Origin: Saccoglossus kowalevskii
Lineage: Eukaryota; Hemichordata; Enteropneusta; Harrimaniidae
Length of the DNA stretch: 64,000 bases
Direction: 5' to 3'
NCBI RefSeq assembly: GCF_000003605.2
Contig: NW_003106602.1
Span: 342,778 to 406,777 of the forward strand
Under the pieces are notes generated by a model. The model ran no database searches and was not told where the DNA came from. It saw only the letters and a program-made list of their open reading frames with translations. Positions 1 to 64,000 of this stretch are shown piece by piece (the first letter of the stretch is position 1; each line of letters begins with the position of its first letter). The translations under genes and the position numbers were made by a program.

Positions 1-717
1 GATCAGATACTAAAACGTCATAGCTTTGAAAAGTACCCGGATGTTAAATATGTTCGTTCGTTATTTTTGTTTGTTGTTCTTTCTAGTATTTATTTACTAT
101 TATTATTATTATTTTGTGTGTATGTGTGGATATGGACTTATTAGTCTGAAATAAATAGTATATTATTATTCCCCCTCCATGAATGGCCTCCATGGTGTTT
201 AATTGTAAGCATTTCAAATGCCTAACAAAATCACAGGTATACAGTTTAGAATATACGCAACTATGATTTAAAGTCGCATTGAGGTTCCCTTTAATTATTC
301 ACTAGGTTTTAATTTCGCTATTACCTAAGTAAAATTTGCTAAATTAAATCCATGTGAACATGTAGAATAACAATAGAATTCATTATTTTAAAAAAAACTT
401 ATAAATCGAACTAGTGAAAATAAATGGTTTTACAGTACACGCAATTTGTGATCCCAAGCAATCAAAAAATGCTGAGAAATACAATGAAATAAAAAAAAAT
501 GTTGGTGTACATGTGAATATTTCACAATACAATGAAACCTGCCTAAAGTGATCATTGTACAATCTAAAACGACGTCACAAGTGATGATTTTTGCAGTCAC
601 TTCTTTACATTGTGTGTTTGTATAAAAGATCTCTACATCCATATACTTTTTTAAAATTTTAACCGGTTTATTCCAGTTCAGCGTATGTCAGGTTTCACTG
701 TACATGTGGTGTCTTAC
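1..717. other. Left edge: RIOX1 intron or downstream sequence, no exon seen
   Basis: I see no further RIOX1 exon here, although the protein must continue after the exon ending at 718. The rest of the JmjC domain therefore lies to the left of the window. The stretch is AT-rich. A fragment of a dispersed repeat lies at about 300-395 and resembles part of the copy at 47941-48117. Confidence 0.6.
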
Positions 718-3700
718 CTGATAATAATCCCACACCACTGAAGGATATGCACGTCCCTCAGGATTGTGGGTTTCTCGTTTACCATCAGTGTAAGAAGTAA
801 CATCAATATTTCGTGTGAATTCCAATTCATTCTGTGATTCAAACAATAAACCATTACTGACACAAAATTTTTGCAGAAAAGATTTTTTTGTACGAAGTTT
901 ATTTTCAATGATTTTTGGAGAGTTGAATGTAAAATATAGGAAAAAAGGTATATTTGCTGGATTTTATTTTAAATAAATCACCCCTTCAGCAAAAATACTG
1001 AAAAATAATGTATTTTACAGTATATGTTTCAACTTACTTCTCTGATAATCTGATCCATTTCATCCGTACTAAACCATCCATCATTGTATGACGCCATGTG
1101 TCGTTTCACCAATAATGGTTTCTTTTCCCATAAATTACTTTCGATATGAATAAAATTGATTAGAATAAAATAGGAGCTAATCTATTGAAGGAAATAATAA
1201 TTTTCCAAAAAATTGTTGGCGAAACATTTTTCTGTAATTGCTTTAATTTTCCTCCTTGTCTTATTCTTCATGTACTATAGATGGTGACTTACCTGAAAAA
1301 GTTTTTTGGTTTTACTGGATTTATCATCCATTCGAAGAGTTTCTCAGCTTCAATAGAACTATCCTCAAACTGGACTTCTTGCGAAAGAAACTGTGACGGC
1401 GTGATGATGTTCTTATTCCCTGACGATGATGAAGACGAAGCGGATGAAGAATAATCCTCTTCTTTGGAACCCTGTAAAGTTGGTTAAAGGCATCCTGATT
1501 ACTGTAAAATTATTCATTTTCATGCGCATTTAATTTCACTATTTTGATGTTTTGGGTCATACAGATGACAAACTTTGCAGGTAAACAATGAGTTCTATTG
1601 TTATTTTACTTGTTCGTATGTATTTAATCTAGAAAATTTTACCTATCCGTGAATAATTAATGCATTTACTGTTTTAAAAGTTATGAAGCTTTGGGAATCC
1701 CAATATCATATAATACAATTCCATATCAATCTTACTCGTAAAACCATTGCAACTCTTAGAGGAAGTAAGCACAAAATACTGCTATATAAATGCACCAGCT
1801 TCCCATTTCTTCCTGGCAGAGAGATGTAACCATGGCAACTCAGTAACTTCTTTTTGTTAAACCTGAATGATAACCCATTTTACCACGATGTTTCACCAAG
1901 CAAGACATGGATATTTTCCAAATCAGTTTTTGTTTTTATTGTTTTTTCACACATAAACTGTTGTAGAAATACTGTTGCAATCAGAAATGAAGAGAATCAA
2001 TTACTTTTTTATCACTGCTAACTTTTCTCTTCTTTCTTGGTCTGTCACTTTCTTCATTCTCATCTTTCTTGTTTTCTTTCTCTTTCCTGTCCTTATTTTC
2101 TCTGATACTAGCTTTCCTTGTTACACCTTACAATTAATAACATCACATAAGTTATAATGAAAAGAAACCAAAATAAATCTGCACTACAACCAAAGATAAT
2201 TCAGTCTGTGATGTAACAGACACTAATATGTGGACATCGTCTGTTTTTTCACATTCATTTCGGCCTCAGTAGGCATTAACCTTTTCACCACCAGACATTT
2301 CTGGAAATGAACCCTAATTTTGAAGCCAATAAACAAAAAACGGGACTATTTTGTGAATTTGTGATGAGAAGGGGCAACTGGTGGTGAAAAGGTTAGTTTA
2401 AAATAGTTACTGCATTCAGACTACTTCCATTAACATTAGCCAAAACATACATGTAGATATCAGTAATGGTTGATTCAACGCAGCAAGTGTTTACATATAG
2501 CTTACACAAAACAGTGTCTGTACATAGAACATACACAATAGCATATGAATGACGATGTTACTGCTGTTTATGTTGTATTTGGCTGAATTTACATTTGAGG
2601 TCATTTACATCTCCAAAACTGATTAAAAAAATTGATATGCATAAACTCCTTTATGACTTGTCTTTAGACCAAATTTAAACAAAATCTGGAACTACAAAAA
2701 TGCTTGATTTTAATGAATTTTTAACATTAAAACAACTGCAATTCGACCATTTTGAATAAATCTGCATATCTGCAACAAGATGTACATGTATAAAGTTTGA
2801 ACATGATTGGTCAGGGCATGTCAGAGATGCATGTATAGTTGTGGAACCAAATTTGCGAATGGTTGACTCACAGTCCCTCTATCTGATAAAGGCACTGTGG
2901 TTGACTATTTTAAATCTGATCTGAAAAACAAACAGAAGTGCATCAGGCCTCATACTGTCCAATGTTTGTACCAAATGAAACATCCTTACATGAGAACGAA
3001 CATTTTCACATGAGAGAGATCTAGTTCTGGAATGACAGAAATGCTCGTTTTTCATGAATTTTTAGCAAAAAAATGGCCATACAAAACCAATGAGCGTGCA
3101 TATGTTTCCCAAGATGCATAATGTATACATGCATATGGAGTTTGAATGTAATTTGTCCAATATGTCTGAAACACATGTGTATATGCACACACACATGCAT
3201 GGTTGCACAAAGCTTAAAACACATTTTTTGGACAAGAAATCTAAATGGAAGCCAGATGGGTTATGAATAAAATCAGATAATTGAATAACCCATCATGAGG
3301 AATATCAATACCAAGTTTGAACATAATCAGCCCAGGCATGAATAAAAATTAACTGATGACATGTTGATTTTCTTTTTACAACAATTGTCGCCAGCATTTC
3401 AAAGTTCTACTAAATGAAACATGTGCTTACCTACAGGAGTCCTAGAGGGCGTACTGGGTTTATGATCCTTCTTTCGCTGAGGAGATGCAGTGTTCAGACT
3501 TGAGATAGGTGTTGTTGCACTGTCAGGCAAGCATGATGGTCTGTCTTTCGGTTTCTTTCGCAAGGATTGACGAATTCTCTTAGTGATGGCTTTCTGTGTT
3601 TTTTTGTCTAACGGTGGGCGTCCATCTGATTGTTTTGTATCACCATTCGTATTAGCAATGTTTTGCTGAGCAGAGAGAAAATATTTTAGACAATCAAATT

Positions 3701-4499
3701 TAATAAATACGCCTCAATAAATCAATGATGTATAATCTGAAAAATGTCATGGTTGTCCACGGTTACAGTGATTTTAACAGTTCATAGAGGTGTATGCGCT
3801 TATGTAAATGATGGAGGTGCATCTACGGTCAGTAAACAATATGGTAAATGTTTTGTTTTCTGTTTTGACAAAACAAACCAAACTTTAATGATTGCATTGA
3901 AAAACATCATTCAATAAACATTAAACACATATCTTGTTGTTGTGGTATTAATTATTCTTAAAAAAAATAACTATAACTCTAATTCTAACCTTGCCCGCCA
4001 GTGCCCTTCACCTATTATAATTGTATATGCTCCTCTTCGGGACAAACTAGGAAGCTGGAGTGTTAGGGTTAGGGTTTAGGTTATGGGCCTCAAGGAAGTC
4101 TTTTCATAATATTAAAAAAAAAAAAAAAAAAAAAATAGGAAAATGTACTTTTCTAAATGTAAGCAATAAATATATTCTATATACATACATGTATTGGTGG
4201 TGTAGATTAAATATTCATGCACGCCATCAACAATTTTGCAACTCAAATATAGCTTACGTTTACAACACACATTTAAATGCAAGTGTGTGTACCATGGTCA
4301 TGGTCACATTCACAATGTATAGCGATATGAACCGCTATACACGAGACATAAAATCGTCCTATGGTATATATACCATGGACGCAACACATGGTTGGTCTAT
4401 TTCTATGGCACGTTACACATTGCTTTACTCCAATCTTACCTTGCTTTTGGTTTTGAATACAGAAAATGCAGATAGTTTTTTACTTTCCCGGAGACTCAT
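718..4499 (-). CDS. RIOX1: RIOX1/NO66-type JmjC ribosomal oxygenase, N-terminal part
   Basis: The family consists of nuclear and nucleolar Fe(II)/2-oxoglutarate oxygenases that hydroxylate ribosomal protein uL2; histone demethylation has also been reported. Coding exons on the minus strand are 4499-4440, 3665-3431, 2126-2005, 1471-1293, 1137-1038 and 831-718, with splice phases 0, 1, 0, 2, 0 that all match. The start is [12 protein letters not shown]. Exons 2 and 3 are lysine- and arginine-rich, and exon 3 ends with an SV40-like nuclear signal, RPRKKRKV. Exon 4 has an acidic/serine run and then [15 protein letters not shown]. Exon 5 has [12 protein letters not shown]. Exon 6 has [20 protein letters not shown], close to the NO66 signature. 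The iron-binding HxD...H residues lie beyond the left edge, so activity cannot be judged. RIOX2 is the alternative, but exon 6 favours RIOX1. Confidence 0.85.
860..1022. repeat. MITE-like repeat, family 'tttattttcgc', copy 1 (5' truncated)
   Basis: This stretch lies in the RIOX1 intron between 831 and 1038. It matches the fuller copy at 5271-5474 along most of its length, including shared internal blocks such as gttgaatgtaaaatata and aaaaaaggtatatt, and it ends in tgtattttacagta. The left terminal repeat is missing. Confidence 0.7.
1500..1672 (+). repeat. MITE-like repeat, family 'actgtaaaattattca', copy 1
   Basis: The element lies in a RIOX1 intron. It starts with actgtaaaattattcattt, and its right end, read in reverse complement, starts with acagtaaatgcattaattat, so the ends form an imperfect inverted repeat. 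The internal block aacaatgagttctattgtt recurs in reverse orientation near 48030 and in diverged form near 375. Confidence 0.65.
2277..2395. mobile_element. 119-bp MITE with perfect 18-bp terminal inverted repeats
   Basis: The left end taaccttttcaccaccag (2277-2294) is the exact reverse complement of the right end ctggtggtgaaaaggtta (2378-2395). If the outermost TA on each side is the target duplication, this is a Tc1/mariner-type MITE; that assignment is inference. It has no coding capacity and lies in a RIOX1 intron. Confidence 0.8.
2580..3350. repeat. Diverged internal repeats around 'aagtttgaacat'
   Basis: Three similar blocks (about 2793-2822, 3135-3165 and 3318-3345) share the pattern aagtttgaacatgattggtc...ggcatg with variable flanks. 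They look like old copies of one repeat unit inside a RIOX1 intron. The boundaries are uncertain. Confidence 0.4.
4055..4082 (+). repeat. Short interstitial telomere-like TTAGGG tract
   Basis: The sequence gttagggttagggtttagg holds two exact and one imperfect TTAGGG-type units in RIOX1 intron 1. A weakly complementary tract, aactctaattctaacc, lies at about 3975-3990, so the two could form a foldback. A poly(A) run follows at about 4112-4134. Confidence 0.6.
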
Positions 4500-4730
4500 A
4501 TTTGAACCAATTCGATCAATTCCGCAGTGTATGTAGTGAAGTTGATTGACCGCTAAAACTAAAGCACGCCTGAAAATTGAATGGATGCGGTCAGAGTTCA
4601 CAGTTAATCACAATGCGCATGTGCAAAGGGACATTCCAAAATGGCTGACTTTCCCTGTATCGCAGTCGGTCTTGTCTTCGATATTGTTGAATAATTCCGT
4701 CCTTGTTTCGTTTATCGAAGTTATCTGTAA
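4500..4730. promoter_or_regulatory. Divergent RIOX1/FSIP1 promoter with NRF1-like and YY1-like sites
   Basis: The RIOX1 start codon at 4499 reads left and FSIP1 reads right. Between them lie TGCGCATGTGCA (4614-4625), close to the NRF1 consensus YGCGCAYGCGCR, and ccaaaatggctgac (4636-4649), close to a YY1 site. There is no TATA box. A good splice donor, gtaagtat, at 4727 suggests a noncoding first exon of FSIP1 ending at 4726; a uORF of a few codons would start at 4641. Site calls are by eye and start sites are inferred. Confidence 0.5.
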
Positions 4731-5270
4731 GTATTTATCACAAATGTGTCCTTCGATTTACATATAGTATGTTGTCAGTTATTTTCTAAATAAGCCAAAT
4801 GGCGACGTACGTCATGTGTTTCCAGGTCAAAAGTTCAGCGTCGTTGGTTGTTATGGTATTTTGAAGTCGGTCTGTAACTATACATTTAACATAAATCTTA
4901 TATTTTAATTTTGAACATAAATTTGGCCTCATAGACGCTGTATTCTAACCATTAGCGTGTATCATTTTGTCAAATTTATATTAATTCTTTCCCCAGACCA
5001 TTGGAAATTTGAGTTTATTAGATTAGCTTTCAAAATTCCGTTGTAGATTGGATTATATAATGTAAATAATTGCAAATAATTGTTAAGTAAAATATAACGA
5101 TGTGTTGCCAGTCAAGAGATTATATTCATGACCATATCATGTTCTAACTATCTCAAACACAAGTACCGGTATATACAAAATCCACACCACAGTCCCTCCA
5201 TAGGGAAAATACAATACACTATATTGGCTCATACATATTAATATATGGCTGAAACAGATGTAGGACTAGT

Positions 5271-5474
5271 ATACTGTGAAATACTTTATTTTAGCTAGGA
5301 TTAATTTTCGCAGAAAAGACTTTTTTGGTGTTTCGTATGGAATTTATTTTCACTGATTTTTGACAAGTTGAATGTAAAATATAAGAAAAAAGGTATATTC
5401 ACTGGATTTTATTTTCACTCATTCATTCTTTCAGCGAAAATAAGTTCCAAGCGAAAATAAAGTGTTTTACAATA
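5271..5474. mobile_element. MITE-like element, family 'tttattttcgc', fullest copy
   Basis: The left end tactgtgaaatactttatttt and the right end, reverse complement tattgtaaaacactttattt, form imperfect inverted repeats of about 24 bp around a 160-bp AT-rich core. The core contains further direct and inverted gcgaaaataa motifs. There is no coding capacity. Related copies lie at 860-1022 and about 18418-18490. Confidence 0.7.
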
Positions 5475-6084
5475 GGTCGTCCTGGCTATTATAGACTGTC
5501 AGGGTAATAAAATCATGTGATGCCCCCAACCACAGCTCTGAACTGTAAATTTTTGGATGCTAGAAATTTTTTTCATTGGTAAAGACAAAATTTCATAAAA
5601 ATCACCAACACTCCGTGTCATAGGACATCAGAGACATTTTTACTGCTACAAAATATCACAATTTTCAATGACTCACAAAATAAAAGCAGGTTCAGTATTC
5701 AATTTTCAGAGTCCAAACAGAAACCAGGTTGGTAACTATGTTAATTAATTGCAGTACTGTTTTTGAGCAACAAATTAATTAGCTTTAATTAATTAAATTT
5801 ATTTAACTCATGATGTTAAAATAATTAAAGTTTTTTATGTTGATCAAGAAATATTTATTTGATGCGTTAAGCATAAAACATTTTCTGAATGCCGCCATCT
5901 TGGATAAAATATATACATATCATTGGTATAAACAGTCAAAATGAAACAAACTGTATGAAATAACAGATGTTTAAAAGTAGCAATCCACGTACTGTGTATA
6001 AAACAGGTAGATTAATTTAGTAAACTGACTAAAATTGGTGTTCAACCAATAGACTATACCAGCTGATTATTCATTTTCTGCTAT

Positions 6085-6175
6085 CCGTGGATGCTTTCAG
6101 ACTGCAATTTGTTAAAGTAATATGATAATTTATTATAAATATAAAAAAATAGACTGAATAAAACATTTCAACTAC
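6085..6175 (+). repeat. Dispersed repeat C, copy 1
   Basis: The block ggatgctttcagactgcaat through agactgaataaaacattt recurs at about 8309-8400 in the same orientation with moderate divergence. Both copies lie in FSIP1 introns. No terminal repeats were recognised. Confidence 0.65.
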
Positions 6176-7641
6176 ATTGTGTCACAAATTTTTTTCTTCA
6201 TGTTTGAAACTCTATCTTTATTATTTTGCAATTTTTGTAATTTTACTGTATGCAAGTGTTTTCATTCATGTTTCAAGTGATCAGTCACCGGTCAGAGTAC
6301 AAATAACACTTAGGTCACAGATATAGCATTTTATCAACATTATAAATAAATCATGATTCTATTATTTGTCAAAAATCTATATTATTTCTCTTTATTAGAC
6401 TTTACAGTGTTTTTGTTATTGCTGTATACTGTACTCAACAACTGAATTTGAATATTTAGCTAATTATTATTATTGGTTTGCAGTGAGCACCCATTTCTAA
6501 TATTTTTTTTCTATATCTCTGATATAAGCCACTTCCTTATAAATTTATAGAGCAATTTTCAACATATGTTGTCACTCAAATATGGAACATTACTTCCTAG
6601 GCTAGTTGTATTGATTGAGCTTGTCCCAAAGCAAGATTCAATACTTTATTGCTTGATGGTAACACATGCATACCTTGCAAACACTATAACTACTGATTTT
6701 GGTTCATGGTTCATTTCACTATGTATATTAGAGTTTACCAAATAATATAACTTTATAGATTATGTTCATTTATTTTTTTTCTACTTGTTGAATTTAAATA
6801 CTGTCCTTGAAATGACTGTGTTTTATCTTGAAAACATTCTTATCAATAATTATATACAAAAACATAGTCAAAATCTTAACCAAACATAACTTGCTTAGAA
6901 TCAAACAAAATATAGATTTAAATGAACTTGGAAACAAATTTATTATAGCGTTTCGAAATATGAAAATGAAACTTATATACAAACTAATGGTATGAGCACA
7001 GTGAACATTAATTGACTTATTCCAAATCTTTATGCCAATTTTGTGAAATTCACTTACAACACTTCTAATTTATTTGTATTGAATAATAACTAAAATTAAG
7101 CCATGGCAGCATCCCCTTCATCTTTAAGCATGAAACTATGCCATTGACGACAAGAATGATTGTGGTTCAAAAAATGTCACTGTCTACTTGAATTGAAGCT
7201 GTTGGTCACCTTTGACCTATGCACTGGATAAGCTTTAAGTCTTGATAAATCACCTGACAAAGTAAAAGTAAAGCTTTTCCCTCAAAATTTAATGTTAAAT
7301 ATCACACACATTCTCTATTTTGTTATCATCAGACACTAGAATATAGACTCAGAATGAGGAATGATATAAATTATGTGACCCTGTATTTTTTTTTCAGAGA
7401 GGGTGCTTTCTAGAGAATTGACTTACAATAATATTGGAAATTAAAATTTTACAGATTTACAGCTTGTTTTAGTCCCACATCTGTAATTATTTATACATAA
7501 TTTAAATAATACAAAAATAGTATTCATACTTTAATTTACAGCATTATTATTCTGCTTCCGTGTTATAAACTCAGTGATCACTCTCCTAAAAATGAAAATA
7601 AATTTGTCCATTCTTTTCACAGAATTTTTAATGCAACAAAT

Positions 7642-10600
7642 ATGAATATTGAACGTGGCAGTTTGGATGACATCACCAGACCTGCTAGTAGTGACAGACC
7701 TAGAACTGGCAGCAGACCTAGCAGTAGAGTATCACTTAGCAGTGTAACATCAACAAGTAGACCACCACAAAGACTAACCACACCAACACTACTAGAATTA
7801 CTGCCACCTGAAGACATTTCACAACAGGTTAGTCTTGTTTTTTGGATAATATTTACTTCACAGACTGTTATTTCATGAGAAATTTTTAAATAACAACTTG
7901 ATTGTTGACCCAGAAAATATGCTAAATTATTTATTTATTATATAACTAGAAAACTAATACTGACTCAATGTTATAAATTTAATGATTTATTGAATAAAAA
8001 AAATAACTGTTGGAATGTTAACAGTGCCATACTCCTAACGGAAAACAAGTTGGCTGTGGTAACCTTTGAACTGTCTAGAAAGTTATTGGATATATACTGG
8101 TACATTTACACGTACTCCTTTTCCAAATACTGTTTCTCGGTTTCTTTGATTTTTTTTTTTGTTGCCATGCCAAATACAAACTCTAGCACATAGACAAATG
8201 TTTGCTGTTTGCCTGATACACATGATGCAAGCGTCAAGCCATAACCAAGTACTTTCTCTGTAAACGAGCTTCTTCTATTCTATTAACACACCACTTGCTG
8301 ATGCAGATGTGGAGGCTTTCAGACCATGATTTGTCAAATTAATGTGATAATTTATTATACTTGTAAAAAATATGAAAAATAGACTGAATAAAACATTTGG
8401 GTACTCTAACCAGTTCAAAGGCTGAATTATATTAAACTTCTTTCTTGTGTGATACTAATAAAATTATTCACCAGAAAAAATGTTGAATTCTATCCAGATA
8501 TTGTTACTCTCATAAAATGTATAGTATACTACATTGTACATCGTTCACTTTTACTGCAATCAAAGTTCACTAAGCGTTGTATTCTGACCTTGTATTCCCC
8601 TTCTAAGTAAAGGAACTTATCCTTGTTTAGTAGCTGTTTTGTAATTTATGCCTGCGTTTATTGCTGTTTTACCTATACATTCCAACTTTGTCATAGTTAC
8701 CAGCAATAAACCGTAATAAATTACTTGGTTTATAGCTATAAGTATGCCAACGACTTGCAATTGTGCATTGTTCACTGGTAGGTGTTAGTCATAACTGGTT
8801 GGGTGTTGTCTGAGACAGGTACGTGGTGTCAGCTCTGATCTTGACTATCAAGGTTTTTCCTTCATTTTCCTATTGTTTGTTCTCATGTTGGTTTGTATGA
8901 TAACATTATATCACAAGTTTTGGTTTTATTGAAGCAAATTTAAAATGCTGGTTTTTATGGACACACACATATTAACTACACCTGTGTGGTGGGCGCCATT
9001 TTCTTTACATTTTTTTCAATCATTTGGAACATATAAAGAGCCTGAAAACTGCCCATTGATTCTATATGTTCAGTTGGTATCACACACAGAGTAGTAATGA
9101 GTGTTTCTAAACATATTTACCCATGGGAAATAATTCAGTACTCATTTTCTGACCTTTTTTAGGAACATGACCTGGAGGTGGTTGAATACCAGAGTTCAGA
9201 TAGTGAAGACGAAGGTGTACAGAGGAAGAGTAGAAACATCACAGACTCTTACAAGCAGTTGTTGTATACAAGTAAGTTTCCTTTGACTTTGACTGGTATC
9301 TTGTGTTCTTTCTTTGTAGTTTGAAATACAAAGTAATAGTTGTTCACTCCCCGGTGTTGAAAGCACAAAGAGATTTTTAAAGTTTATTTGTGTCTCACTT
9401 TGAATACCATTAAACCTGCAAGTTCTCTTAAACTCTAGATGACTTCAACATCGGTGATGAGAATGCACCACCACAATCTGATTCCACTAGAACAAAGCCG
9501 ACATCAGAACAAAGCAAAGAAGAAGATGAAGATGACAGAATACAGGACCCTAAACTGCGGGCTGCCATTAAAAAAATGAAAAAACTTGATAAGATATTAG
9601 CTCAGAAAATCAAGCGAGAAAAAGAAGTGAAAAGGCAAAGAATACGACTGCAGAGACAGCTTCAAGAAGAACTGGAGAGGGCAAAGCCAGAAGGACGAGA
9701 CGAACTGAAAGAGGTGAAAGAGAACACTCTCAGGTTTTTGGCATTAGCTCCGCCTCCCTCGCATAACGAAGGTTAGTTGAAAGGTTTTATTTTTCATTCT
9801 TGGTTCTCTAATGAAACTTGTCATAACATGCGTCATAAACATAAAATATGTTTACAACTGTGGATTCACAAGAAAGCCTAACTTTCATTTTGTTGAGTGT
9901 AATGCTGATTAAGCTGAGTATTTCATTATCACAGTTATCTCATAAAAAAACATTTAATGTACATGTTTTGTATCGGTATATGTTATATCATAGTAAAACA
10001 TGTGTAAATTGTGATGCATGTTGAGTATGATAGGGTCCCAACCTTTTTTTCTTATTGTTAATTAGTAGGATATATAATGGGAATTTCCAGTCTTTTCAAA
10101 AATATAGACTATGTATGAAATACGTCAAATTTGTCAAATATGTTTTGTATCGGTATATGTTATATCATAGTAAAACATGTGTAAATTGTGATGCATGTTG
10201 AGTATGATAGGGTCCCAACCTTTTTTTCTTATTGTTAATTAGTAGGATATATAATGGGAATTTTCAGTCTTTTCAAAAATATAGACTATGTATGAAATAT
10301 GTCAAATTTGTCAAATATGTTTTGTATCGGTATATGTTATATCATAGTAAAACATGTGTAAATTGTGATGCATGTTGAGTATGATAGGGTCCCAACCTTT
10401 TTTTTTCTTATTGTTAATTAGTAGGATATATAATGGGAATTTTCAGTCTTTTCAAAAATATAGACTATGTATGAAATATGTCAAATTTGTCAAATATGTT
10501 TTGTATCGGTATATGTTATATCATAGTAAAACATGTGTAAATTGTGATGCATGTTGAGTATGATAGGGTCCCAACCTTTTTTTCTTATTGTTAAATAGTA

Positions 10601-13073
10601 GGATATATAATGGGAATTTTCAGTCTTTTCAAAAATATAGACTATGTATGAAATATGTCAAATTTCTCCTGAAGTTGTTTGTTAGCTCGATAAAGTCTTC
10701 CATCTTTTGACTCTGCTGTCTCCTGAACTGGCTGCAATCAAAAGAGATAAATTAGTTGTGTATTGTTTTATTTTGCGGATAAAATACTTTAATACCATGT
10801 GGTCTATCACTTTTATTTTACATTTTCCACAGTAACATGTTTCTCTGTGTACCGTAGAAATTAAAAGAAAATCTGTTATGCAATCTATAATGTACTTGTT
10901 CGCTGTTTCATTTTTGCTCATTTTTATTCTATCAAAATTTGGGAAATTCAAGCTTAGCTTTTGCCAGGAGGCTGTATCATATCATTGTAGTTTCACCTAT
11001 ACAAGGGTGGGGGTGCCGGGAACAGTAATTTGACTTTCTCTCTGTGAATTTGAGACAGACAGAAAGTTGATTTACTGCATTTCTGTCACCTCTCTAGTAT
11101 ACTGTGTATTTCATGCATCCATTTCACGTCTTGAACATGCACAAAATTGACATATTCATTTTATACAGAGATGCATATAACTGCTTTTTTTTTAAAAAAA
11201 AAAAGCATCATGGTCATTGCAAATAATTACAGATATCAACATTTATCAAAAACCATTCACAAGCTTTTCATTCTCAAGTACAAAAAATGTATTCATGAAA
11301 ATAGTGATCACACTGAAAAGAAAAAATCATGCTTCCATGCATTGCATCATGTAGCAAACTGCCTGAACAAGCAGTCTGATCTTGAAGTGCTGTCATCAAC
11401 AGTTTATGGGTATGATTTAGGGACAAGGCTTGCATTTTACACATGCTTACCCATAAATAGCAATCTCTACCAACTGTAACCAAGTTTCAGAATTATTTCT
11501 GCAGTCAACGAACAAGTCAGATGCGTGTACAGTTTTAACCAGGATCCACAGAACTCACCAACACCAGGCACGACAAGTTGACCTTTTACCCTTGAACATT
11601 TCATGGTCAGAAAGTCAACTTGCCGTTTGCCTGTTGTGCATGGTACAGTCATCATAAAGGAAGCATTATTTTGTTCCACCATGTTCACAAACAAAGGAAT
11701 ATTGAGCTTGTGGTTATTGGTAATATTGATATGGTGTAATATCTAAGTAACATTTAAATACGTATGTAATCATAAGATGGTGTCTTTTTATAAATACAGG
11801 CAAAAATGATCCACAAAAAAAGTGATCCACAGTGTGAGATTTTATTTTAACAATTATCAATAGCTGGGAAATTTTCAAATTACATCTTTGTATGTGTTAT
11901 ACATAATGTACCAATACACACATATATTTTTGTAATTTGCAATTTTCCTTGCCGTATAAAATAAAATATCATACTGTAACACTATTCAGTCGACTGTCTA
12001 CCAGCACCAGGTCAGGCAATCTTGCCTTTTCTCCGTGATGTGACATGCAGGACAGAAAGTAGGCTTGCCTGTACCTGTTGTATTGGATTACCAATCGCTA
12101 TTCATATTATGTTAAACATGCACATTTGATGTTAATGAGGGTCTAAAGAGAGCAAGAATTGTATTAATGGGATTGGGGTGGGTGTGTCTATCCGCAAGGT
12201 TAACTGCTGAAAGTAATTATTACTGCAGGTCATGATCAGAAATTACACATGTATCATACGTCTCTGTGTTGCTAGTTATTGAAAATATTTTTAATCACCT
12301 TTGCAGACATTAAAAAAAAAAGATAATCAATTTGAGAAAATCTGTAGTTCTATGTGATGATTATGCACTTTCATTGTCTGTATACAGGTATGTTTGATAT
12401 TAGTACTATAAAGGAAACTAACTATATGCATAACTATATATAAACTGTAGGTGTTGGCTTAGATGATGAGTCACCTCCAGTGACTCCAGTATTTGCAACA
12501 CAGCCACATTTAGATGATATGGTGAATGGCAATATTACTGATAGATCCAGAACAACTAATGCATCTGAGGATACCACTACAAGCGCAGGTGAGCTATAAT
12601 TTGAATCTTTCTACTGAATTCTTTTGTCTGTTTAAATCTATTTGTGTTTAGTCTGGCTGATCTACCATGCCTGGTTGTATTGTTTGGTGTCTTCAAATTT
12701 TATCTTAAAATAATTTCCATATTCGATTATGGTTATCAGCTCGGCTGTCTTGATATTATTTGACTGTCCATCTAACCCCAAGAATTGATTTGTAATGCAA
12801 CATATTATCCTAATTTACTGTGTGCCAAATTTTGTGTTTCAACACTCATTTTCTCATTACACAGGGGGTTCCCAGACGTCTAATGCCAGTACAAACAGAG
12901 GAACTGAAACCACCAAGAAATCAGCAGGAAAGAGTGGCAGAGGCAGTAGAAAAAAACCAACAAGTAAAACAGATTCTGGACTGCAAAATAAAGATGATTT
13001 CATACAGCGGAATATTCAGGTAAGATCTTAGATGTAAAGTCATTTTTGATATCTTGCTGTGTGCTTGAGTATT

Positions 13074-13136
<63 letters not shown>

Positions 13137-16100
13137 TTTNNNNNNNNNNNNNNNNNNNNNNNNNNNNNNNNNNNNNNNNNNNNNNNNNNNNNNNNNNNNN
13201 NNNNNNNNNNNNNNNNNNNNNNNNNNNNNNNNNNNNNNNNNNNNNNNNNNNNNNNNNNNNNNNNNNNNNNNNNNNNNNNNNNNNNNNNNNNNNNNNNNNN
13301 NNNNNNNNNNNNNNNNNNNNNNNNNNNNNNNNNNNNNNNNNNNNNNNNNNNNNNNNNNNNNNNNNNNNNNNNNNNNNNNNNNNNNNNNNNNNNNNNNNNN
13401 NNNNNNNNNNNNNNNNNNNNNNNNNNNNNNNNNNNNNNNNNNNNNNNNNNNNNNNNNNNNNNNNNNNNNNNNNNNNNNNNNNNNNNNNNNNNNNNNNNNN
13501 NNNNNNNNNNNNNNNNNNNNNNNNNNNNNNNNNNNNNNNNNNNNNNNNNNNNNNNNNNNNNNNNNNNNNNNNNNNNNNNNNNNNNNNNNNNNNNNNNNNN
13601 NNNNNNNNNNNNNNNNNNNNNGGTAATCACTTTCACATAGGACTGGCAATATTTTTTACTGACAACTCCACAGAGCAATTACACAGACGCAATTACACTG
13701 TAAATATTCTTGTGTTCATTTTTTCAGCTTGCTTCAGATGCTGGCAGTTTAATTGCTATGACCGATGATGAAAAGAAACGACTGGAAGATCTCTTGGCTG
13801 ATGTAGAAATGTTAAAGGAAGATGATGATGATAATGAGGTTAGACTATGTATATATATATTTGCTGTGGTTCACCCATTCATTTTAAGCGACTAGATGCT
13901 TTTAAGAAGATTATACAAACTATTTAATACCTCATTCACAACTTTATTTCCCTCTTCTTCATTGATCTTTTGCCACCCTCCCCTTTAATCCTCTTCTCTT
14001 CCATTACAGAATGCAGATGTGAATCCTTTCCAACTCAAAGTAGCACCAGGGTTTGGATTTCAACCTGATCAAAATGATGCTAAGACTCTACAAGATATTG
14101 ATGCTAGGCTCCAGACATTATTACCAAAAGAAGATTTTGAATCTATTTGTAGCACCCCAGGAAGAACAGAATCCGAATATTCTGAGGTATGATGTACACT
14201 GACACAATTATTACCAAATGTAAGATGCTCACATCTGATGACATGAACTGATCAGAACTCACTTGTGATCTACTGTGACAATGTTGTCCAAATGTACTTG
14301 TTTTATTTATTACCCAAGACACATATCAGTGAACAAATTCAGTTCTATGACTTTGGATATCAATGACTTCTTCTTGCAATCAGTCACTACACACAGAAAA
14401 CCTGAATAAATGTTCTCCTATAAATTGTGCTATAATCTCCAATGATGATTTGAATTCATTGTCAGTTTGATACAGCGCTAACTTTAAAACTGAAGACGAT
14501 GTGCAATACTCAAAATCACATTGCAATTACTTTACAGTATAAGTTCAGTCAACACGAATACCATGGTAACATGGACCTAATGCTGCTCGGTGAGAGGGCA
14601 CTAAAAGAAACTAAAGAGATGAGAGATCAGCAAAGTAGACTCAAAGAAATAGAAGATGAATTAACAAATCTACAACTAAAAGTGGAGAGTGAGGTAAGAT
14701 TTCATTTCTGTATAATACTGCAAATATTTTTATGGTTAAAAAAAACCTGGCAGTAGTGCAACAGGTGTCCACGATACAATAAAAACAAATACATTACCAC
14801 AAGCCTGAGGTAACCTCCCAAATACAGAATTACCATTTATGTCTTTAAAATGTCTTATCCCAATTTTGTTCTATTTGCTTTTTTATGGTAAAATGTTACT
14901 CAATAATAAAAATAATAATAAAATAATTTTTACAGATGTAATAAAAATATAGGGTCACTGTGATGTGCAAAATGTAGTGAAAATAGTATGTTTTTAAGGC
15001 ACGATTGTCTCCTTTGTCATTTTATGCAGTTTTTCTGAGAAAAAAATGATTGATGGGACTAAAACTGATTAATTATAGACAGATTTTGATTTTATATTGT
15101 CATTGCTATATATGCTAAAATATGTGCACATATCAAAAGTCCAATATATGGGATTCCCGTTGATGAGGTCTTATATAGAACAGTACTTCAGATAAACAGA
15201 TGGCATCATCTCAAATATTATATGGACTATGATTTTTCTGGTAAAATGCATTAATGTACAATTAAAACTTTCACTTGCAGTAGAAAAAATAAATGATATA
15301 AAAATACGTAAAAAAAAAATCCTAATACTAAATCTAACATTAATTGTGTAGCCATCTGTCTGTGTACTTTTGGTATAACCCTTCTAAATGTGTCTCATCT
15401 TAATTTCATTCTATAAAGATGGAATTCCCACACCTCAGCAATGTTCAGTTACACGAATTGCTTGAGCAATGTTCAAGAGCCAGTTCACGTGCGACGATAG
15501 AAACAGACGCTATGGCAAATTCACCTCGGTCGCCAGCCCAGAATTCTGTTTCCTCCATCTATGAAAGTCCACCTAAACTAGCTGATGATGTGCTGAGACA
15601 ACTTTTAGAAGATGCTAGGAATGAATTGAAGATTGCCAGATGTAATTCCAGACTCAGTACTGTTAGAGAGGAAGATGGTAGCAGCATGTCACGCGCCTGC
15701 ACTCGAAGTTCCAGCAATAATGATTTTGAAAATGTTAATGAAAGGGGTAAATGATATAGCAATTGTTTTCTTTCTTACACTAGGAGATTGAACTGGAATT
15801 GTTTTAAATTTGTGTACAGACATATGGTCTTGAATGATACCTTGAGTATTATAGTGAAGCAGATTAAAAGAATACAAGTTGCCCAGACCTCAAGCTGCAA
15901 ATAAATACATGTCATATTGTCAGCATTGAAAACATAATCCTTATTTTACATCTCATTTTCTCATTTTCAGACATGCATGTGGAATCAGTTTCGGAGCTAA
16001 CAATCCAAGAGCTGTTACACAATCCCAGAGCTACATCTCGAGCTGCATCAAGTGGCAACCAATCCCCAACACCGGTGTCATCTGAAAATAGTCCACGTTC

Positions 16101-17238
16101 TGCAAATGTGACGGACAACGGAGCTTTTACCGAAAGTGTGGGGGACAGTCAGGGTTCTACTCTATGGTCATCACAGTCTGCGATGTTCACACCGCGGGAC
16201 AAGTTGCCGGGCTTGAGTGGGGATGCTGATGATTGGGATGTGGAAAATGTAAATGATGAAGATGGTGATGATGATGCAACCCCAACACCAGGAGAAATTA
16301 GTTACAAAGCTGGGTCATTGCTACAGGGTAGGAAAAAAGACACTGATGCGAGACAACAAAATACAATGTTTGGATCTGGAAATGGCACTGCAATAAATGA
16401 GAGTGATTCTTTTACGCCTACATTTGGAGATGATATAGCCAGCGTGGATGGGGAAAATGAAGAATCTGCCATTAGAACTGTAGCTATGTTTGCCGATATG
16501 AAGGGCAGGCCACTAAGCCACCTCTCGGTGATGGATGAGAGTGACTTCGTGGAAGATTATGTGGGATCAGATTCAGAGATAGATGATAATTTTGGTCAGG
16601 ATGATGAAAGCTATGATGGAGAACTACGGGAATTACACTCCCCATCTGTTGACTCAAGAGCTAGTTCTCAACTTTCACATCCTCGAACTGAATCGGACAT
16701 GAGTATTAGACAGTTACGAATTTCCAAATCTGCATTTGACTCTCGTCCAAGTTCGAAAGCTGAGAGCAACCGAACTGTTACGCCAATAACCCCAGATCCC
16801 CTTCCAAAACCGCCGTCCAAGGCTTCCAATGTGAAGCACAGTGCAAGAAGTGTGAAGTCTATAAAGAAAGGACTTGCAATGGTTTCTCGATCCGATCCTA
16901 GTGCTACTGAATCCAGAGCTGCCTCGCAGACCTCAACTATAAGATCTGATTCACAGGCATCCACAAACACGTCAGTTTCCTCGTCAGACTTTGAATATGA
17001 ACATGACGATGAAATCCGGGCACACCTCATACTTGATGAAGAACAGCTTGCAGAATCCAGGAGATTGGCACAGGCACAAAGAAGAATGGCCAAATCAGTC
17101 AACAGATCAACCACATCTCCTCCACATCCGCCAAGTAAAGGTCACAACACCAGTAAGCAAAAAATGAGAAGGAAAATGCCAATGATAAGTGCCCCAGATG
17201 TGAAAGAATCAAAAACATTCAGTCCTCCTCTCCTGTGA
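7642..17238 (+). CDS. FSIP1: Fibrous sheath-interacting protein 1 homologue (FSIP1)
   Basis: In mammals FSIP1 binds AKAP4 in the sperm fibrous sheath. Coding exons are 7642-7827 (exon from 7623), 9163-9271, 9439-9771, 12451-12588, 12865-13019, 13728-13838, 14010-14186, 14538-14693, 15419-15746 and 15971-17238. All phases match, giving 2961 nt and 986 residues, longer than the roughly 580 of human FSIP1. A conserved basic coiled coil lies at residues 135-180 (DPKLRAAIKKMKKLDKIL). The second signature, FIQRNIQ joined to LASDAGSLIAMTDDEKKRL, starts near residue 301 and spans the splice across the gap. Another coiled coil occupies residues 420-455. The C-terminal half is acidic, serine-rich and probably disordered, with recurring SRASS/SRPSS motifs. 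The start is the first ATG of the exon. Confidence 0.9.
8309..8400 (+). repeat. Dispersed repeat C, copy 2
   Basis: This is a diverged second copy of the block at 6085-6175. It shares gctttcagac, tgataatttattata and the end tagactgaataaaacattt, with a few small indels. It lies in the intron between the first two FSIP1 coding exons. Confidence 0.65.
9964..10668. repeat. Tandem array, four copies of a 177-bp unit
   Basis: Units start with tgttttgtatcggtatatg at 9964, 10141, 10318 and 10497, so the period is 177-179 bp. The copies differ at only a handful of positions, mainly the length of a T run and a few substitutions. The last copy stops at about 10668. The array lies in the FSIP1 intron 9772-12450 and codes for nothing. 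Near-identity suggests recent amplification or gene conversion. Confidence 0.95.
10669..12450. other. Remainder of FSIP1 intron, no gene seen
   Basis: No exon that joins the FSIP1 frame is visible. Two segments on the minus strand, about 11560-11645 and 12000-12092, resemble each other (caacaccagg/cagcaccagg, gacaagttgacctttt/ggcaatcttgcctttt) and may be old copies of one repeat. Neither gives a recognisable protein. Confidence 0.5.
13074..13621. repeat. (TTTA)n microsatellite running into an assembly gap
   Basis: A tetranucleotide run of tttatttatt type occupies 13074-13139 and is followed by N from 13140 to 13621. The gap sits in the intron between FSIP1 exons ending 13019 and starting 13728, both phase 0. 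Joining them gives an uninterrupted conserved motif, so no exon need be missing. Confidence 0.9.
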
Positions 17239-17610
17239 GGAACATGAATTAAGATTGTTGGAGACATCATCTTATCTGCTCAATAATAACTTGTATGTGA
17301 ATTCTCAAAATAGTATAAAGAAGAAGATTTTGATATTTATGTGTGTTAAGTAAACCAAATACTTGTGTCTGTTTATGTATGAGGAATTCTTAGCAACATG
17401 CAGTAGTTTGTCTGCTCACATAAATGTATATAAGTGTCTCAAATACTTTCTATAAATACTGCCCAAAGGATGTAGTATATTTTTCATTACAGGTTTTTCT
17501 GTGTGTACATATTTTGAACCGTTGTTTTATTTTGTATATAAGTTGTAACGGTTGTTTCCTCTACAGCTCTCATGCAGATTTTGCAATAAAGTAAAACACA
17601 AATTATGATA
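17239..17610 (+). other. FSIP1 3' UTR and poly(A) signal
   Basis: After the stop at 17236-17238 an AT-rich trailer continues to a canonical AATAAA at 17585-17590. A cleavage site about 15-25 nt later would give a 3' UTR of roughly 370 nt. The transcript would then end about 400 bp from the stop codon of the convergent gene at 18002. Confidence 0.7.
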
Positions 17611-18001
17611 ATGTTTCTTATCTGATATTTTTTTGGTATTTTTTCCTGTCTTACAAGATTGATTGTAGTTCACCTTGTTCACATGGCAGGCTAGCTCAGT
17701 AGAAACAAATACATGTAGTGGGGTAACCTGGTGCAGTTGCTGTATGCCACAATACTATCAAAATCTGTGACAGACTTGTTTACATTTAGCTATTCATTAC
17801 AATCAGTTGACTTTAGGAAACAACAAAAGTCTTAGTTGACTAAGTTTCTGATACCTAGCATGTATACAAGGGATTATTAAAGTTATAATAATAAAGACTC
17901 CCACATCCATGATAAAGAGTTCCTAGGCCTAATAGTCTTGCAGGATATTGTTATTCAATGCACCAATGCCAAAGTTCTAACCAGACCAGTAAAATATCCC
18001 T

Positions 18002-21000
18002 TTAGTAATTGTTGTCTTGATTACTCTGACAAATAGATCCAAATCCTGAATACAGGACTTCTTCAGTAGACGATGGACACTTATCAACACATCGTACGTC
18101 ATGTAGTTTGTATGGGTATTTACATCGTCTACATTCATAGGCGTTCTTGCAGCTGGCACATTGTGGCTGGTACAAAGCACATTCTGAAATCGAATAAATA
18201 TGTGGAAGATAGTTACAAAATACTGAGACAATCATTTGTGTTCTCTCACTCAAGTTGCTTCAGCTAGAGATTTGAAATTGGACAGTGGCCTCTGTATAAA
18301 AGAAACAAAACTTTCTGATAACTACTCTCCCCCTGATACTGGTACTTGTAAAAGTGGTAGGGATGTGCTGCAAGATCTCCAGACCCCACCAAACCCTTTT
18401 ACAGACATTACAAAATGTACTGTAAAATACTTTATTTTTGTCTGGAATTGATTTTCGCTATATATATTTTTTTCTATATTTTACATGGAGTATACTCAAA
18501 CATGGGTGGTGAATTACTTGAGCCATTTCCCTGTCAGAATTAACGATAAATTTTACGACTTGGACGATCAATCAAAAACGCATTCTGGATATTTAAAATA
18601 AAGACAAGTTTTACAAAGTTTGTATAATAAGCTTTCAGAAAATATATAACATGTTGGATATATAATACGATCTTCATTGTCTAATTACTCAATTAAAAAG
18701 CAAGCCAAATAAACTGCATCTCTACCTTAAGCGATCTTTGGGCTTTGTAATTATAATTTCAGTAATGAATGCTGTAATTTTTCACTCCTTTCCAGACACC
18801 TTTGATCAAAAAGGGATTCCATTCCAGACACTGGCTAAAAAGGGATTCCCTTCTGGCGGCACGTATGTATACAACTTTTCGAATGAAAGTAGCCACCCTC
18901 CCCGTATTTACCACAGTGCTGAGAGTGTACTGGGTCATAATAATAACATGGTATACTTGATATTTGTGAATGAGTCCGATATGATATTAAAAATCCTTGA
19001 GATATTGTCCTGCCCATGCCTGTGTGTGAATGTGCACAAATTTGTCCATTTAAAAAACGAATGTCTGAAATCAAACCGAATTGTGTATCTGAAAATTGCG
19101 TGCGTGCTGAACATGTTAGTTAAGCAGTTCATTTACATAATAAACGAGTTTTTGTTCGTGCACCTCTAAACTTTAGTGCTACGTATTCTGGGTAAAATAA
19201 ATGTTGTGTGTATGTTGTACCTGTGCACAGTCCATAGTATGCGAAGTAACCAATAGGGCAATTTCCCAGACAGACGCCGTACCTACAACAGAAATATCTC
19301 TTAGGAATTATACTGCGTTATTCTCCAATTAAACAAATATACCAGAGGGCGACATTCAATCGTTCTGAGGCACGTTGTGCATTCCACTTCTACAATATAC
19401 ATACTGTTCAAGCATATGTCAGTGTAACTGTGTTTTTCAATTACCAAAATAATCGGGGTGAGAATAAAAACGAAGGCAAGGTCGCCCGTCGTGTATATAA
19501 ATCATGCAACTGAAGTGGCATTTAAGTGGAAAGGAAAGTGACTCTGTGTGAAAACACCAGTCTGAGTTCGAAGCATTTCCGTTCTGCAGTGTGGTCTTTG
19601 GAAATCTGCCAAACTTGTCATATTATCATCATCATCATCACCATCATCATCAATACTCACCCCCATATTTTGTGTAGAAAGTGTCCGTCAATGCACGATT
19701 CACATCCATCGCGATGCGTACATCTTCGACATGGCCATTGACACTCTAAACAAGAAAAGAAATTTCAAGGAGTTCAAATGTGAAAGGATCAAACAGACTC
19801 AAATTTACCAGATTTGTAAATTCTTTGTGAACACATAATGAGATTGACAGGCATAATTTATAGTATGCCTTCATTCATTCATCCACTCGAACTGTCACCC
19901 TAACGACGGACACCATAGTAATTGTGACGTCTAATGACATAGCATAGCGAACAAGTGGTAAATACTATTACATTACAAACAAAAAATGCTTTCCGCAAAA
20001 TGAAATACCACATGGATACTATGCGTAATATTATGCCGGGTTCGGCAAGCGATGGGAGAAATTTCTTGTCATCAGCTACAACACGTATATCGCTTTATAT
20101 ACATATCTAAATATTATTCGCAAAATTATTCGTTGCGTAATCTTCTTCTTTGTACACAATGTAGTTGTCTCACTCAGGCTTTCCCCATCATAAGTCGAAT
20201 GTGTATTATGCATGAACCCCATGAAGGTCAGACATCTTGGCACTTTCTCTGCTTTCTAGGGTATTGTTGTCCCGCAATTATTTTTTTCAATATCATCAAA
20301 TTATGTCATTACCTCCATGTTCGTCATGTTAATCGGATTTCGAGCCTCAATGTCAACCACCCAAAAAAAGTACATATGTGAGACATTTATCGTGACGCAT
20401 TAAGCCATACTCATTTTAGCAGTACAAGAAACAAGTTCCACAGTGTTTTTTTGACGGAAAGGAACTATATGTGCTTGTTCTGCGCTCGCATATTTCGTAT
20501 GAAGCAAGTTATAGAAGGCATTTCAACTGAAATGAAACGGGGCGGCGAAGAACAAAACACATATTTCCACACGTCGCCATACTATCCAGACACATGCACC
20601 AGACACGCTATAATATCCTTGGCTGTACATTTTGATGACTCTTAATTTAACGACGTGTTTGGCGTTAAATCTTCCCAAATAGCTATCTCTGCATTCGTTG
20701 CGCATTGTCATTTTAAGGTTTAAAAGTTTGAAATTCGAAAAAAAGACGCAGTAATTATGACTTCATGATTTATCAGCGCTTATTGCATTTGAAACCAACC
20801 AAAAATACTTTCCCAAATAACGGCAATAGATGTTCTATTCGATTCTGGTAAATACCTATATTTAATAAATGCCTCTTATAAAGAGGTCCTTAACTTCTCG
20901 GCTTCCGTAATTCGTTACTTCTACGTCAGTAAGTAGGAGAACGCCTGTCAAAGCCAAGCAATAAAACATATTGAATTCATACGAGAATTAAAATATTCCG

Positions 21001-21109
21001 CATACTTACGCCATTGGTTAAGCTGTGTTTCCTCTCTCGTCGTCAGAACACATTGGCAACTAACACTAAAGACAACGAATACAAAGAAATACGTAGACGA
21101 AAACGCCAT
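18002..21109 (-). CDS. Secreted two-furin-repeat protein, R-spondin-like without TSR
   Basis: Coding exons on the minus strand are 21109-21010, 19745-19661, 19282-19221 and 18183-18002. Phases 1, 2, 1 match and the total is 429 nt, 142 residues. Exon 1 encodes a signal peptide (MAFSSTYFFVFVVFSVSC). Two furin-like repeats follow, with R-spondin cysteine spacing: FU1 has CRRCTHRDGCESC, then GVCLGNCPIGYF; FU2 has CASCKNAYECRRC, then RCVDKCP. R-spondins bind LGR4-6 and ZNRF3/RNF43 to raise Wnt signalling, but the residues I recall as contacts differ: IRQVGVC of human RSPO1 is IWGYGVC here, and the two FU2 phenylalanines are K and E. There is no TSR domain and no basic tail. It may be a divergent R-spondin relative or another FU-repeat protein; the ligand role is unproven. 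Confidence 0.75.
18418..18490 (+). repeat. MITE-like repeat, family 'tttattttcgc', partial copy 3
   Basis: The sequence tactgtaaaatactttattt matches the left end of the 5271-5474 element, followed by gattttcgct and a shortened core. It lies in the last intron of the furin-repeat gene. Confidence 0.6.
19626..19652 (+). repeat. (ATC)n trinucleotide run beside a splice donor
   Basis: The run of atc units begins a few bases into the intron that follows furin-repeat exon 2, whose donor reads gtgagtattg on the minus strand. Confidence 0.8.
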
Positions 21110-22889
21110 ATTTGTGTTGTATACCGGCTATACGTGAAAGAATTGACGATTACAGAAGACTGAATGCCGGAAAGTATGATGGTTTGCAGATTTAACACTG
21201 GTCGGTCGGTTGGTTGGATGGCTGTATAAACACTGGAATAGACAATCCACCGTGTCAGACTACTAAGTTACGAAACAATATACCAACACGAATTTGCATA
21301 TGATACTTCAGCTCTCCAAGAGCGCCAGGATCTTTGCCAGGAAATCGTGACCGTTGTCAAGAGAAATGAAGAATACGCGTGGACTGAGCTGCGTGAAACT
21401 TTTGCAGAACACGTTTATTGGTTTCACGACGTTAAAGTCATTATACTTGTCACATTTGGGACGTCACTGCTGAAAACAATACCACAGCCTCGTAGTGGTG
21501 TGAAAATAGCGAGAAGCAAACCACATTATTTTGGAAGAAAATGTAACAAAAGTTCTACCTAGTTATACGAGTTTATCTACATATTTACAAAATGTGTGAC
21601 ATGTTATTTACCAAGGTAGTATTAATAGTCGTCACATCTTTTGCCCGCAGTGCATTTTTGTACGGTCTAGCAGTCATTGCGATATGGACCCCAATTACTA
21701 ACGATATTATGTCAGACGAACGTTAATTAAATTGGAGACAGCATGAGCACATATCTGCATGTACAACTGAAGCTGTTATATCTTGCAACACTGACAAATC
21801 TCGTAAATTTATATTATCAACTACCATATGTTAATTGCGGCAGAGGCCCTCATTAAATGGCATCAACATCTAAATTAATGCGAACAGGGTACAATTCGCC
21901 AACCTTTGAAAGCGACTCGTCGAAGAGGGCCACGGTACAGACTTAGTCCGATAAAGAATACCCCCCCCCCCCAATACGCCATTATGAATTAGTTACATTA
22001 CAGTTAGATTGTAAGCACAGATGCATTTCAAGAAATGGACACGCTACAACTATGTTTGGGTCATGGACTGTGGCTATATATTGCTAGTTGTTAATTACAG
22101 CTGACAATGGTGTAGTCTGTAGGCGTGAATAAGCCCTCGCCGGCCGAACGGCATCAGACCTCACCGCCGACAAGAAATCGTCGGGGAAGTGAAAAACTAC
22201 ATCGTTCTGTCAGGCGTGTGTTGGGTTTGGAGCACCGAGGAGGGCGCAACGCACGCGACCTCGCCAGGCTAGCAATGGTGGTGCAAACAATATTGTTTAA
22301 AGCCCAGGGCACGTGGGATATTTTAAAACTAAATATCTACACACAGAAATAGAAGCTATAATATTTTGTACTTGTATATTATTAACAAGGGAATTTGTCT
22401 GGATTTTGTAAAAACTGTTGTGGCAACTGTTGACCAATATGTGTATACTAGTATATGCGTCACAATTTACTTTATTTTGATAATACCATCACCTTTATTT
22501 AGTAGATACTCTTACTATAAACATCATAATGTTTTCTGCATTTTGATCATTACATTTTATAATTCGTTTGCTATTGTAATTTCCAATTTGCTTCCCAATG
22601 GCATACACAATAGCAACATTTGTACAGTCACTGGGTGTCAACCGATGAATGGATGAAATATGTGTTGATCAAAAACGTGCAAAGACTGTACGTACTCAGT
22701 CTAGTATTAATTCAAACCCATGTGCGCTGGTTATTGCGAACGAATTATGTTGATTGCTGTCAAAACAACGATTTTTCCATTTTTAAAAACCATATCCTCT
22801 TTTATTTAAACATATTTATGGTAGAGTGTGATAGCCACTGTTGTGAAAAAAAAAGAGTAAATGATTTCTTTCATCTATAATTAAGTAGG
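21110..22889. other. Intergenic, upstream of the furin-repeat gene
   Basis: No gene is supported. A poly(C) run lies at about 21961-21972. At about 22120-22310 there is a markedly more GC-rich island whose longest frame (22125-22352, plus) is not recognised. It could be part of an old mobile element related to the nearby gag fossil or an unrelated fragment. Confidence 0.5.
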
Positions 22890-23665
22890 ACTGCAAATTC
22901 CCGAATCACGACAGATGCACGCGTAATCAACCTAGCAACGGCTGAGGTTAGGACAAAATACGCCCTGATTGCCGATAAAGCAGATAGAAGCGAAATACAT
23001 ACAGTCGTAGCGGAAACTGAAGATTATACCGACGATATATTTGCCAAGAAATTCCAAATTTGCAGATTCATCGAGAGAAATACGCCAGATATCACCCGCC
23101 AACGAAATACTCGAGAACATGTTGCCGTGACAACAAATTCTTCCTCCGTTAACCTACCGAAACTCGAACTTCCGATGTTCAGCGGCGATGTTATGAAATG
23201 GAAGAGTTTTGAAGACGCTTTTATCGCCGCTGTGGACAACAATATACACCTTAGTGCGGTTCAGAAGTTCCAATATCTTCGCGCCAAACTGTCCGGTGAC
23301 GCCGCACTGACAATTGAAGGACTACAGTTAAGTAATGATAACTATACGCATGCACTCGAACTTTTACGTAAACGATACGGCCAAGAACACAAAATTACCT
23401 CAGCGTATATGAAGTCATTGTGCGAGTTACCAAAACCGATAAATACCCGAGATAGTCTCCGTACCTTTTACGACAATTTAGAAAGTAGCATACGCGGACT
23501 GGAAGCGTTAGGGAAAACGGAGAACTCCTATGGTGATTTGCTTACGCCACTCATTATGGAAAACTTCCTGGGAACGTTCGGAAACAGATGGCACGGGACC
23601 ATGGCGATAATGAATGGACACTTCCCGACCTACGCAAAGCTTTGTAAAAAGATCCTATACCCCAC
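22890..23665 (+). mobile_element. BEL/Pao LTR-retrotransposon fossil, gag fragment
   Basis: The plus strand encodes a gag-like protein of the BEL/Pao type (DUF1759 region), with KLELPMFSGDVMKWKSFEDA near its start, KFQYLRAKLSGDAA further on and ENFLGTF near its end. These are typical family features. Only a gag part is present: no pol, protease or integrase is seen, and no LTR pair was recognised. It is an incomplete copy. The gag part is little decayed, suggesting moderate age. Confidence 0.85.
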
Positions 23666-25093
23666 ATAAACAACATTGAACTGGCAACCCCGGAAGATGA
23701 AAGTGGCATATTTTAAACATTTTTTGAAAAATCTCGGGTAAGTTATAAAAAGCAATAGAAGGATTTTTTGCAGAGAAAATGAAATGAAAAGTGAGACTGA
23801 GTAAATATGACCAAGACATAGTTTTTCAACCAAAAAGCTACTCATAAATACGAAAATACCCCGTTCTGCGACTCTTCCAGTTTGGAATGTTAGCGAACTC
23901 TGTCTTACCTTCCGGTTTGTTGACCTCGGATTAAAATGCACATTGCGCAAGCGCACAGACGATAAACGTGCAAACTCTATCAATTCGGGAATCTGGAATT
24001 GGTTGCAAGTTTAGGACTTTGTAGTATACCGGTGTCAACCATATATATAAATGGTTTTCATTGCACCTCAGAAGTAAAAATTGTCATTTTTGCATTTTTA
24101 TATTTTTCTACCAAATGCTCAACTGAATTCTTCGTAAATTTTTATACAATTTATCACCACAAGAGTAGCTTACAAATGTTATATATAACCTTTTGACCCC
24201 AAAAAGGAAACAAAAAATATCATTTTATTTTAAACCAAAATATTTTATTTATTTTACCTTTTTGGCAAAATCTTTACTTGTATCTTTGCAACATTGTAAT
24301 TTGTTTTATCATAATTATATACACGAGTGAATCACACTGGAATTCTGAAATAATTCACATAACTATTTCTCAAGTTATGGGTGAAATCATTTTCTTATTT
24401 TTTGCAAGTGATGTTGTGATGTCATAATTCACCCACAATTCTTTGCTGGGAGACCAACGAGGTGGTCAACGCATAATATGTATACATATAGAACAAAAAG
24501 TGATAGAAAAGCAGTAGATTGCTTTCCCGGTATGTGTGCAGCTCTCCCATTGTTGTTAGCCTAGACCTTCAGGCATGCCGTCTCCTTACATTACAAACAG
24601 TTGGTTTGAAAATAAGAAAATTTAGAACATTTCTACGTACGCATGTGTCCACAAGCTCTGCTTGAAATGTTCTTTTCGTACTTGTAATCTTTTAGTGTTT
24701 GACCTTTGAACCTAAAAAAAGGCGTGTCGCTCTGAAATTAAGATTACCTTCGTACTTTGCATCAGGAATTCAGTATACGTTTATGTACAGACTGTTATGA
24801 CCACGTGATACTGGATACCAGGGATCGTGACGCATTCATTGTCGTCCTCCGTTCCCTCTAAGCATAAGTGGTGCTAAGCAACTATTGTTATTTTCTTTAA
24901 GAAAGTTTTAATTTTACATGCATGACATTGCGATAAAGATTGATCAGATGACATTTCGCTGCGCATCTGTGTACACAGCACGCATCACCTGCGGAATTGA
25001 TATTCGAACAGCCAGTTACATCGTGAAAATAAGGAGGAATCTATTTGGCTTCGGAGTACGTTTGAAGTTGGTTTATTTAGGGCATTCGTTCAT
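23666..25093. other. Intergenic between gag fossil and minisatellite
   Basis: I recognise nothing coding here. The sequence is AT-rich with short simple runs. Confidence 0.5.
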
Positions 25094-26369
25094 AATGTCT
25101 ATACGAATACAAGTGACCGTGTAGTTTACAATAACCATATGAACACAAATGTGTGGTTCACAATCTCCATATGAATACAAGTGTGTGGTTCACAATCTCC
25201 ATATGAATACAAGTGACCGTGTGTTTCACAATCTCCTTATGAATACAAGTGACTGCGTGGTTTACAATTTCCATATGAATACAAGTGTCCGGGTGGTTTA
25301 CAATTTCCATATGAATACAAGTGTGTGGTTCACAATCTCCATATGAATACAAGTGACCGTGTGTTTCACAATCTCCATATGGATACAAGTGAATATGTGG
25401 TTCACAATCTCCATGTGAATAAAGGTGGCCGTGTGGTTCACAATCTCCATATGAATACAAGTGTCCGTGTGGTTTACAATTTCCATATGAATACAAGTGA
25501 CTGCGTGGTTTACAATTTCCATATGAATACAAGTGTCCGGGTGGTTTACAATTTCCATATGAATACAAGTGTGGTTCACAATCTCCATATGAATACAAGT
25601 GACCGTGTGTTTCACAATCTCCATATGAATACAAGTGACCGTGTGGTTTACAATTTCCATATGAATACAAGTGGTCGTGTGGTTCACAATCTCCATATGA
25701 ATACAAGTGTCCGTGTGGTTTACAATTTCCATATGAATACAAGTGTGTGGTTCATAATCTCCATATGAATAAAAGTGACCGTGTGTTTCACAATCTCCAT
25801 ATGAATACAAGTGAATGCGTGGTTCACAATCTCCATATGAATACAAGTGACCGTGTGTTTCACAATCTCCATATGAATACAAGTGACCGTGTGGTTTACA
25901 ATTTCCATATGAATACAAGTGGTCGTGTGGTTCACAATCTCCATATGAATACAAATGTCCGTGTAGTTTACAATTTCCATATGAATACAAGTGTGTGGTT
26001 CATAATCTCCATATGAATAAAAGTGACCGTGTGTTTCACAATCTCCATATGAATACAAGTGAATGCGTGGTTCACAATCTCCATATGAATACAAGTGACC
26101 GTGTGGTTTACAATCTCCACATGAATACAAGTGTCCGTGTGGTTCACACTCTCCATATGAATACAAGTGATCGTGTAGTTCACACTCTCCATATGAATAC
26201 AAGTGACCGTGTGGTTCACACTCTCCATATGAATACAAGTGACCGTGTGGTTCACAATTACCATATGAATACAAGCGACCGAGTGGTTCACAATTACCAT
26301 ATGGATACAAGTGTCCGTGTGGTTTACATATGCATGCGAGTGTGGCAGTTCATTAACTCCATATGAACA
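25094..26369. repeat. Minisatellite, about 35 copies of a 36-bp unit
   Basis: The consensus unit contains ccatatgaatacaagtgacc followed by gtgtggttcacaatct. Most units are 36 bp and some are 32-33 bp. Variants alternate (gtggttcacaatctcc, gtggtttacaatttcc, gtgtttcacaatctcc) in a recurring order, giving a higher-order period of about 249 bp best seen at 25743-25991 and again from 25992. Because 36 is divisible by three and the unit lacks stops in several frames, long open frames appear on both strands. I regard these as by-products, not genes. Each unit carries a CATATG palindrome. Confidence 0.95.
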
Positions 26370-27228
26370 AAGACAGATATGCCTTTGCGGTAACGGGATA
26401 TGCCCGGTGAAAGATGTGGGTCAGCGACGAGAAGTTTAGGAGTATGCAGCATAACCTTCTTAAATTTATAAGTCGTCTATGAACAGCTGTTTTCTAATCC
26501 GTATTTGCCCTCCTGGCACAATACAACTATTTCTAATTATTGAGTGACTTACACATATTGACCACCCTTCCCTTTTAGCTGTTATCAAGATCGTTCGCGG
26601 TGTTCGACCTATAAAACAGAGACAAAAATGTATTACAATGTATTATGGCCATTTAAAAAAAAGCATTAATTCGTTGAAAAAATATTATCCATCAGATGGA
26701 CAATATGTAGTGGCTAGTGGTAAGATGGCTACTTCAAGTTGTCAGTTGACAAATTATTTTAAAATTCAGATCATCTCAATTTCATAATAATTTATGGCAA
26801 CTTAGCGTACCCGTCTCATAACTATATATGGTGTTTTCAATATAGGTAACAACCGTGGCAATTTGTACTGATACCTATGGTTAATCGCCCTCCCCTTTTA
26901 GGGATGAATGGAAGTAGTATGACCATTTTGTTATGCGCGATTTGTGAACAACGACATAAAATCAAACCACATTGTTCAATCATAGAAATCCGATGAACTA
27001 TTTTATTGGCAACCAACTACCTGTGTAAGTTACTCAGATATTCAATACATTAATAGCGAGAAATTTCGCCTCTTTTATTTTCAACATAATTCTATCGCGT
27101 TTCAAAACTTGCATAACAAATGAAAGTGGTTTGCCATAAATAGTATTGTCTTTGTCTACTGTCTAAAGATATGCAGTTCAACTGCGACGCCCCTTTAAAA
27201 CAGACCAATGTATAGATGTCGCCATGCA
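26370..27228. other. Intergenic, upstream of the small membrane-protein gene
   Basis: No gene or repeat recognised. Confidence 0.5.
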
Positions 27229-27519
27229 TATATAAATAGTAGTTAACGCCAAACAATAGAACGGATAGTTTTTGTCACCTTGCTCCGAGAGGTCAAAGTA
27301 GTTGTCTTAAACGAACCACGGACACCACAGAGACAAAGATATTGGCAGAAGTCGTACCGTGATTTACTCAGTGCGCTGCGAAGTGCATATTACTCGGGAT
27401 TCCATTTAACCGTGTGGTGTACAATTTAGTTTTATCGCTGTGTTTACACTTTCAAAAGCTAGTGTCTCTGACAGTTTTCTTAGTGTGGGAGTCAACAAGT
27501 GGCCATTTTGAAAACTAAG
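27229..27519 (+). promoter_or_regulatory. TATA box and untranslated leader exon of the membrane-protein gene
   Basis: TATATAAATA lies at 27229-27238. A start about 30 bp downstream and the splice donor aag/gtatgt at 27519/27520 would define a noncoding first exon of about 260 bp. The matching acceptor, tttttacag, precedes 27750. The start site is inferred. Confidence 0.5.
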
Positions 27520-27793
27520 GTATGTACGACACGTTCAATGAAGTACGTTGACTTTTACAAATCGATAAGACTATTGTAGACGATAAGAACTTTTATTGCG
27601 AAGAGAATACACTGTGATATATTGAATGCGGACTAATTGGACAATAGTTAGTGGTGTTAAGGTGTGCGTCGAAAAGAAAGTGAACCTTGACCTAATTGGC
27701 TCCTGTACCAAACTTACTTTTAACTTATTAATCGTTGTCGTTTTTACAGATTATTTATTCCATCGCAGCTGATATATAAAGAAGACCGGAACT

Positions 27794-29955
27794 ATGTTGA
27801 AACTACATACTATACTGGTATTTCTATTTGTGCTTTTACTTTCTCAGGGTAAGTTGAAATCAAATGCGAATTTTATTACCACCAAAACAATTTGCATATG
27901 AACGAATGTGTTGTGTTATTTACTGCGTTTGTCCTCCTTGCCGAACTTTCATTTGGCAATGATTTTCACTTGTTTTGTTGTGAAATCGCTTTTTGTGATC
28001 TGTAGTGAATTCTCCTACATAACGTGTAAATTGTCGTCGTTTGGTGTCAATGTTCCGTGTTTTACGATGCGTTCATTCAACCATTTACGAGTGTTATGTC
28101 GATCTTGTACGTTTGCCGAAAAGAAAGAGAGCAGTCGTAGGACAATGACGCGACGCCACGATGAAATGTACATTGTTAGAAACTGTTTAGATTATAAATT
28201 ACAACACTCTTTACCAGTGTTACCGCGAATTTATAAACCGTGTTATAACGTTTTTATAAAAAGTGATGTTTATATAGGCGAACCTTTATATTTCCATGGG
28301 AAAGTATTAGATCTGACATATAGTATTTTTTGTGGTAGATTGTGGTAACCTTGTCCCGTCTCTGGCCTTTGGAAACAATTGGCCACTCCTTCAATGTACG
28401 CTAGTTGGCAGCGCATGCACCGAAATAGAACAAGTCTTTGTCCGGCTATGTTTGTACAGAGGTCGAGTAACGAGACCGTAACAATATATTACCAGGTGGT
28501 CACGTATGCCCCTGTTAGTTATTTGACTACTCACGTTGCTCTCAGCAACTACAACACGGCAAGAGGTAGTACCTCTTGGGTAGACATGATCCATTAGGTG
28601 GCCATATTAATAATTACGGATATTGGGGTTGGTAGTCATTCGATTACGCAACATAACGCATGGTCGCCTCTAATTTTGAGGAAACTGGGATATTCATATT
28701 TACTGATTATCTGATAATTATCGACGTTATAGATGAGTATTAGACATAGTATTCAATATGTGTTCGACTTTGGTTTTCTTGGTGTCCAGTGGCGGATCTA
28801 GGGAGGGGGGGGGTGCCCCTCAAACGCATGACCCTGACGATTCATATCATCTGGATTACGCATAGCTTCTCTGCGATTTACGCTCCGTATATTTTAAGCG
28901 AAGCTTGGACCCCCCCCCCCCCCCAATACAATTTGCTGGATCCGCCACTGTTTCCCGATAATTTTCGAAAATTTAGACAGCGGCATTTGAGTCAGACTTT
29001 ATTTTTTTTTGAAGACAGGATTATCAGACCCCCATCACAATCTATCTAATGTCAATCTAATGTATATCTAAACAGATAATTATCAGATAATTGTATGATA
29101 GTTCAAGACTAAAAAAACAATATCAGACTCGATAATTATCGATTTTTTAGATTGAATTCGATAATTTGTAGTTATCTGGTTTGAAAATATTTTAAAATCG
29201 TCGCACTGTTGGTTTTGTCCAATACTTATCTTAAGACCGTCTATTACAACAATAATAGTACATGTTCAACTTCCCAGATCATCTTGGAGTTGTCTCAACA
29301 ACCGACGATCCAAGCGCTGAGACAACATTAGATCCTGAAGTCGAAGCAGAAAATGAAGGTAAGTATGAGAGTTTACAGAGTAACCCCAAATACTTTCCAG
29401 TTTGATGAAAAGTTTTCTTGACAAATTCAACGCTGTGGTAGACATGTCGAATATCTTCAATTGAATTAAAGGGACGAGGCCGCCAACAACAACTCGAATA
29501 AAATCCAGCTACCAGTCAGTAGTTGCATTCTTTTACATGTAATTTTTATTATGAAATTTGTCAGTGAATTTAATGTATCGTGGTTTTTATTTTAGATGTC
29601 AGCTTAGCCGTTATATTGGCTGCCTTTTTCTACGCACTGCTTATCGTTAGTGTTACCATTATTCTTGTGGCGTGTGTTTTCTGTAAGTGTTGTCCCAAAG
29701 GAAAACAACAAGACACAGAAGCGTAAGTATCGACGTATTCTGTTCTGTAACACAGTCTACGATAATATCTGAGTACAACTGTCTTTATCAGCTATATAAT
29801 TATGGCGCATGGTTTTGTCAATTTTAGTTTAAGTTTGTACATAAATACATTTCTTTTCAATGTACAGGCTCGAAGTTCAAGAAAAGTCCGACCACAAACT
29901 GGATGGCATCAACAACCCTGGAGCAAATGTACAAAACGACAACACGCCATTATAA
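27794..29955 (+). CDS. Small type I single-pass membrane protein, unrecognised
   Basis: Coding exons are 27794-27848 (exon from 27750), 29278-29358, 29596-29722 and 29868-29955. Phases 1, 1, 2 match; the total is 351 nt, 116 residues. A signal peptide (MLKLHTILVFLFVLLLSQ) is followed by a short acidic, threonine-rich ectodomain of about 28 residues. A membrane helix (about residues 49-73, AVILAAFFYALLIVSVTIIL) comes next, then a juxtamembrane CVFCKCCPKGK that could be palmitoylated and a polar tail of about 38 residues ending NTPL. No domain is recognised and the function is unknown. The gene stands alone between the minisatellite and the thrombospondin gene. One transposable element sits in its large intron. 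The compatible splice sites, signal peptide and helix make a real gene likely. Confidence 0.7.
28787..28950. mobile_element. hAT-like MITE with CAGTGGCGGATC ends
   Basis: The left end cagtggcggatcta and the right end, reverse complement cagtggcggatccagca, are inverted repeats of a type common in animal hAT nonautonomous elements. Inside, a poly(G) run near the left and a poly(C) run near the right extend the palindrome. I do not see a clear 8-bp target duplication. It lies in the intron 27849-29277 of the membrane-protein gene. Confidence 0.75.
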
Positions 29956-30650
29956 GAGGCAAAACGATGTGACAGGCAACTACATGTACGTGCAGCGTCA
30001 ATGTAGCTTGGGAAGACGTGTTGTAAACATCGGACACCGTTGGTGGCTAAGTTTCCTTTATATATAGGAAATTGTGACCTATATTATTTTACATGATTTT
30101 AAAGCGTGTCACCGTGGTATATGTTTGTATCTTGTTTGCCGACCGTTTCTCTTTCTGCTGTATTTGGATCTCAAACACGCAAAGAGTTTTACTGATCTTC
30201 TCTATTCTGAAATTACATGACTATCATTGAAGTCCGACCGTAGACCACTGGTATATGGCCGATCTTGCCCAAACGTGTATAAACTAATTGTCTATCAATG
30301 GTTGAATGTGATCAATTACGGCGACGCCATGTTCTTTAAAACTACTCGCCATCACTATAGCAACAACGTACCTTGTTGAAACAGGGAGTGGCTTTGATCG
30401 CTTCTAATAAATAATGGAGTACGTGATTACTGATTACTATGACGTCAGACGTACTTAGAAGCAACAATAAAAACGACCAAAGCCTCGTATTTTGATCAGA
30501 CCCCTGTAATTATTAAAAATGCCTGCCGACTGTATTTAATTCGATCTCATCCCAACACCATAATCAGGCAGTATTAACAAATATTGGGTTTTATTGGTAT
30601 TGTTTTTTTTATTACAAACTATTAATTTTTATTAAATAAAATAAATTGTG
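29956..30650 (+). other. 3' UTR and trailing sequence of the membrane-protein gene
   Basis: Candidate AATAAA signals lie near 30405, 30465 and 30634-30646. Which one is used cannot be told. No other feature is seen. Confidence 0.45.
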
Positions 30651-30957
30651 TTCACTAATCTTTCTTGTTGTCAACGTATGGGATTGTCTGAAGCTCAAAT
30701 GCTCGGTAAATATATGAGAACCAATTTTATCAATGTTATGCTTGTCACTGTTCACGTGACTAGAGCCACCAACTTACTGTATATATATATTGAAGCTGCA
30801 GAGGGCAGTATAGTACTAAAGTTCCGTGTCAGAAATTTGCCGAGAGGGGTATGATGACGGGCTCTAGGGTTCCCAGCTGTTTCTGTAAACCATATTGACA
30901 TACACAACGAGTGTCAAATATATTGGTGCTTAAATCAAGAAAAGGAGTTTATTTTAA

Positions 30958-31610
30958 AGGGCGGTAGTCGTCACGCCACGCATGCGCGAGATATATGGGT
31001 CTCATGAGGAGGCAAGGAGGTAGCTGGTACAGTTTTACGAGAAATAAAAAAGGCTTTTTACAATGTACAAGAAAAAAAGACGTTTTTACAGTTTACAGTG
31101 AAAATTGAATTTTGCAGTGAATTGTCATCTAGTCGTTTTACAGTTTCGAAATGTAATTTTCTTGAATTATTCATTACGACTTTTTTATTTGGATGTAAAT
31201 TCTTGTACGTACCGAGAAAAATGACAATTTTTTACAGTGTACGAAAAAAATATTTGATTGATTACGTTGTACGTCTAGCCTGTGAATACAGAATTACGGA
31301 ATTTATTTTTTCAATTTACGTTGTACGAACAAAAAAATATTGCAATTACGTTGAACGAAAATAACCCGTGACCCCTCTACACAAAGATGGCGACTTTGAC
31401 TGTTGCCCAGAACAACGATTACAAACTGAGACGATTCCAAGTTTTAATAAGGCAATTTTAGGTGATTGGAATGTATCGAAGGAGTCACCGGCGGAATTAG
31501 TGCAAGTCGCGCCCGGGTCTAATCTCATACTTTTGATTTCCATTTGAAGAGCACATTGGATTGTGGGAAAATCAATGTTTATCAACACAAATGTCGCACA
31601 TGCGCACCAC
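30958..31610 (+). mobile_element. TTAA-flanked MITE, copy 1, carrying a minisatellite insert
   Basis: The left end agggcggtagtcgtcacgcc follows TTAA (30954-30957). The element matches the copy at 62686-62931 in gatatatgggtctcat and then, from 31381, in aaagatgg, gtatcgaaggagtca and gggaaaatcaatgttt. Between these, about 31015-31380 is extra sequence made of diverged units with ttttacagtgtacgaaaaaa-like motifs. The right end is degenerate and the far TTAA is not preserved. Confidence 0.75.
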
Positions 31611-34600
31611 CCTGAACACGTGTCACGGGTATATTTTCAGACAAAGAGTCCATATTAAATTGAACACATCGGGAAAGAACATGTCAGAGAATAATACAAA
31701 GCAAATTAAATTGCTTCTTGTACAAGTCTAGTGAAAATATTAATTATTATATCATATTATAGTCAGTGAATTTCAGGAATTCATTGAGGCAAACCTTCAA
31801 TACATTTAAACACAAACATTCTGTGTGAGCATTAACAAGTATTGACTCGGTGAAATACAAACAGGGTCCTGGCTCTGTGATCCACGTGATCCAAGAAAAG
31901 CCTGCGAAAAGCGTTGTTATAATAAACTCTCAGAAAATTCAGATTTCATTTACATTGGGAGCAACATAGTTGACAATAGTACAAGCTGTATTCCCTATGT
32001 ACGCGAATTGTTTAACAGAAATAAAAACTTACGAAACATCACTGAGTTTGATACGACAGGAAAAACACATTCGGTCTTACTCAGTAGTTACAAATAATGC
32101 AATGTTCAGTGGCGTAACGATCATTAGACACGAATATGTTTTCTAAGATCACCCGATAGAGGGCGCAATAACATACACTTCGTTGGCATAACTTGAGTTA
32201 ACGAGTGACGCTGAATCATCAGAGCATTCAGTTTGTGTGTTACGGAGCTGTACATTTGATTCATCGATGTAAACATTAAATAACTTTGAATGCAGGAAAC
32301 ACAACTCTACCTGCATTAGTTACGTATAACAAACGAGAAGTAAAAACTTTATCGCTTAACTGAATAAAGTGGCAAATTATACCAGTTGATCAGCAAAAGG
32401 ATAGTATATACAAAACTGTTAATTATAATAAATTTATGAAACAACGCCCAGTGATTAACCCCACCAAATGCTTGAGAAGCACCAGGGAAACAGACTACGC
32501 TGCTACCGAGAGAATTGCAGGACGAAATGCTATATGAACACAAACACAACGTGGTCCGAGTCTCTTTTGTGACCCCAAATTGATTATCTGTTGTCACCAT
32601 GCAGGTACTTTTCTCACATTTACTTATGTGTGAGTGGAAAGTGTTGTCAGTATAATGGAATGGCAATATCTCTGTATGACATATTTGTATACATATGTCC
32701 TTACAAGTTAGTTATAAGACATATTTTGACATTATATATGGGTATATGCACGAGTAGTTAATGTGACAGTACCTTGTCGCTGGATGAGTAATTTTAGATT
32801 TGTTCGTTTCGTTGACAAGTGGAAGGGTACTGTCAAATGCAGAAATATGGCTGGTGCGTAACAGAAGAAATTATGGTCGTGCATAAGTAAATAAATTATA
32901 ACCGCATAGAAAATGTCAGTTGTGCTCAGTGTTTTGTTTGACGTCATGTTGAGTAGCACAGAATATGCTTGACCTTGGCCTTCTCTGCAGATTTATAACG
33001 CGTTATCACGACTATCCATGTGATTGTTTCCATGTGACGTATCCGTAGACATTACGTGCATCGTACAAATCACACGAGTCGTACATTGTGATACGGATTC
33101 GAGGTTTGAAACCATTATATACATAAAATATAATATGATTATATCACAGTCCGTGATTGAGGGACTTTGATTATATATAGACTTGTTATTTTTATATTGG
33201 TGGAATCTGCTGTGTTAATCGTCATAGAAATCAATAAGCCGTGATTACAATAATTCAAATTGGCGAAAATGTTTTTCGCAGACCGTGTGGTTGTGCTACA
33301 ACATACATTGTGATTATTGGAACCAAAATGCGACACAACACGCTCATTTGTTTTAAATTTTAAATCTCAATGGAATTATCTAGAGCGAGCCAGAAACAGT
33401 GAGTCCTGCACAAACTCACTACATCGACAAGCAGACGTAATACAGACGAATTAAAGGGCGGCAGTCGTTGCACTGCGCATGTGCGACATTTGTGTTAATA
33501 AAAACTGTTCACTTTCTAAACAGCTAGTTGTATCACTAATTAAAAAACGATCAACTGTTCAGTTGAAATATCTTTTGCTGGATTTCGCAGGTAAATGTTC
33601 GATTTGAATTACTATAGCATTTAGTGTTACTCAGTCTCTTTGTGTAAATTAGGGCGACACGTGCTGCGAACGAGGCTGCATGAAATACGTAAGTTGTCTA
33701 GTATTGCAGCATTTTATCAGCAATACTCGGAGACATACTTTTAACACTCTTAAACACATCCGGTTTTACACTCCGCACATAAACAATGCTATTGGTATTT
33801 TGAATATTTCTAGATTTTAATTGACTTAAAAAGACGTGATAGAGGACATATTACAATCTTTAAAATCAACTCAGGCAGTGTTGCTTGAACTTAAACAAAA
33901 CAAAACAAATATTTGACAAATAACACTTACTAAATAGTTCAGTCTAAACGAATATAATAATAGCACCATACACACGATTTGATCTGACAAGCATCTAAAC
34001 AGTCGATTCCGTGGAAATCAACATTGATGGGACACACACATGAAATGAACAATGGTATTATTATTTCATGGCGACACATTCTGTTGAACTGGTTTAATAA
34101 TAAATATGGAATATGCATGTATTAATATATAAATATACAACGAGGATATGCATATAGATACAGCGCATGCTCAGAACATATATACACTTGATTTCATTAA
34201 AACGTAAATACAATCGAATAATATGACATGATAGCACCAAGCGGCAATTACAAAAAATATAACATAGCGATTTTAAAACTGATATGCCTAATTCAAACCC
34301 ACCCCATACCCTGTTGAATAATGCGTAATACAGCAGAAGAGCTGTACAGCCATGACACTGTAATCATAACTTGTGTTCTTTTAATGACACCTCTCTATCG
34401 TAACGAAGACACACATCAACAGCGAGTTTATGTTATTCATGAAACGTCTACATTTTGCGCCAATATCAAACATGGTTACGGAATGCAGACAGACGATCAG
34501 CGTCCACGGTTTAAAACAATACATTTACAGTATCTGATTCGAAAAGAGACACGTCGATGCAGTTATACAAGGAACTGGACAATAAATAAATAATCACAGA

Positions 34601-35018
34601 TTACAAAGTTTTGAAGAAGAAAATTTATACAGCTTTAAAATATCTCAGTCCCAAGCTCCGAAAAGTAGGCAAATTATTGCTCTTTCTTCTCACAACGAAA
34701 AATGCAATATATATATATATATAGATGATTTGATTAAAGAAAGTCACGTGATAGAAATGTTTAATAATAAATAAGGATTTTTTTTTTTTACTTTTTCTCT
34801 CTTTTGAATGCTCGGTAAAAATTTAGTAATGTACAAAAATAAATATCTTCCTTGACCAGTTTTCTTTTCAGTTGTGTTTGCTTCTCTGGGCTAAATCTGT
34901 TCGCGCCACCACGATGACGTAACTGGTCAACATTATAATGCTGATATCACTATAGTAGTTGCGTCTACAGAATCTTTGGTGTAATCTTTTTGTGGACGGT
35001 AGTCACGTGGTCTGGTCA
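31611..35018. other. Intergenic or thrombospondin 3' UTR; no coding exon
   Basis: No coding exon is seen. The right-hand part probably holds the last untranslated exon of the minus-strand thrombospondin gene, starting at 35019 and running left. A poly(A) signal could not be fixed (ATTAAA-type candidates exist near 34092 and 34759). A (TA)n run lies at about 34708-34724. Confidence 0.45.
33455..33497 (-). mobile_element. TTAA MITE, solo end fragment
   Basis: After TTAA at 33451-33454, the sequence agggcggcagtcgttgcact and then gcgcatgtgcgacatttgtg is the reverse complement of the right end of the 62686-62931 copy. The remainder was not recognised. Confidence 0.6.
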
Positions 35019-35213
35019 TCTGGGAAAAAAATGAGAGAAATGATCAATAAACGCCACAATAACGTGACCTCGATGTAAGACATGGCGCCCCCTATCGAAG
35101 AGTGGTGTCGTCATTTCGAAAAAAAAAGTCTAAATATTTTGTCATTGCAAGACGCTAATTGGCAGCCAATTACTAACGTGTTCAAAATCACATGATAGCA
35201 TTCGATCTCTTAC
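35019..35213 (-). other. Last intron of thrombospondin, starting at the stop codon
   Basis: The stop TAG (35216-35214) is immediately followed by gtaagag, a good donor. The acceptor ttttttcccag lies just before 35019. If spliced, the stop is the last codon of its exon and the whole 3' UTR is in the next exon. Read-through without splicing would give the same protein. Confidence 0.55.
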
Positions 35214-36181
35214 CTAAGATATACACTTGTATTTCATGTCCGAGAAGAAGACCATTTCCTGGGAGAACACGAAGAGACCAAGACGACCGCCGCCGAACGT
35301 TGTATCAAATATGGCACCAGAGTCAGCCATCACCCGACTACCCTCATACATCACAACTCTGAAAAAAGAAACGAAATTAATAATTAAATAAAGCATTCTC
35401 CGTGGATCGACCAGAAAATAAAGCAGCGTGAATTTCAAGAGCAACAACAAATGAATCCAAATAGAAAGATGTCTGATATAAACAAAGTTTATAATCGGTG
35501 ACTTTACCTCATGTATCCTGTAACCGGTAGATGCGTTAAAGTCCACCTGTAAGCAGTAAAGTCCTTCCAACCAATGGCGTTGGGGTCGCTCCAGAGAAGC
35601 TTCACTTGTCCCGGAGTATCACCTGTATGCCAGAGGGCGTTTCTGAGCCTTTCACCCGGACCAGTGGTGGAGTTTACAAGCTATGAATACAAACAGTACA
35701 TGCACGGTTAGACTTAACGTCCATATGTCGACTCATATTTGACAATCACATGAATAATGATGTTAACACATTCGATGAAATTAACTCATACAGGAAAGTA
35801 TTTCACAGTTATTAAATTCCACGATCCCATTATGCTACAATACGGTAATTGGCGTACTAAATGCGCTCTGGACATTTTCTAGCCCATTAAATTGTTTCCG
35901 CCTGAACGATAAATCTCACTAACGATATCCAATTTCCTATGCCATCTGGCATCTGTACAGCGGATCGTAGCTGTTGAAACTTACCTTAATTTGAAGGCCT
36001 GCGTGACCGATTGCTTCGGTGGGCGTCTGCAGCCAATAGCTTTGATACATTTGCTTCCACATAACGGCGTAGAATTGACTACTTGACTGGAAGCCAAACA
36101 CAAATCCCGCATAGTCGTCGTCGCTATCTGTGTTGATGTAGAAGGTGCCACTGAATTCCACGGCGTCGAAGAAGTCATAAC
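35214..36181 (-). CDS. THBS: Thrombospondin C-terminal L-lectin-like domain (three exons)
   Basis: These exons encode residues from about 983 to 1153, the C-terminal signature of the family. [20 protein letters not shown] and [17 protein letters not shown] match vertebrate thrombospondins very closely. The N-glycosylation site NSTTG is kept. The CD47-associated motif RFYVVM of THBS1 reads QFYAVM here, while the second, RVVM, is kept in YMRVVMYEG. Upstream, in the preceding exon, human NCDPG reads NSDPG, as I recall it does in THBS2. Confidence 0.95.
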
Positions 36182-39100
36182 CTATGTTATTAAAACAAAC
36201 ACGTTTCGTTGGAAATAGCAACTAGTGTAAATCCTGGCAACAACGGCATGCAGTATCATATAGCACGCAGTCCGCGTGAAGCTATGCATATTATGGACTA
36301 GAATTATAATTTGTTGCGGTGTATCTCACGATGAACACCAATTCTTACCGACAGCAAGACCGGGGTCACTATTAGTTGTCTGGATAAGTTCCTTGCCCCT
36401 GTTCCTGACAAGCCAGTTAGGGTCGATCTGGGAGTCTCCCTTAGGGTCAAGCGTGATAGTCTGAAAACTGGTGAAGTCAGTTTGCCGGATCCATCTATGT
36501 TCTGGGCATGCGTCGAATTTATCTTCCACGCCGTCTCCATCGAAGTCGTTATAGCATGCATCACCCACGCCATCGTCTGTAAGAAAAAAAAACATCAATG
36601 GTAAAAAACGTTAATGATAAATTAAGTTAATACAGCTTTGATAATTATGTAACACGTTAAAAAATAATTGTATGTGCTTTAACTCGTAAATAGAACTCAC
36701 CATCGGAATCCAGTTGGTCTTGGTTTGCAACTAATCTGCAATTATCGATCTCGTCAGGGACGCCGTCGTTGTCATCATCGTCATCACACGCATCGCCTGA
36801 AAAGTAAAGCAAAACATGTAAAAACACGTACGATTGAGATTATATTACCATATGTTTCTTACAGCAGTATTAATCGATAATTGCAATTTACTTATATTTA
36901 CCAATGCCATCTTCGTCGGTGTCCAGCTGGCTTGAGTTTGGCTCATCCGGGCAATTGTCGATGTCGTCTTGGTGACCATCTCGGTCCTTATCTAAATTAG
37001 TATCGCATTCATCACCGACCCAGTCATGGTCTTTATCGCCCTACGAAAGAATAAAGTGTTTTTTATTCGTTGGTCGTATATGTGAATAGTACAGATGAAC
37101 GAGAATTATCTATGTGGGAGAAACAAAGAATTAGATTTCCAAACAGCGGTTATCGACCCCCCTCTCTACCCGTAGCATTCACGGTTGTACAGCACGTAAC
37201 TACAGTTGAGAATATTTACCTGTTCACTGTTAGCGACGAATTTGCAATTATCGCACAGATCGCCAACACCATCTCCATCACTGTCCAACTGATCTCTGTT
37301 GTCCACCTTCTGACAGTTATCCCGTTCATTTAGTATACCTACAAAAACACGCAAGATTTAGACATGATACTAATAAACGCTATGGTAACGACGATATTGG
37401 TAAATATTTGTTCCTTTTCAACTCACCGTCGTTGTCAATATCGTCGTCACATTCATCTCCAGCTCCGTCATTATCCGTATCTTTCTGGTAAATGTTAGCG
37501 TCATACGGACAGTTGTCACAGTAGTCACCCACTTCGTCCGCGTCATAGTCCCGCTGGTAGGTGTTGGCAACCATTGGGCAGTTGTCCTGTTGGAAAAAGA
37601 ACAAGTGAAAACCCAAAATTAATTTCAGTATAAATAATAATATAATCAGAATTACTAGTTTAGTGGCAAAAATAAAACCAACTTACCCTGTTGTCCGGTA
37701 TGCCGTCATCGTCGTCGTCATCGTCGCACGCATCTCCGATAAGATCATTGTCCATATCTTCCTGTCCGCTGTTTGGTAAGTATGGACAGTTATCTTTCAC
37801 ACAGTGAGTGGTTTCGTCAATATCGAGGCAGTTGAGAGATTCGTCTGGCCATCCATCCAAGTCACTATCTTCGCCACATTCAAAACCACTTCCAGCATAC
37901 CCAACCTTACACTGAAGATGATAAAAACAATTTACCGTGTTTTTTTTATACCAATCTGACTGCAGAAATAACGTAGTTTGACACTGTAAATGACGTAATA
38001 GAGATAATGCGATATGATTGTTTTCTATGTTCCATACCTTGCAACCATAGGGTGGCTCTGATCTAGGTCCGTAATATATACATTCAGCGTGATTGGCACA
38101 GTTATGAGTACGATCTCTGCAAGGATTGACAGGTTCACATTGCTGTTTGTTTGATGCTGCTTCTTCCACTCCAGAACCCTCGGGCTGGTTTCCACGGTAA
38201 CCAATCGGACACGCCTCGCAGTGGTAGCCGCCATCGTAGTTCCTACACATATGTGCTCCTCCGTATCTGAAACACGCACTCGGCACCAATTTACACTGAA
38301 AAACAACAACAATCGATTACTTAGTGGAATTATCACCAATAAAACTTTAGGTTATTCAGTTTCAGTGAAAACCCCATTCATTGGTTGAAAGTTCTTGTTT
38401 ATCAACTGCGCATGCTCACCTCATTAATATCTTCACACGTTTCCCCGTTGCCGGTATAACCAATTGGACATTTCCCACACGTGTAACTGCCATCGGGAAA
38501 GCTGGTACAATCCACATCTTCGAAACACGGATTTAACAGACAAGCATCTAAAAATAACAAACAAAAGCATTTAATACAAATACAAAATCCGATCAATAAA
38601 TTGATATTGTTTAAAAATTAAATGAGAATGATTTCCCGGGAAAATAACCCGAGTTTGAAAAGAAACCTACCAATGGGACACGGTTGAATGTTGCAATTTC
38701 TGATTTGCGAAGGGCTCCCTGCACAATCACTGCCGCCATATGCTGGAGCTGGACTGTCGCAGCCACGAAGGCGTTCCTTGGTTCCACCATCGCAAGTCAG
38801 GCTACAGCTGCTCCATGGAGACCAGGCACCCCATTCACCATGCACTGTTAAAGTAAACAATTTATAAAATGTCCATGTACATTATATCACGAACTAACAT
38901 TTGTGTTTTGTTGCGGGTAAACTTTTTCGGGGTTTGTTATTACAATGAAAGCGAGTAGCATGGCGTGTTTTTATAAAGTTAATGTGAGTTTATTTTGCAG
39001 ACATTTAGCATTTCCTAAGTTGTTTCCATAGAGATGTTCTTAAGTGGTATCAGTCACGCTAAATGTCTCCGATAGCGTCTACGGACAATAGACTGGCTTG

Positions 39101-42100
39101 CACAGCTTTTTTGACTTCACAGGCGAGACGTCCCGTGGCTTCTATGATTTTCAGGAGAAAAGAAAGAGGACGCCTGGTATCTTAAACTCTCGTAAAATAT
39201 CTCAAACTCTCGCGATGTTTTACCTGGGCATGGATCCCGACTACATGCTCTATTTTCTCTGTTTGGTCCATCACAATCGTCTCCGCCGAGTTGCGGTCGC
39301 GGAGAATTACACATACGTATACGAGTCTCAAGTCCCTCACCGCAGGTTACGGTACATGTCCATGGCGACCATAAGCTCCACCCACCATCAATTCGAACTG
39401 TAGAACAATAATATCCAGACAAATCCATTAAGTTTTTTTTTTGGCAGAAGTATTGAGGCGCCACTCGTGTCAATGGTAAAGTAACATTATATATAAAACA
39501 AATTATAATATATTGTATACCAACCTTTATCGTCACAATCCTTTTCGACGCATACTTTGGTTTCAACGTCACTTCCTTTGCAAGGGTAGTTAATAGTGTC
39601 ACATGACCGTCCTCGCTGCTGCCTCCCGACACCACACGTCACGGAACAAGGCGTCCAATCAGACCAGGCGCTCCAGCCATCAACTTCATCATTCACTGGA
39701 AATGAACAAATAGAAAATATGTCATTATTACGTCACACGATCGAATAAGTAAACATAACTTCGGCATGATGATCCTAACATTTCATTTTATTTGTGAATA
39801 TGTATCACTTACTAGAGCAGACCGGGCAGCATTGGTCTTCTAACACCACTGGCTCTTTACACGTGACTACGGGGCACTCGATAAGGCTGCATGATACTTT
39901 TGAATCCTGTGAAGCAAGAGACAGAAACAAGCGTAAGTCGCGTAAATTAATTGTTAAGTGCGTATGCGTGTTTTTTTCAGCTGTTTGAACGTAATATTCG
40001 GTAAAAACAATATACACTCAATCATACCTTGCAAGAACACTTTTTGCATTTGTTAACGATCCAGTCACTGCCGTTACTATGAAAAATGCTGTCATAGAAA
40101 CAACCTCCGTCTGGGGGTGCACCAATTATTCTTTTCAGTTCCTCGGTTTCAGCCCCCATTCTGTCGACCTCATTGAATATATCTATTAATTCCTTACATG
40201 TATACTGGCAATCATAACGGAAACCATTGTCTACGTTGTTATCTATCGGCGAGGGCGTGGTTGGTACTGTAATAAAGACAACATCTTGATTATGAGTTTT
40301 TTCTAAATGAATGGCGCCCTCACTCGAGGTGTCGCTTGCCGTTTTTGAAGCCGTCGATGGGTGAGAGTTGTTAGGCCAAGTAGCCTGTGTACATTGCCAA
40401 CTACAATCACTGGCTAAGCCTTTGACCAGTTAACAGATTGCCCTTCTATGGTTCACATGGCGGTTCATGATGTAATGAGGAGTGACAACGGGTTTTCCAC
40501 TCGATAATCAGGGTTCAGTGAAGAATATACAAAACACCCCTCGTGAGAAGAATTGGTAATTATTACATCCACCTGGTTTCATTGAGTTTCCCAGACTAAA
40601 TGAAAGAGATCCTTTGTAATGCGATGAATAGTAAAAGAAAAAAAAATCAACTTTCATGTTGGTATTTGGGGCGTAGAATTGTTGCTCTCTTGCCTCGGAT
40701 CGTGAGTAGAATGGTCGTGAAGACAATAAGTGTTAGAAAGACACAACTCAAACATCATGAATGTCAATTGTGAACACATACTCGGTTATTTTGATGGACA
40801 GTGCAACTATAAACTAGCTTTACATGCTTACGTAAAATGTCAGGGGTTTATACTCCCCAAGTACCGTCTATATTGATGGCGTTAATTGAAAAAGCGCGTA
40901 ATCCGCCAGTGTGTCCTTCAGCGGTAAATACGACGTATGAATGACAGGTATACGCGGTGAGAAATCTATCGAGGGCAATGCCACATGTAATCTACATACG
41001 TATACGCGCGTTTTTGAGGCGAGCTATATTCAACTTCGCTAAATCAACAGAGTTGTGCTAGTATGACAGTTACTCGAAGACTTTTTACCCAGGGCTTATC
41101 AAGCCAATTTCCTCTAAATATACAGCCTTAAGCAAGTGAAATGACAGTTGTATGGACTGCCTTTAACCATGACCTTCATTTACAATACTCGTAGATACAA
41201 TGACACATTTGTGATTATAAATCGCAATTGACGCGGTAAACACTCTAAATGGCCATTTGAAAAGCCATGACGCGAGCAACGCCAAAGTGCCCGGAGAACA
41301 TTTCCCACCGAGATTCCATGATTACCGCTAAGAATTTCAAACTTTTTCGAAAGGAATCATTCTACTTCCGGTTTCTAATACGTTACGTACTTATTCACAG
41401 GCCATTTATGGCATATTATATTACGTCATTATCGATAAATTTCGAGAGCACCCAGAGTGTATCGAGGGTTTTCGACCTTTTCTTCGCCACAGTTCATCGA
41501 GTTTCACGCTCATTAGACGATACAGAATTCGTAAATATTTCCGTCATTTTCCACAACCTCTCGTCAAATCGATTTGTTTCCCGGGCGACGGTTAACTTCC
41601 AACCTACTGGAAAGTTTACGCGCTCTAGAATGACGTCACTAGTTCTAAATATAGCGAATTGAGTCTGGGTTAATGGGAGGTTTTCGTGATATTTTGCAAT
41701 ATTTTCAATGTAGTTCATCACAGGAAAGTGTTCGTTTCCATGTCCACCTGTTAATAAATACGAGCGATAAGTATGCTCTGATCGTAATGTGAGAATCTGT
41801 TTGTGGCGAGCAACATTTTATTATATAGAGCAATCAAGTTCCAAATATAGACTTACGCAGAGACGTAGATCGCGATGACTCACCCATTTGTCGTCGAAGT
41901 TATAATATTAGAAGGCAAAAGAAAATAGAACATGAAGTTTTTTTTTCAAGTGGGTAGAGTTACGCCACCAGATAGGCTTAACAACTTCGGCAGTCTAAGC
42001 CAAACGGTGCAGATTTACATCGTTAATAACAACGTCGCACCCTTGCCACTCTTCGTTTTTTTCATAAGACTCAAGTGGCAGAAATTCTTTTTGAGCACTT

Positions 42101-45100
42101 CATAATACTAGTACGACATTTTTTTTCACTCAGCTATGTGGATTAGTTCTGCGCTGGTACTAGCAAGATGTGTGGACGACGAGGCTCTAGAAACGCGGTA
42201 CTAAGAAATCGTCCGCGAAAACGGTGTTTTTTGTGTAAAAAATATATAAAGAAAATGCGATAAGATGTAGTTAATTCGGGAACATGTAAAATATGCACGA
42301 CGATTACGCCGTCAGCTAATCAACGAAAAATAACTGAATATTTTACATAACGTACGAGTCATCGTTGCTCGGTGTTGCAATATTACCGCGCAGGGACGTG
42401 GGAAATTAGCGGATATTCAAGAGGGACAGCGGGAACAATAGGGTAGCTGGTTGCCATCAACTACGGCGTAAGCGAGGTCACGTGTGTGGCTATTAACTTG
42501 CTTCCAGTTATTTTTTTTTTAATTTGGCGTTCAATCGGAAAATTAAGCAACAAACAGAATCTTTCAAACAGCGATAGACAGAAAAATGAGCCGGACAGGA
42601 AAGAAAGCCTGGCCGAGAGTTTCCGGTCCCTGGCTCCGCATGGATGATCAGCTCTACATAGGAATGTTGTTTTTTACATAATTATTGGCATGTGCTCAGC
42701 TACTGGTTAATCGCATAGCACTAGTGGTGAAGAAATGGCCATCGGCGATTTCAACTTCGAATGCTACGTTTTCTCTCATCGCTGAATACACACGATAGTG
42801 CCGTTAGCAATCAGTTCGAGTAAACAGAAAATATAATTATTGTAAATAATTTATGTATGTTGCAATTTCCGTCATTCATTTACGGCGTGATTCAATAGTC
42901 TACCTTCAATCGGCATTCTTTTCGATGGGCAAAACATAATTCACCAAATGTGGTCACGTGATTGTCGGGATTGCCAAACAGATAAAAGAAATCGACGGAT
43001 CATAACAGTATTCTTTTTGTGTGTTGATATTTTTTACACAAATCGTTGACAGTAAATCTATTACGTTTCGGTGACCCTATCCTGTTTTGTTGAAGCTAAA
43101 AAACAATGTCAACTGGGTCTGGAACGTGAAGACAAGCCGCCACACTGGCTCTAATTACCACCCGGGGCACTGTTTTTTCCCGGTCATAGGAAAAGTGGAA
43201 TGCGTTGCCAAACTGTTTATTCGCCAATAATAATCACGGCTGATGGGCTTCAGAGTAAGCATGCTAACCTTTTTACACAGCTCGATGTATATTCCGTTCT
43301 ACTTATTGGTACAAGCCGTACTGGGAGATATACCAAAGCCCGCAAAGTCGACTTCCAACCAAGAGCTCTGATAGAGCCTGTCCATTGTTCTTTGACAAAG
43401 TATCGGGTGACCAACACCGTGTTAGACTTCAAAATATTGGCAACGGTTCATTAAAACTCTGCCGTATAGGTTAGTATAATGCATCATTTGAGTAATTAAT
43501 GTATGAGCACTGTGGTTGTTTTTACCCCAAGTGTAACTTATCTTTTATTTTCATTTTGGCGCCAGGCGTTTTTTACCAACCAATACGTTAGATCTTGATT
43601 TTATCATTTGCGTTTTTATCGATTTTATGAAATTCTTACCTCCGTAAGCCCCACATAACAATTCATCCATATTGTCCTTTGTACTGTGTCGATGCACGTT
43701 GGTTAGTTTATGCTCAATTTGGTCTGTATGCGCTTTTTCTTAAATCAAAGGGCAGAAATTGCTAATCTTTACATCGGAAATATGTCGCTATCGGCGTGTG
43801 TACTTAACAGTTGTCAGCCTGAAATGTATATTTAATAAACCGGTATTTTTCAAACGTTGCCCTGTACACGGTGTTGTCAAATCCACCTTTATAAGTGAGG
43901 AGTAAAACACCACTCTCCGGTATTATACAGGTAACAATATTACGGTCACGGGGGTGTGCAGCGGAGCGATCCAAACGTAAACAAAACCCGATCCAGTAGT
44001 TTCTTGGCAAATGAGTGTATAAAAACGAATTATTATTGTACATTTTAAGTGTAGTAATTTGTTAATTGTCCGCTAATCACGTTACAGCCCATCCATCAAT
44101 CTCAAGAACACGGTTTCTAGTTCAGGCCAATAGCGGTGAAAAGACACGCTCCTGGTTGACCGGTAAATACGGGTGTCGCGATCTCTTCACCCCTTTATCA
44201 AAGGACTAATTGCCACCCATTTTAAAATCTAAAGTGTTAAATCGTATCATTTATCAAGTTGAGTTATACCGCCTATCGTATTTATTTTCATATCGGGTGC
44301 CAAACAAAATATATGATTCCTGTACTATACAATTACGCAACTAAATAACGGAATGCATCATCTCAATTTTCTGGTGCACGCCCGCTCTCTTTGATCTTTT
44401 ATCCAAGTCCTTTAAAGTAGGCCCAACTGTTTTCCGTCTTAAAAAGTTGGAAATTTATCCGTTTCATTGGCCTGCAGTGTGCCGCCCGACCGCACTAGAT
44501 CTGCCTATGATAGGCACTGCTACACTCTGAAGTATGCCTATAATGTCGCCCTACTTGGACATTTTCTCCTGATACGTGAAAGGCCCCGGAGACTCTCGGC
44601 AAAAAGAATGATTGGCTTCATGTCAAATTCGAACACGTTTTCACATGTTTTGATTTTGTGAAACAAAGGAGCACAATTCTTATATCTGCTGAGTGGATAC
44701 TTACCGAATGGTCTGAGCTCTTCTGGGCAACCTTGTTCTGCGAGATAAGTTTCGTACGAGGCTTCAGTGATGAACTTAATGTTTTGGAGAAGTCCCTAAA
44801 ACACGAGAACATTTTTTTACATTATACCGATGTATACTTTACGCAGAACAAAATAGAGAGAATACTATCTTCGAATGATCATGTAATTATCAGGTAGAAA
44901 TATCACGTGGGAAAATCATCCTTATGTGGAAATGAGATATCGATATCAAGTTCGCTGTGATAATTTGAGAGTTGGAGAGTTTTAATTGAACCCAATCACC
45001 CGAGGGCTTACAATATCCCAACGACAAACACTGTGGTTTACCTTGAAATTTCTGACAATGGCAGTGTCTTGCGCCCCCTGGACGATCTGCAGCGAGTAGC

Positions 45101-46176
45101 CCTCTGATTGCATATCCATGTAGAACGGTGTGTGCAGGGTAAGAAGTCCCACTCTCTGGCAATCCACATGTAACACGGCAACGGAGTCAGCTACCACGAG
45201 AGTCATGTTGTGCCACTGCCCATCGGCTAAAGTAACGCCGTTAAAAGTGCCCAGCATCTCAATCGGTGTATTAGTATGGTCTTGCATCGTGTAAAACAAG
45301 TCGACTGAGTTGGTCTTAGTGTTGCTGTGAAGACCGAACTGCCGCCTGTTGCCAACTTTAGAGTCAATCGAGACTAGACTACCTCGGTTGCCCCGGTCTT
45401 GCTTAAGAGATGTGGTAAACACAAAACCAGCATCGGTCCGCATTGATTCAAGAAGTTCTTTTAGAACACTATCTGGTGCTGTCAGGCTCACGGGTGATTT
45501 CAATCTAAATTTCAATGCTAAGGCATTTGGATCTGGCCCGGCTACCTTTCTCACTCCTTCTGTATTTTCATCCACGCCCACCGCATCAAATAAGTCGATT
45601 TCTGTAAATGTGAGAAAAACAAATACATTACAGAAAGGACTCAGGACATGGAAATCGATACATATAATCAAACAATATACATACTGAATGCAAACTGCGA
45701 TTCAGGGAGTTTAAAACGAGTAACTCTTGGACGAGGTCCACTACAATACTGTTTATCAGGTGAAGACATTAGCTTTCAAAATAAAGCATTGTCTGGATAG
45801 GTCACTTGCTGCCAAATTCATAGTTTTGTTGACCCATGCTTTGTTTACCGCCACAGGTGAAGGGAAGAAAATATCTGTCCTTTAAATGATTCAAATTTCA
45901 ATGTGAACGGAATGCTAAAACTGACTTCGTTCCCACTATCAGAAGTCTCACTGTGGATAGCTGCAGCTAAAGACCGTTAAGAAGTGAGAGCACGCACATC
46001 GCGATTCAAATGATAACATGTTACAAACAACAAGATTGAGATAATCGGCGCAAAAAACAAAACAAAAACTTGATAGTTTGCTCACCTTCTGAAAGGCACG
46101 CTGCGACAAGGAATGTAACGAATATAAGTAAAGGCGATGACAAATGCCGCGTAGACGATGATAATATCGCCACCAT
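35214..46176 (-). CDS. THBS: Thrombospondin, group A (THBS1/THBS2 type)
   Basis: This is a secreted multimeric calcium-binding matrix glycoprotein acting in cell-matrix signalling. Coding exons on the minus strand are 46176-46086, 45601-45042, 44795-44705, 40266-40028, 39906-39813, 39695-39525, 39397-39224, 38844-38671, 38547-38420, 38295-38038, 37911-37687, 37586-37427, 37338-37220, 37040-36902, 36796-36701, 36576-36349, 36181-35985, 35680-35508 and 35358-35214. Every phase matches; 3462 nt give 1153 residues against about 1170 in human THBS1. Domain order: signal peptide, laminin-G-like N-terminus, coiled coil, VWC, three TSRs, three EGF-like repeats, calcium-binding type 3 repeats, L-lectin-like C-terminus. 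VWC plus TSRs defines group A; groups B lack them. The start follows a spliced leader and encodes a good signal peptide. Confidence 0.97.
36349..37911 (-). CDS. THBS: Thrombospondin type 3 calcium-binding repeats (six exons)
   Basis: Exons 37911-37687, 37586-37427, 37338-37220, 37040-36902, 36796-36701 and 36576-36349 encode serial aspartate-rich DxDxDGxGDxCDNC-type calcium loops with paired cysteines (for example [20 protein letters not shown]). The first exon also completes the last EGF-like repeat. The RGD of vertebrate THBS1 (GRGDAC) is GVGDAC at the aligned place, and I see no other RGD in this region. Confidence 0.95.
38038..38547 (-). CDS. THBS: Thrombospondin EGF-like repeats (two exons)
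   Basis: Exon 38547-38420 encodes the first EGF-like repeat, ending ETCEDINE. Exon 38295-38038 encodes the second and the start of the third, whose end ([20 protein letters not shown]) is in the next exon. The insert [16 protein letters not shown] matches the group A pattern (human GQGVEHATANKQVC). Confidence 0.9.
38671..39695 (-). CDS. THBS: Three thrombospondin type 1 repeats, one exon each
   Basis: Exons 39695-39525, 39397-39224 and 38844-38671 are 171, 174 and 174 nt, each bounded by phase 1 introns. TSR1 has [15 protein letters not shown], identical to the CSVTCG motif linked to CD36 binding. TSR2 has [18 protein letters not shown] and TSR3 [17 protein letters not shown]. Tryptophan C-mannosylation (WxxW) and O-fucosylation (CxxTC) sites are present. 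The TGF-beta-activating KRFK before human TSR2 is replaced by KVRIDGGW. Confidence 0.95.
39813..40266 (-). CDS. THBS: Thrombospondin coiled coil and VWC domain (two exons)
   Basis: Exon 40266-40028 starts with a short linker, then [19 protein letters not shown], a heptad segment preceded by a CxxxC pair suited to interchain disulfides; group A members form trimers. It then opens the VWC domain ([23 protein letters not shown]), which exon 39906-39813 completes ([14 protein letters not shown]). Confidence 0.93.
40267..44704. other. Large thrombospondin intron, no exon recognised
   Basis: This 4.4 kb intron separates the end of the N-terminal domain from the coiled-coil exon; the phase 1 junction joins directly. 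Several chance frames occur (for example plus 41267-41662) but none resembles a protein. No clear repeat was recognised. Confidence 0.55.
44705..46176 (-). CDS. THBS: Thrombospondin signal peptide and laminin-G-like N-terminal domain
   Basis: Exon 46176-46086 encodes the signal peptide (hydrophobic [12 protein letters not shown]). Exons 45601-45042 and 44795-44705 encode the N-terminal domain, residues about 31-247, with [26 protein letters not shown], then GLLQNIKFI and GCPEE at its end. The domain binds heparin in vertebrates. Basic residues occur ([13 protein letters not shown]), but whether a heparin site is present cannot be told. Confidence 0.93.
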
Positions 46177-46528
46177 TATGACGACAAATGATTTAAAAAT
46201 ATGGGCTACCTAGGCCACCTAGTACAACAAACAACAAACAGAACAGCGCACAAGGTATTCTGAAAACAAAAAGAAGAAAGACCGTAAATATTGAATTATC
46301 CCAGCGGCAAAACGAGATATACATAGTCATGCGAAGTGAAAATATTATGTTGTTATGCAGGCCGGAGTTGTGGACATTACATATACTTACTACTGCAAAA
46401 GTTGCCGTTAGTCACTCCGATCTATATATAGCTATACGTTCCTATACAAGAGTAGTAATACTGTTGCTCGCTTAAACCAAAGTGCCTCTGTCTGAAAGCC
46501 TGAGTCGAATCTACGTGCTTATATAGAG
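46086..46528 (-). promoter_or_regulatory. Thrombospondin core promoter and untranslated first exon
   Basis: A TATA box, CTATATAAG on the minus strand, lies at about 46518-46526. A start about 30 bp downstream and the donor gtaagtat after 46391 define a leader exon of about 100 bp. The acceptor ttgttttcag precedes 46259, and the second exon (46259-46086) contains the start codon at 46176. Confidence 0.6.
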
Positions 46529-47940
46529 GGACAGACAGGTTGACGTGTTGAGCATATGTCAATCACAAATATCAGGAAGTGCTACTTTATATATGAAAGC
46601 AATGGCAGACGACTCGGTTCTCTCCCATGGGGGGCATTGAATCATATAGCTGCACTCCCAAGTCGACACCGGTTCCTGTCAACGCTTTCAACTACGTGAC
46701 ACTGTAAAATAGTTGCCAGCCAATAGCTAGCCGGCATCCGTCGTTACCATTCTCGTTACAAAGGCGGGTCAAATTAGAATACCAGACATTCCAAACATGG
46801 CTTACTAACCGCGGCTTCAGTCGCAGGAAGTGGGCGGTTCGAGTAGGAGGGACTTTTTCACAGGTCTGAGCCAATAGCAATCGTGAAGTGTTCCGTCGAT
46901 CCATGTTATCCACCCACGGTTGCATTCATGAATAACCCAGTCACACAACGTGTTTATTTCTATAACGTGTGTGGAATTACCGCCGGGCTAAAACAAGCCT
47001 ATATAGTTTGCCTTAATTGGGCCTCCATTGTTTCACACACACCCAACTTTTAGCATAATTTATATAAAGAATTTCATCTCCGTCGCGAGCACGGGCTGCC
47101 GTAACACTCCACCCAGTACACGTCACTTACTATCTTTAGTGTGTGTAGTAATGGGTCGCAGTGAACTTAAACCATAACTCGACAATTATACTACAATGGC
47201 CAGGTAGTGGTTTCCACGGAAACCATAAAACATGGATCTTTCCGCAACTGGTACATAATACTCAAACCATAAATCAAAACATGTCTAGAGTGTCGGTCCA
47301 CAGCCACAATGTACACAAGCGTTGTCACGTGAGAATTGATAGGTGGTCTGAATGTCTAAACATCTATGTTTCATCACCAAATTAATGTTAATTCAGTTGT
47401 CAATTGAATATGTGTGAACATTTATGTAAACATTGTGTCTGAGCATTATATTCGCCGGGGACTCGGCATATCGTGACCAAACGTTTGACCGGATAATAGT
47501 ACATAGTAGTTCAAATACGTTATTAAAAAAAACTTAGTTACAAATACATGTATATAGAAACAGACATTTGTCAGATTCGGAGACAACGGAAATTCCGGGT
47601 TCAGGACCTTCTCCTTCAGCGACCCGTGGGCGGTTGGCACGAGTACAAACGTGAAAGATATGTCTTTAGATTGATTAGAGAAGCATTTATTAATCATGAG
47701 AAGCGTCAACATAAAACAGGTAATTTGAGGTAATAAAACCTTGTGGTGACGTGATTCATTGACAGACAATTATTGGTCCGGACCAACGCCAGACTTTGCC
47801 ATGACTGACTTTAAGGACATGCAGTATTATCGACAATAATCTATTTGAATATTAACTATGTCGGACAAGTCGTCGACTGCAGCTCTGTGCCTTAGGCAGT
47901 TAGTGCATTATTGGAGGCGTGTTGAAATTCCACTGAAACC

Positions 47941-48117
47941 TACTGTAAATAATGGGTTATGATTTAGCTTCGTTTCAGTAATAAGTAAAATCTAAGTAAA
48001 ACTAAACCAACGCGTGAAATAACAATAGAACTCATTGTTTTCATGGAAAATCCGTGAATATATACCAAATATCAAAATAGTCAAATTAAATGCCAGCGAT
48101 TTAATAGTTTCACGGTA
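47941..48117 (-). repeat. MITE-like repeat, family 'actgtaaaattattca', copy 2
   Basis: In reverse complement this begins taccgtgaaactattaaatc and continues catttaatttgactattttg and aacaatgagttctattgtta, following the copy at 1500-1672 block for block. Confidence 0.65.
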
Positions 48118-50199
48118 TCTCAAAAACGTCTATTAACCGTTGCCGAATTATTGAAATTGTGTATAAATTTAAAATTATTATTTTATCGAAGCGATTAGTT
48201 TCCTGTTTCGACTTAACGCCGCTTATCGACGCCGACGCACCGTAAGTGAAATGAGAGTATAACATAAAGTTGTACGCCAAGAAAATATATTGACTGAAGT
48301 TTGTTTTACGGCCTTGTTGGACAGTAACGATAACACGATAACAATTATATATCGCTTAAAATCAACCAATAAAAACAACGACACGCCGAACTTGAATAAA
48401 GTAAGTACACATGCGTAAGACCAGTAGCTGGAACGAGCGTGGCTGTGGAGGCATATTCGCATCGCGTTGATCTATTCAACTGGTAAAGTGGGTCACGGGT
48501 GACGGAACGCCTTAACTTTGAGACTGTTAGACGGTATACGGTTGAAAATAATAAAAACTCAGTATATATGTTATTTTTTTGAAGAAGGGGGGTCGTTAGT
48601 TTGTTGATCACCGTTGTTATTCGAGAAAGAAATAATACCACGCGTGAGTGACACAAATCAATAACTGTCGGAATAGTATATTCAGAAGTTGTCTGCAACT
48701 AAGACGGTGCAATGACCGAATGCATGGTGATAGACGGCTCTCCCCGTGAACCTCGCTACAACCCGATATCAGATCAGAAGACTTTGACCACCTGTGAGAA
48801 ACCGAACGTGAACCGAGCCAGTTGAAGCATTCATTTATTGTTTGCAGTTAGTCCGCAGAAATTGGACAACTATTTCAGAGATTAATAGGCCAGAATAAAA
48901 TTAGTCTTTTTTGGGCGGGGAAATAAATAGATTGAACGATTGATATATATATATATATATATAACTTGGTCTGACAGAAAATGAACGAAACACCGCCTAG
49001 ACAACTTGCGAGTAGGTGGTATTTGTTCAACTACAAACTGGAGTAGATCACCCAATATCGGTACATAGCATTCGATTTTAAACAACTGTACTGTACTGAA
49101 TCATCACTGCATGGACGCTGTGCATATTTGAGATTTGACGGATTTAAAAGAAAGAAAAAACAAGGCACAGAAGAAAGAAAAACGATTTACTGAATAGTGA
49201 ACGGTAAACAACTGGAGGTGTGCTGCTTGTTTTAGAAATGACTTCTACTATCAGCGATACCGCTGTAGTGTTGGTTCACTTTGTGACGTCATACGCATGG
49301 TGAAAGTCACCGCACCCAATCACTATTCACAGCACAAAGACGATGGCATTTCATATAGACTTGATGGAACAGCACGTGTCATCCAAAGAAACTCACTATA
49401 TTGGTTGGTTATTATGGCGATCACATGCTTCTCTCTCGTTATGATATTTTCACATTTTAAGAAAATGGATGTAATTATGGTGACAACAGGTTATCTGGAA
49501 GTTTAGATATTGGCTAATATGGTAGTACTAATGTCCGTCTAAGGGATTATCTGACGTTCAATTTCGTAGTCAAAAAAAATCGAAAAATGGTTTTATGCTT
49601 CCGGGGTTTCCGGCTCAACATTCATTCCAGCGTGTAATATCTAAAAACAAAGGCTAAAAAACAAGACGCTGTCGTCCAGCCTAAATTTTTACGACCGTGC
49701 CGTGAAATTGACATGTCATTCGCCTGGCTAAATGGTTTACATTGGTACGGCATATGCAATACCGTATTCGTCTATACAAGCTTTCAGATGATACATAGTT
49801 TATTATTTTAGTAGTAAGCTTGTTAACGTCTAGGGAATGTCTGAATCACAGATCGATTTTGACTTGTTTTTTATTCCCTGTTGTTACCTAGTTAACATTA
49901 TATTTTTATATTTATATCTATTTTTTAATAACGGCCGGGTATGACCATTCGATATTCCCGACTAGGTTGGCGCAGTGCACCATGGGCGACCTTTGTGCCG
50001 CTTACTTCGGGAGGAATTCGGAACTGATCGACTATCGGGTGCGGTCGGGAGGAAATATCATGGCCAGAGTTCCAGCCCAGACCGTAATATCAACGTAACT
50101 TTTATGTATATAATTGAAAACGGAAGCCTCGAGTACCTTGAGGTACTGAAGGATACCACGCGCGGTTTAGATATTTAAAAATGAAGTAATAATTAATAA

Positions 50200-50410
50200 G
50201 GACATCCACCATCACGCGTCGATGGGTTGTTAGCATGTCCGCTCACACACAATGGCTTTTTCGTTGCTGATTCACATGCGCTCGACGAGGTGTTTATAAA
50301 TGAACTGATAATTCATTGAGGACATCCACCGTCACGCACCGATATATGTCCGATCACCTATACGATTGTTTCCTCATGGCTGAATCACACCATCGTTCTG
50401 CTTATGCAAG
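50200..50410 (+). repeat. Diverged tandem duplication, unit about 105 bp
   Basis: Two units each contain aggacatccaccrtcacgc, then tgtccgatcac/tgtccgctcac and gctgaatcaca/gctgattcaca. Each unit starts after a gataattcatt-like stretch. Confidence 0.6.
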
Positions 50411-53139
50411 AACTAACAATGGCCGGCTTGATATTTTTTGATAGATCACAAAAAGATCCTCTTATTAAAGCAATTTTAGTGTATTTGTACGTGTTGAATA
50501 ACCAACAACAACACAGTACTGTGTTTGTTTCTATTGTACATGACTTGGAAGACTGTAAGTCGTTGTTTACTTATGTTTGTGTACAGTTGGGCGTGATTTG
50601 TGTGTCAGATCTGTGAGTCTGGAAGGGCTGAAATCTACAGGTGGCAACAACCTGGAACTTCGAGATAACACAGAAAACGACAGTCTACTCTCGCAATCTC
50701 TAACCATCGCGCGTGAGTTTAATGACAAGATTATTTGACTGTTTCCACTGGTTTTGTTATTTAACAGGTTCAGTTTTTTAACAATCAGTTGAACTTTCCC
50801 CGACAAAGCAACCACCTGTGAACATTTACAATTAATATATTACATAAAAGCTCTACCGCTTGTATTAATTTATTTTGACTTTATATAACAAATTAATACA
50901 ACAGCTATGATGTTGACACAATGCCAGTCGCAATTATTCTGTTAATGGAATAACTTGCACAATATTACGTGTATAATACAATTATGGTTGCTTCAAGCTT
51001 CGAAGAATTATACTTTTGTGTTCCTGAAATTATTACTAACGCAATTTTTAAAATATTTTTTTTTTTACAATCCAGTAATATCCGGTGGAACAGAAACCCA
51101 AATTTGGTAGCGAATCGTGGTTTCATTCGCCTTCCATTTCCGCCATTTTAAACATTTCCGTGGATCGCTATTTTCTAAAACTGTTTCCAGTAGTGTGACG
51201 TAACGCCTATCAGCATAGCGATAAGTCTTCATTAGGCAACTAATTCAATCCCATAGAAGAGTCGAGTTTCGCATTAACCTAAATAAACCCTATATTCGGC
51301 ACGGTTCCGTGTAAAGCGATACATGGAAATATAATTATCTCGAGTCAGTGGCGCACAGTGAGTGGCGTGTTAATGAACACATTCACTGTTCAAAACAAAG
51401 TTGGCATTCATTTGGATAATTCCAAACACCCAGCTTCCTATCATTTTTTCTCCGTCAAATACTGCAAAACACAACTTCCTTTTCTCCGACATGTGACACC
51501 ATTAAATATTAAACACTTTAAAACATGTTTATTGAGTGTTAATTCATCCCCGCGGCACTGGGAGTGTGACATCGCGACAAACTCGCGTGCCACCACGCAC
51601 ACCGTCATGCACCTTTTATTCCCTACTAGTGTTGGAAAGTATCAGTGTATGGCCACGAATGTAGTTTAACGTGTCACTGTCGCCGCGTCGTCTTCATTCA
51701 TTCATTTGTTCATTTACATGAAACACGAAAGCGCGCTGCCCGACGAGTGTTGCACCTCAATTTGGTCCCAAAGATACTATCGGCACAACAAACCCATTCT
51801 CTTATTTTATTATATAAATATTTATAAATTTCACAGTTCAAACAAAAACGAGAGGTTGCTAAGTTGTCCGGTTGAATAACCGAAAGGAACACTTTCAAAT
51901 GACATCATCATTGCGCACTGCGCTCCTAGCACAGATAGCCATTGGATTCAATCGCTAATGACATTTATAAATATATATACAAATACATGGAATTGTTTTG
52001 TTTTGTGTCGATAGTAACACCGCAACCAAAAATCAAATGAGTTACTATGCCGAGAGCTCGTACTCAGCCCAGAGAAAGGTCGGCTATTCCGTCTCTGACA
52101 TGAACCCAGAGAAAGAACGGGTCGCATATTTTCACGTACCGCACTGTAACACGGTCACTTGACTGCACGACGTGACAACATTATCTCATCTGTTAGAAGA
52201 TAATCTTCTAGATCCATGCAATGTCACTTATTTTGACATCAATTAATCGTGTACTGGACAGGACGACACCAATAGCGTGATCTTTGTATACTTTAATTAA
52301 TAATGATTTACCCTTGTAAGAACCTAGCGTATACATAACGCGAGTCTGAAATCGACAGAGATGCAGTAGCATCAACCGCATGACAAAAAAGAGATATTTG
52401 ATATAATTATTGCTGATAAAACTTCGTCCATGCATTGTTAAACAATAATAGAAAGTCCCCTGACATATAAGGTAATCAGTATTAGTTTTAACTGGTAAAT
52501 TTCAACGGAAGTTCCACTGTATATATTTCACGGGGTCGCAGTGCTCCTTCACCCCTGAAAATAAAAAAGTGTGTAGATTTTACGACCGAGAAAGCCGCGA
52601 AAACCAAACAAGGATTCTATTAATATGAGAACGTAGTAATGCACTTCTTGTAAACATGCCAACTTTCATAATGGCAAGAACGTTTCAAACAGTCAGTAAA
52701 AAGAAACAAACATAGTCCTGAGTTTAAAAGAAGTAATTACGTTGAAAGGCCATACTATATACTGCTCTCAAAACTGTCAACAGCAATGAATATAGGTGCG
52801 CGAAGTAAAAACAAAATACCCACGTTACAAAGGACAGTTTTAAGCAGAAATTAATCACATTAGAAGTTCAATATGTTATTTACTCAGGTAAATAGAGGAT
52901 GGATACGTAAAATAACGAGTTAAAAGTCCAAAGTACTATTTAGTAAGCTGAAACACGCGGTCCAACCACCTTTCCAATGACGTTATGGTGAAAACGGAAC
53001 AATAACTGTCCTTGTTGATTTTTAAAAATATTTCCTATCACTGGTTAGGATTAGTGTAACTGTATCTCTCTTATCACTCTTTTCAAGTTTCGTGCTTGTC
53101 GTGAGACCAACAAACAACTCGCTGTTTTGCTTGGATGCC

Positions 53140-53310
53140 GTTTTGTTTGTTTCCCCCACTCGTATGACACGAAAAAGGGAGAATACACGCGTCGAGTTTC
53201 GGCTTTCCCGTTAGGTTGGTTTGCCGATCACAACACAGCCGCTGCGGTCCGCGCTTGAAGTTTAACCCGGAAGTTCATCGCGTAACCGGACACTTACGAT
53301 GACGTTTCGA
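53140..53310. promoter_or_regulatory. Possible promoter-like GC-rich patch
   Basis: This patch is richer in CpG than its surroundings. It contains cccggaagtt, an ETS-type site, near 53267 and gatgacgt, a CRE-like site, near 53299. No exon was found on either side, so this is only a candidate. Confidence 0.25.
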
Positions 53311-56300
53311 GTTATCAGAGTGATTCCCCAGGGTTTCTTTCACACGTGAAAGCAAAGCTGAAGTGAAATAATTCATTTATATGATAAATTGGGGCAATAT
53401 TGAAAGTACGGGTTTGATTGAGTATTTTTTAGTTGCACGGGGATCGTTTATTACTCAGGAATCAAGAACACATAACGAAATTATTCGCGATTGTCAGTTA
53501 CGATGTGAAAACGACACAAGTATATGTATGAATGAAAACGTGCAAAGTAGTCGTGAGATGGTCAATTTAAGGGAACGTTTTTTTGCAGGATATCACTCAA
53601 ATTAGGTCAACTTATCATTATCTCAAACGAAAACGATTTTTGTAATGACATTCTGACGTTTAAAAAGTGTGGCTTCCTGTCCATGGTTACAGTTTCTATG
53701 GTTACGGTAGAAACAAACACATTGCAACTAATGATATAGTCATACTAATGTTACGTTGCTATGGTAAAGAAGCTGTATTATATACAAGTTACATGCACAT
53801 ACTTAGTACTGTCCCTTTCAGAGACGACATAATGAAAGAAATACGTTTTCAAAAAAAAAAAAAAAAATATCAGGAAAAGGTTCTGAATTTAGTATAAAAC
53901 GTTTCGCATCTTTGACGGTAATATGCAGGAAAAAGGTTACGCGATGATTATACGCTGAACTAGGCTGTCGATTTTTTTTCAGAAGTTAGTTAAAAAAGTG
54001 TTTACGAACGAGTGTCTGTCAAGGTAGTAGTAAACAACCCAAATCAACAGCAAGGAATGTGAAGAGTGTTACGTGGAGATCAAAATAAGCTTCCGAGTAG
54101 TGTTAAGCCTGCTTTCACGGTGTGTGATATAACTTTCATGATTCTCCAACGACTGGGAGTGTGCATACTGCCACGGGGTATGCACATGGGTATTCGGCAG
54201 CACAACTACAACAGCGCGAGTTATTGATATTCAAGCATGTCTACACTGTAAATTATGTGGGGGGGGGGGGGGTTGTTGTTGCCGAGGTGTTCGGGCCATG
54301 GGAGTGGCTAATTAGAAAAACAAATGTGGACATTTTAAAAACATTAAAAAAATTGGGTATTTTTCTGAGCGAAAGAAGCAAATAAAAATTCCTACTATTT
54401 CCATATACAGTTAAATTCTACTTAGTGGTCATTTTGGAGTCTGGGTTCGGGTATTTGTTTTATTTGCAGTACAATGGGTCTAGACACACATTGCAATTGT
54501 ATTTGATATGTATTCATCGTGTATTTTGGCCAACCAAGAGCAGATCTGACAACATACGGAACAAGACTGGACATGAACAGTCTGTTTTATAAAATGAATG
54601 TAAATTAACGGGACAATGACTTCATAAATGGCCAATTATGATAAATTGTGCCTTCAGTCCATTAATAATTAAAAATTAGGAAGGTCGTAGCCAGGAGATT
54701 GAGTACATCCGACATTGTCATGGTGACACCTGTTTTGCGCGTCAGTTTCGTAAATTTCTTTTTTAAGTTAGTTTTACACCAACTGTTGAAAATTTTGTGA
54801 ACGATTTGAATACACCTTATTAACGAAATGAGCAATACATCGCCACGTAAGTACTTCACGTCGGGCCAGGCCGAAGAAGTTCATATTTGTTGTATTAAAT
54901 GTTGAAGGTATAGGTTTAATAGCAAAACGCTGAAAATAAAACCTGTTACGGCGTCCACGATGTTAACGGGAAATCGGTACCCACTTTTCTCATATAAACT
55001 ATGCAAACGGCGCCTGGTGTTGCAGATGCTTTTTTAAAACGGCGGCAGACTAACTACATGGCCTTCGTCCACTAGTACTGTACATTTCATTCGTCTGCAT
55101 GTGTCTCGCCACGTTAGAGGCCAGTTAAGGTCATTGACCTATTGGACTTTTGGAAGTCGTGAAATTCTGAACTATATGATAAATTCTAAACTATGAACCG
55201 TGCGATGGTTTTAATACATAAACACGTGTGGTTCTGCACATCACCGGTAATGAAGAATTGAAATATCACCCATAAATAGTATATCTAGTAGAACGTACTA
55301 CGTTAGAAATTTGAGTCAGTGGTTGGTGTTTCTTTTTTTAAGGTATATGATAATTGTATTTGAGTATCTACGTGAACTTGGAATGAGCACTTAGAGTTGG
55401 GACATATTGAATCTATGTATGCTAAATATGTCATTATCATCTTCAGTGAGTCCAGGCATTCGATGCCCATTGTCACAGGTGCGGATACTAAATTTGGTAT
55501 TTGTGCATTTAATCGTTTTCCAATAGATCAACAAATGACAGAACTCATCAAAATGTAGGTGGAAATTCCATTCCTGCGCGGAAACCACGATATGGTGGCA
55601 CGTTCCGACATCACAATAGACCGATGGGCTATCTCACGGTAAAAGGTGTGCGATTCTGGAATGCGTGTGTATGTATTCTCAATTGGCGGTAGACAACCGC
55701 GGCACTCATTACATGAAATCCAATGCAATGCACAAACGGACAGCATTTTTGTTCTGTGGCGAATTAGTATAGGATTACTGGCAGTTTAAAACACTCCACC
55801 AAGATTCGAAGACAGTCTGCGCACTGCCTGACATATCAGCTGTGTAATCAGCTACGAAATGACAACTACCCTTGGATAATAGTTTCCATAAAAACGCAAC
55901 GGGCTCATTAGGCGCCAACATGGGGGTGCAGCTAGAAGACTGTTAATAAAAATCGGCGACGATACGTTTTCTGTTGTCAATACAAGACTGAACAATATTT
56001 TAAAAGCTCGCTTGAATAGTATTCTCGGCGGAAAGTCCTGGCGTACAGAGTTACAGACGCATGGAACTCGATACAAAGTTCGTTTATTACTAATATATAA
56101 TAAGCACCTGCATAGCTAAGCGAAATCTTTAAGTTGTTCTAATCCAGTCTCTGCAACTATTCAACGGATAGAACCAAATATGCGCTACAATCGACTTTGC
56201 CATTTCATCGTTCTTTCCGCCGTACTCGAACAACCCACCCCAAGTAGCGTAGTACTCGTATGAAAAGGGTATAGGCGTTTTAAGAACTTGAGAATGCCAA

Positions 56301-58316
56301 AGAAATGCCAGTACTAGTAGCGAAACAAAAAAAAATGCAGCGAAATACCAGACTTAGAAGGCATTTGTGCTTTAGATAATTGTCTGTAATAACTGGCAAA
56401 AACTTTAAGACGTTTAACAGGAATGTCCGCAACAATGAGTACTGGAGTGTAGTGTCCGCCAATTGAAATGGTCACACATCGTATTGTAAAAAGTCACAAT
56501 AAATGGCCCGGTGTCGCTATGTAGACACCTATACCCACTGTTTACTGACGACCCTTGTTTTGTTTTTTTGTTTATTTACAAGTATTTGAGAGTCGCGTAA
56601 AAAAGTCTCAACAGCAAGATGAATTCCAACCGAAGGTTGTTTATGCTGAAATACAGCGACATATGTAATTTTCGCTCCTAATATCGAAACATCTCCGTTT
56701 AACCGTGCAAGGGCACCGATTTTTTTTTATTCAGTAACCTGTGGTCAGGGTCATACTAATCAACCATATTGACCAGCGTACACGTTTTAATAGTAGACAC
56801 GATTCAGTTGAATTCAATGCAAGCCATTTAGATTTTCTCATTCACAAATGCAAGAGTGCCAATTACTTCAACATGCCCCTGTCCTTGTAGCACCCGCTAC
56901 GTCAGACATATTAGGCTTTGTATTCTGTTATTAACTGTATCCCCAGACGAGTTTCTAGTTTATCACCAGCCACGATGTCTCTTCAGAGTTTGGGCGGCCT
57001 GGTCGGGCGACCCCCCTATGAATATTATCATCTTGTTCCACGGTCAAGTGTCTTAGACCACTCTTCTTATGTATTTTACGTGATGGTGTTGCCAATAGCA
57101 CCACGTCAAATTGTGGTATGATTTATTCAATTTTGAAGTCAACATTCTCCACCCCTCGACATATTTTTGGTGTTGAAGATTAATTGCAAAATGAGATCTC
57201 TGAGTCCCATGCAACCATTCTTCATCGAAAATAAGCACGAACAGTTTGGTAGGCCCACCTACGTGACACCTGTGTTCGAACATGCAGATATTCAGACGAT
57301 TTAACACATTGCGTAAATCTATTGCTATAGTTAACCAAGATACATTTGTTTTGTTGTTTACAATAACCACGTAACCACATCAAGCCTTTTGTTAACATCA
57401 TCCAAAATCACTAAACCGGGCCTGCTTTTATGACATTTATCACAGATTTATCCTTTGTTGAGCATAAATGAAAACCGGCACTACTTTCATAACCCTCGGT
57501 GAACTCTGGGAGAAACCATGGAGAAACGTTTAAAAACAGCGCCGGAATTCCCAGACTTCAACCCTTGTCACGTCACGGATGACCGATCAGATGAAATGTC
57601 CAGGAATTGGTCTGGAATAAAGAGGGGAAGGGGGGTCAGACAAACGAGATCACTCAATTAAGGCAAATAGAAGGAAAAAACGAAGCATATCAACCTGAAA
57701 TGCTCTTTTCCTTCAATTCTTTAGAAGTATGTGACAACTATTTACATTCAGCTGCGCAGTCTAGCGTGTACCTCTACATACAGCGGATAGGATAAACTTA
57801 AACAGCCCCACGCCGTTGTAAACTTTCATACGATTTCTCAAAATGTCTCTGGCTATAACGGCGTAATATTGACCTTGGCTGCAATCATTGTTTAAATCCC
57901 TTATAATAGACACGTCTCTGAGAACTACCTGTTAGCCCTAATCGAAAATGTTAACCACTAGTTGAGCAAATTATGATAACTATAATTTATGCTTAACGGT
58001 TTGTGTAAGGTAGTATATTTCGTGGATTTCATGGTGATACCAAGATGTCGTGGAAATCTAACTGTTGCTTTATAAAGACAGCACACAGAAGACTCATGTT
58101 CACAAATATCTGTTTTTCTTTTGATATGAAGTATAATATAGGACTTAGGATGCTTTACAACATTCAAATAAGCCCCAAGTGATTTCATACGATAATAAAC
58201 AACTTTCAAGTCTCATGTATAAATGCATCACGAATCAAGATGAAGTGTATATATCCCACCTTTCACGAATGTGTGTCTAGAAAACACATACTGGAAATCT
58301 AGAAGTTGTATGATAT
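53311..58316. other. Intergenic, no gene recognised
   Basis: A poly(A) run near 53852 and a poly(G) run near 54258 are the only clear features. Open frames are short and unrecognised. Confidence 0.5.
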
Positions 58317-58320
58317 TTAA

Positions 58321-58442
58321 AGGGTGGGGTCGTCACATCGCGCTGTATTCGATATGGGTCTCATGCGACGTACACGACGCGTGTAAAATACATTGTTTTT
58401 TACGCGAAATTCGAATGCTCGCTGCGTGACGACCACGACCCT
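58321..58442. mobile_element. TTAA MITE, short 122-bp version
   Basis: The element is flanked by TTAA at 58317-58320 and 58443-58446. Its ends agggtggggtcgtcac and, in reverse complement, agggtcgtggtcgtcacgca are inverted repeats. It shares gatatgggtctcat with the longer copies. TTAA duplication suggests a piggyBac-type mobiliser, by inference. Confidence 0.8.
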
Positions 58443-58446
58443 TTAA

Positions 58447-61400
58447 CTGCAAAGAAATCCGCCTTGCAACAAAATGCCCTGAACATCGTTTGAATGACCG
58501 CTGAATGACACTGTAATTACGGCTTTTACCACACAGTAACACCACACTATAATTATACTGCAACAAATTGTCGAGCACATTGAACGGAACAGAGAACGGT
58601 TTAGGTCATGGGCTAGGTCACTTTAGCTATAGAGGGCCTCATTACAACAATCGACTGGCATTCATAGTGCTCGCAGTTGACGTAGGACATGGACACCTGC
58701 GCTCACTCGTAATTGGTGTATAAGTGTTGCTAAACGAGCAATTACTTTATTTCAGATAAAGTAGATTTTCTTGTTCTCGAGACATAATGGTCAGTACCCA
58801 GTAAATTCGTTTCCCCGCGGAATGCCTTGTATGTGTCGAACTGTAGTTGCCATGGAGATGCACGTGCACGTAGGACACATTTAATAACTGAATCGGGCAT
58901 TCTGTAATGTAATACACGGTGTTGTTGTCGTTAAGATGTCTGGAACAGCAGACTTTTCAAACTATGTATGCATCGCTCTTTCGGCGTGCCGGGTGATTGG
59001 AAATGAGCATTTAATTTAAAACTTAGCAACACGTTTTGTAGATGTTTATTGTAGTTATTAGAGGCATTTTATTTACAATACGTCTGGGAACAGGCTCATG
59101 GCCTCTATAGTTAACAGCGTCTATCCACCGTTAACACTGCAATTATAATTCGTATACATGCGCGGGACATGTTAATATAGTCCTTCTCTTTTGAAAAAAA
59201 AAATACAAACTTGCAAGGAATGGCATTCTTGGAATGTCATGGTTTTTGGATATTCACAGCCTCAGATTTTTTAGGAGGATTTTATCGAAAATCATCTAGT
59301 TTTCGACACATTTTGCCAGTAACAGTGTGGTTAAATTGGTTTCATTTGGAGCGTTCAGTCTGTTATGATACGGTTTACCATTTCATTTCACAAACAACTC
59401 TTTGAAAATTGTGGGTATTCGCCTCGTTGACGCTATGTGTAAAATATCCCCGGTTTTACACATGCAATGTGATATGGGATAGCATATTCTAACTTAAGCG
59501 ACATTTAAAATCAGATCTCTTCTATATAGTGTTAACTACTTGTATACACGTGCTGTTTGTGGAGCTAACCTGTATGTAATTACAACACATAAATCGTGTA
59601 TGTATTAAAAGCATACATGTACTAGGTTCGATGTGAACGTAACTCCTTTCTCGTGCCGTAATGTTAAAATTCCCAGAGTTCCAATTTTCTATTCACGACG
59701 TTTCAAGATGGCGCCAGTCCAACAACACCAATTCAGGTTTTGTACAAATTTCACACTATAATTGTATTCACCGACGGTGTTACAGGACAAAACAACAAAC
59801 ATGTGTATTTTGCCTTATTTTAAAATCATTTTTTTTAAGGGAAGGTATGTTTAAATCTGCTTAAATAAATTTGAACAACCCGAAGTTCTAATGCTGATTG
59901 TTCAAGAATGTTGCCACGCAAATTCTGTAAGTCGGCTACATTTTTTAAAACTGTAAGTACTAAGTTGGTAATGTTTTACTATAATTTTGAAAACAATAAA
60001 TTGTCTCTACGACGAGTCGATATTCAGGGTATACGAATACCGTGTGACATGAGAATGAAGCAGATTCTAAGATACAAAGGAAAGTAACATATAAGGGACC
60101 CGGATGTAGGTATATTAGATTCAGTTATTATTGAAGGACAACTCATACGCATGGCAATTACATTTTCCTCATTTAAATTGCCCCACCTCCAAAAAAGACT
60201 GTCTGTCTCAAGTCAAGCTGTCTTGTACAATTGGTAATGCATTTTTTTTTATCTGCCGGAACGTTTGGGATTCATTTATCCCACGACTCTGAAGAAGATC
60301 GATTTGTTTTCCACAACATGTATGGAGCCACACTCTTTGAAACTTCCATCGCTTGCATGCCCCGTGCACAACATAACAGTCACACGGTGTCCAGGGCGTC
60401 AAGTGACGTCAGAAATACAGACACGATAGTTAAACATGTAGTTTGAACATTAATTTAAATGTATTTTTTCTCTCTCGGTATTTAAAAGCAAATTTTCCGA
60501 CATGCAATCTTTGCATACCTTTCTGTTTATTTATATTTATAAAATTCTATTATTATTTTGTATAACATTTGCACACATACTATAGAAATACTTTGAGGTG
60601 ATTACTAGGACCTGCTTGGAAAAAAAAAAAGAATCGTGATAATAGAAATACCCACACGTAATGAGTAAGTAACTAATACAATGGTCATAGGCTCCTCTGT
60701 CTGCAAAATAGCATTCCCTATTCCCCTCAAAATAGCATTCCCTATTCTCCTCAAATAGCATTCCCTATTCCCCTCAAATCCAATGTATTCATGGGTCCCC
60801 TGAGTAATATATATTTGTCACAATACAATAACCGTAATTTGACGATCTCCGATGTTTGCCTCGTAAGAAGTGAAATTAAAGGAACACTCGTCCCTTTACA
60901 GAGCGCTCCTGGATGGTACGTGCTTGCTCAATAGTATCCGGTTTAAGTATAACGATCTCTTTCTCATCATTTTGCGTCTGTCTAAGAAGGGCCGCTTTCT
61001 CCCTGTACTGAATAATACATGTATGACTGGAATAAAACGATATGTGACCAACGATTCCAGTCGTCTCTGTGCTCGAAGATTTTCGTTGTTTTATGGTAGT
61101 TACCCAGAAACACAAGCCCCCGGCGCAAACGAAAACTACTATAATATGTATTTCAAAATGCCAGTAACTCGTCTATGATTAGTTTTCGCATAAATACATT
61201 TCAACTTGATTATAATATAGTATTAGTATTTTTAATCAGTTACCAATCGAGCAGATAGCAATATGCGATGTATGGTGCATCATGGGAGAAAAAACAAAGA
61301 ACGACCTTGTAATGATCTTCTCTTTATATGACGGCTTACACAACTCGGAATTGATATGTTATGCAAGAAGTCTGACAAGTGTCCCTAGGTGACCTCATAC

Positions 61401-62681
61401 ATTATCTAAAGTTCTCACGCGCGAGAGCTCACTTGATGGACCTTGCCATTGGGCACATGCTGCAAACGTCTATCTTGGGAAGCTTAGGAACATGCTATCC
61501 TAAGTACACATGGAGAATGATATTTTACTTAAATAAGTGTGTTTGTTCTTTCTCGAAAATAAAATTAAAAAAATTGTAAACAGCACCTGGGTTAAGTAAG
61601 TGTAATGCCCTGTGGGATTTTGTGGTCAAAACAAGTCAGGCACTATGTTTTCCTCGCTGCACTTCTATTGTGCCAGAGTTGGTGAGTGAGAAATGGAGAC
61701 TTTTAAGTGGTACTAGTATGGGAACTGGTGCACTGTCATCGATACCCAATGTCCCTGTAACGATATGACACATAACTCCATACGACAGAATAATAACTGG
61801 ATTGTCTAAACACATGTCCACGAATTACATTACCAAGAGACTGATGTGCTTGTGTATTATGCAATAGTTAGAAACCAAACACTAGTGCGCTCTTACCAAC
61901 ACATGCACCAGTAACTCCGCGCACTGTGGGATTCCAATAACATAAAAACAAACATTGCGGCGCAAATCGGCATTCTTATGTTTCCCCACAAGTCGCCACA
62001 GAAGCACACAGTCAAAGACCGCGTGAAGTTTCAACAGACGACTATGCTCGCCAATATTTGTTTATTTTTATTTTTTTCCCCTCAGATTCGAAAATGTCAA
62101 ACGTGTCATTCGGAACTGTGTCGAGTGCATGACCTCACTCGTCTGAAAGTTCGATTTAGGCCTCGGGTCACTCTTTTAATCCTTCATCCGAATATTTCGA
62201 ATTTTTGAAGACTATCCAAAAAAGCTCTTTTAAAAATAACCCGCATGCTCTTTTAATATCCCATAATACGCCGTAACTTTACATAAGAAGCGCATGCGCT
62301 TATTTACGAGAAAGGTATTTGAGAATCACGTGAGCTTCCATTAAAGCTGCATAATAACATCAAGGATGTTTAGTTAATCGAGACTAGAATTTGCAACGAA
62401 ACTATATATTATTTATAATCATGAACTAAAAATGTTGAGTCTGCAGAACACACAACAGTATTCGTAAATTGAAAAATAAAAACACAAATACATAGGTGTA
62501 GGTGATTGTTATTGTAACCATAACAACCAGTACACATGCGTATTAGAGAATTTCATCGAACGAGCAGTTGTGTACTACAAGAACAGTGTCATGATAAAAG
62601 ATTGTCAATTGTGGTCGGCAATATACAGTATTAAAAACAAACAATATTAAAAATTACATATTGTTTTTCATATTGCATCTT
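58447..62681. other. Intergenic, no gene recognised
   Basis: The only repeat of note is a three-copy tandem of about 25 bp at 60705-60778. An aagatggcgcc YY1-like motif lies near 59706, with no exon beside it. Confidence 0.5.
60705..60778 (+). repeat. Three tandem copies of a 25-bp unit
   Basis: The unit is aaatagcattccctattc followed by ccctc, repeated three times with one substitution and one indel. Confidence 0.9.
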
Positions 62682-62685
62682 TTAA

Positions 62686-62931
62686 GGGCGGTAGTATAGT
62701 CGTCGCGCCACGCATTTGCGATATATGGGTCTCATATAAACAAAGATGGTGGCTTTGGCATTACCAAACTTTAATTTGGTATTTTTTAGGAGATTGGAAG
62801 GTATAGAAGGAGTCATCGGCGGTAATTAGTGCAAATTAGTCAAATATCATACTATGGGATTATGGGAAAATCAATGTTTAACAACACAAATGTCACACAT
62901 GCGCAGTGCGACCGTGACGACCACTACCCGT
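62686..62931 (+). mobile_element. TTAA MITE, full-length 246-bp copy
   Basis: The copy is flanked by TTAA at 62682-62685 and 62932-62935. The left end gggcggtag...gtcgtcgcgcca and the right end, reverse complement cgggtagtggtcgtcacggt, are imperfect inverted repeats. It has no coding capacity. It contains tgcgcagtgcg, and aaagatggtggctttgg, similar to NRF1 and YY1 motifs. Confidence 0.85.
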
Positions 62932-62935
62932 TAAG

Positions 62936-64000
62936 AGAACTTGCTTGACTAAAGTTCCAGCCAAAATATTTGTGACCGCGGAAGTTACGACAACGACAAC
63001 AAATGAAAATGTCGGATATCATTTGATCAATGCAAATCTCGGATTCCTATCACGATGTAAATCTGTGCCGACGAATGCTGACATCAAAGTCACGTGACCT
63101 GGGAGACTTGACGTCAGAAAATATGGCTGCCAGAGAAAAATGTAACGTGGTAGGTAATGTGTAAAGAAATGATATTATCCGAATTAGTCTGAAAAAATCG
63201 AAATCCTTCCCAAAAATTTGCATGAAGCCCAGTTTTTCATTTTGCATAATATCAGTGTTCAACTTCGCATACGACTCGTCGATTTCACGTTTACTGTGAT
63301 TAACGAAGAAAGTCGGTAGCGCTCGGGTCATGTCGGCTACGCTCGGGTCATTCCAACGACTCCTTTCATACGGCGCGATCATTACTAAGATTCTTTAAAC
63401 TTATTTGGTCAGACTGTGACAAAAGCTTAACCGTAATAATAAATTGAAATCATTCGCATCTACATCTACAAATAAAATACATAGTTTTTTTGCAAAAAAT
63501 GTGTTGCTCAAAGATGATAGAGAGATTAAACGGCGTAAATAAGAACATGTCACTCAGTATTTCTGTGCAAAATGATTGACAGATTGGAATCATTAGCTAT
63601 TTTTTTAGAGATTGTACTGGATTATGGTTGAATGTGGATCAGGATCATATTGTAGCATAAATACAGTCACACTCCAAAACATCATTTATCGTCAGTCACG
63701 TGGTATGACCAACTTGGAGAAGAAGCGAGTCGCATCTGATTGGATAAGTGATGGTTGCGGGTGGAATGAAACGAATGAAAAACGATTGTGCGGTAGTTTG
63801 ACAATGTTTGACATATTAATACTTCACGAACTATATGATGAATACTGTTTGATAAAGATACCCACGTGGGGACAGGAAATGCCTGCTCTCCAAAAGAAAT
63901 AAACAGTAATGTCACCGAAGAACTAAGACAGCTTTCTTCACCAAAACCACATACTTGCAACTAGTATCGAAATACTGGAGAAAGAAACCCCCGGGGGATT
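62936..64000. other. Right edge, no gene supported
   Basis: Frames at 63050-63382 (minus) and 63612-63902 (plus) are about 100 codons long but match nothing I recognise and show no splice or promoter support. A small local duplication, ggctacgctcgggtcat with gtagcgctcgggtcat, lies near 63316-63352. Confidence 0.4.

What the first reader, a model, noticed from the sequence alone, without database searches (positions are those of the whole stretch)
7642..46176. FSIP1 and group A thrombospondin are linked and convergent, as in human
FSIP1 reads right and thrombospondin reads left, 18 kb apart. In human, THBS1 and FSIP1 are direct convergent neighbours on chromosome 15, to my knowledge. Two small genes lie between them here. 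This suggests a pairing older than vertebrates, which would be unusual for genes with unrelated roles and could reflect a shared regulatory block.
Basis: partly seen in the sequence, partly recalled or inferred. Interest (0 to 1): 0.75.

Follow-up and report, generated by a model that had tools for sequence, protein, structure and literature searches.

The report
Old FSIP1–thrombospondin neighbours in acorn worm
In an acorn worm the gene FSIP1 and a thrombospondin gene sit tail to tail about 18 kb apart, much as THBS1 and FSIP1 lie close together in humans, which most likely reflects old gene order kept by inheritance, with no sign yet that the pairing does anything.

Summary
FSIP1 (+, 7642-17238; ten exons, one open frame of 986 residues) and a subgroup A thrombospondin (-, 46176-35214; VWC, three TSRs, TSP3, TSP_C) face tail to tail, 17,975 bases between coding ends, with no assembly gap between them. 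FSIP1 matches nowhere else in this genome; the thrombospondin groups with human TSP-1/TSP-2 against COMP. The mitochondrial code and inverted COX1 match Saccoglossus kowalevskii, so this is a hemichordate. Of the 'two small genes', I find one plausible membrane-protein gene and one retrotransposon-like (DUF1759) remnant. Printed human data put THBS1 near FSIP1 at 15q14; the convergent orientation is recalled. The simplest reading is linkage at least as old as the hemichordate-vertebrate ancestor, kept by descent. It rests on two lineages; no other animal genome could be searched. Nothing found supports a shared regulatory block: FSIP1 introns are short, the interval holds repeats and transposon debris, and the gene-poor stretch lies on the other side of the thrombospondin gene.

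The parts
7642..17238 (+). FSIP1 gene, ten coding exons (7642-7827, 9163-9271, 9439-9771, 12451-12588, 12865-13019, 13728-13838, 14010-14186, 14538-14693, 15419-15746, 15971-17238); predicted, no transcript data
   Evidence: Pfam PF15554 E 7.8e-63 over 2-395/396 for exons 1-9; splice sites with matching phase; one open frame of 986 residues; 2 of 2 genome matches in this gene
35214..46176 (-). Subgroup A thrombospondin gene (related to both THBS1 and THBS2)
   Evidence: TSP_C, 3 TSP_1, VWC, TSP_3; 71.3% identical to human TSP-1 over 244 C-terminal residues, split with TSP-1/TSP-2 at ultrafast bootstrap 100
17239..35213 (.). Interval between the two coding ends, 17,975 bases, no N
   Evidence: only N run is 13140-13621
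22881..23666 (+). DUF1759 open frame, retrotransposon remnant (BEL/Pao type recalled)
   Evidence: Pfam PF03564 E 1.5e-35
25088..26328 (.). 36-base minisatellite, about 35 copies
29278..29955 (+). Plausible small single-pass membrane protein gene, three 3' exons (29278-29358, 29596-29722, 29868-29955); 5' exon not found
   Evidence: exons join into one open frame ending in a stop (sites read); best Pfam E 0.017, all below cut-off
691..1483 (-). RIOX1/NO66 exons, neighbour of FSIP1 and divergent from it; further 5' exons probably to about 3713 (by eye)
   Evidence: hand-joined 87-aa stretch matches NO66, best E 2.7e-23, against 3.1e-8 for MINA; ORFs; no Pfam hit
13140..13621 (.). Assembly gap or withheld stretch (482 N) inside FSIP1 intron 5

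Best explanation
The pair is inherited gene order. A single TSP-A gene and FSIP1 were close neighbours, tail to tail, in the common ancestor of hemichordates and vertebrates, probably on a linkage group that also held RIOX1, PPP2R5 and atlastin genes. Hemichordates have kept the closeness. In vertebrates genome duplication made THBS1 and THBS2; FSIP1 stayed beside THBS1 and any copy beside THBS2 was lost. The most likely reason the pair persists is slow local rearrangement, with little or no selection for the pairing itself. Shown: anatomy, orientation, subgroup, copy number, the neighbours on this contig. From print: THBS1 and FSIP1 close together at human 15q14. Inferred: homology of the arrangement, its age and the neutral retention.
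For: Both genes convergent on gap-free sequence. FSIP1 matches at one locus only. TSP is subgroup A by domains and by tree. Hemichordate origin: COX1 inverted relative to ND1 and COX2; ATA at conserved Ile sites and AAA at Lys sites (by eye), no AGG, a tRNA with anticodon TTT, as printed for S. kowalevskii. Human closeness. Same contig carries RIOX1, a B56 subunit nearest the gamma and delta isoforms and an atlastin; their human relatives include ATL1, PPP2R5C and RIOX1 on chromosome 14 (recalled), and chicken chromosome 5 is syntenic with parts of human 11, 14 and 15 (PMC521070, passages). Bilaterian microsyntenies are largely retained among ambulacrarians (PMC8851819).
Against: Only two lineages are compared. 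The same paper reports that the vertebrate ancestor inherited fewer blocks (70) than shuffled genomes give (110, 120, 124), so loosely defined conserved neighbourhoods involving vertebrates can be chance. Other vertebrate TSP-1 neighbours were not found beside it: RYR matches lie on C1938 and C663, not C135; SRP14, HGTP_anticodon2 (for EIF2AK4) and Dapper searches gave no match anywhere, with silent controls, so they say nothing. PMC521070 does not mention THBS1 in its main text, so the chicken link is indirect. Atlastin and PPP2R5 also have human relatives on other chromosomes (recalled), so the chromosome 14 link is loose. FSIP1 and TSP are 18 kb apart with at least one possible gene between.
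Confidence: 0.75

Rival explanations
1. The pair is held together by a regulatory constraint: thrombospondin control elements lie in or beyond FSIP1, making FSIP1 a bystander in a genomic regulatory block.
For: Proposed mechanism for other old pairs such as wnt7-atxn10 (PMC8851819, passage). Human FSIP1 is in LD with THBS1, which shows closeness only. Human FSIP1 is very large (recalled).
Against: Here FSIP1 is compact: ten exons in 9.6 kb, longest intron 2,679 bases. The interval holds a retrotransposon remnant, a minisatellite and a possible gene. The gene-poor stretch lies upstream of the thrombospondin gene, away from FSIP1: no ORF scored 11 or more there up to the contig end, 42.4 kb on; that threshold also misses some true short exons. 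No expression, chromatin or conserved non-coding data could be tested.
Confidence: 0.12
2. Chance: the genes became neighbours separately in the two lineages, helped by both staying on one ancestral chromosome.
For: With genes shuffled inside 24 linkage groups, 19.8 neighbour pairs of any orientation and 1.1 convergent-in-both pairs arise genome-wide by chance; without linkage groups 1.1 and 0.0 (20 replicates, assumed gene numbers).
Against: The expected chance number is small beside the number of old blocks reported (256 new in the bilaterian ancestor against 45-56 in shuffled genomes), though those are blocks of three or more genes and not pairs.
Confidence: 0.1
3. The linkage is an assembly artefact.
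For: Composition shifts inside FSIP1, GC 0.26-0.35 left of 14 kb and 0.34-0.42 right of it, near the N run at 13140-13621.
Against: The N run lies in an FSIP1 intron with FSIP1 exons in correct order and phase on both sides, and there is no N between FSIP1 and TSP.
Confidence: 0.03

Closest known systems
Human THBS1-FSIP1 locus, 15q14
   Same: Subgroup A thrombospondin gene close to FSIP1 (PMC2896935, passages); adjacent and convergent in human as recalled
   Different: Here 18 kb apart with a transposon remnant and a possible small gene. FSIP1's other neighbour here is RIOX1 on the opposite strand; GPR176, analysed with FSIP1 in human, was not sought here.
Conserved vertebrate TSP-1 and TSP-2 neighbourhoods (McKenzie et al. 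2006, PMC1464143; outline and passages)
   Same: Synteny used to trace thrombospondin loci
   Different: Of its named TSP-1 neighbours (RYR3, CHRM5, EIF2AK4, SRP14, GPR) I tested three; RYR lies on other contigs and two gave no answer. The word FSIP1 does not occur in it; the species compared in the passages are tetrapods and fish.
Ancient animal microsyntenies such as the Wnt5-7/atxn10 block (PMC8851819: passages, and part 1 of 2 of section 5) and the pharyngeal cluster (PMC11175523: passages)
   Same: Unrelated genes kept close since early bilaterians or deuterostomes
   Different: Those are seen in many species; this is two lineages and one pair, without functional evidence.

Membership tests
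Subgroup A thrombospondin | VWC domain and three TSRs between N-terminal domain and EGF repeats, then TSP3 repeats and L-lectin C-terminal domain | tested here: met
   VWC E 1.8e-10, TSP_1 three stretches, TSP_3 seven stretches, TSP_C E 2.3e-89; EGF and laminin G matches below cut-off; definition in PMC10381214 (passage)
Subgroup A thrombospondin | Two cysteines before, not after, the coiled coil | tested here: inconclusive
   A DCQYTC motif precedes the [23 protein letters not shown] stretch, the order McKenzie describes for subgroup A, but no coiled-coil prediction was run
Subgroup A thrombospondin | Phylogenetic grouping with TSP-1/TSP-2 | tested here: met
   five-sequence unrooted tree, split of window, TSP-1 and TSP-2 from COMP and C354 at ultrafast bootstrap 100; identity 71.3/67.2/59.8% to TSP-1/TSP-2/COMP
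FSIP1 family | Match to Pfam FSIP1 above the curated cut-off across the profile | tested here: met
   213.4 bits against cut-off 27, positions 2-395 of 396
Ancient conserved microsynteny | Same gene pair near each other in several distant lineages, more often than in shuffled genomes | tested here: inconclusive
   Two lineages only (this genome; human). Null simulation.
Genomic regulatory block | Regulatory elements of one gene inside or beyond its neighbour | not testable with these tools
   No chromatin, expression or other animal genomes held; anatomy gives no support

The most novel reading that the evidence does not exclude
FSIP1 and the ancestral subgroup A thrombospondin gene were a fixed convergent pair from the start of deuterostomes and have been kept by selection, because thrombospondin control or a chromatin boundary depends on the FSIP1 side; the vertebrate THBS1-FSIP1 locus would then be a regulatory unit as old as the deuterostome ancestor.
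Probability: 0.1. Interest if true: 0.6.

Novelty: new member of a known kind. Interest (0 to 1): 0.33.

Why it matters
It offers a candidate landmark for the ancestral thrombospondin locus before the vertebrate genome duplications. [quoted passage not shown] It would matter more if broad sampling showed the pair intact in most deuterostomes. I found no paper naming both genes with synteny: of 31 papers holding two or more of FSIP1, THBS1 and synteny (20 listed, those with more terms first), none is listed with all three.

Tried and rejected
Assembly join: rejected, the only N run is inside an FSIP1 intron. Subgroup B thrombospondin: rejected by domains and tree. Echinoderm, chordate or protostome origin: rejected on the mitochondrial code (ATA at Ile sites, AAA at Lys sites, by eye) and the inverted COX1; the species name is inferred, not looked up.

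Vertebrate TSP-1 and TSP-2 neighbours in this genome: RYR family matches on C1938 and C663; SRP14, HGTP_anticodon2 for EIF2AK4 and Dapper for DACT gave no match and their controls were silent, so these are uninformative. Searches for PF05210, PF10591, PF16597 and PF08007 (Sprouty, SPARC-type, SMOC-type and JmjC_2 domains, names recalled) did not complete. GPR176 and CHRM5 were not sought. Bases 1-252000 of contig C135 were not read. Pfam did not find RIOX1; comparison with solved structures did. Three ORFs left of FSIP1 and one at 18227-18448 tested gave no Pfam match. The other two thrombospondin loci were only partly read; C3806 was not placed in the tree. In one search one exon of the small gene was given in the wrong frame; the joined protein was tested.

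The codon-score scan for genes was trained on the FSIP1 and TSP exons of this window, so it can miss genes of other composition, and its cut-off misses some short exons of those two genes; 'gene-poor' upstream of TSP is by that scan only.

Full report
What is there. The window is G000:C135:342778-406777 of a 572 Mb genome in 4,830 contigs. On the + strand, ten exons with matching splice phases translate as one open frame of 986 residues. A draft of exons 1-9 matches the Pfam FSIP1 profile from position 2 to 395 of 396 with E 7.8e-63. A family search of the whole genome, exon by exon, finds 2 matches, both in this gene. On the - strand a thrombospondin gene runs from a start codon at 46176 to a stop codon ending at 35214. 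Its hand-joined protein carries a VWC domain, three TSRs, TSP3 repeats and the C-terminal domain. The 9 TSP_C matches in the genome fall at three loci: this one, C354 and C3806.

Which thrombospondin. The last type 3 repeat plus C-terminal domain is 71.3% identical to human TSP-1, 67.2% to TSP-2 and 59.8% to COMP over 244 residues (human rows). In a five-sequence unrooted tree it falls with TSP-1 and TSP-2 against COMP and the C354 gene, ultrafast bootstrap 100. Of 18 columns where the human A pair differs from COMP and C354 together, the window has the A state in 9, the B state in 2 and another residue in 7. VWC and TSRs mark subgroup A (PMC10381214, passages); that review reports a THBS1/2 gene in echinoderms and draws a tree that includes S. 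kowalevskii, so the gene itself is probably not new.

Which animal. The mitochondrial contig C4830 (17,037 bases) has COX1 on the strand opposite to ND1 and COX2. ATA codons sit mostly where other animals have isoleucine and AAA at conserved lysines (judged by eye against recalled sequences), one of two AGA codons in ND1 is at a serine site, AGG is absent from 3 of 3 genes read, TGA is read through in COX1, and a tRNA with anticodon TTT is present. PMC2697986 and PMC3121625 (passages) give this code and an inversion of COX1 for Saccoglossus kowalevskii, and different assignments for echinoderms, Balanoglossus, Rhabdopleura and chordates. I infer S. kowalevskii or a close relative.

Is the linkage real. 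There is one N run in the window, 482 bases at 13140-13621, inside FSIP1 intron 5. GC content changes in the same part of FSIP1, but FSIP1 exons continue in order and phase across it. No N lies between the genes.

What lies between and around. The interval of 17,975 bases holds a DUF1759 frame, a 36-base minisatellite and three exons that join into the end of a small single-pass membrane protein without a Pfam match over cut-off. To the left, on the - strand, is RIOX1/NO66 (best E 2.7e-23, against 3.1e-8 for MINA). Further left on the contig are B56/PPP2R5 exons, nearest gamma, E 8e-83, then delta, 4.2e-80, an SDR-like exon below cut-off and an atlastin. Three stretches of the left flank read N, including the 14.4 kb next to the window; whether these are gaps or withheld I cannot tell. 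To the right of the thrombospondin gene no ORF scored 11 or more to the contig end, 42.4 kb on.

Comparison with human. PMC2896935 (passages) maps FSIP1 to 15q14 and describes LD of FSIP1 with the nearby THBS1, with SNPs of THBS1, FSIP1 and GPR176 analysed together. That the two genes are direct neighbours facing each other in human is recalled. RIOX1, PPP2R5C and ATL1 on human chromosome 14 are recalled too; PMC521070 (passages) states that chicken chromosome 5 is syntenic with parts of human 11, 14 and 15, which makes one ancestral linkage group plausible, but it does not mention THBS1. Against this, RYR, a vertebrate TSP-1 neighbour (PMC1464143), matches on C1938 and C663, not on this contig, and three other neighbour searches were uninformative.

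Chance. In a simulation with assumed gene numbers and genes shuffled within 24 linkage groups, 1.1 pairs genome-wide are convergent neighbours in one genome and convergent within two intervening genes in the other (20 replicates). Old microsyntenic blocks are numerous (256 new in the bilaterian ancestor) and largely retained among ambulacrarians, yet vertebrates lost 84% of them, and the vertebrate ancestor's inherited count does not exceed shuffled genomes (PMC8851819, section 5 part 1). So ancestry is favoured for this pair, not proven.

How it most likely works. The pair is probably a relic of ancestral order. A regulatory block is possible but nothing here points to it: FSIP1 is compact (longest intron 2,679 bases), the interval holds a minisatellite and a transposon remnant, and the gene-poor stretch is on the far side of the thrombospondin gene. 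The decisive test, gene order across many deuterostomes, could not be run because no other animal genomes are held.

Noticed in passing
window 691-3713 (-): RIOX1/NO66 gene, divergent neighbour of FSIP1, cut off at left by unreadable sequence; multi-exon here, whereas the mammalian gene is intronless (recalled).
   Followed up: partly
window 46177-64000 and L019-L021: About 42 kb upstream of the thrombospondin gene without any ORF over the coding threshold, to the contig end; a large gene-poor stretch upstream of human THBS1 is recalled.
   Followed up: partly
window 9963-10665: Four tandem copies of a 177-base unit inside FSIP1 intron 3 (98% matches).
   Followed up: no
window 29278-29955 (+): Small single-pass membrane protein gene with a cysteine cluster after the membrane segment; no Pfam match over cut-off.
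   Followed up: partly
window 1-14000 versus 14000-64000: GC content rises from 0.26-0.35 to 0.34-0.42 within the FSIP1 gene.
   Followed up: partly
L024 (C354) and L025 (C3806): Two further thrombospondin loci: C354 groups with COMP (subgroup B); C3806 looks divergent, with a cysteine-rich stretch upstream of its EGF repeats that matches a TNFR-like family only weakly (E 0.05).
   Followed up: partly
L014-L016 (C135:272-302 kb): Atlastin and PPP2R5 (B56, nearest gamma) genes on the same contig, with human relatives on chromosomes 14 and 11 among others (recalled).
   Followed up: partly
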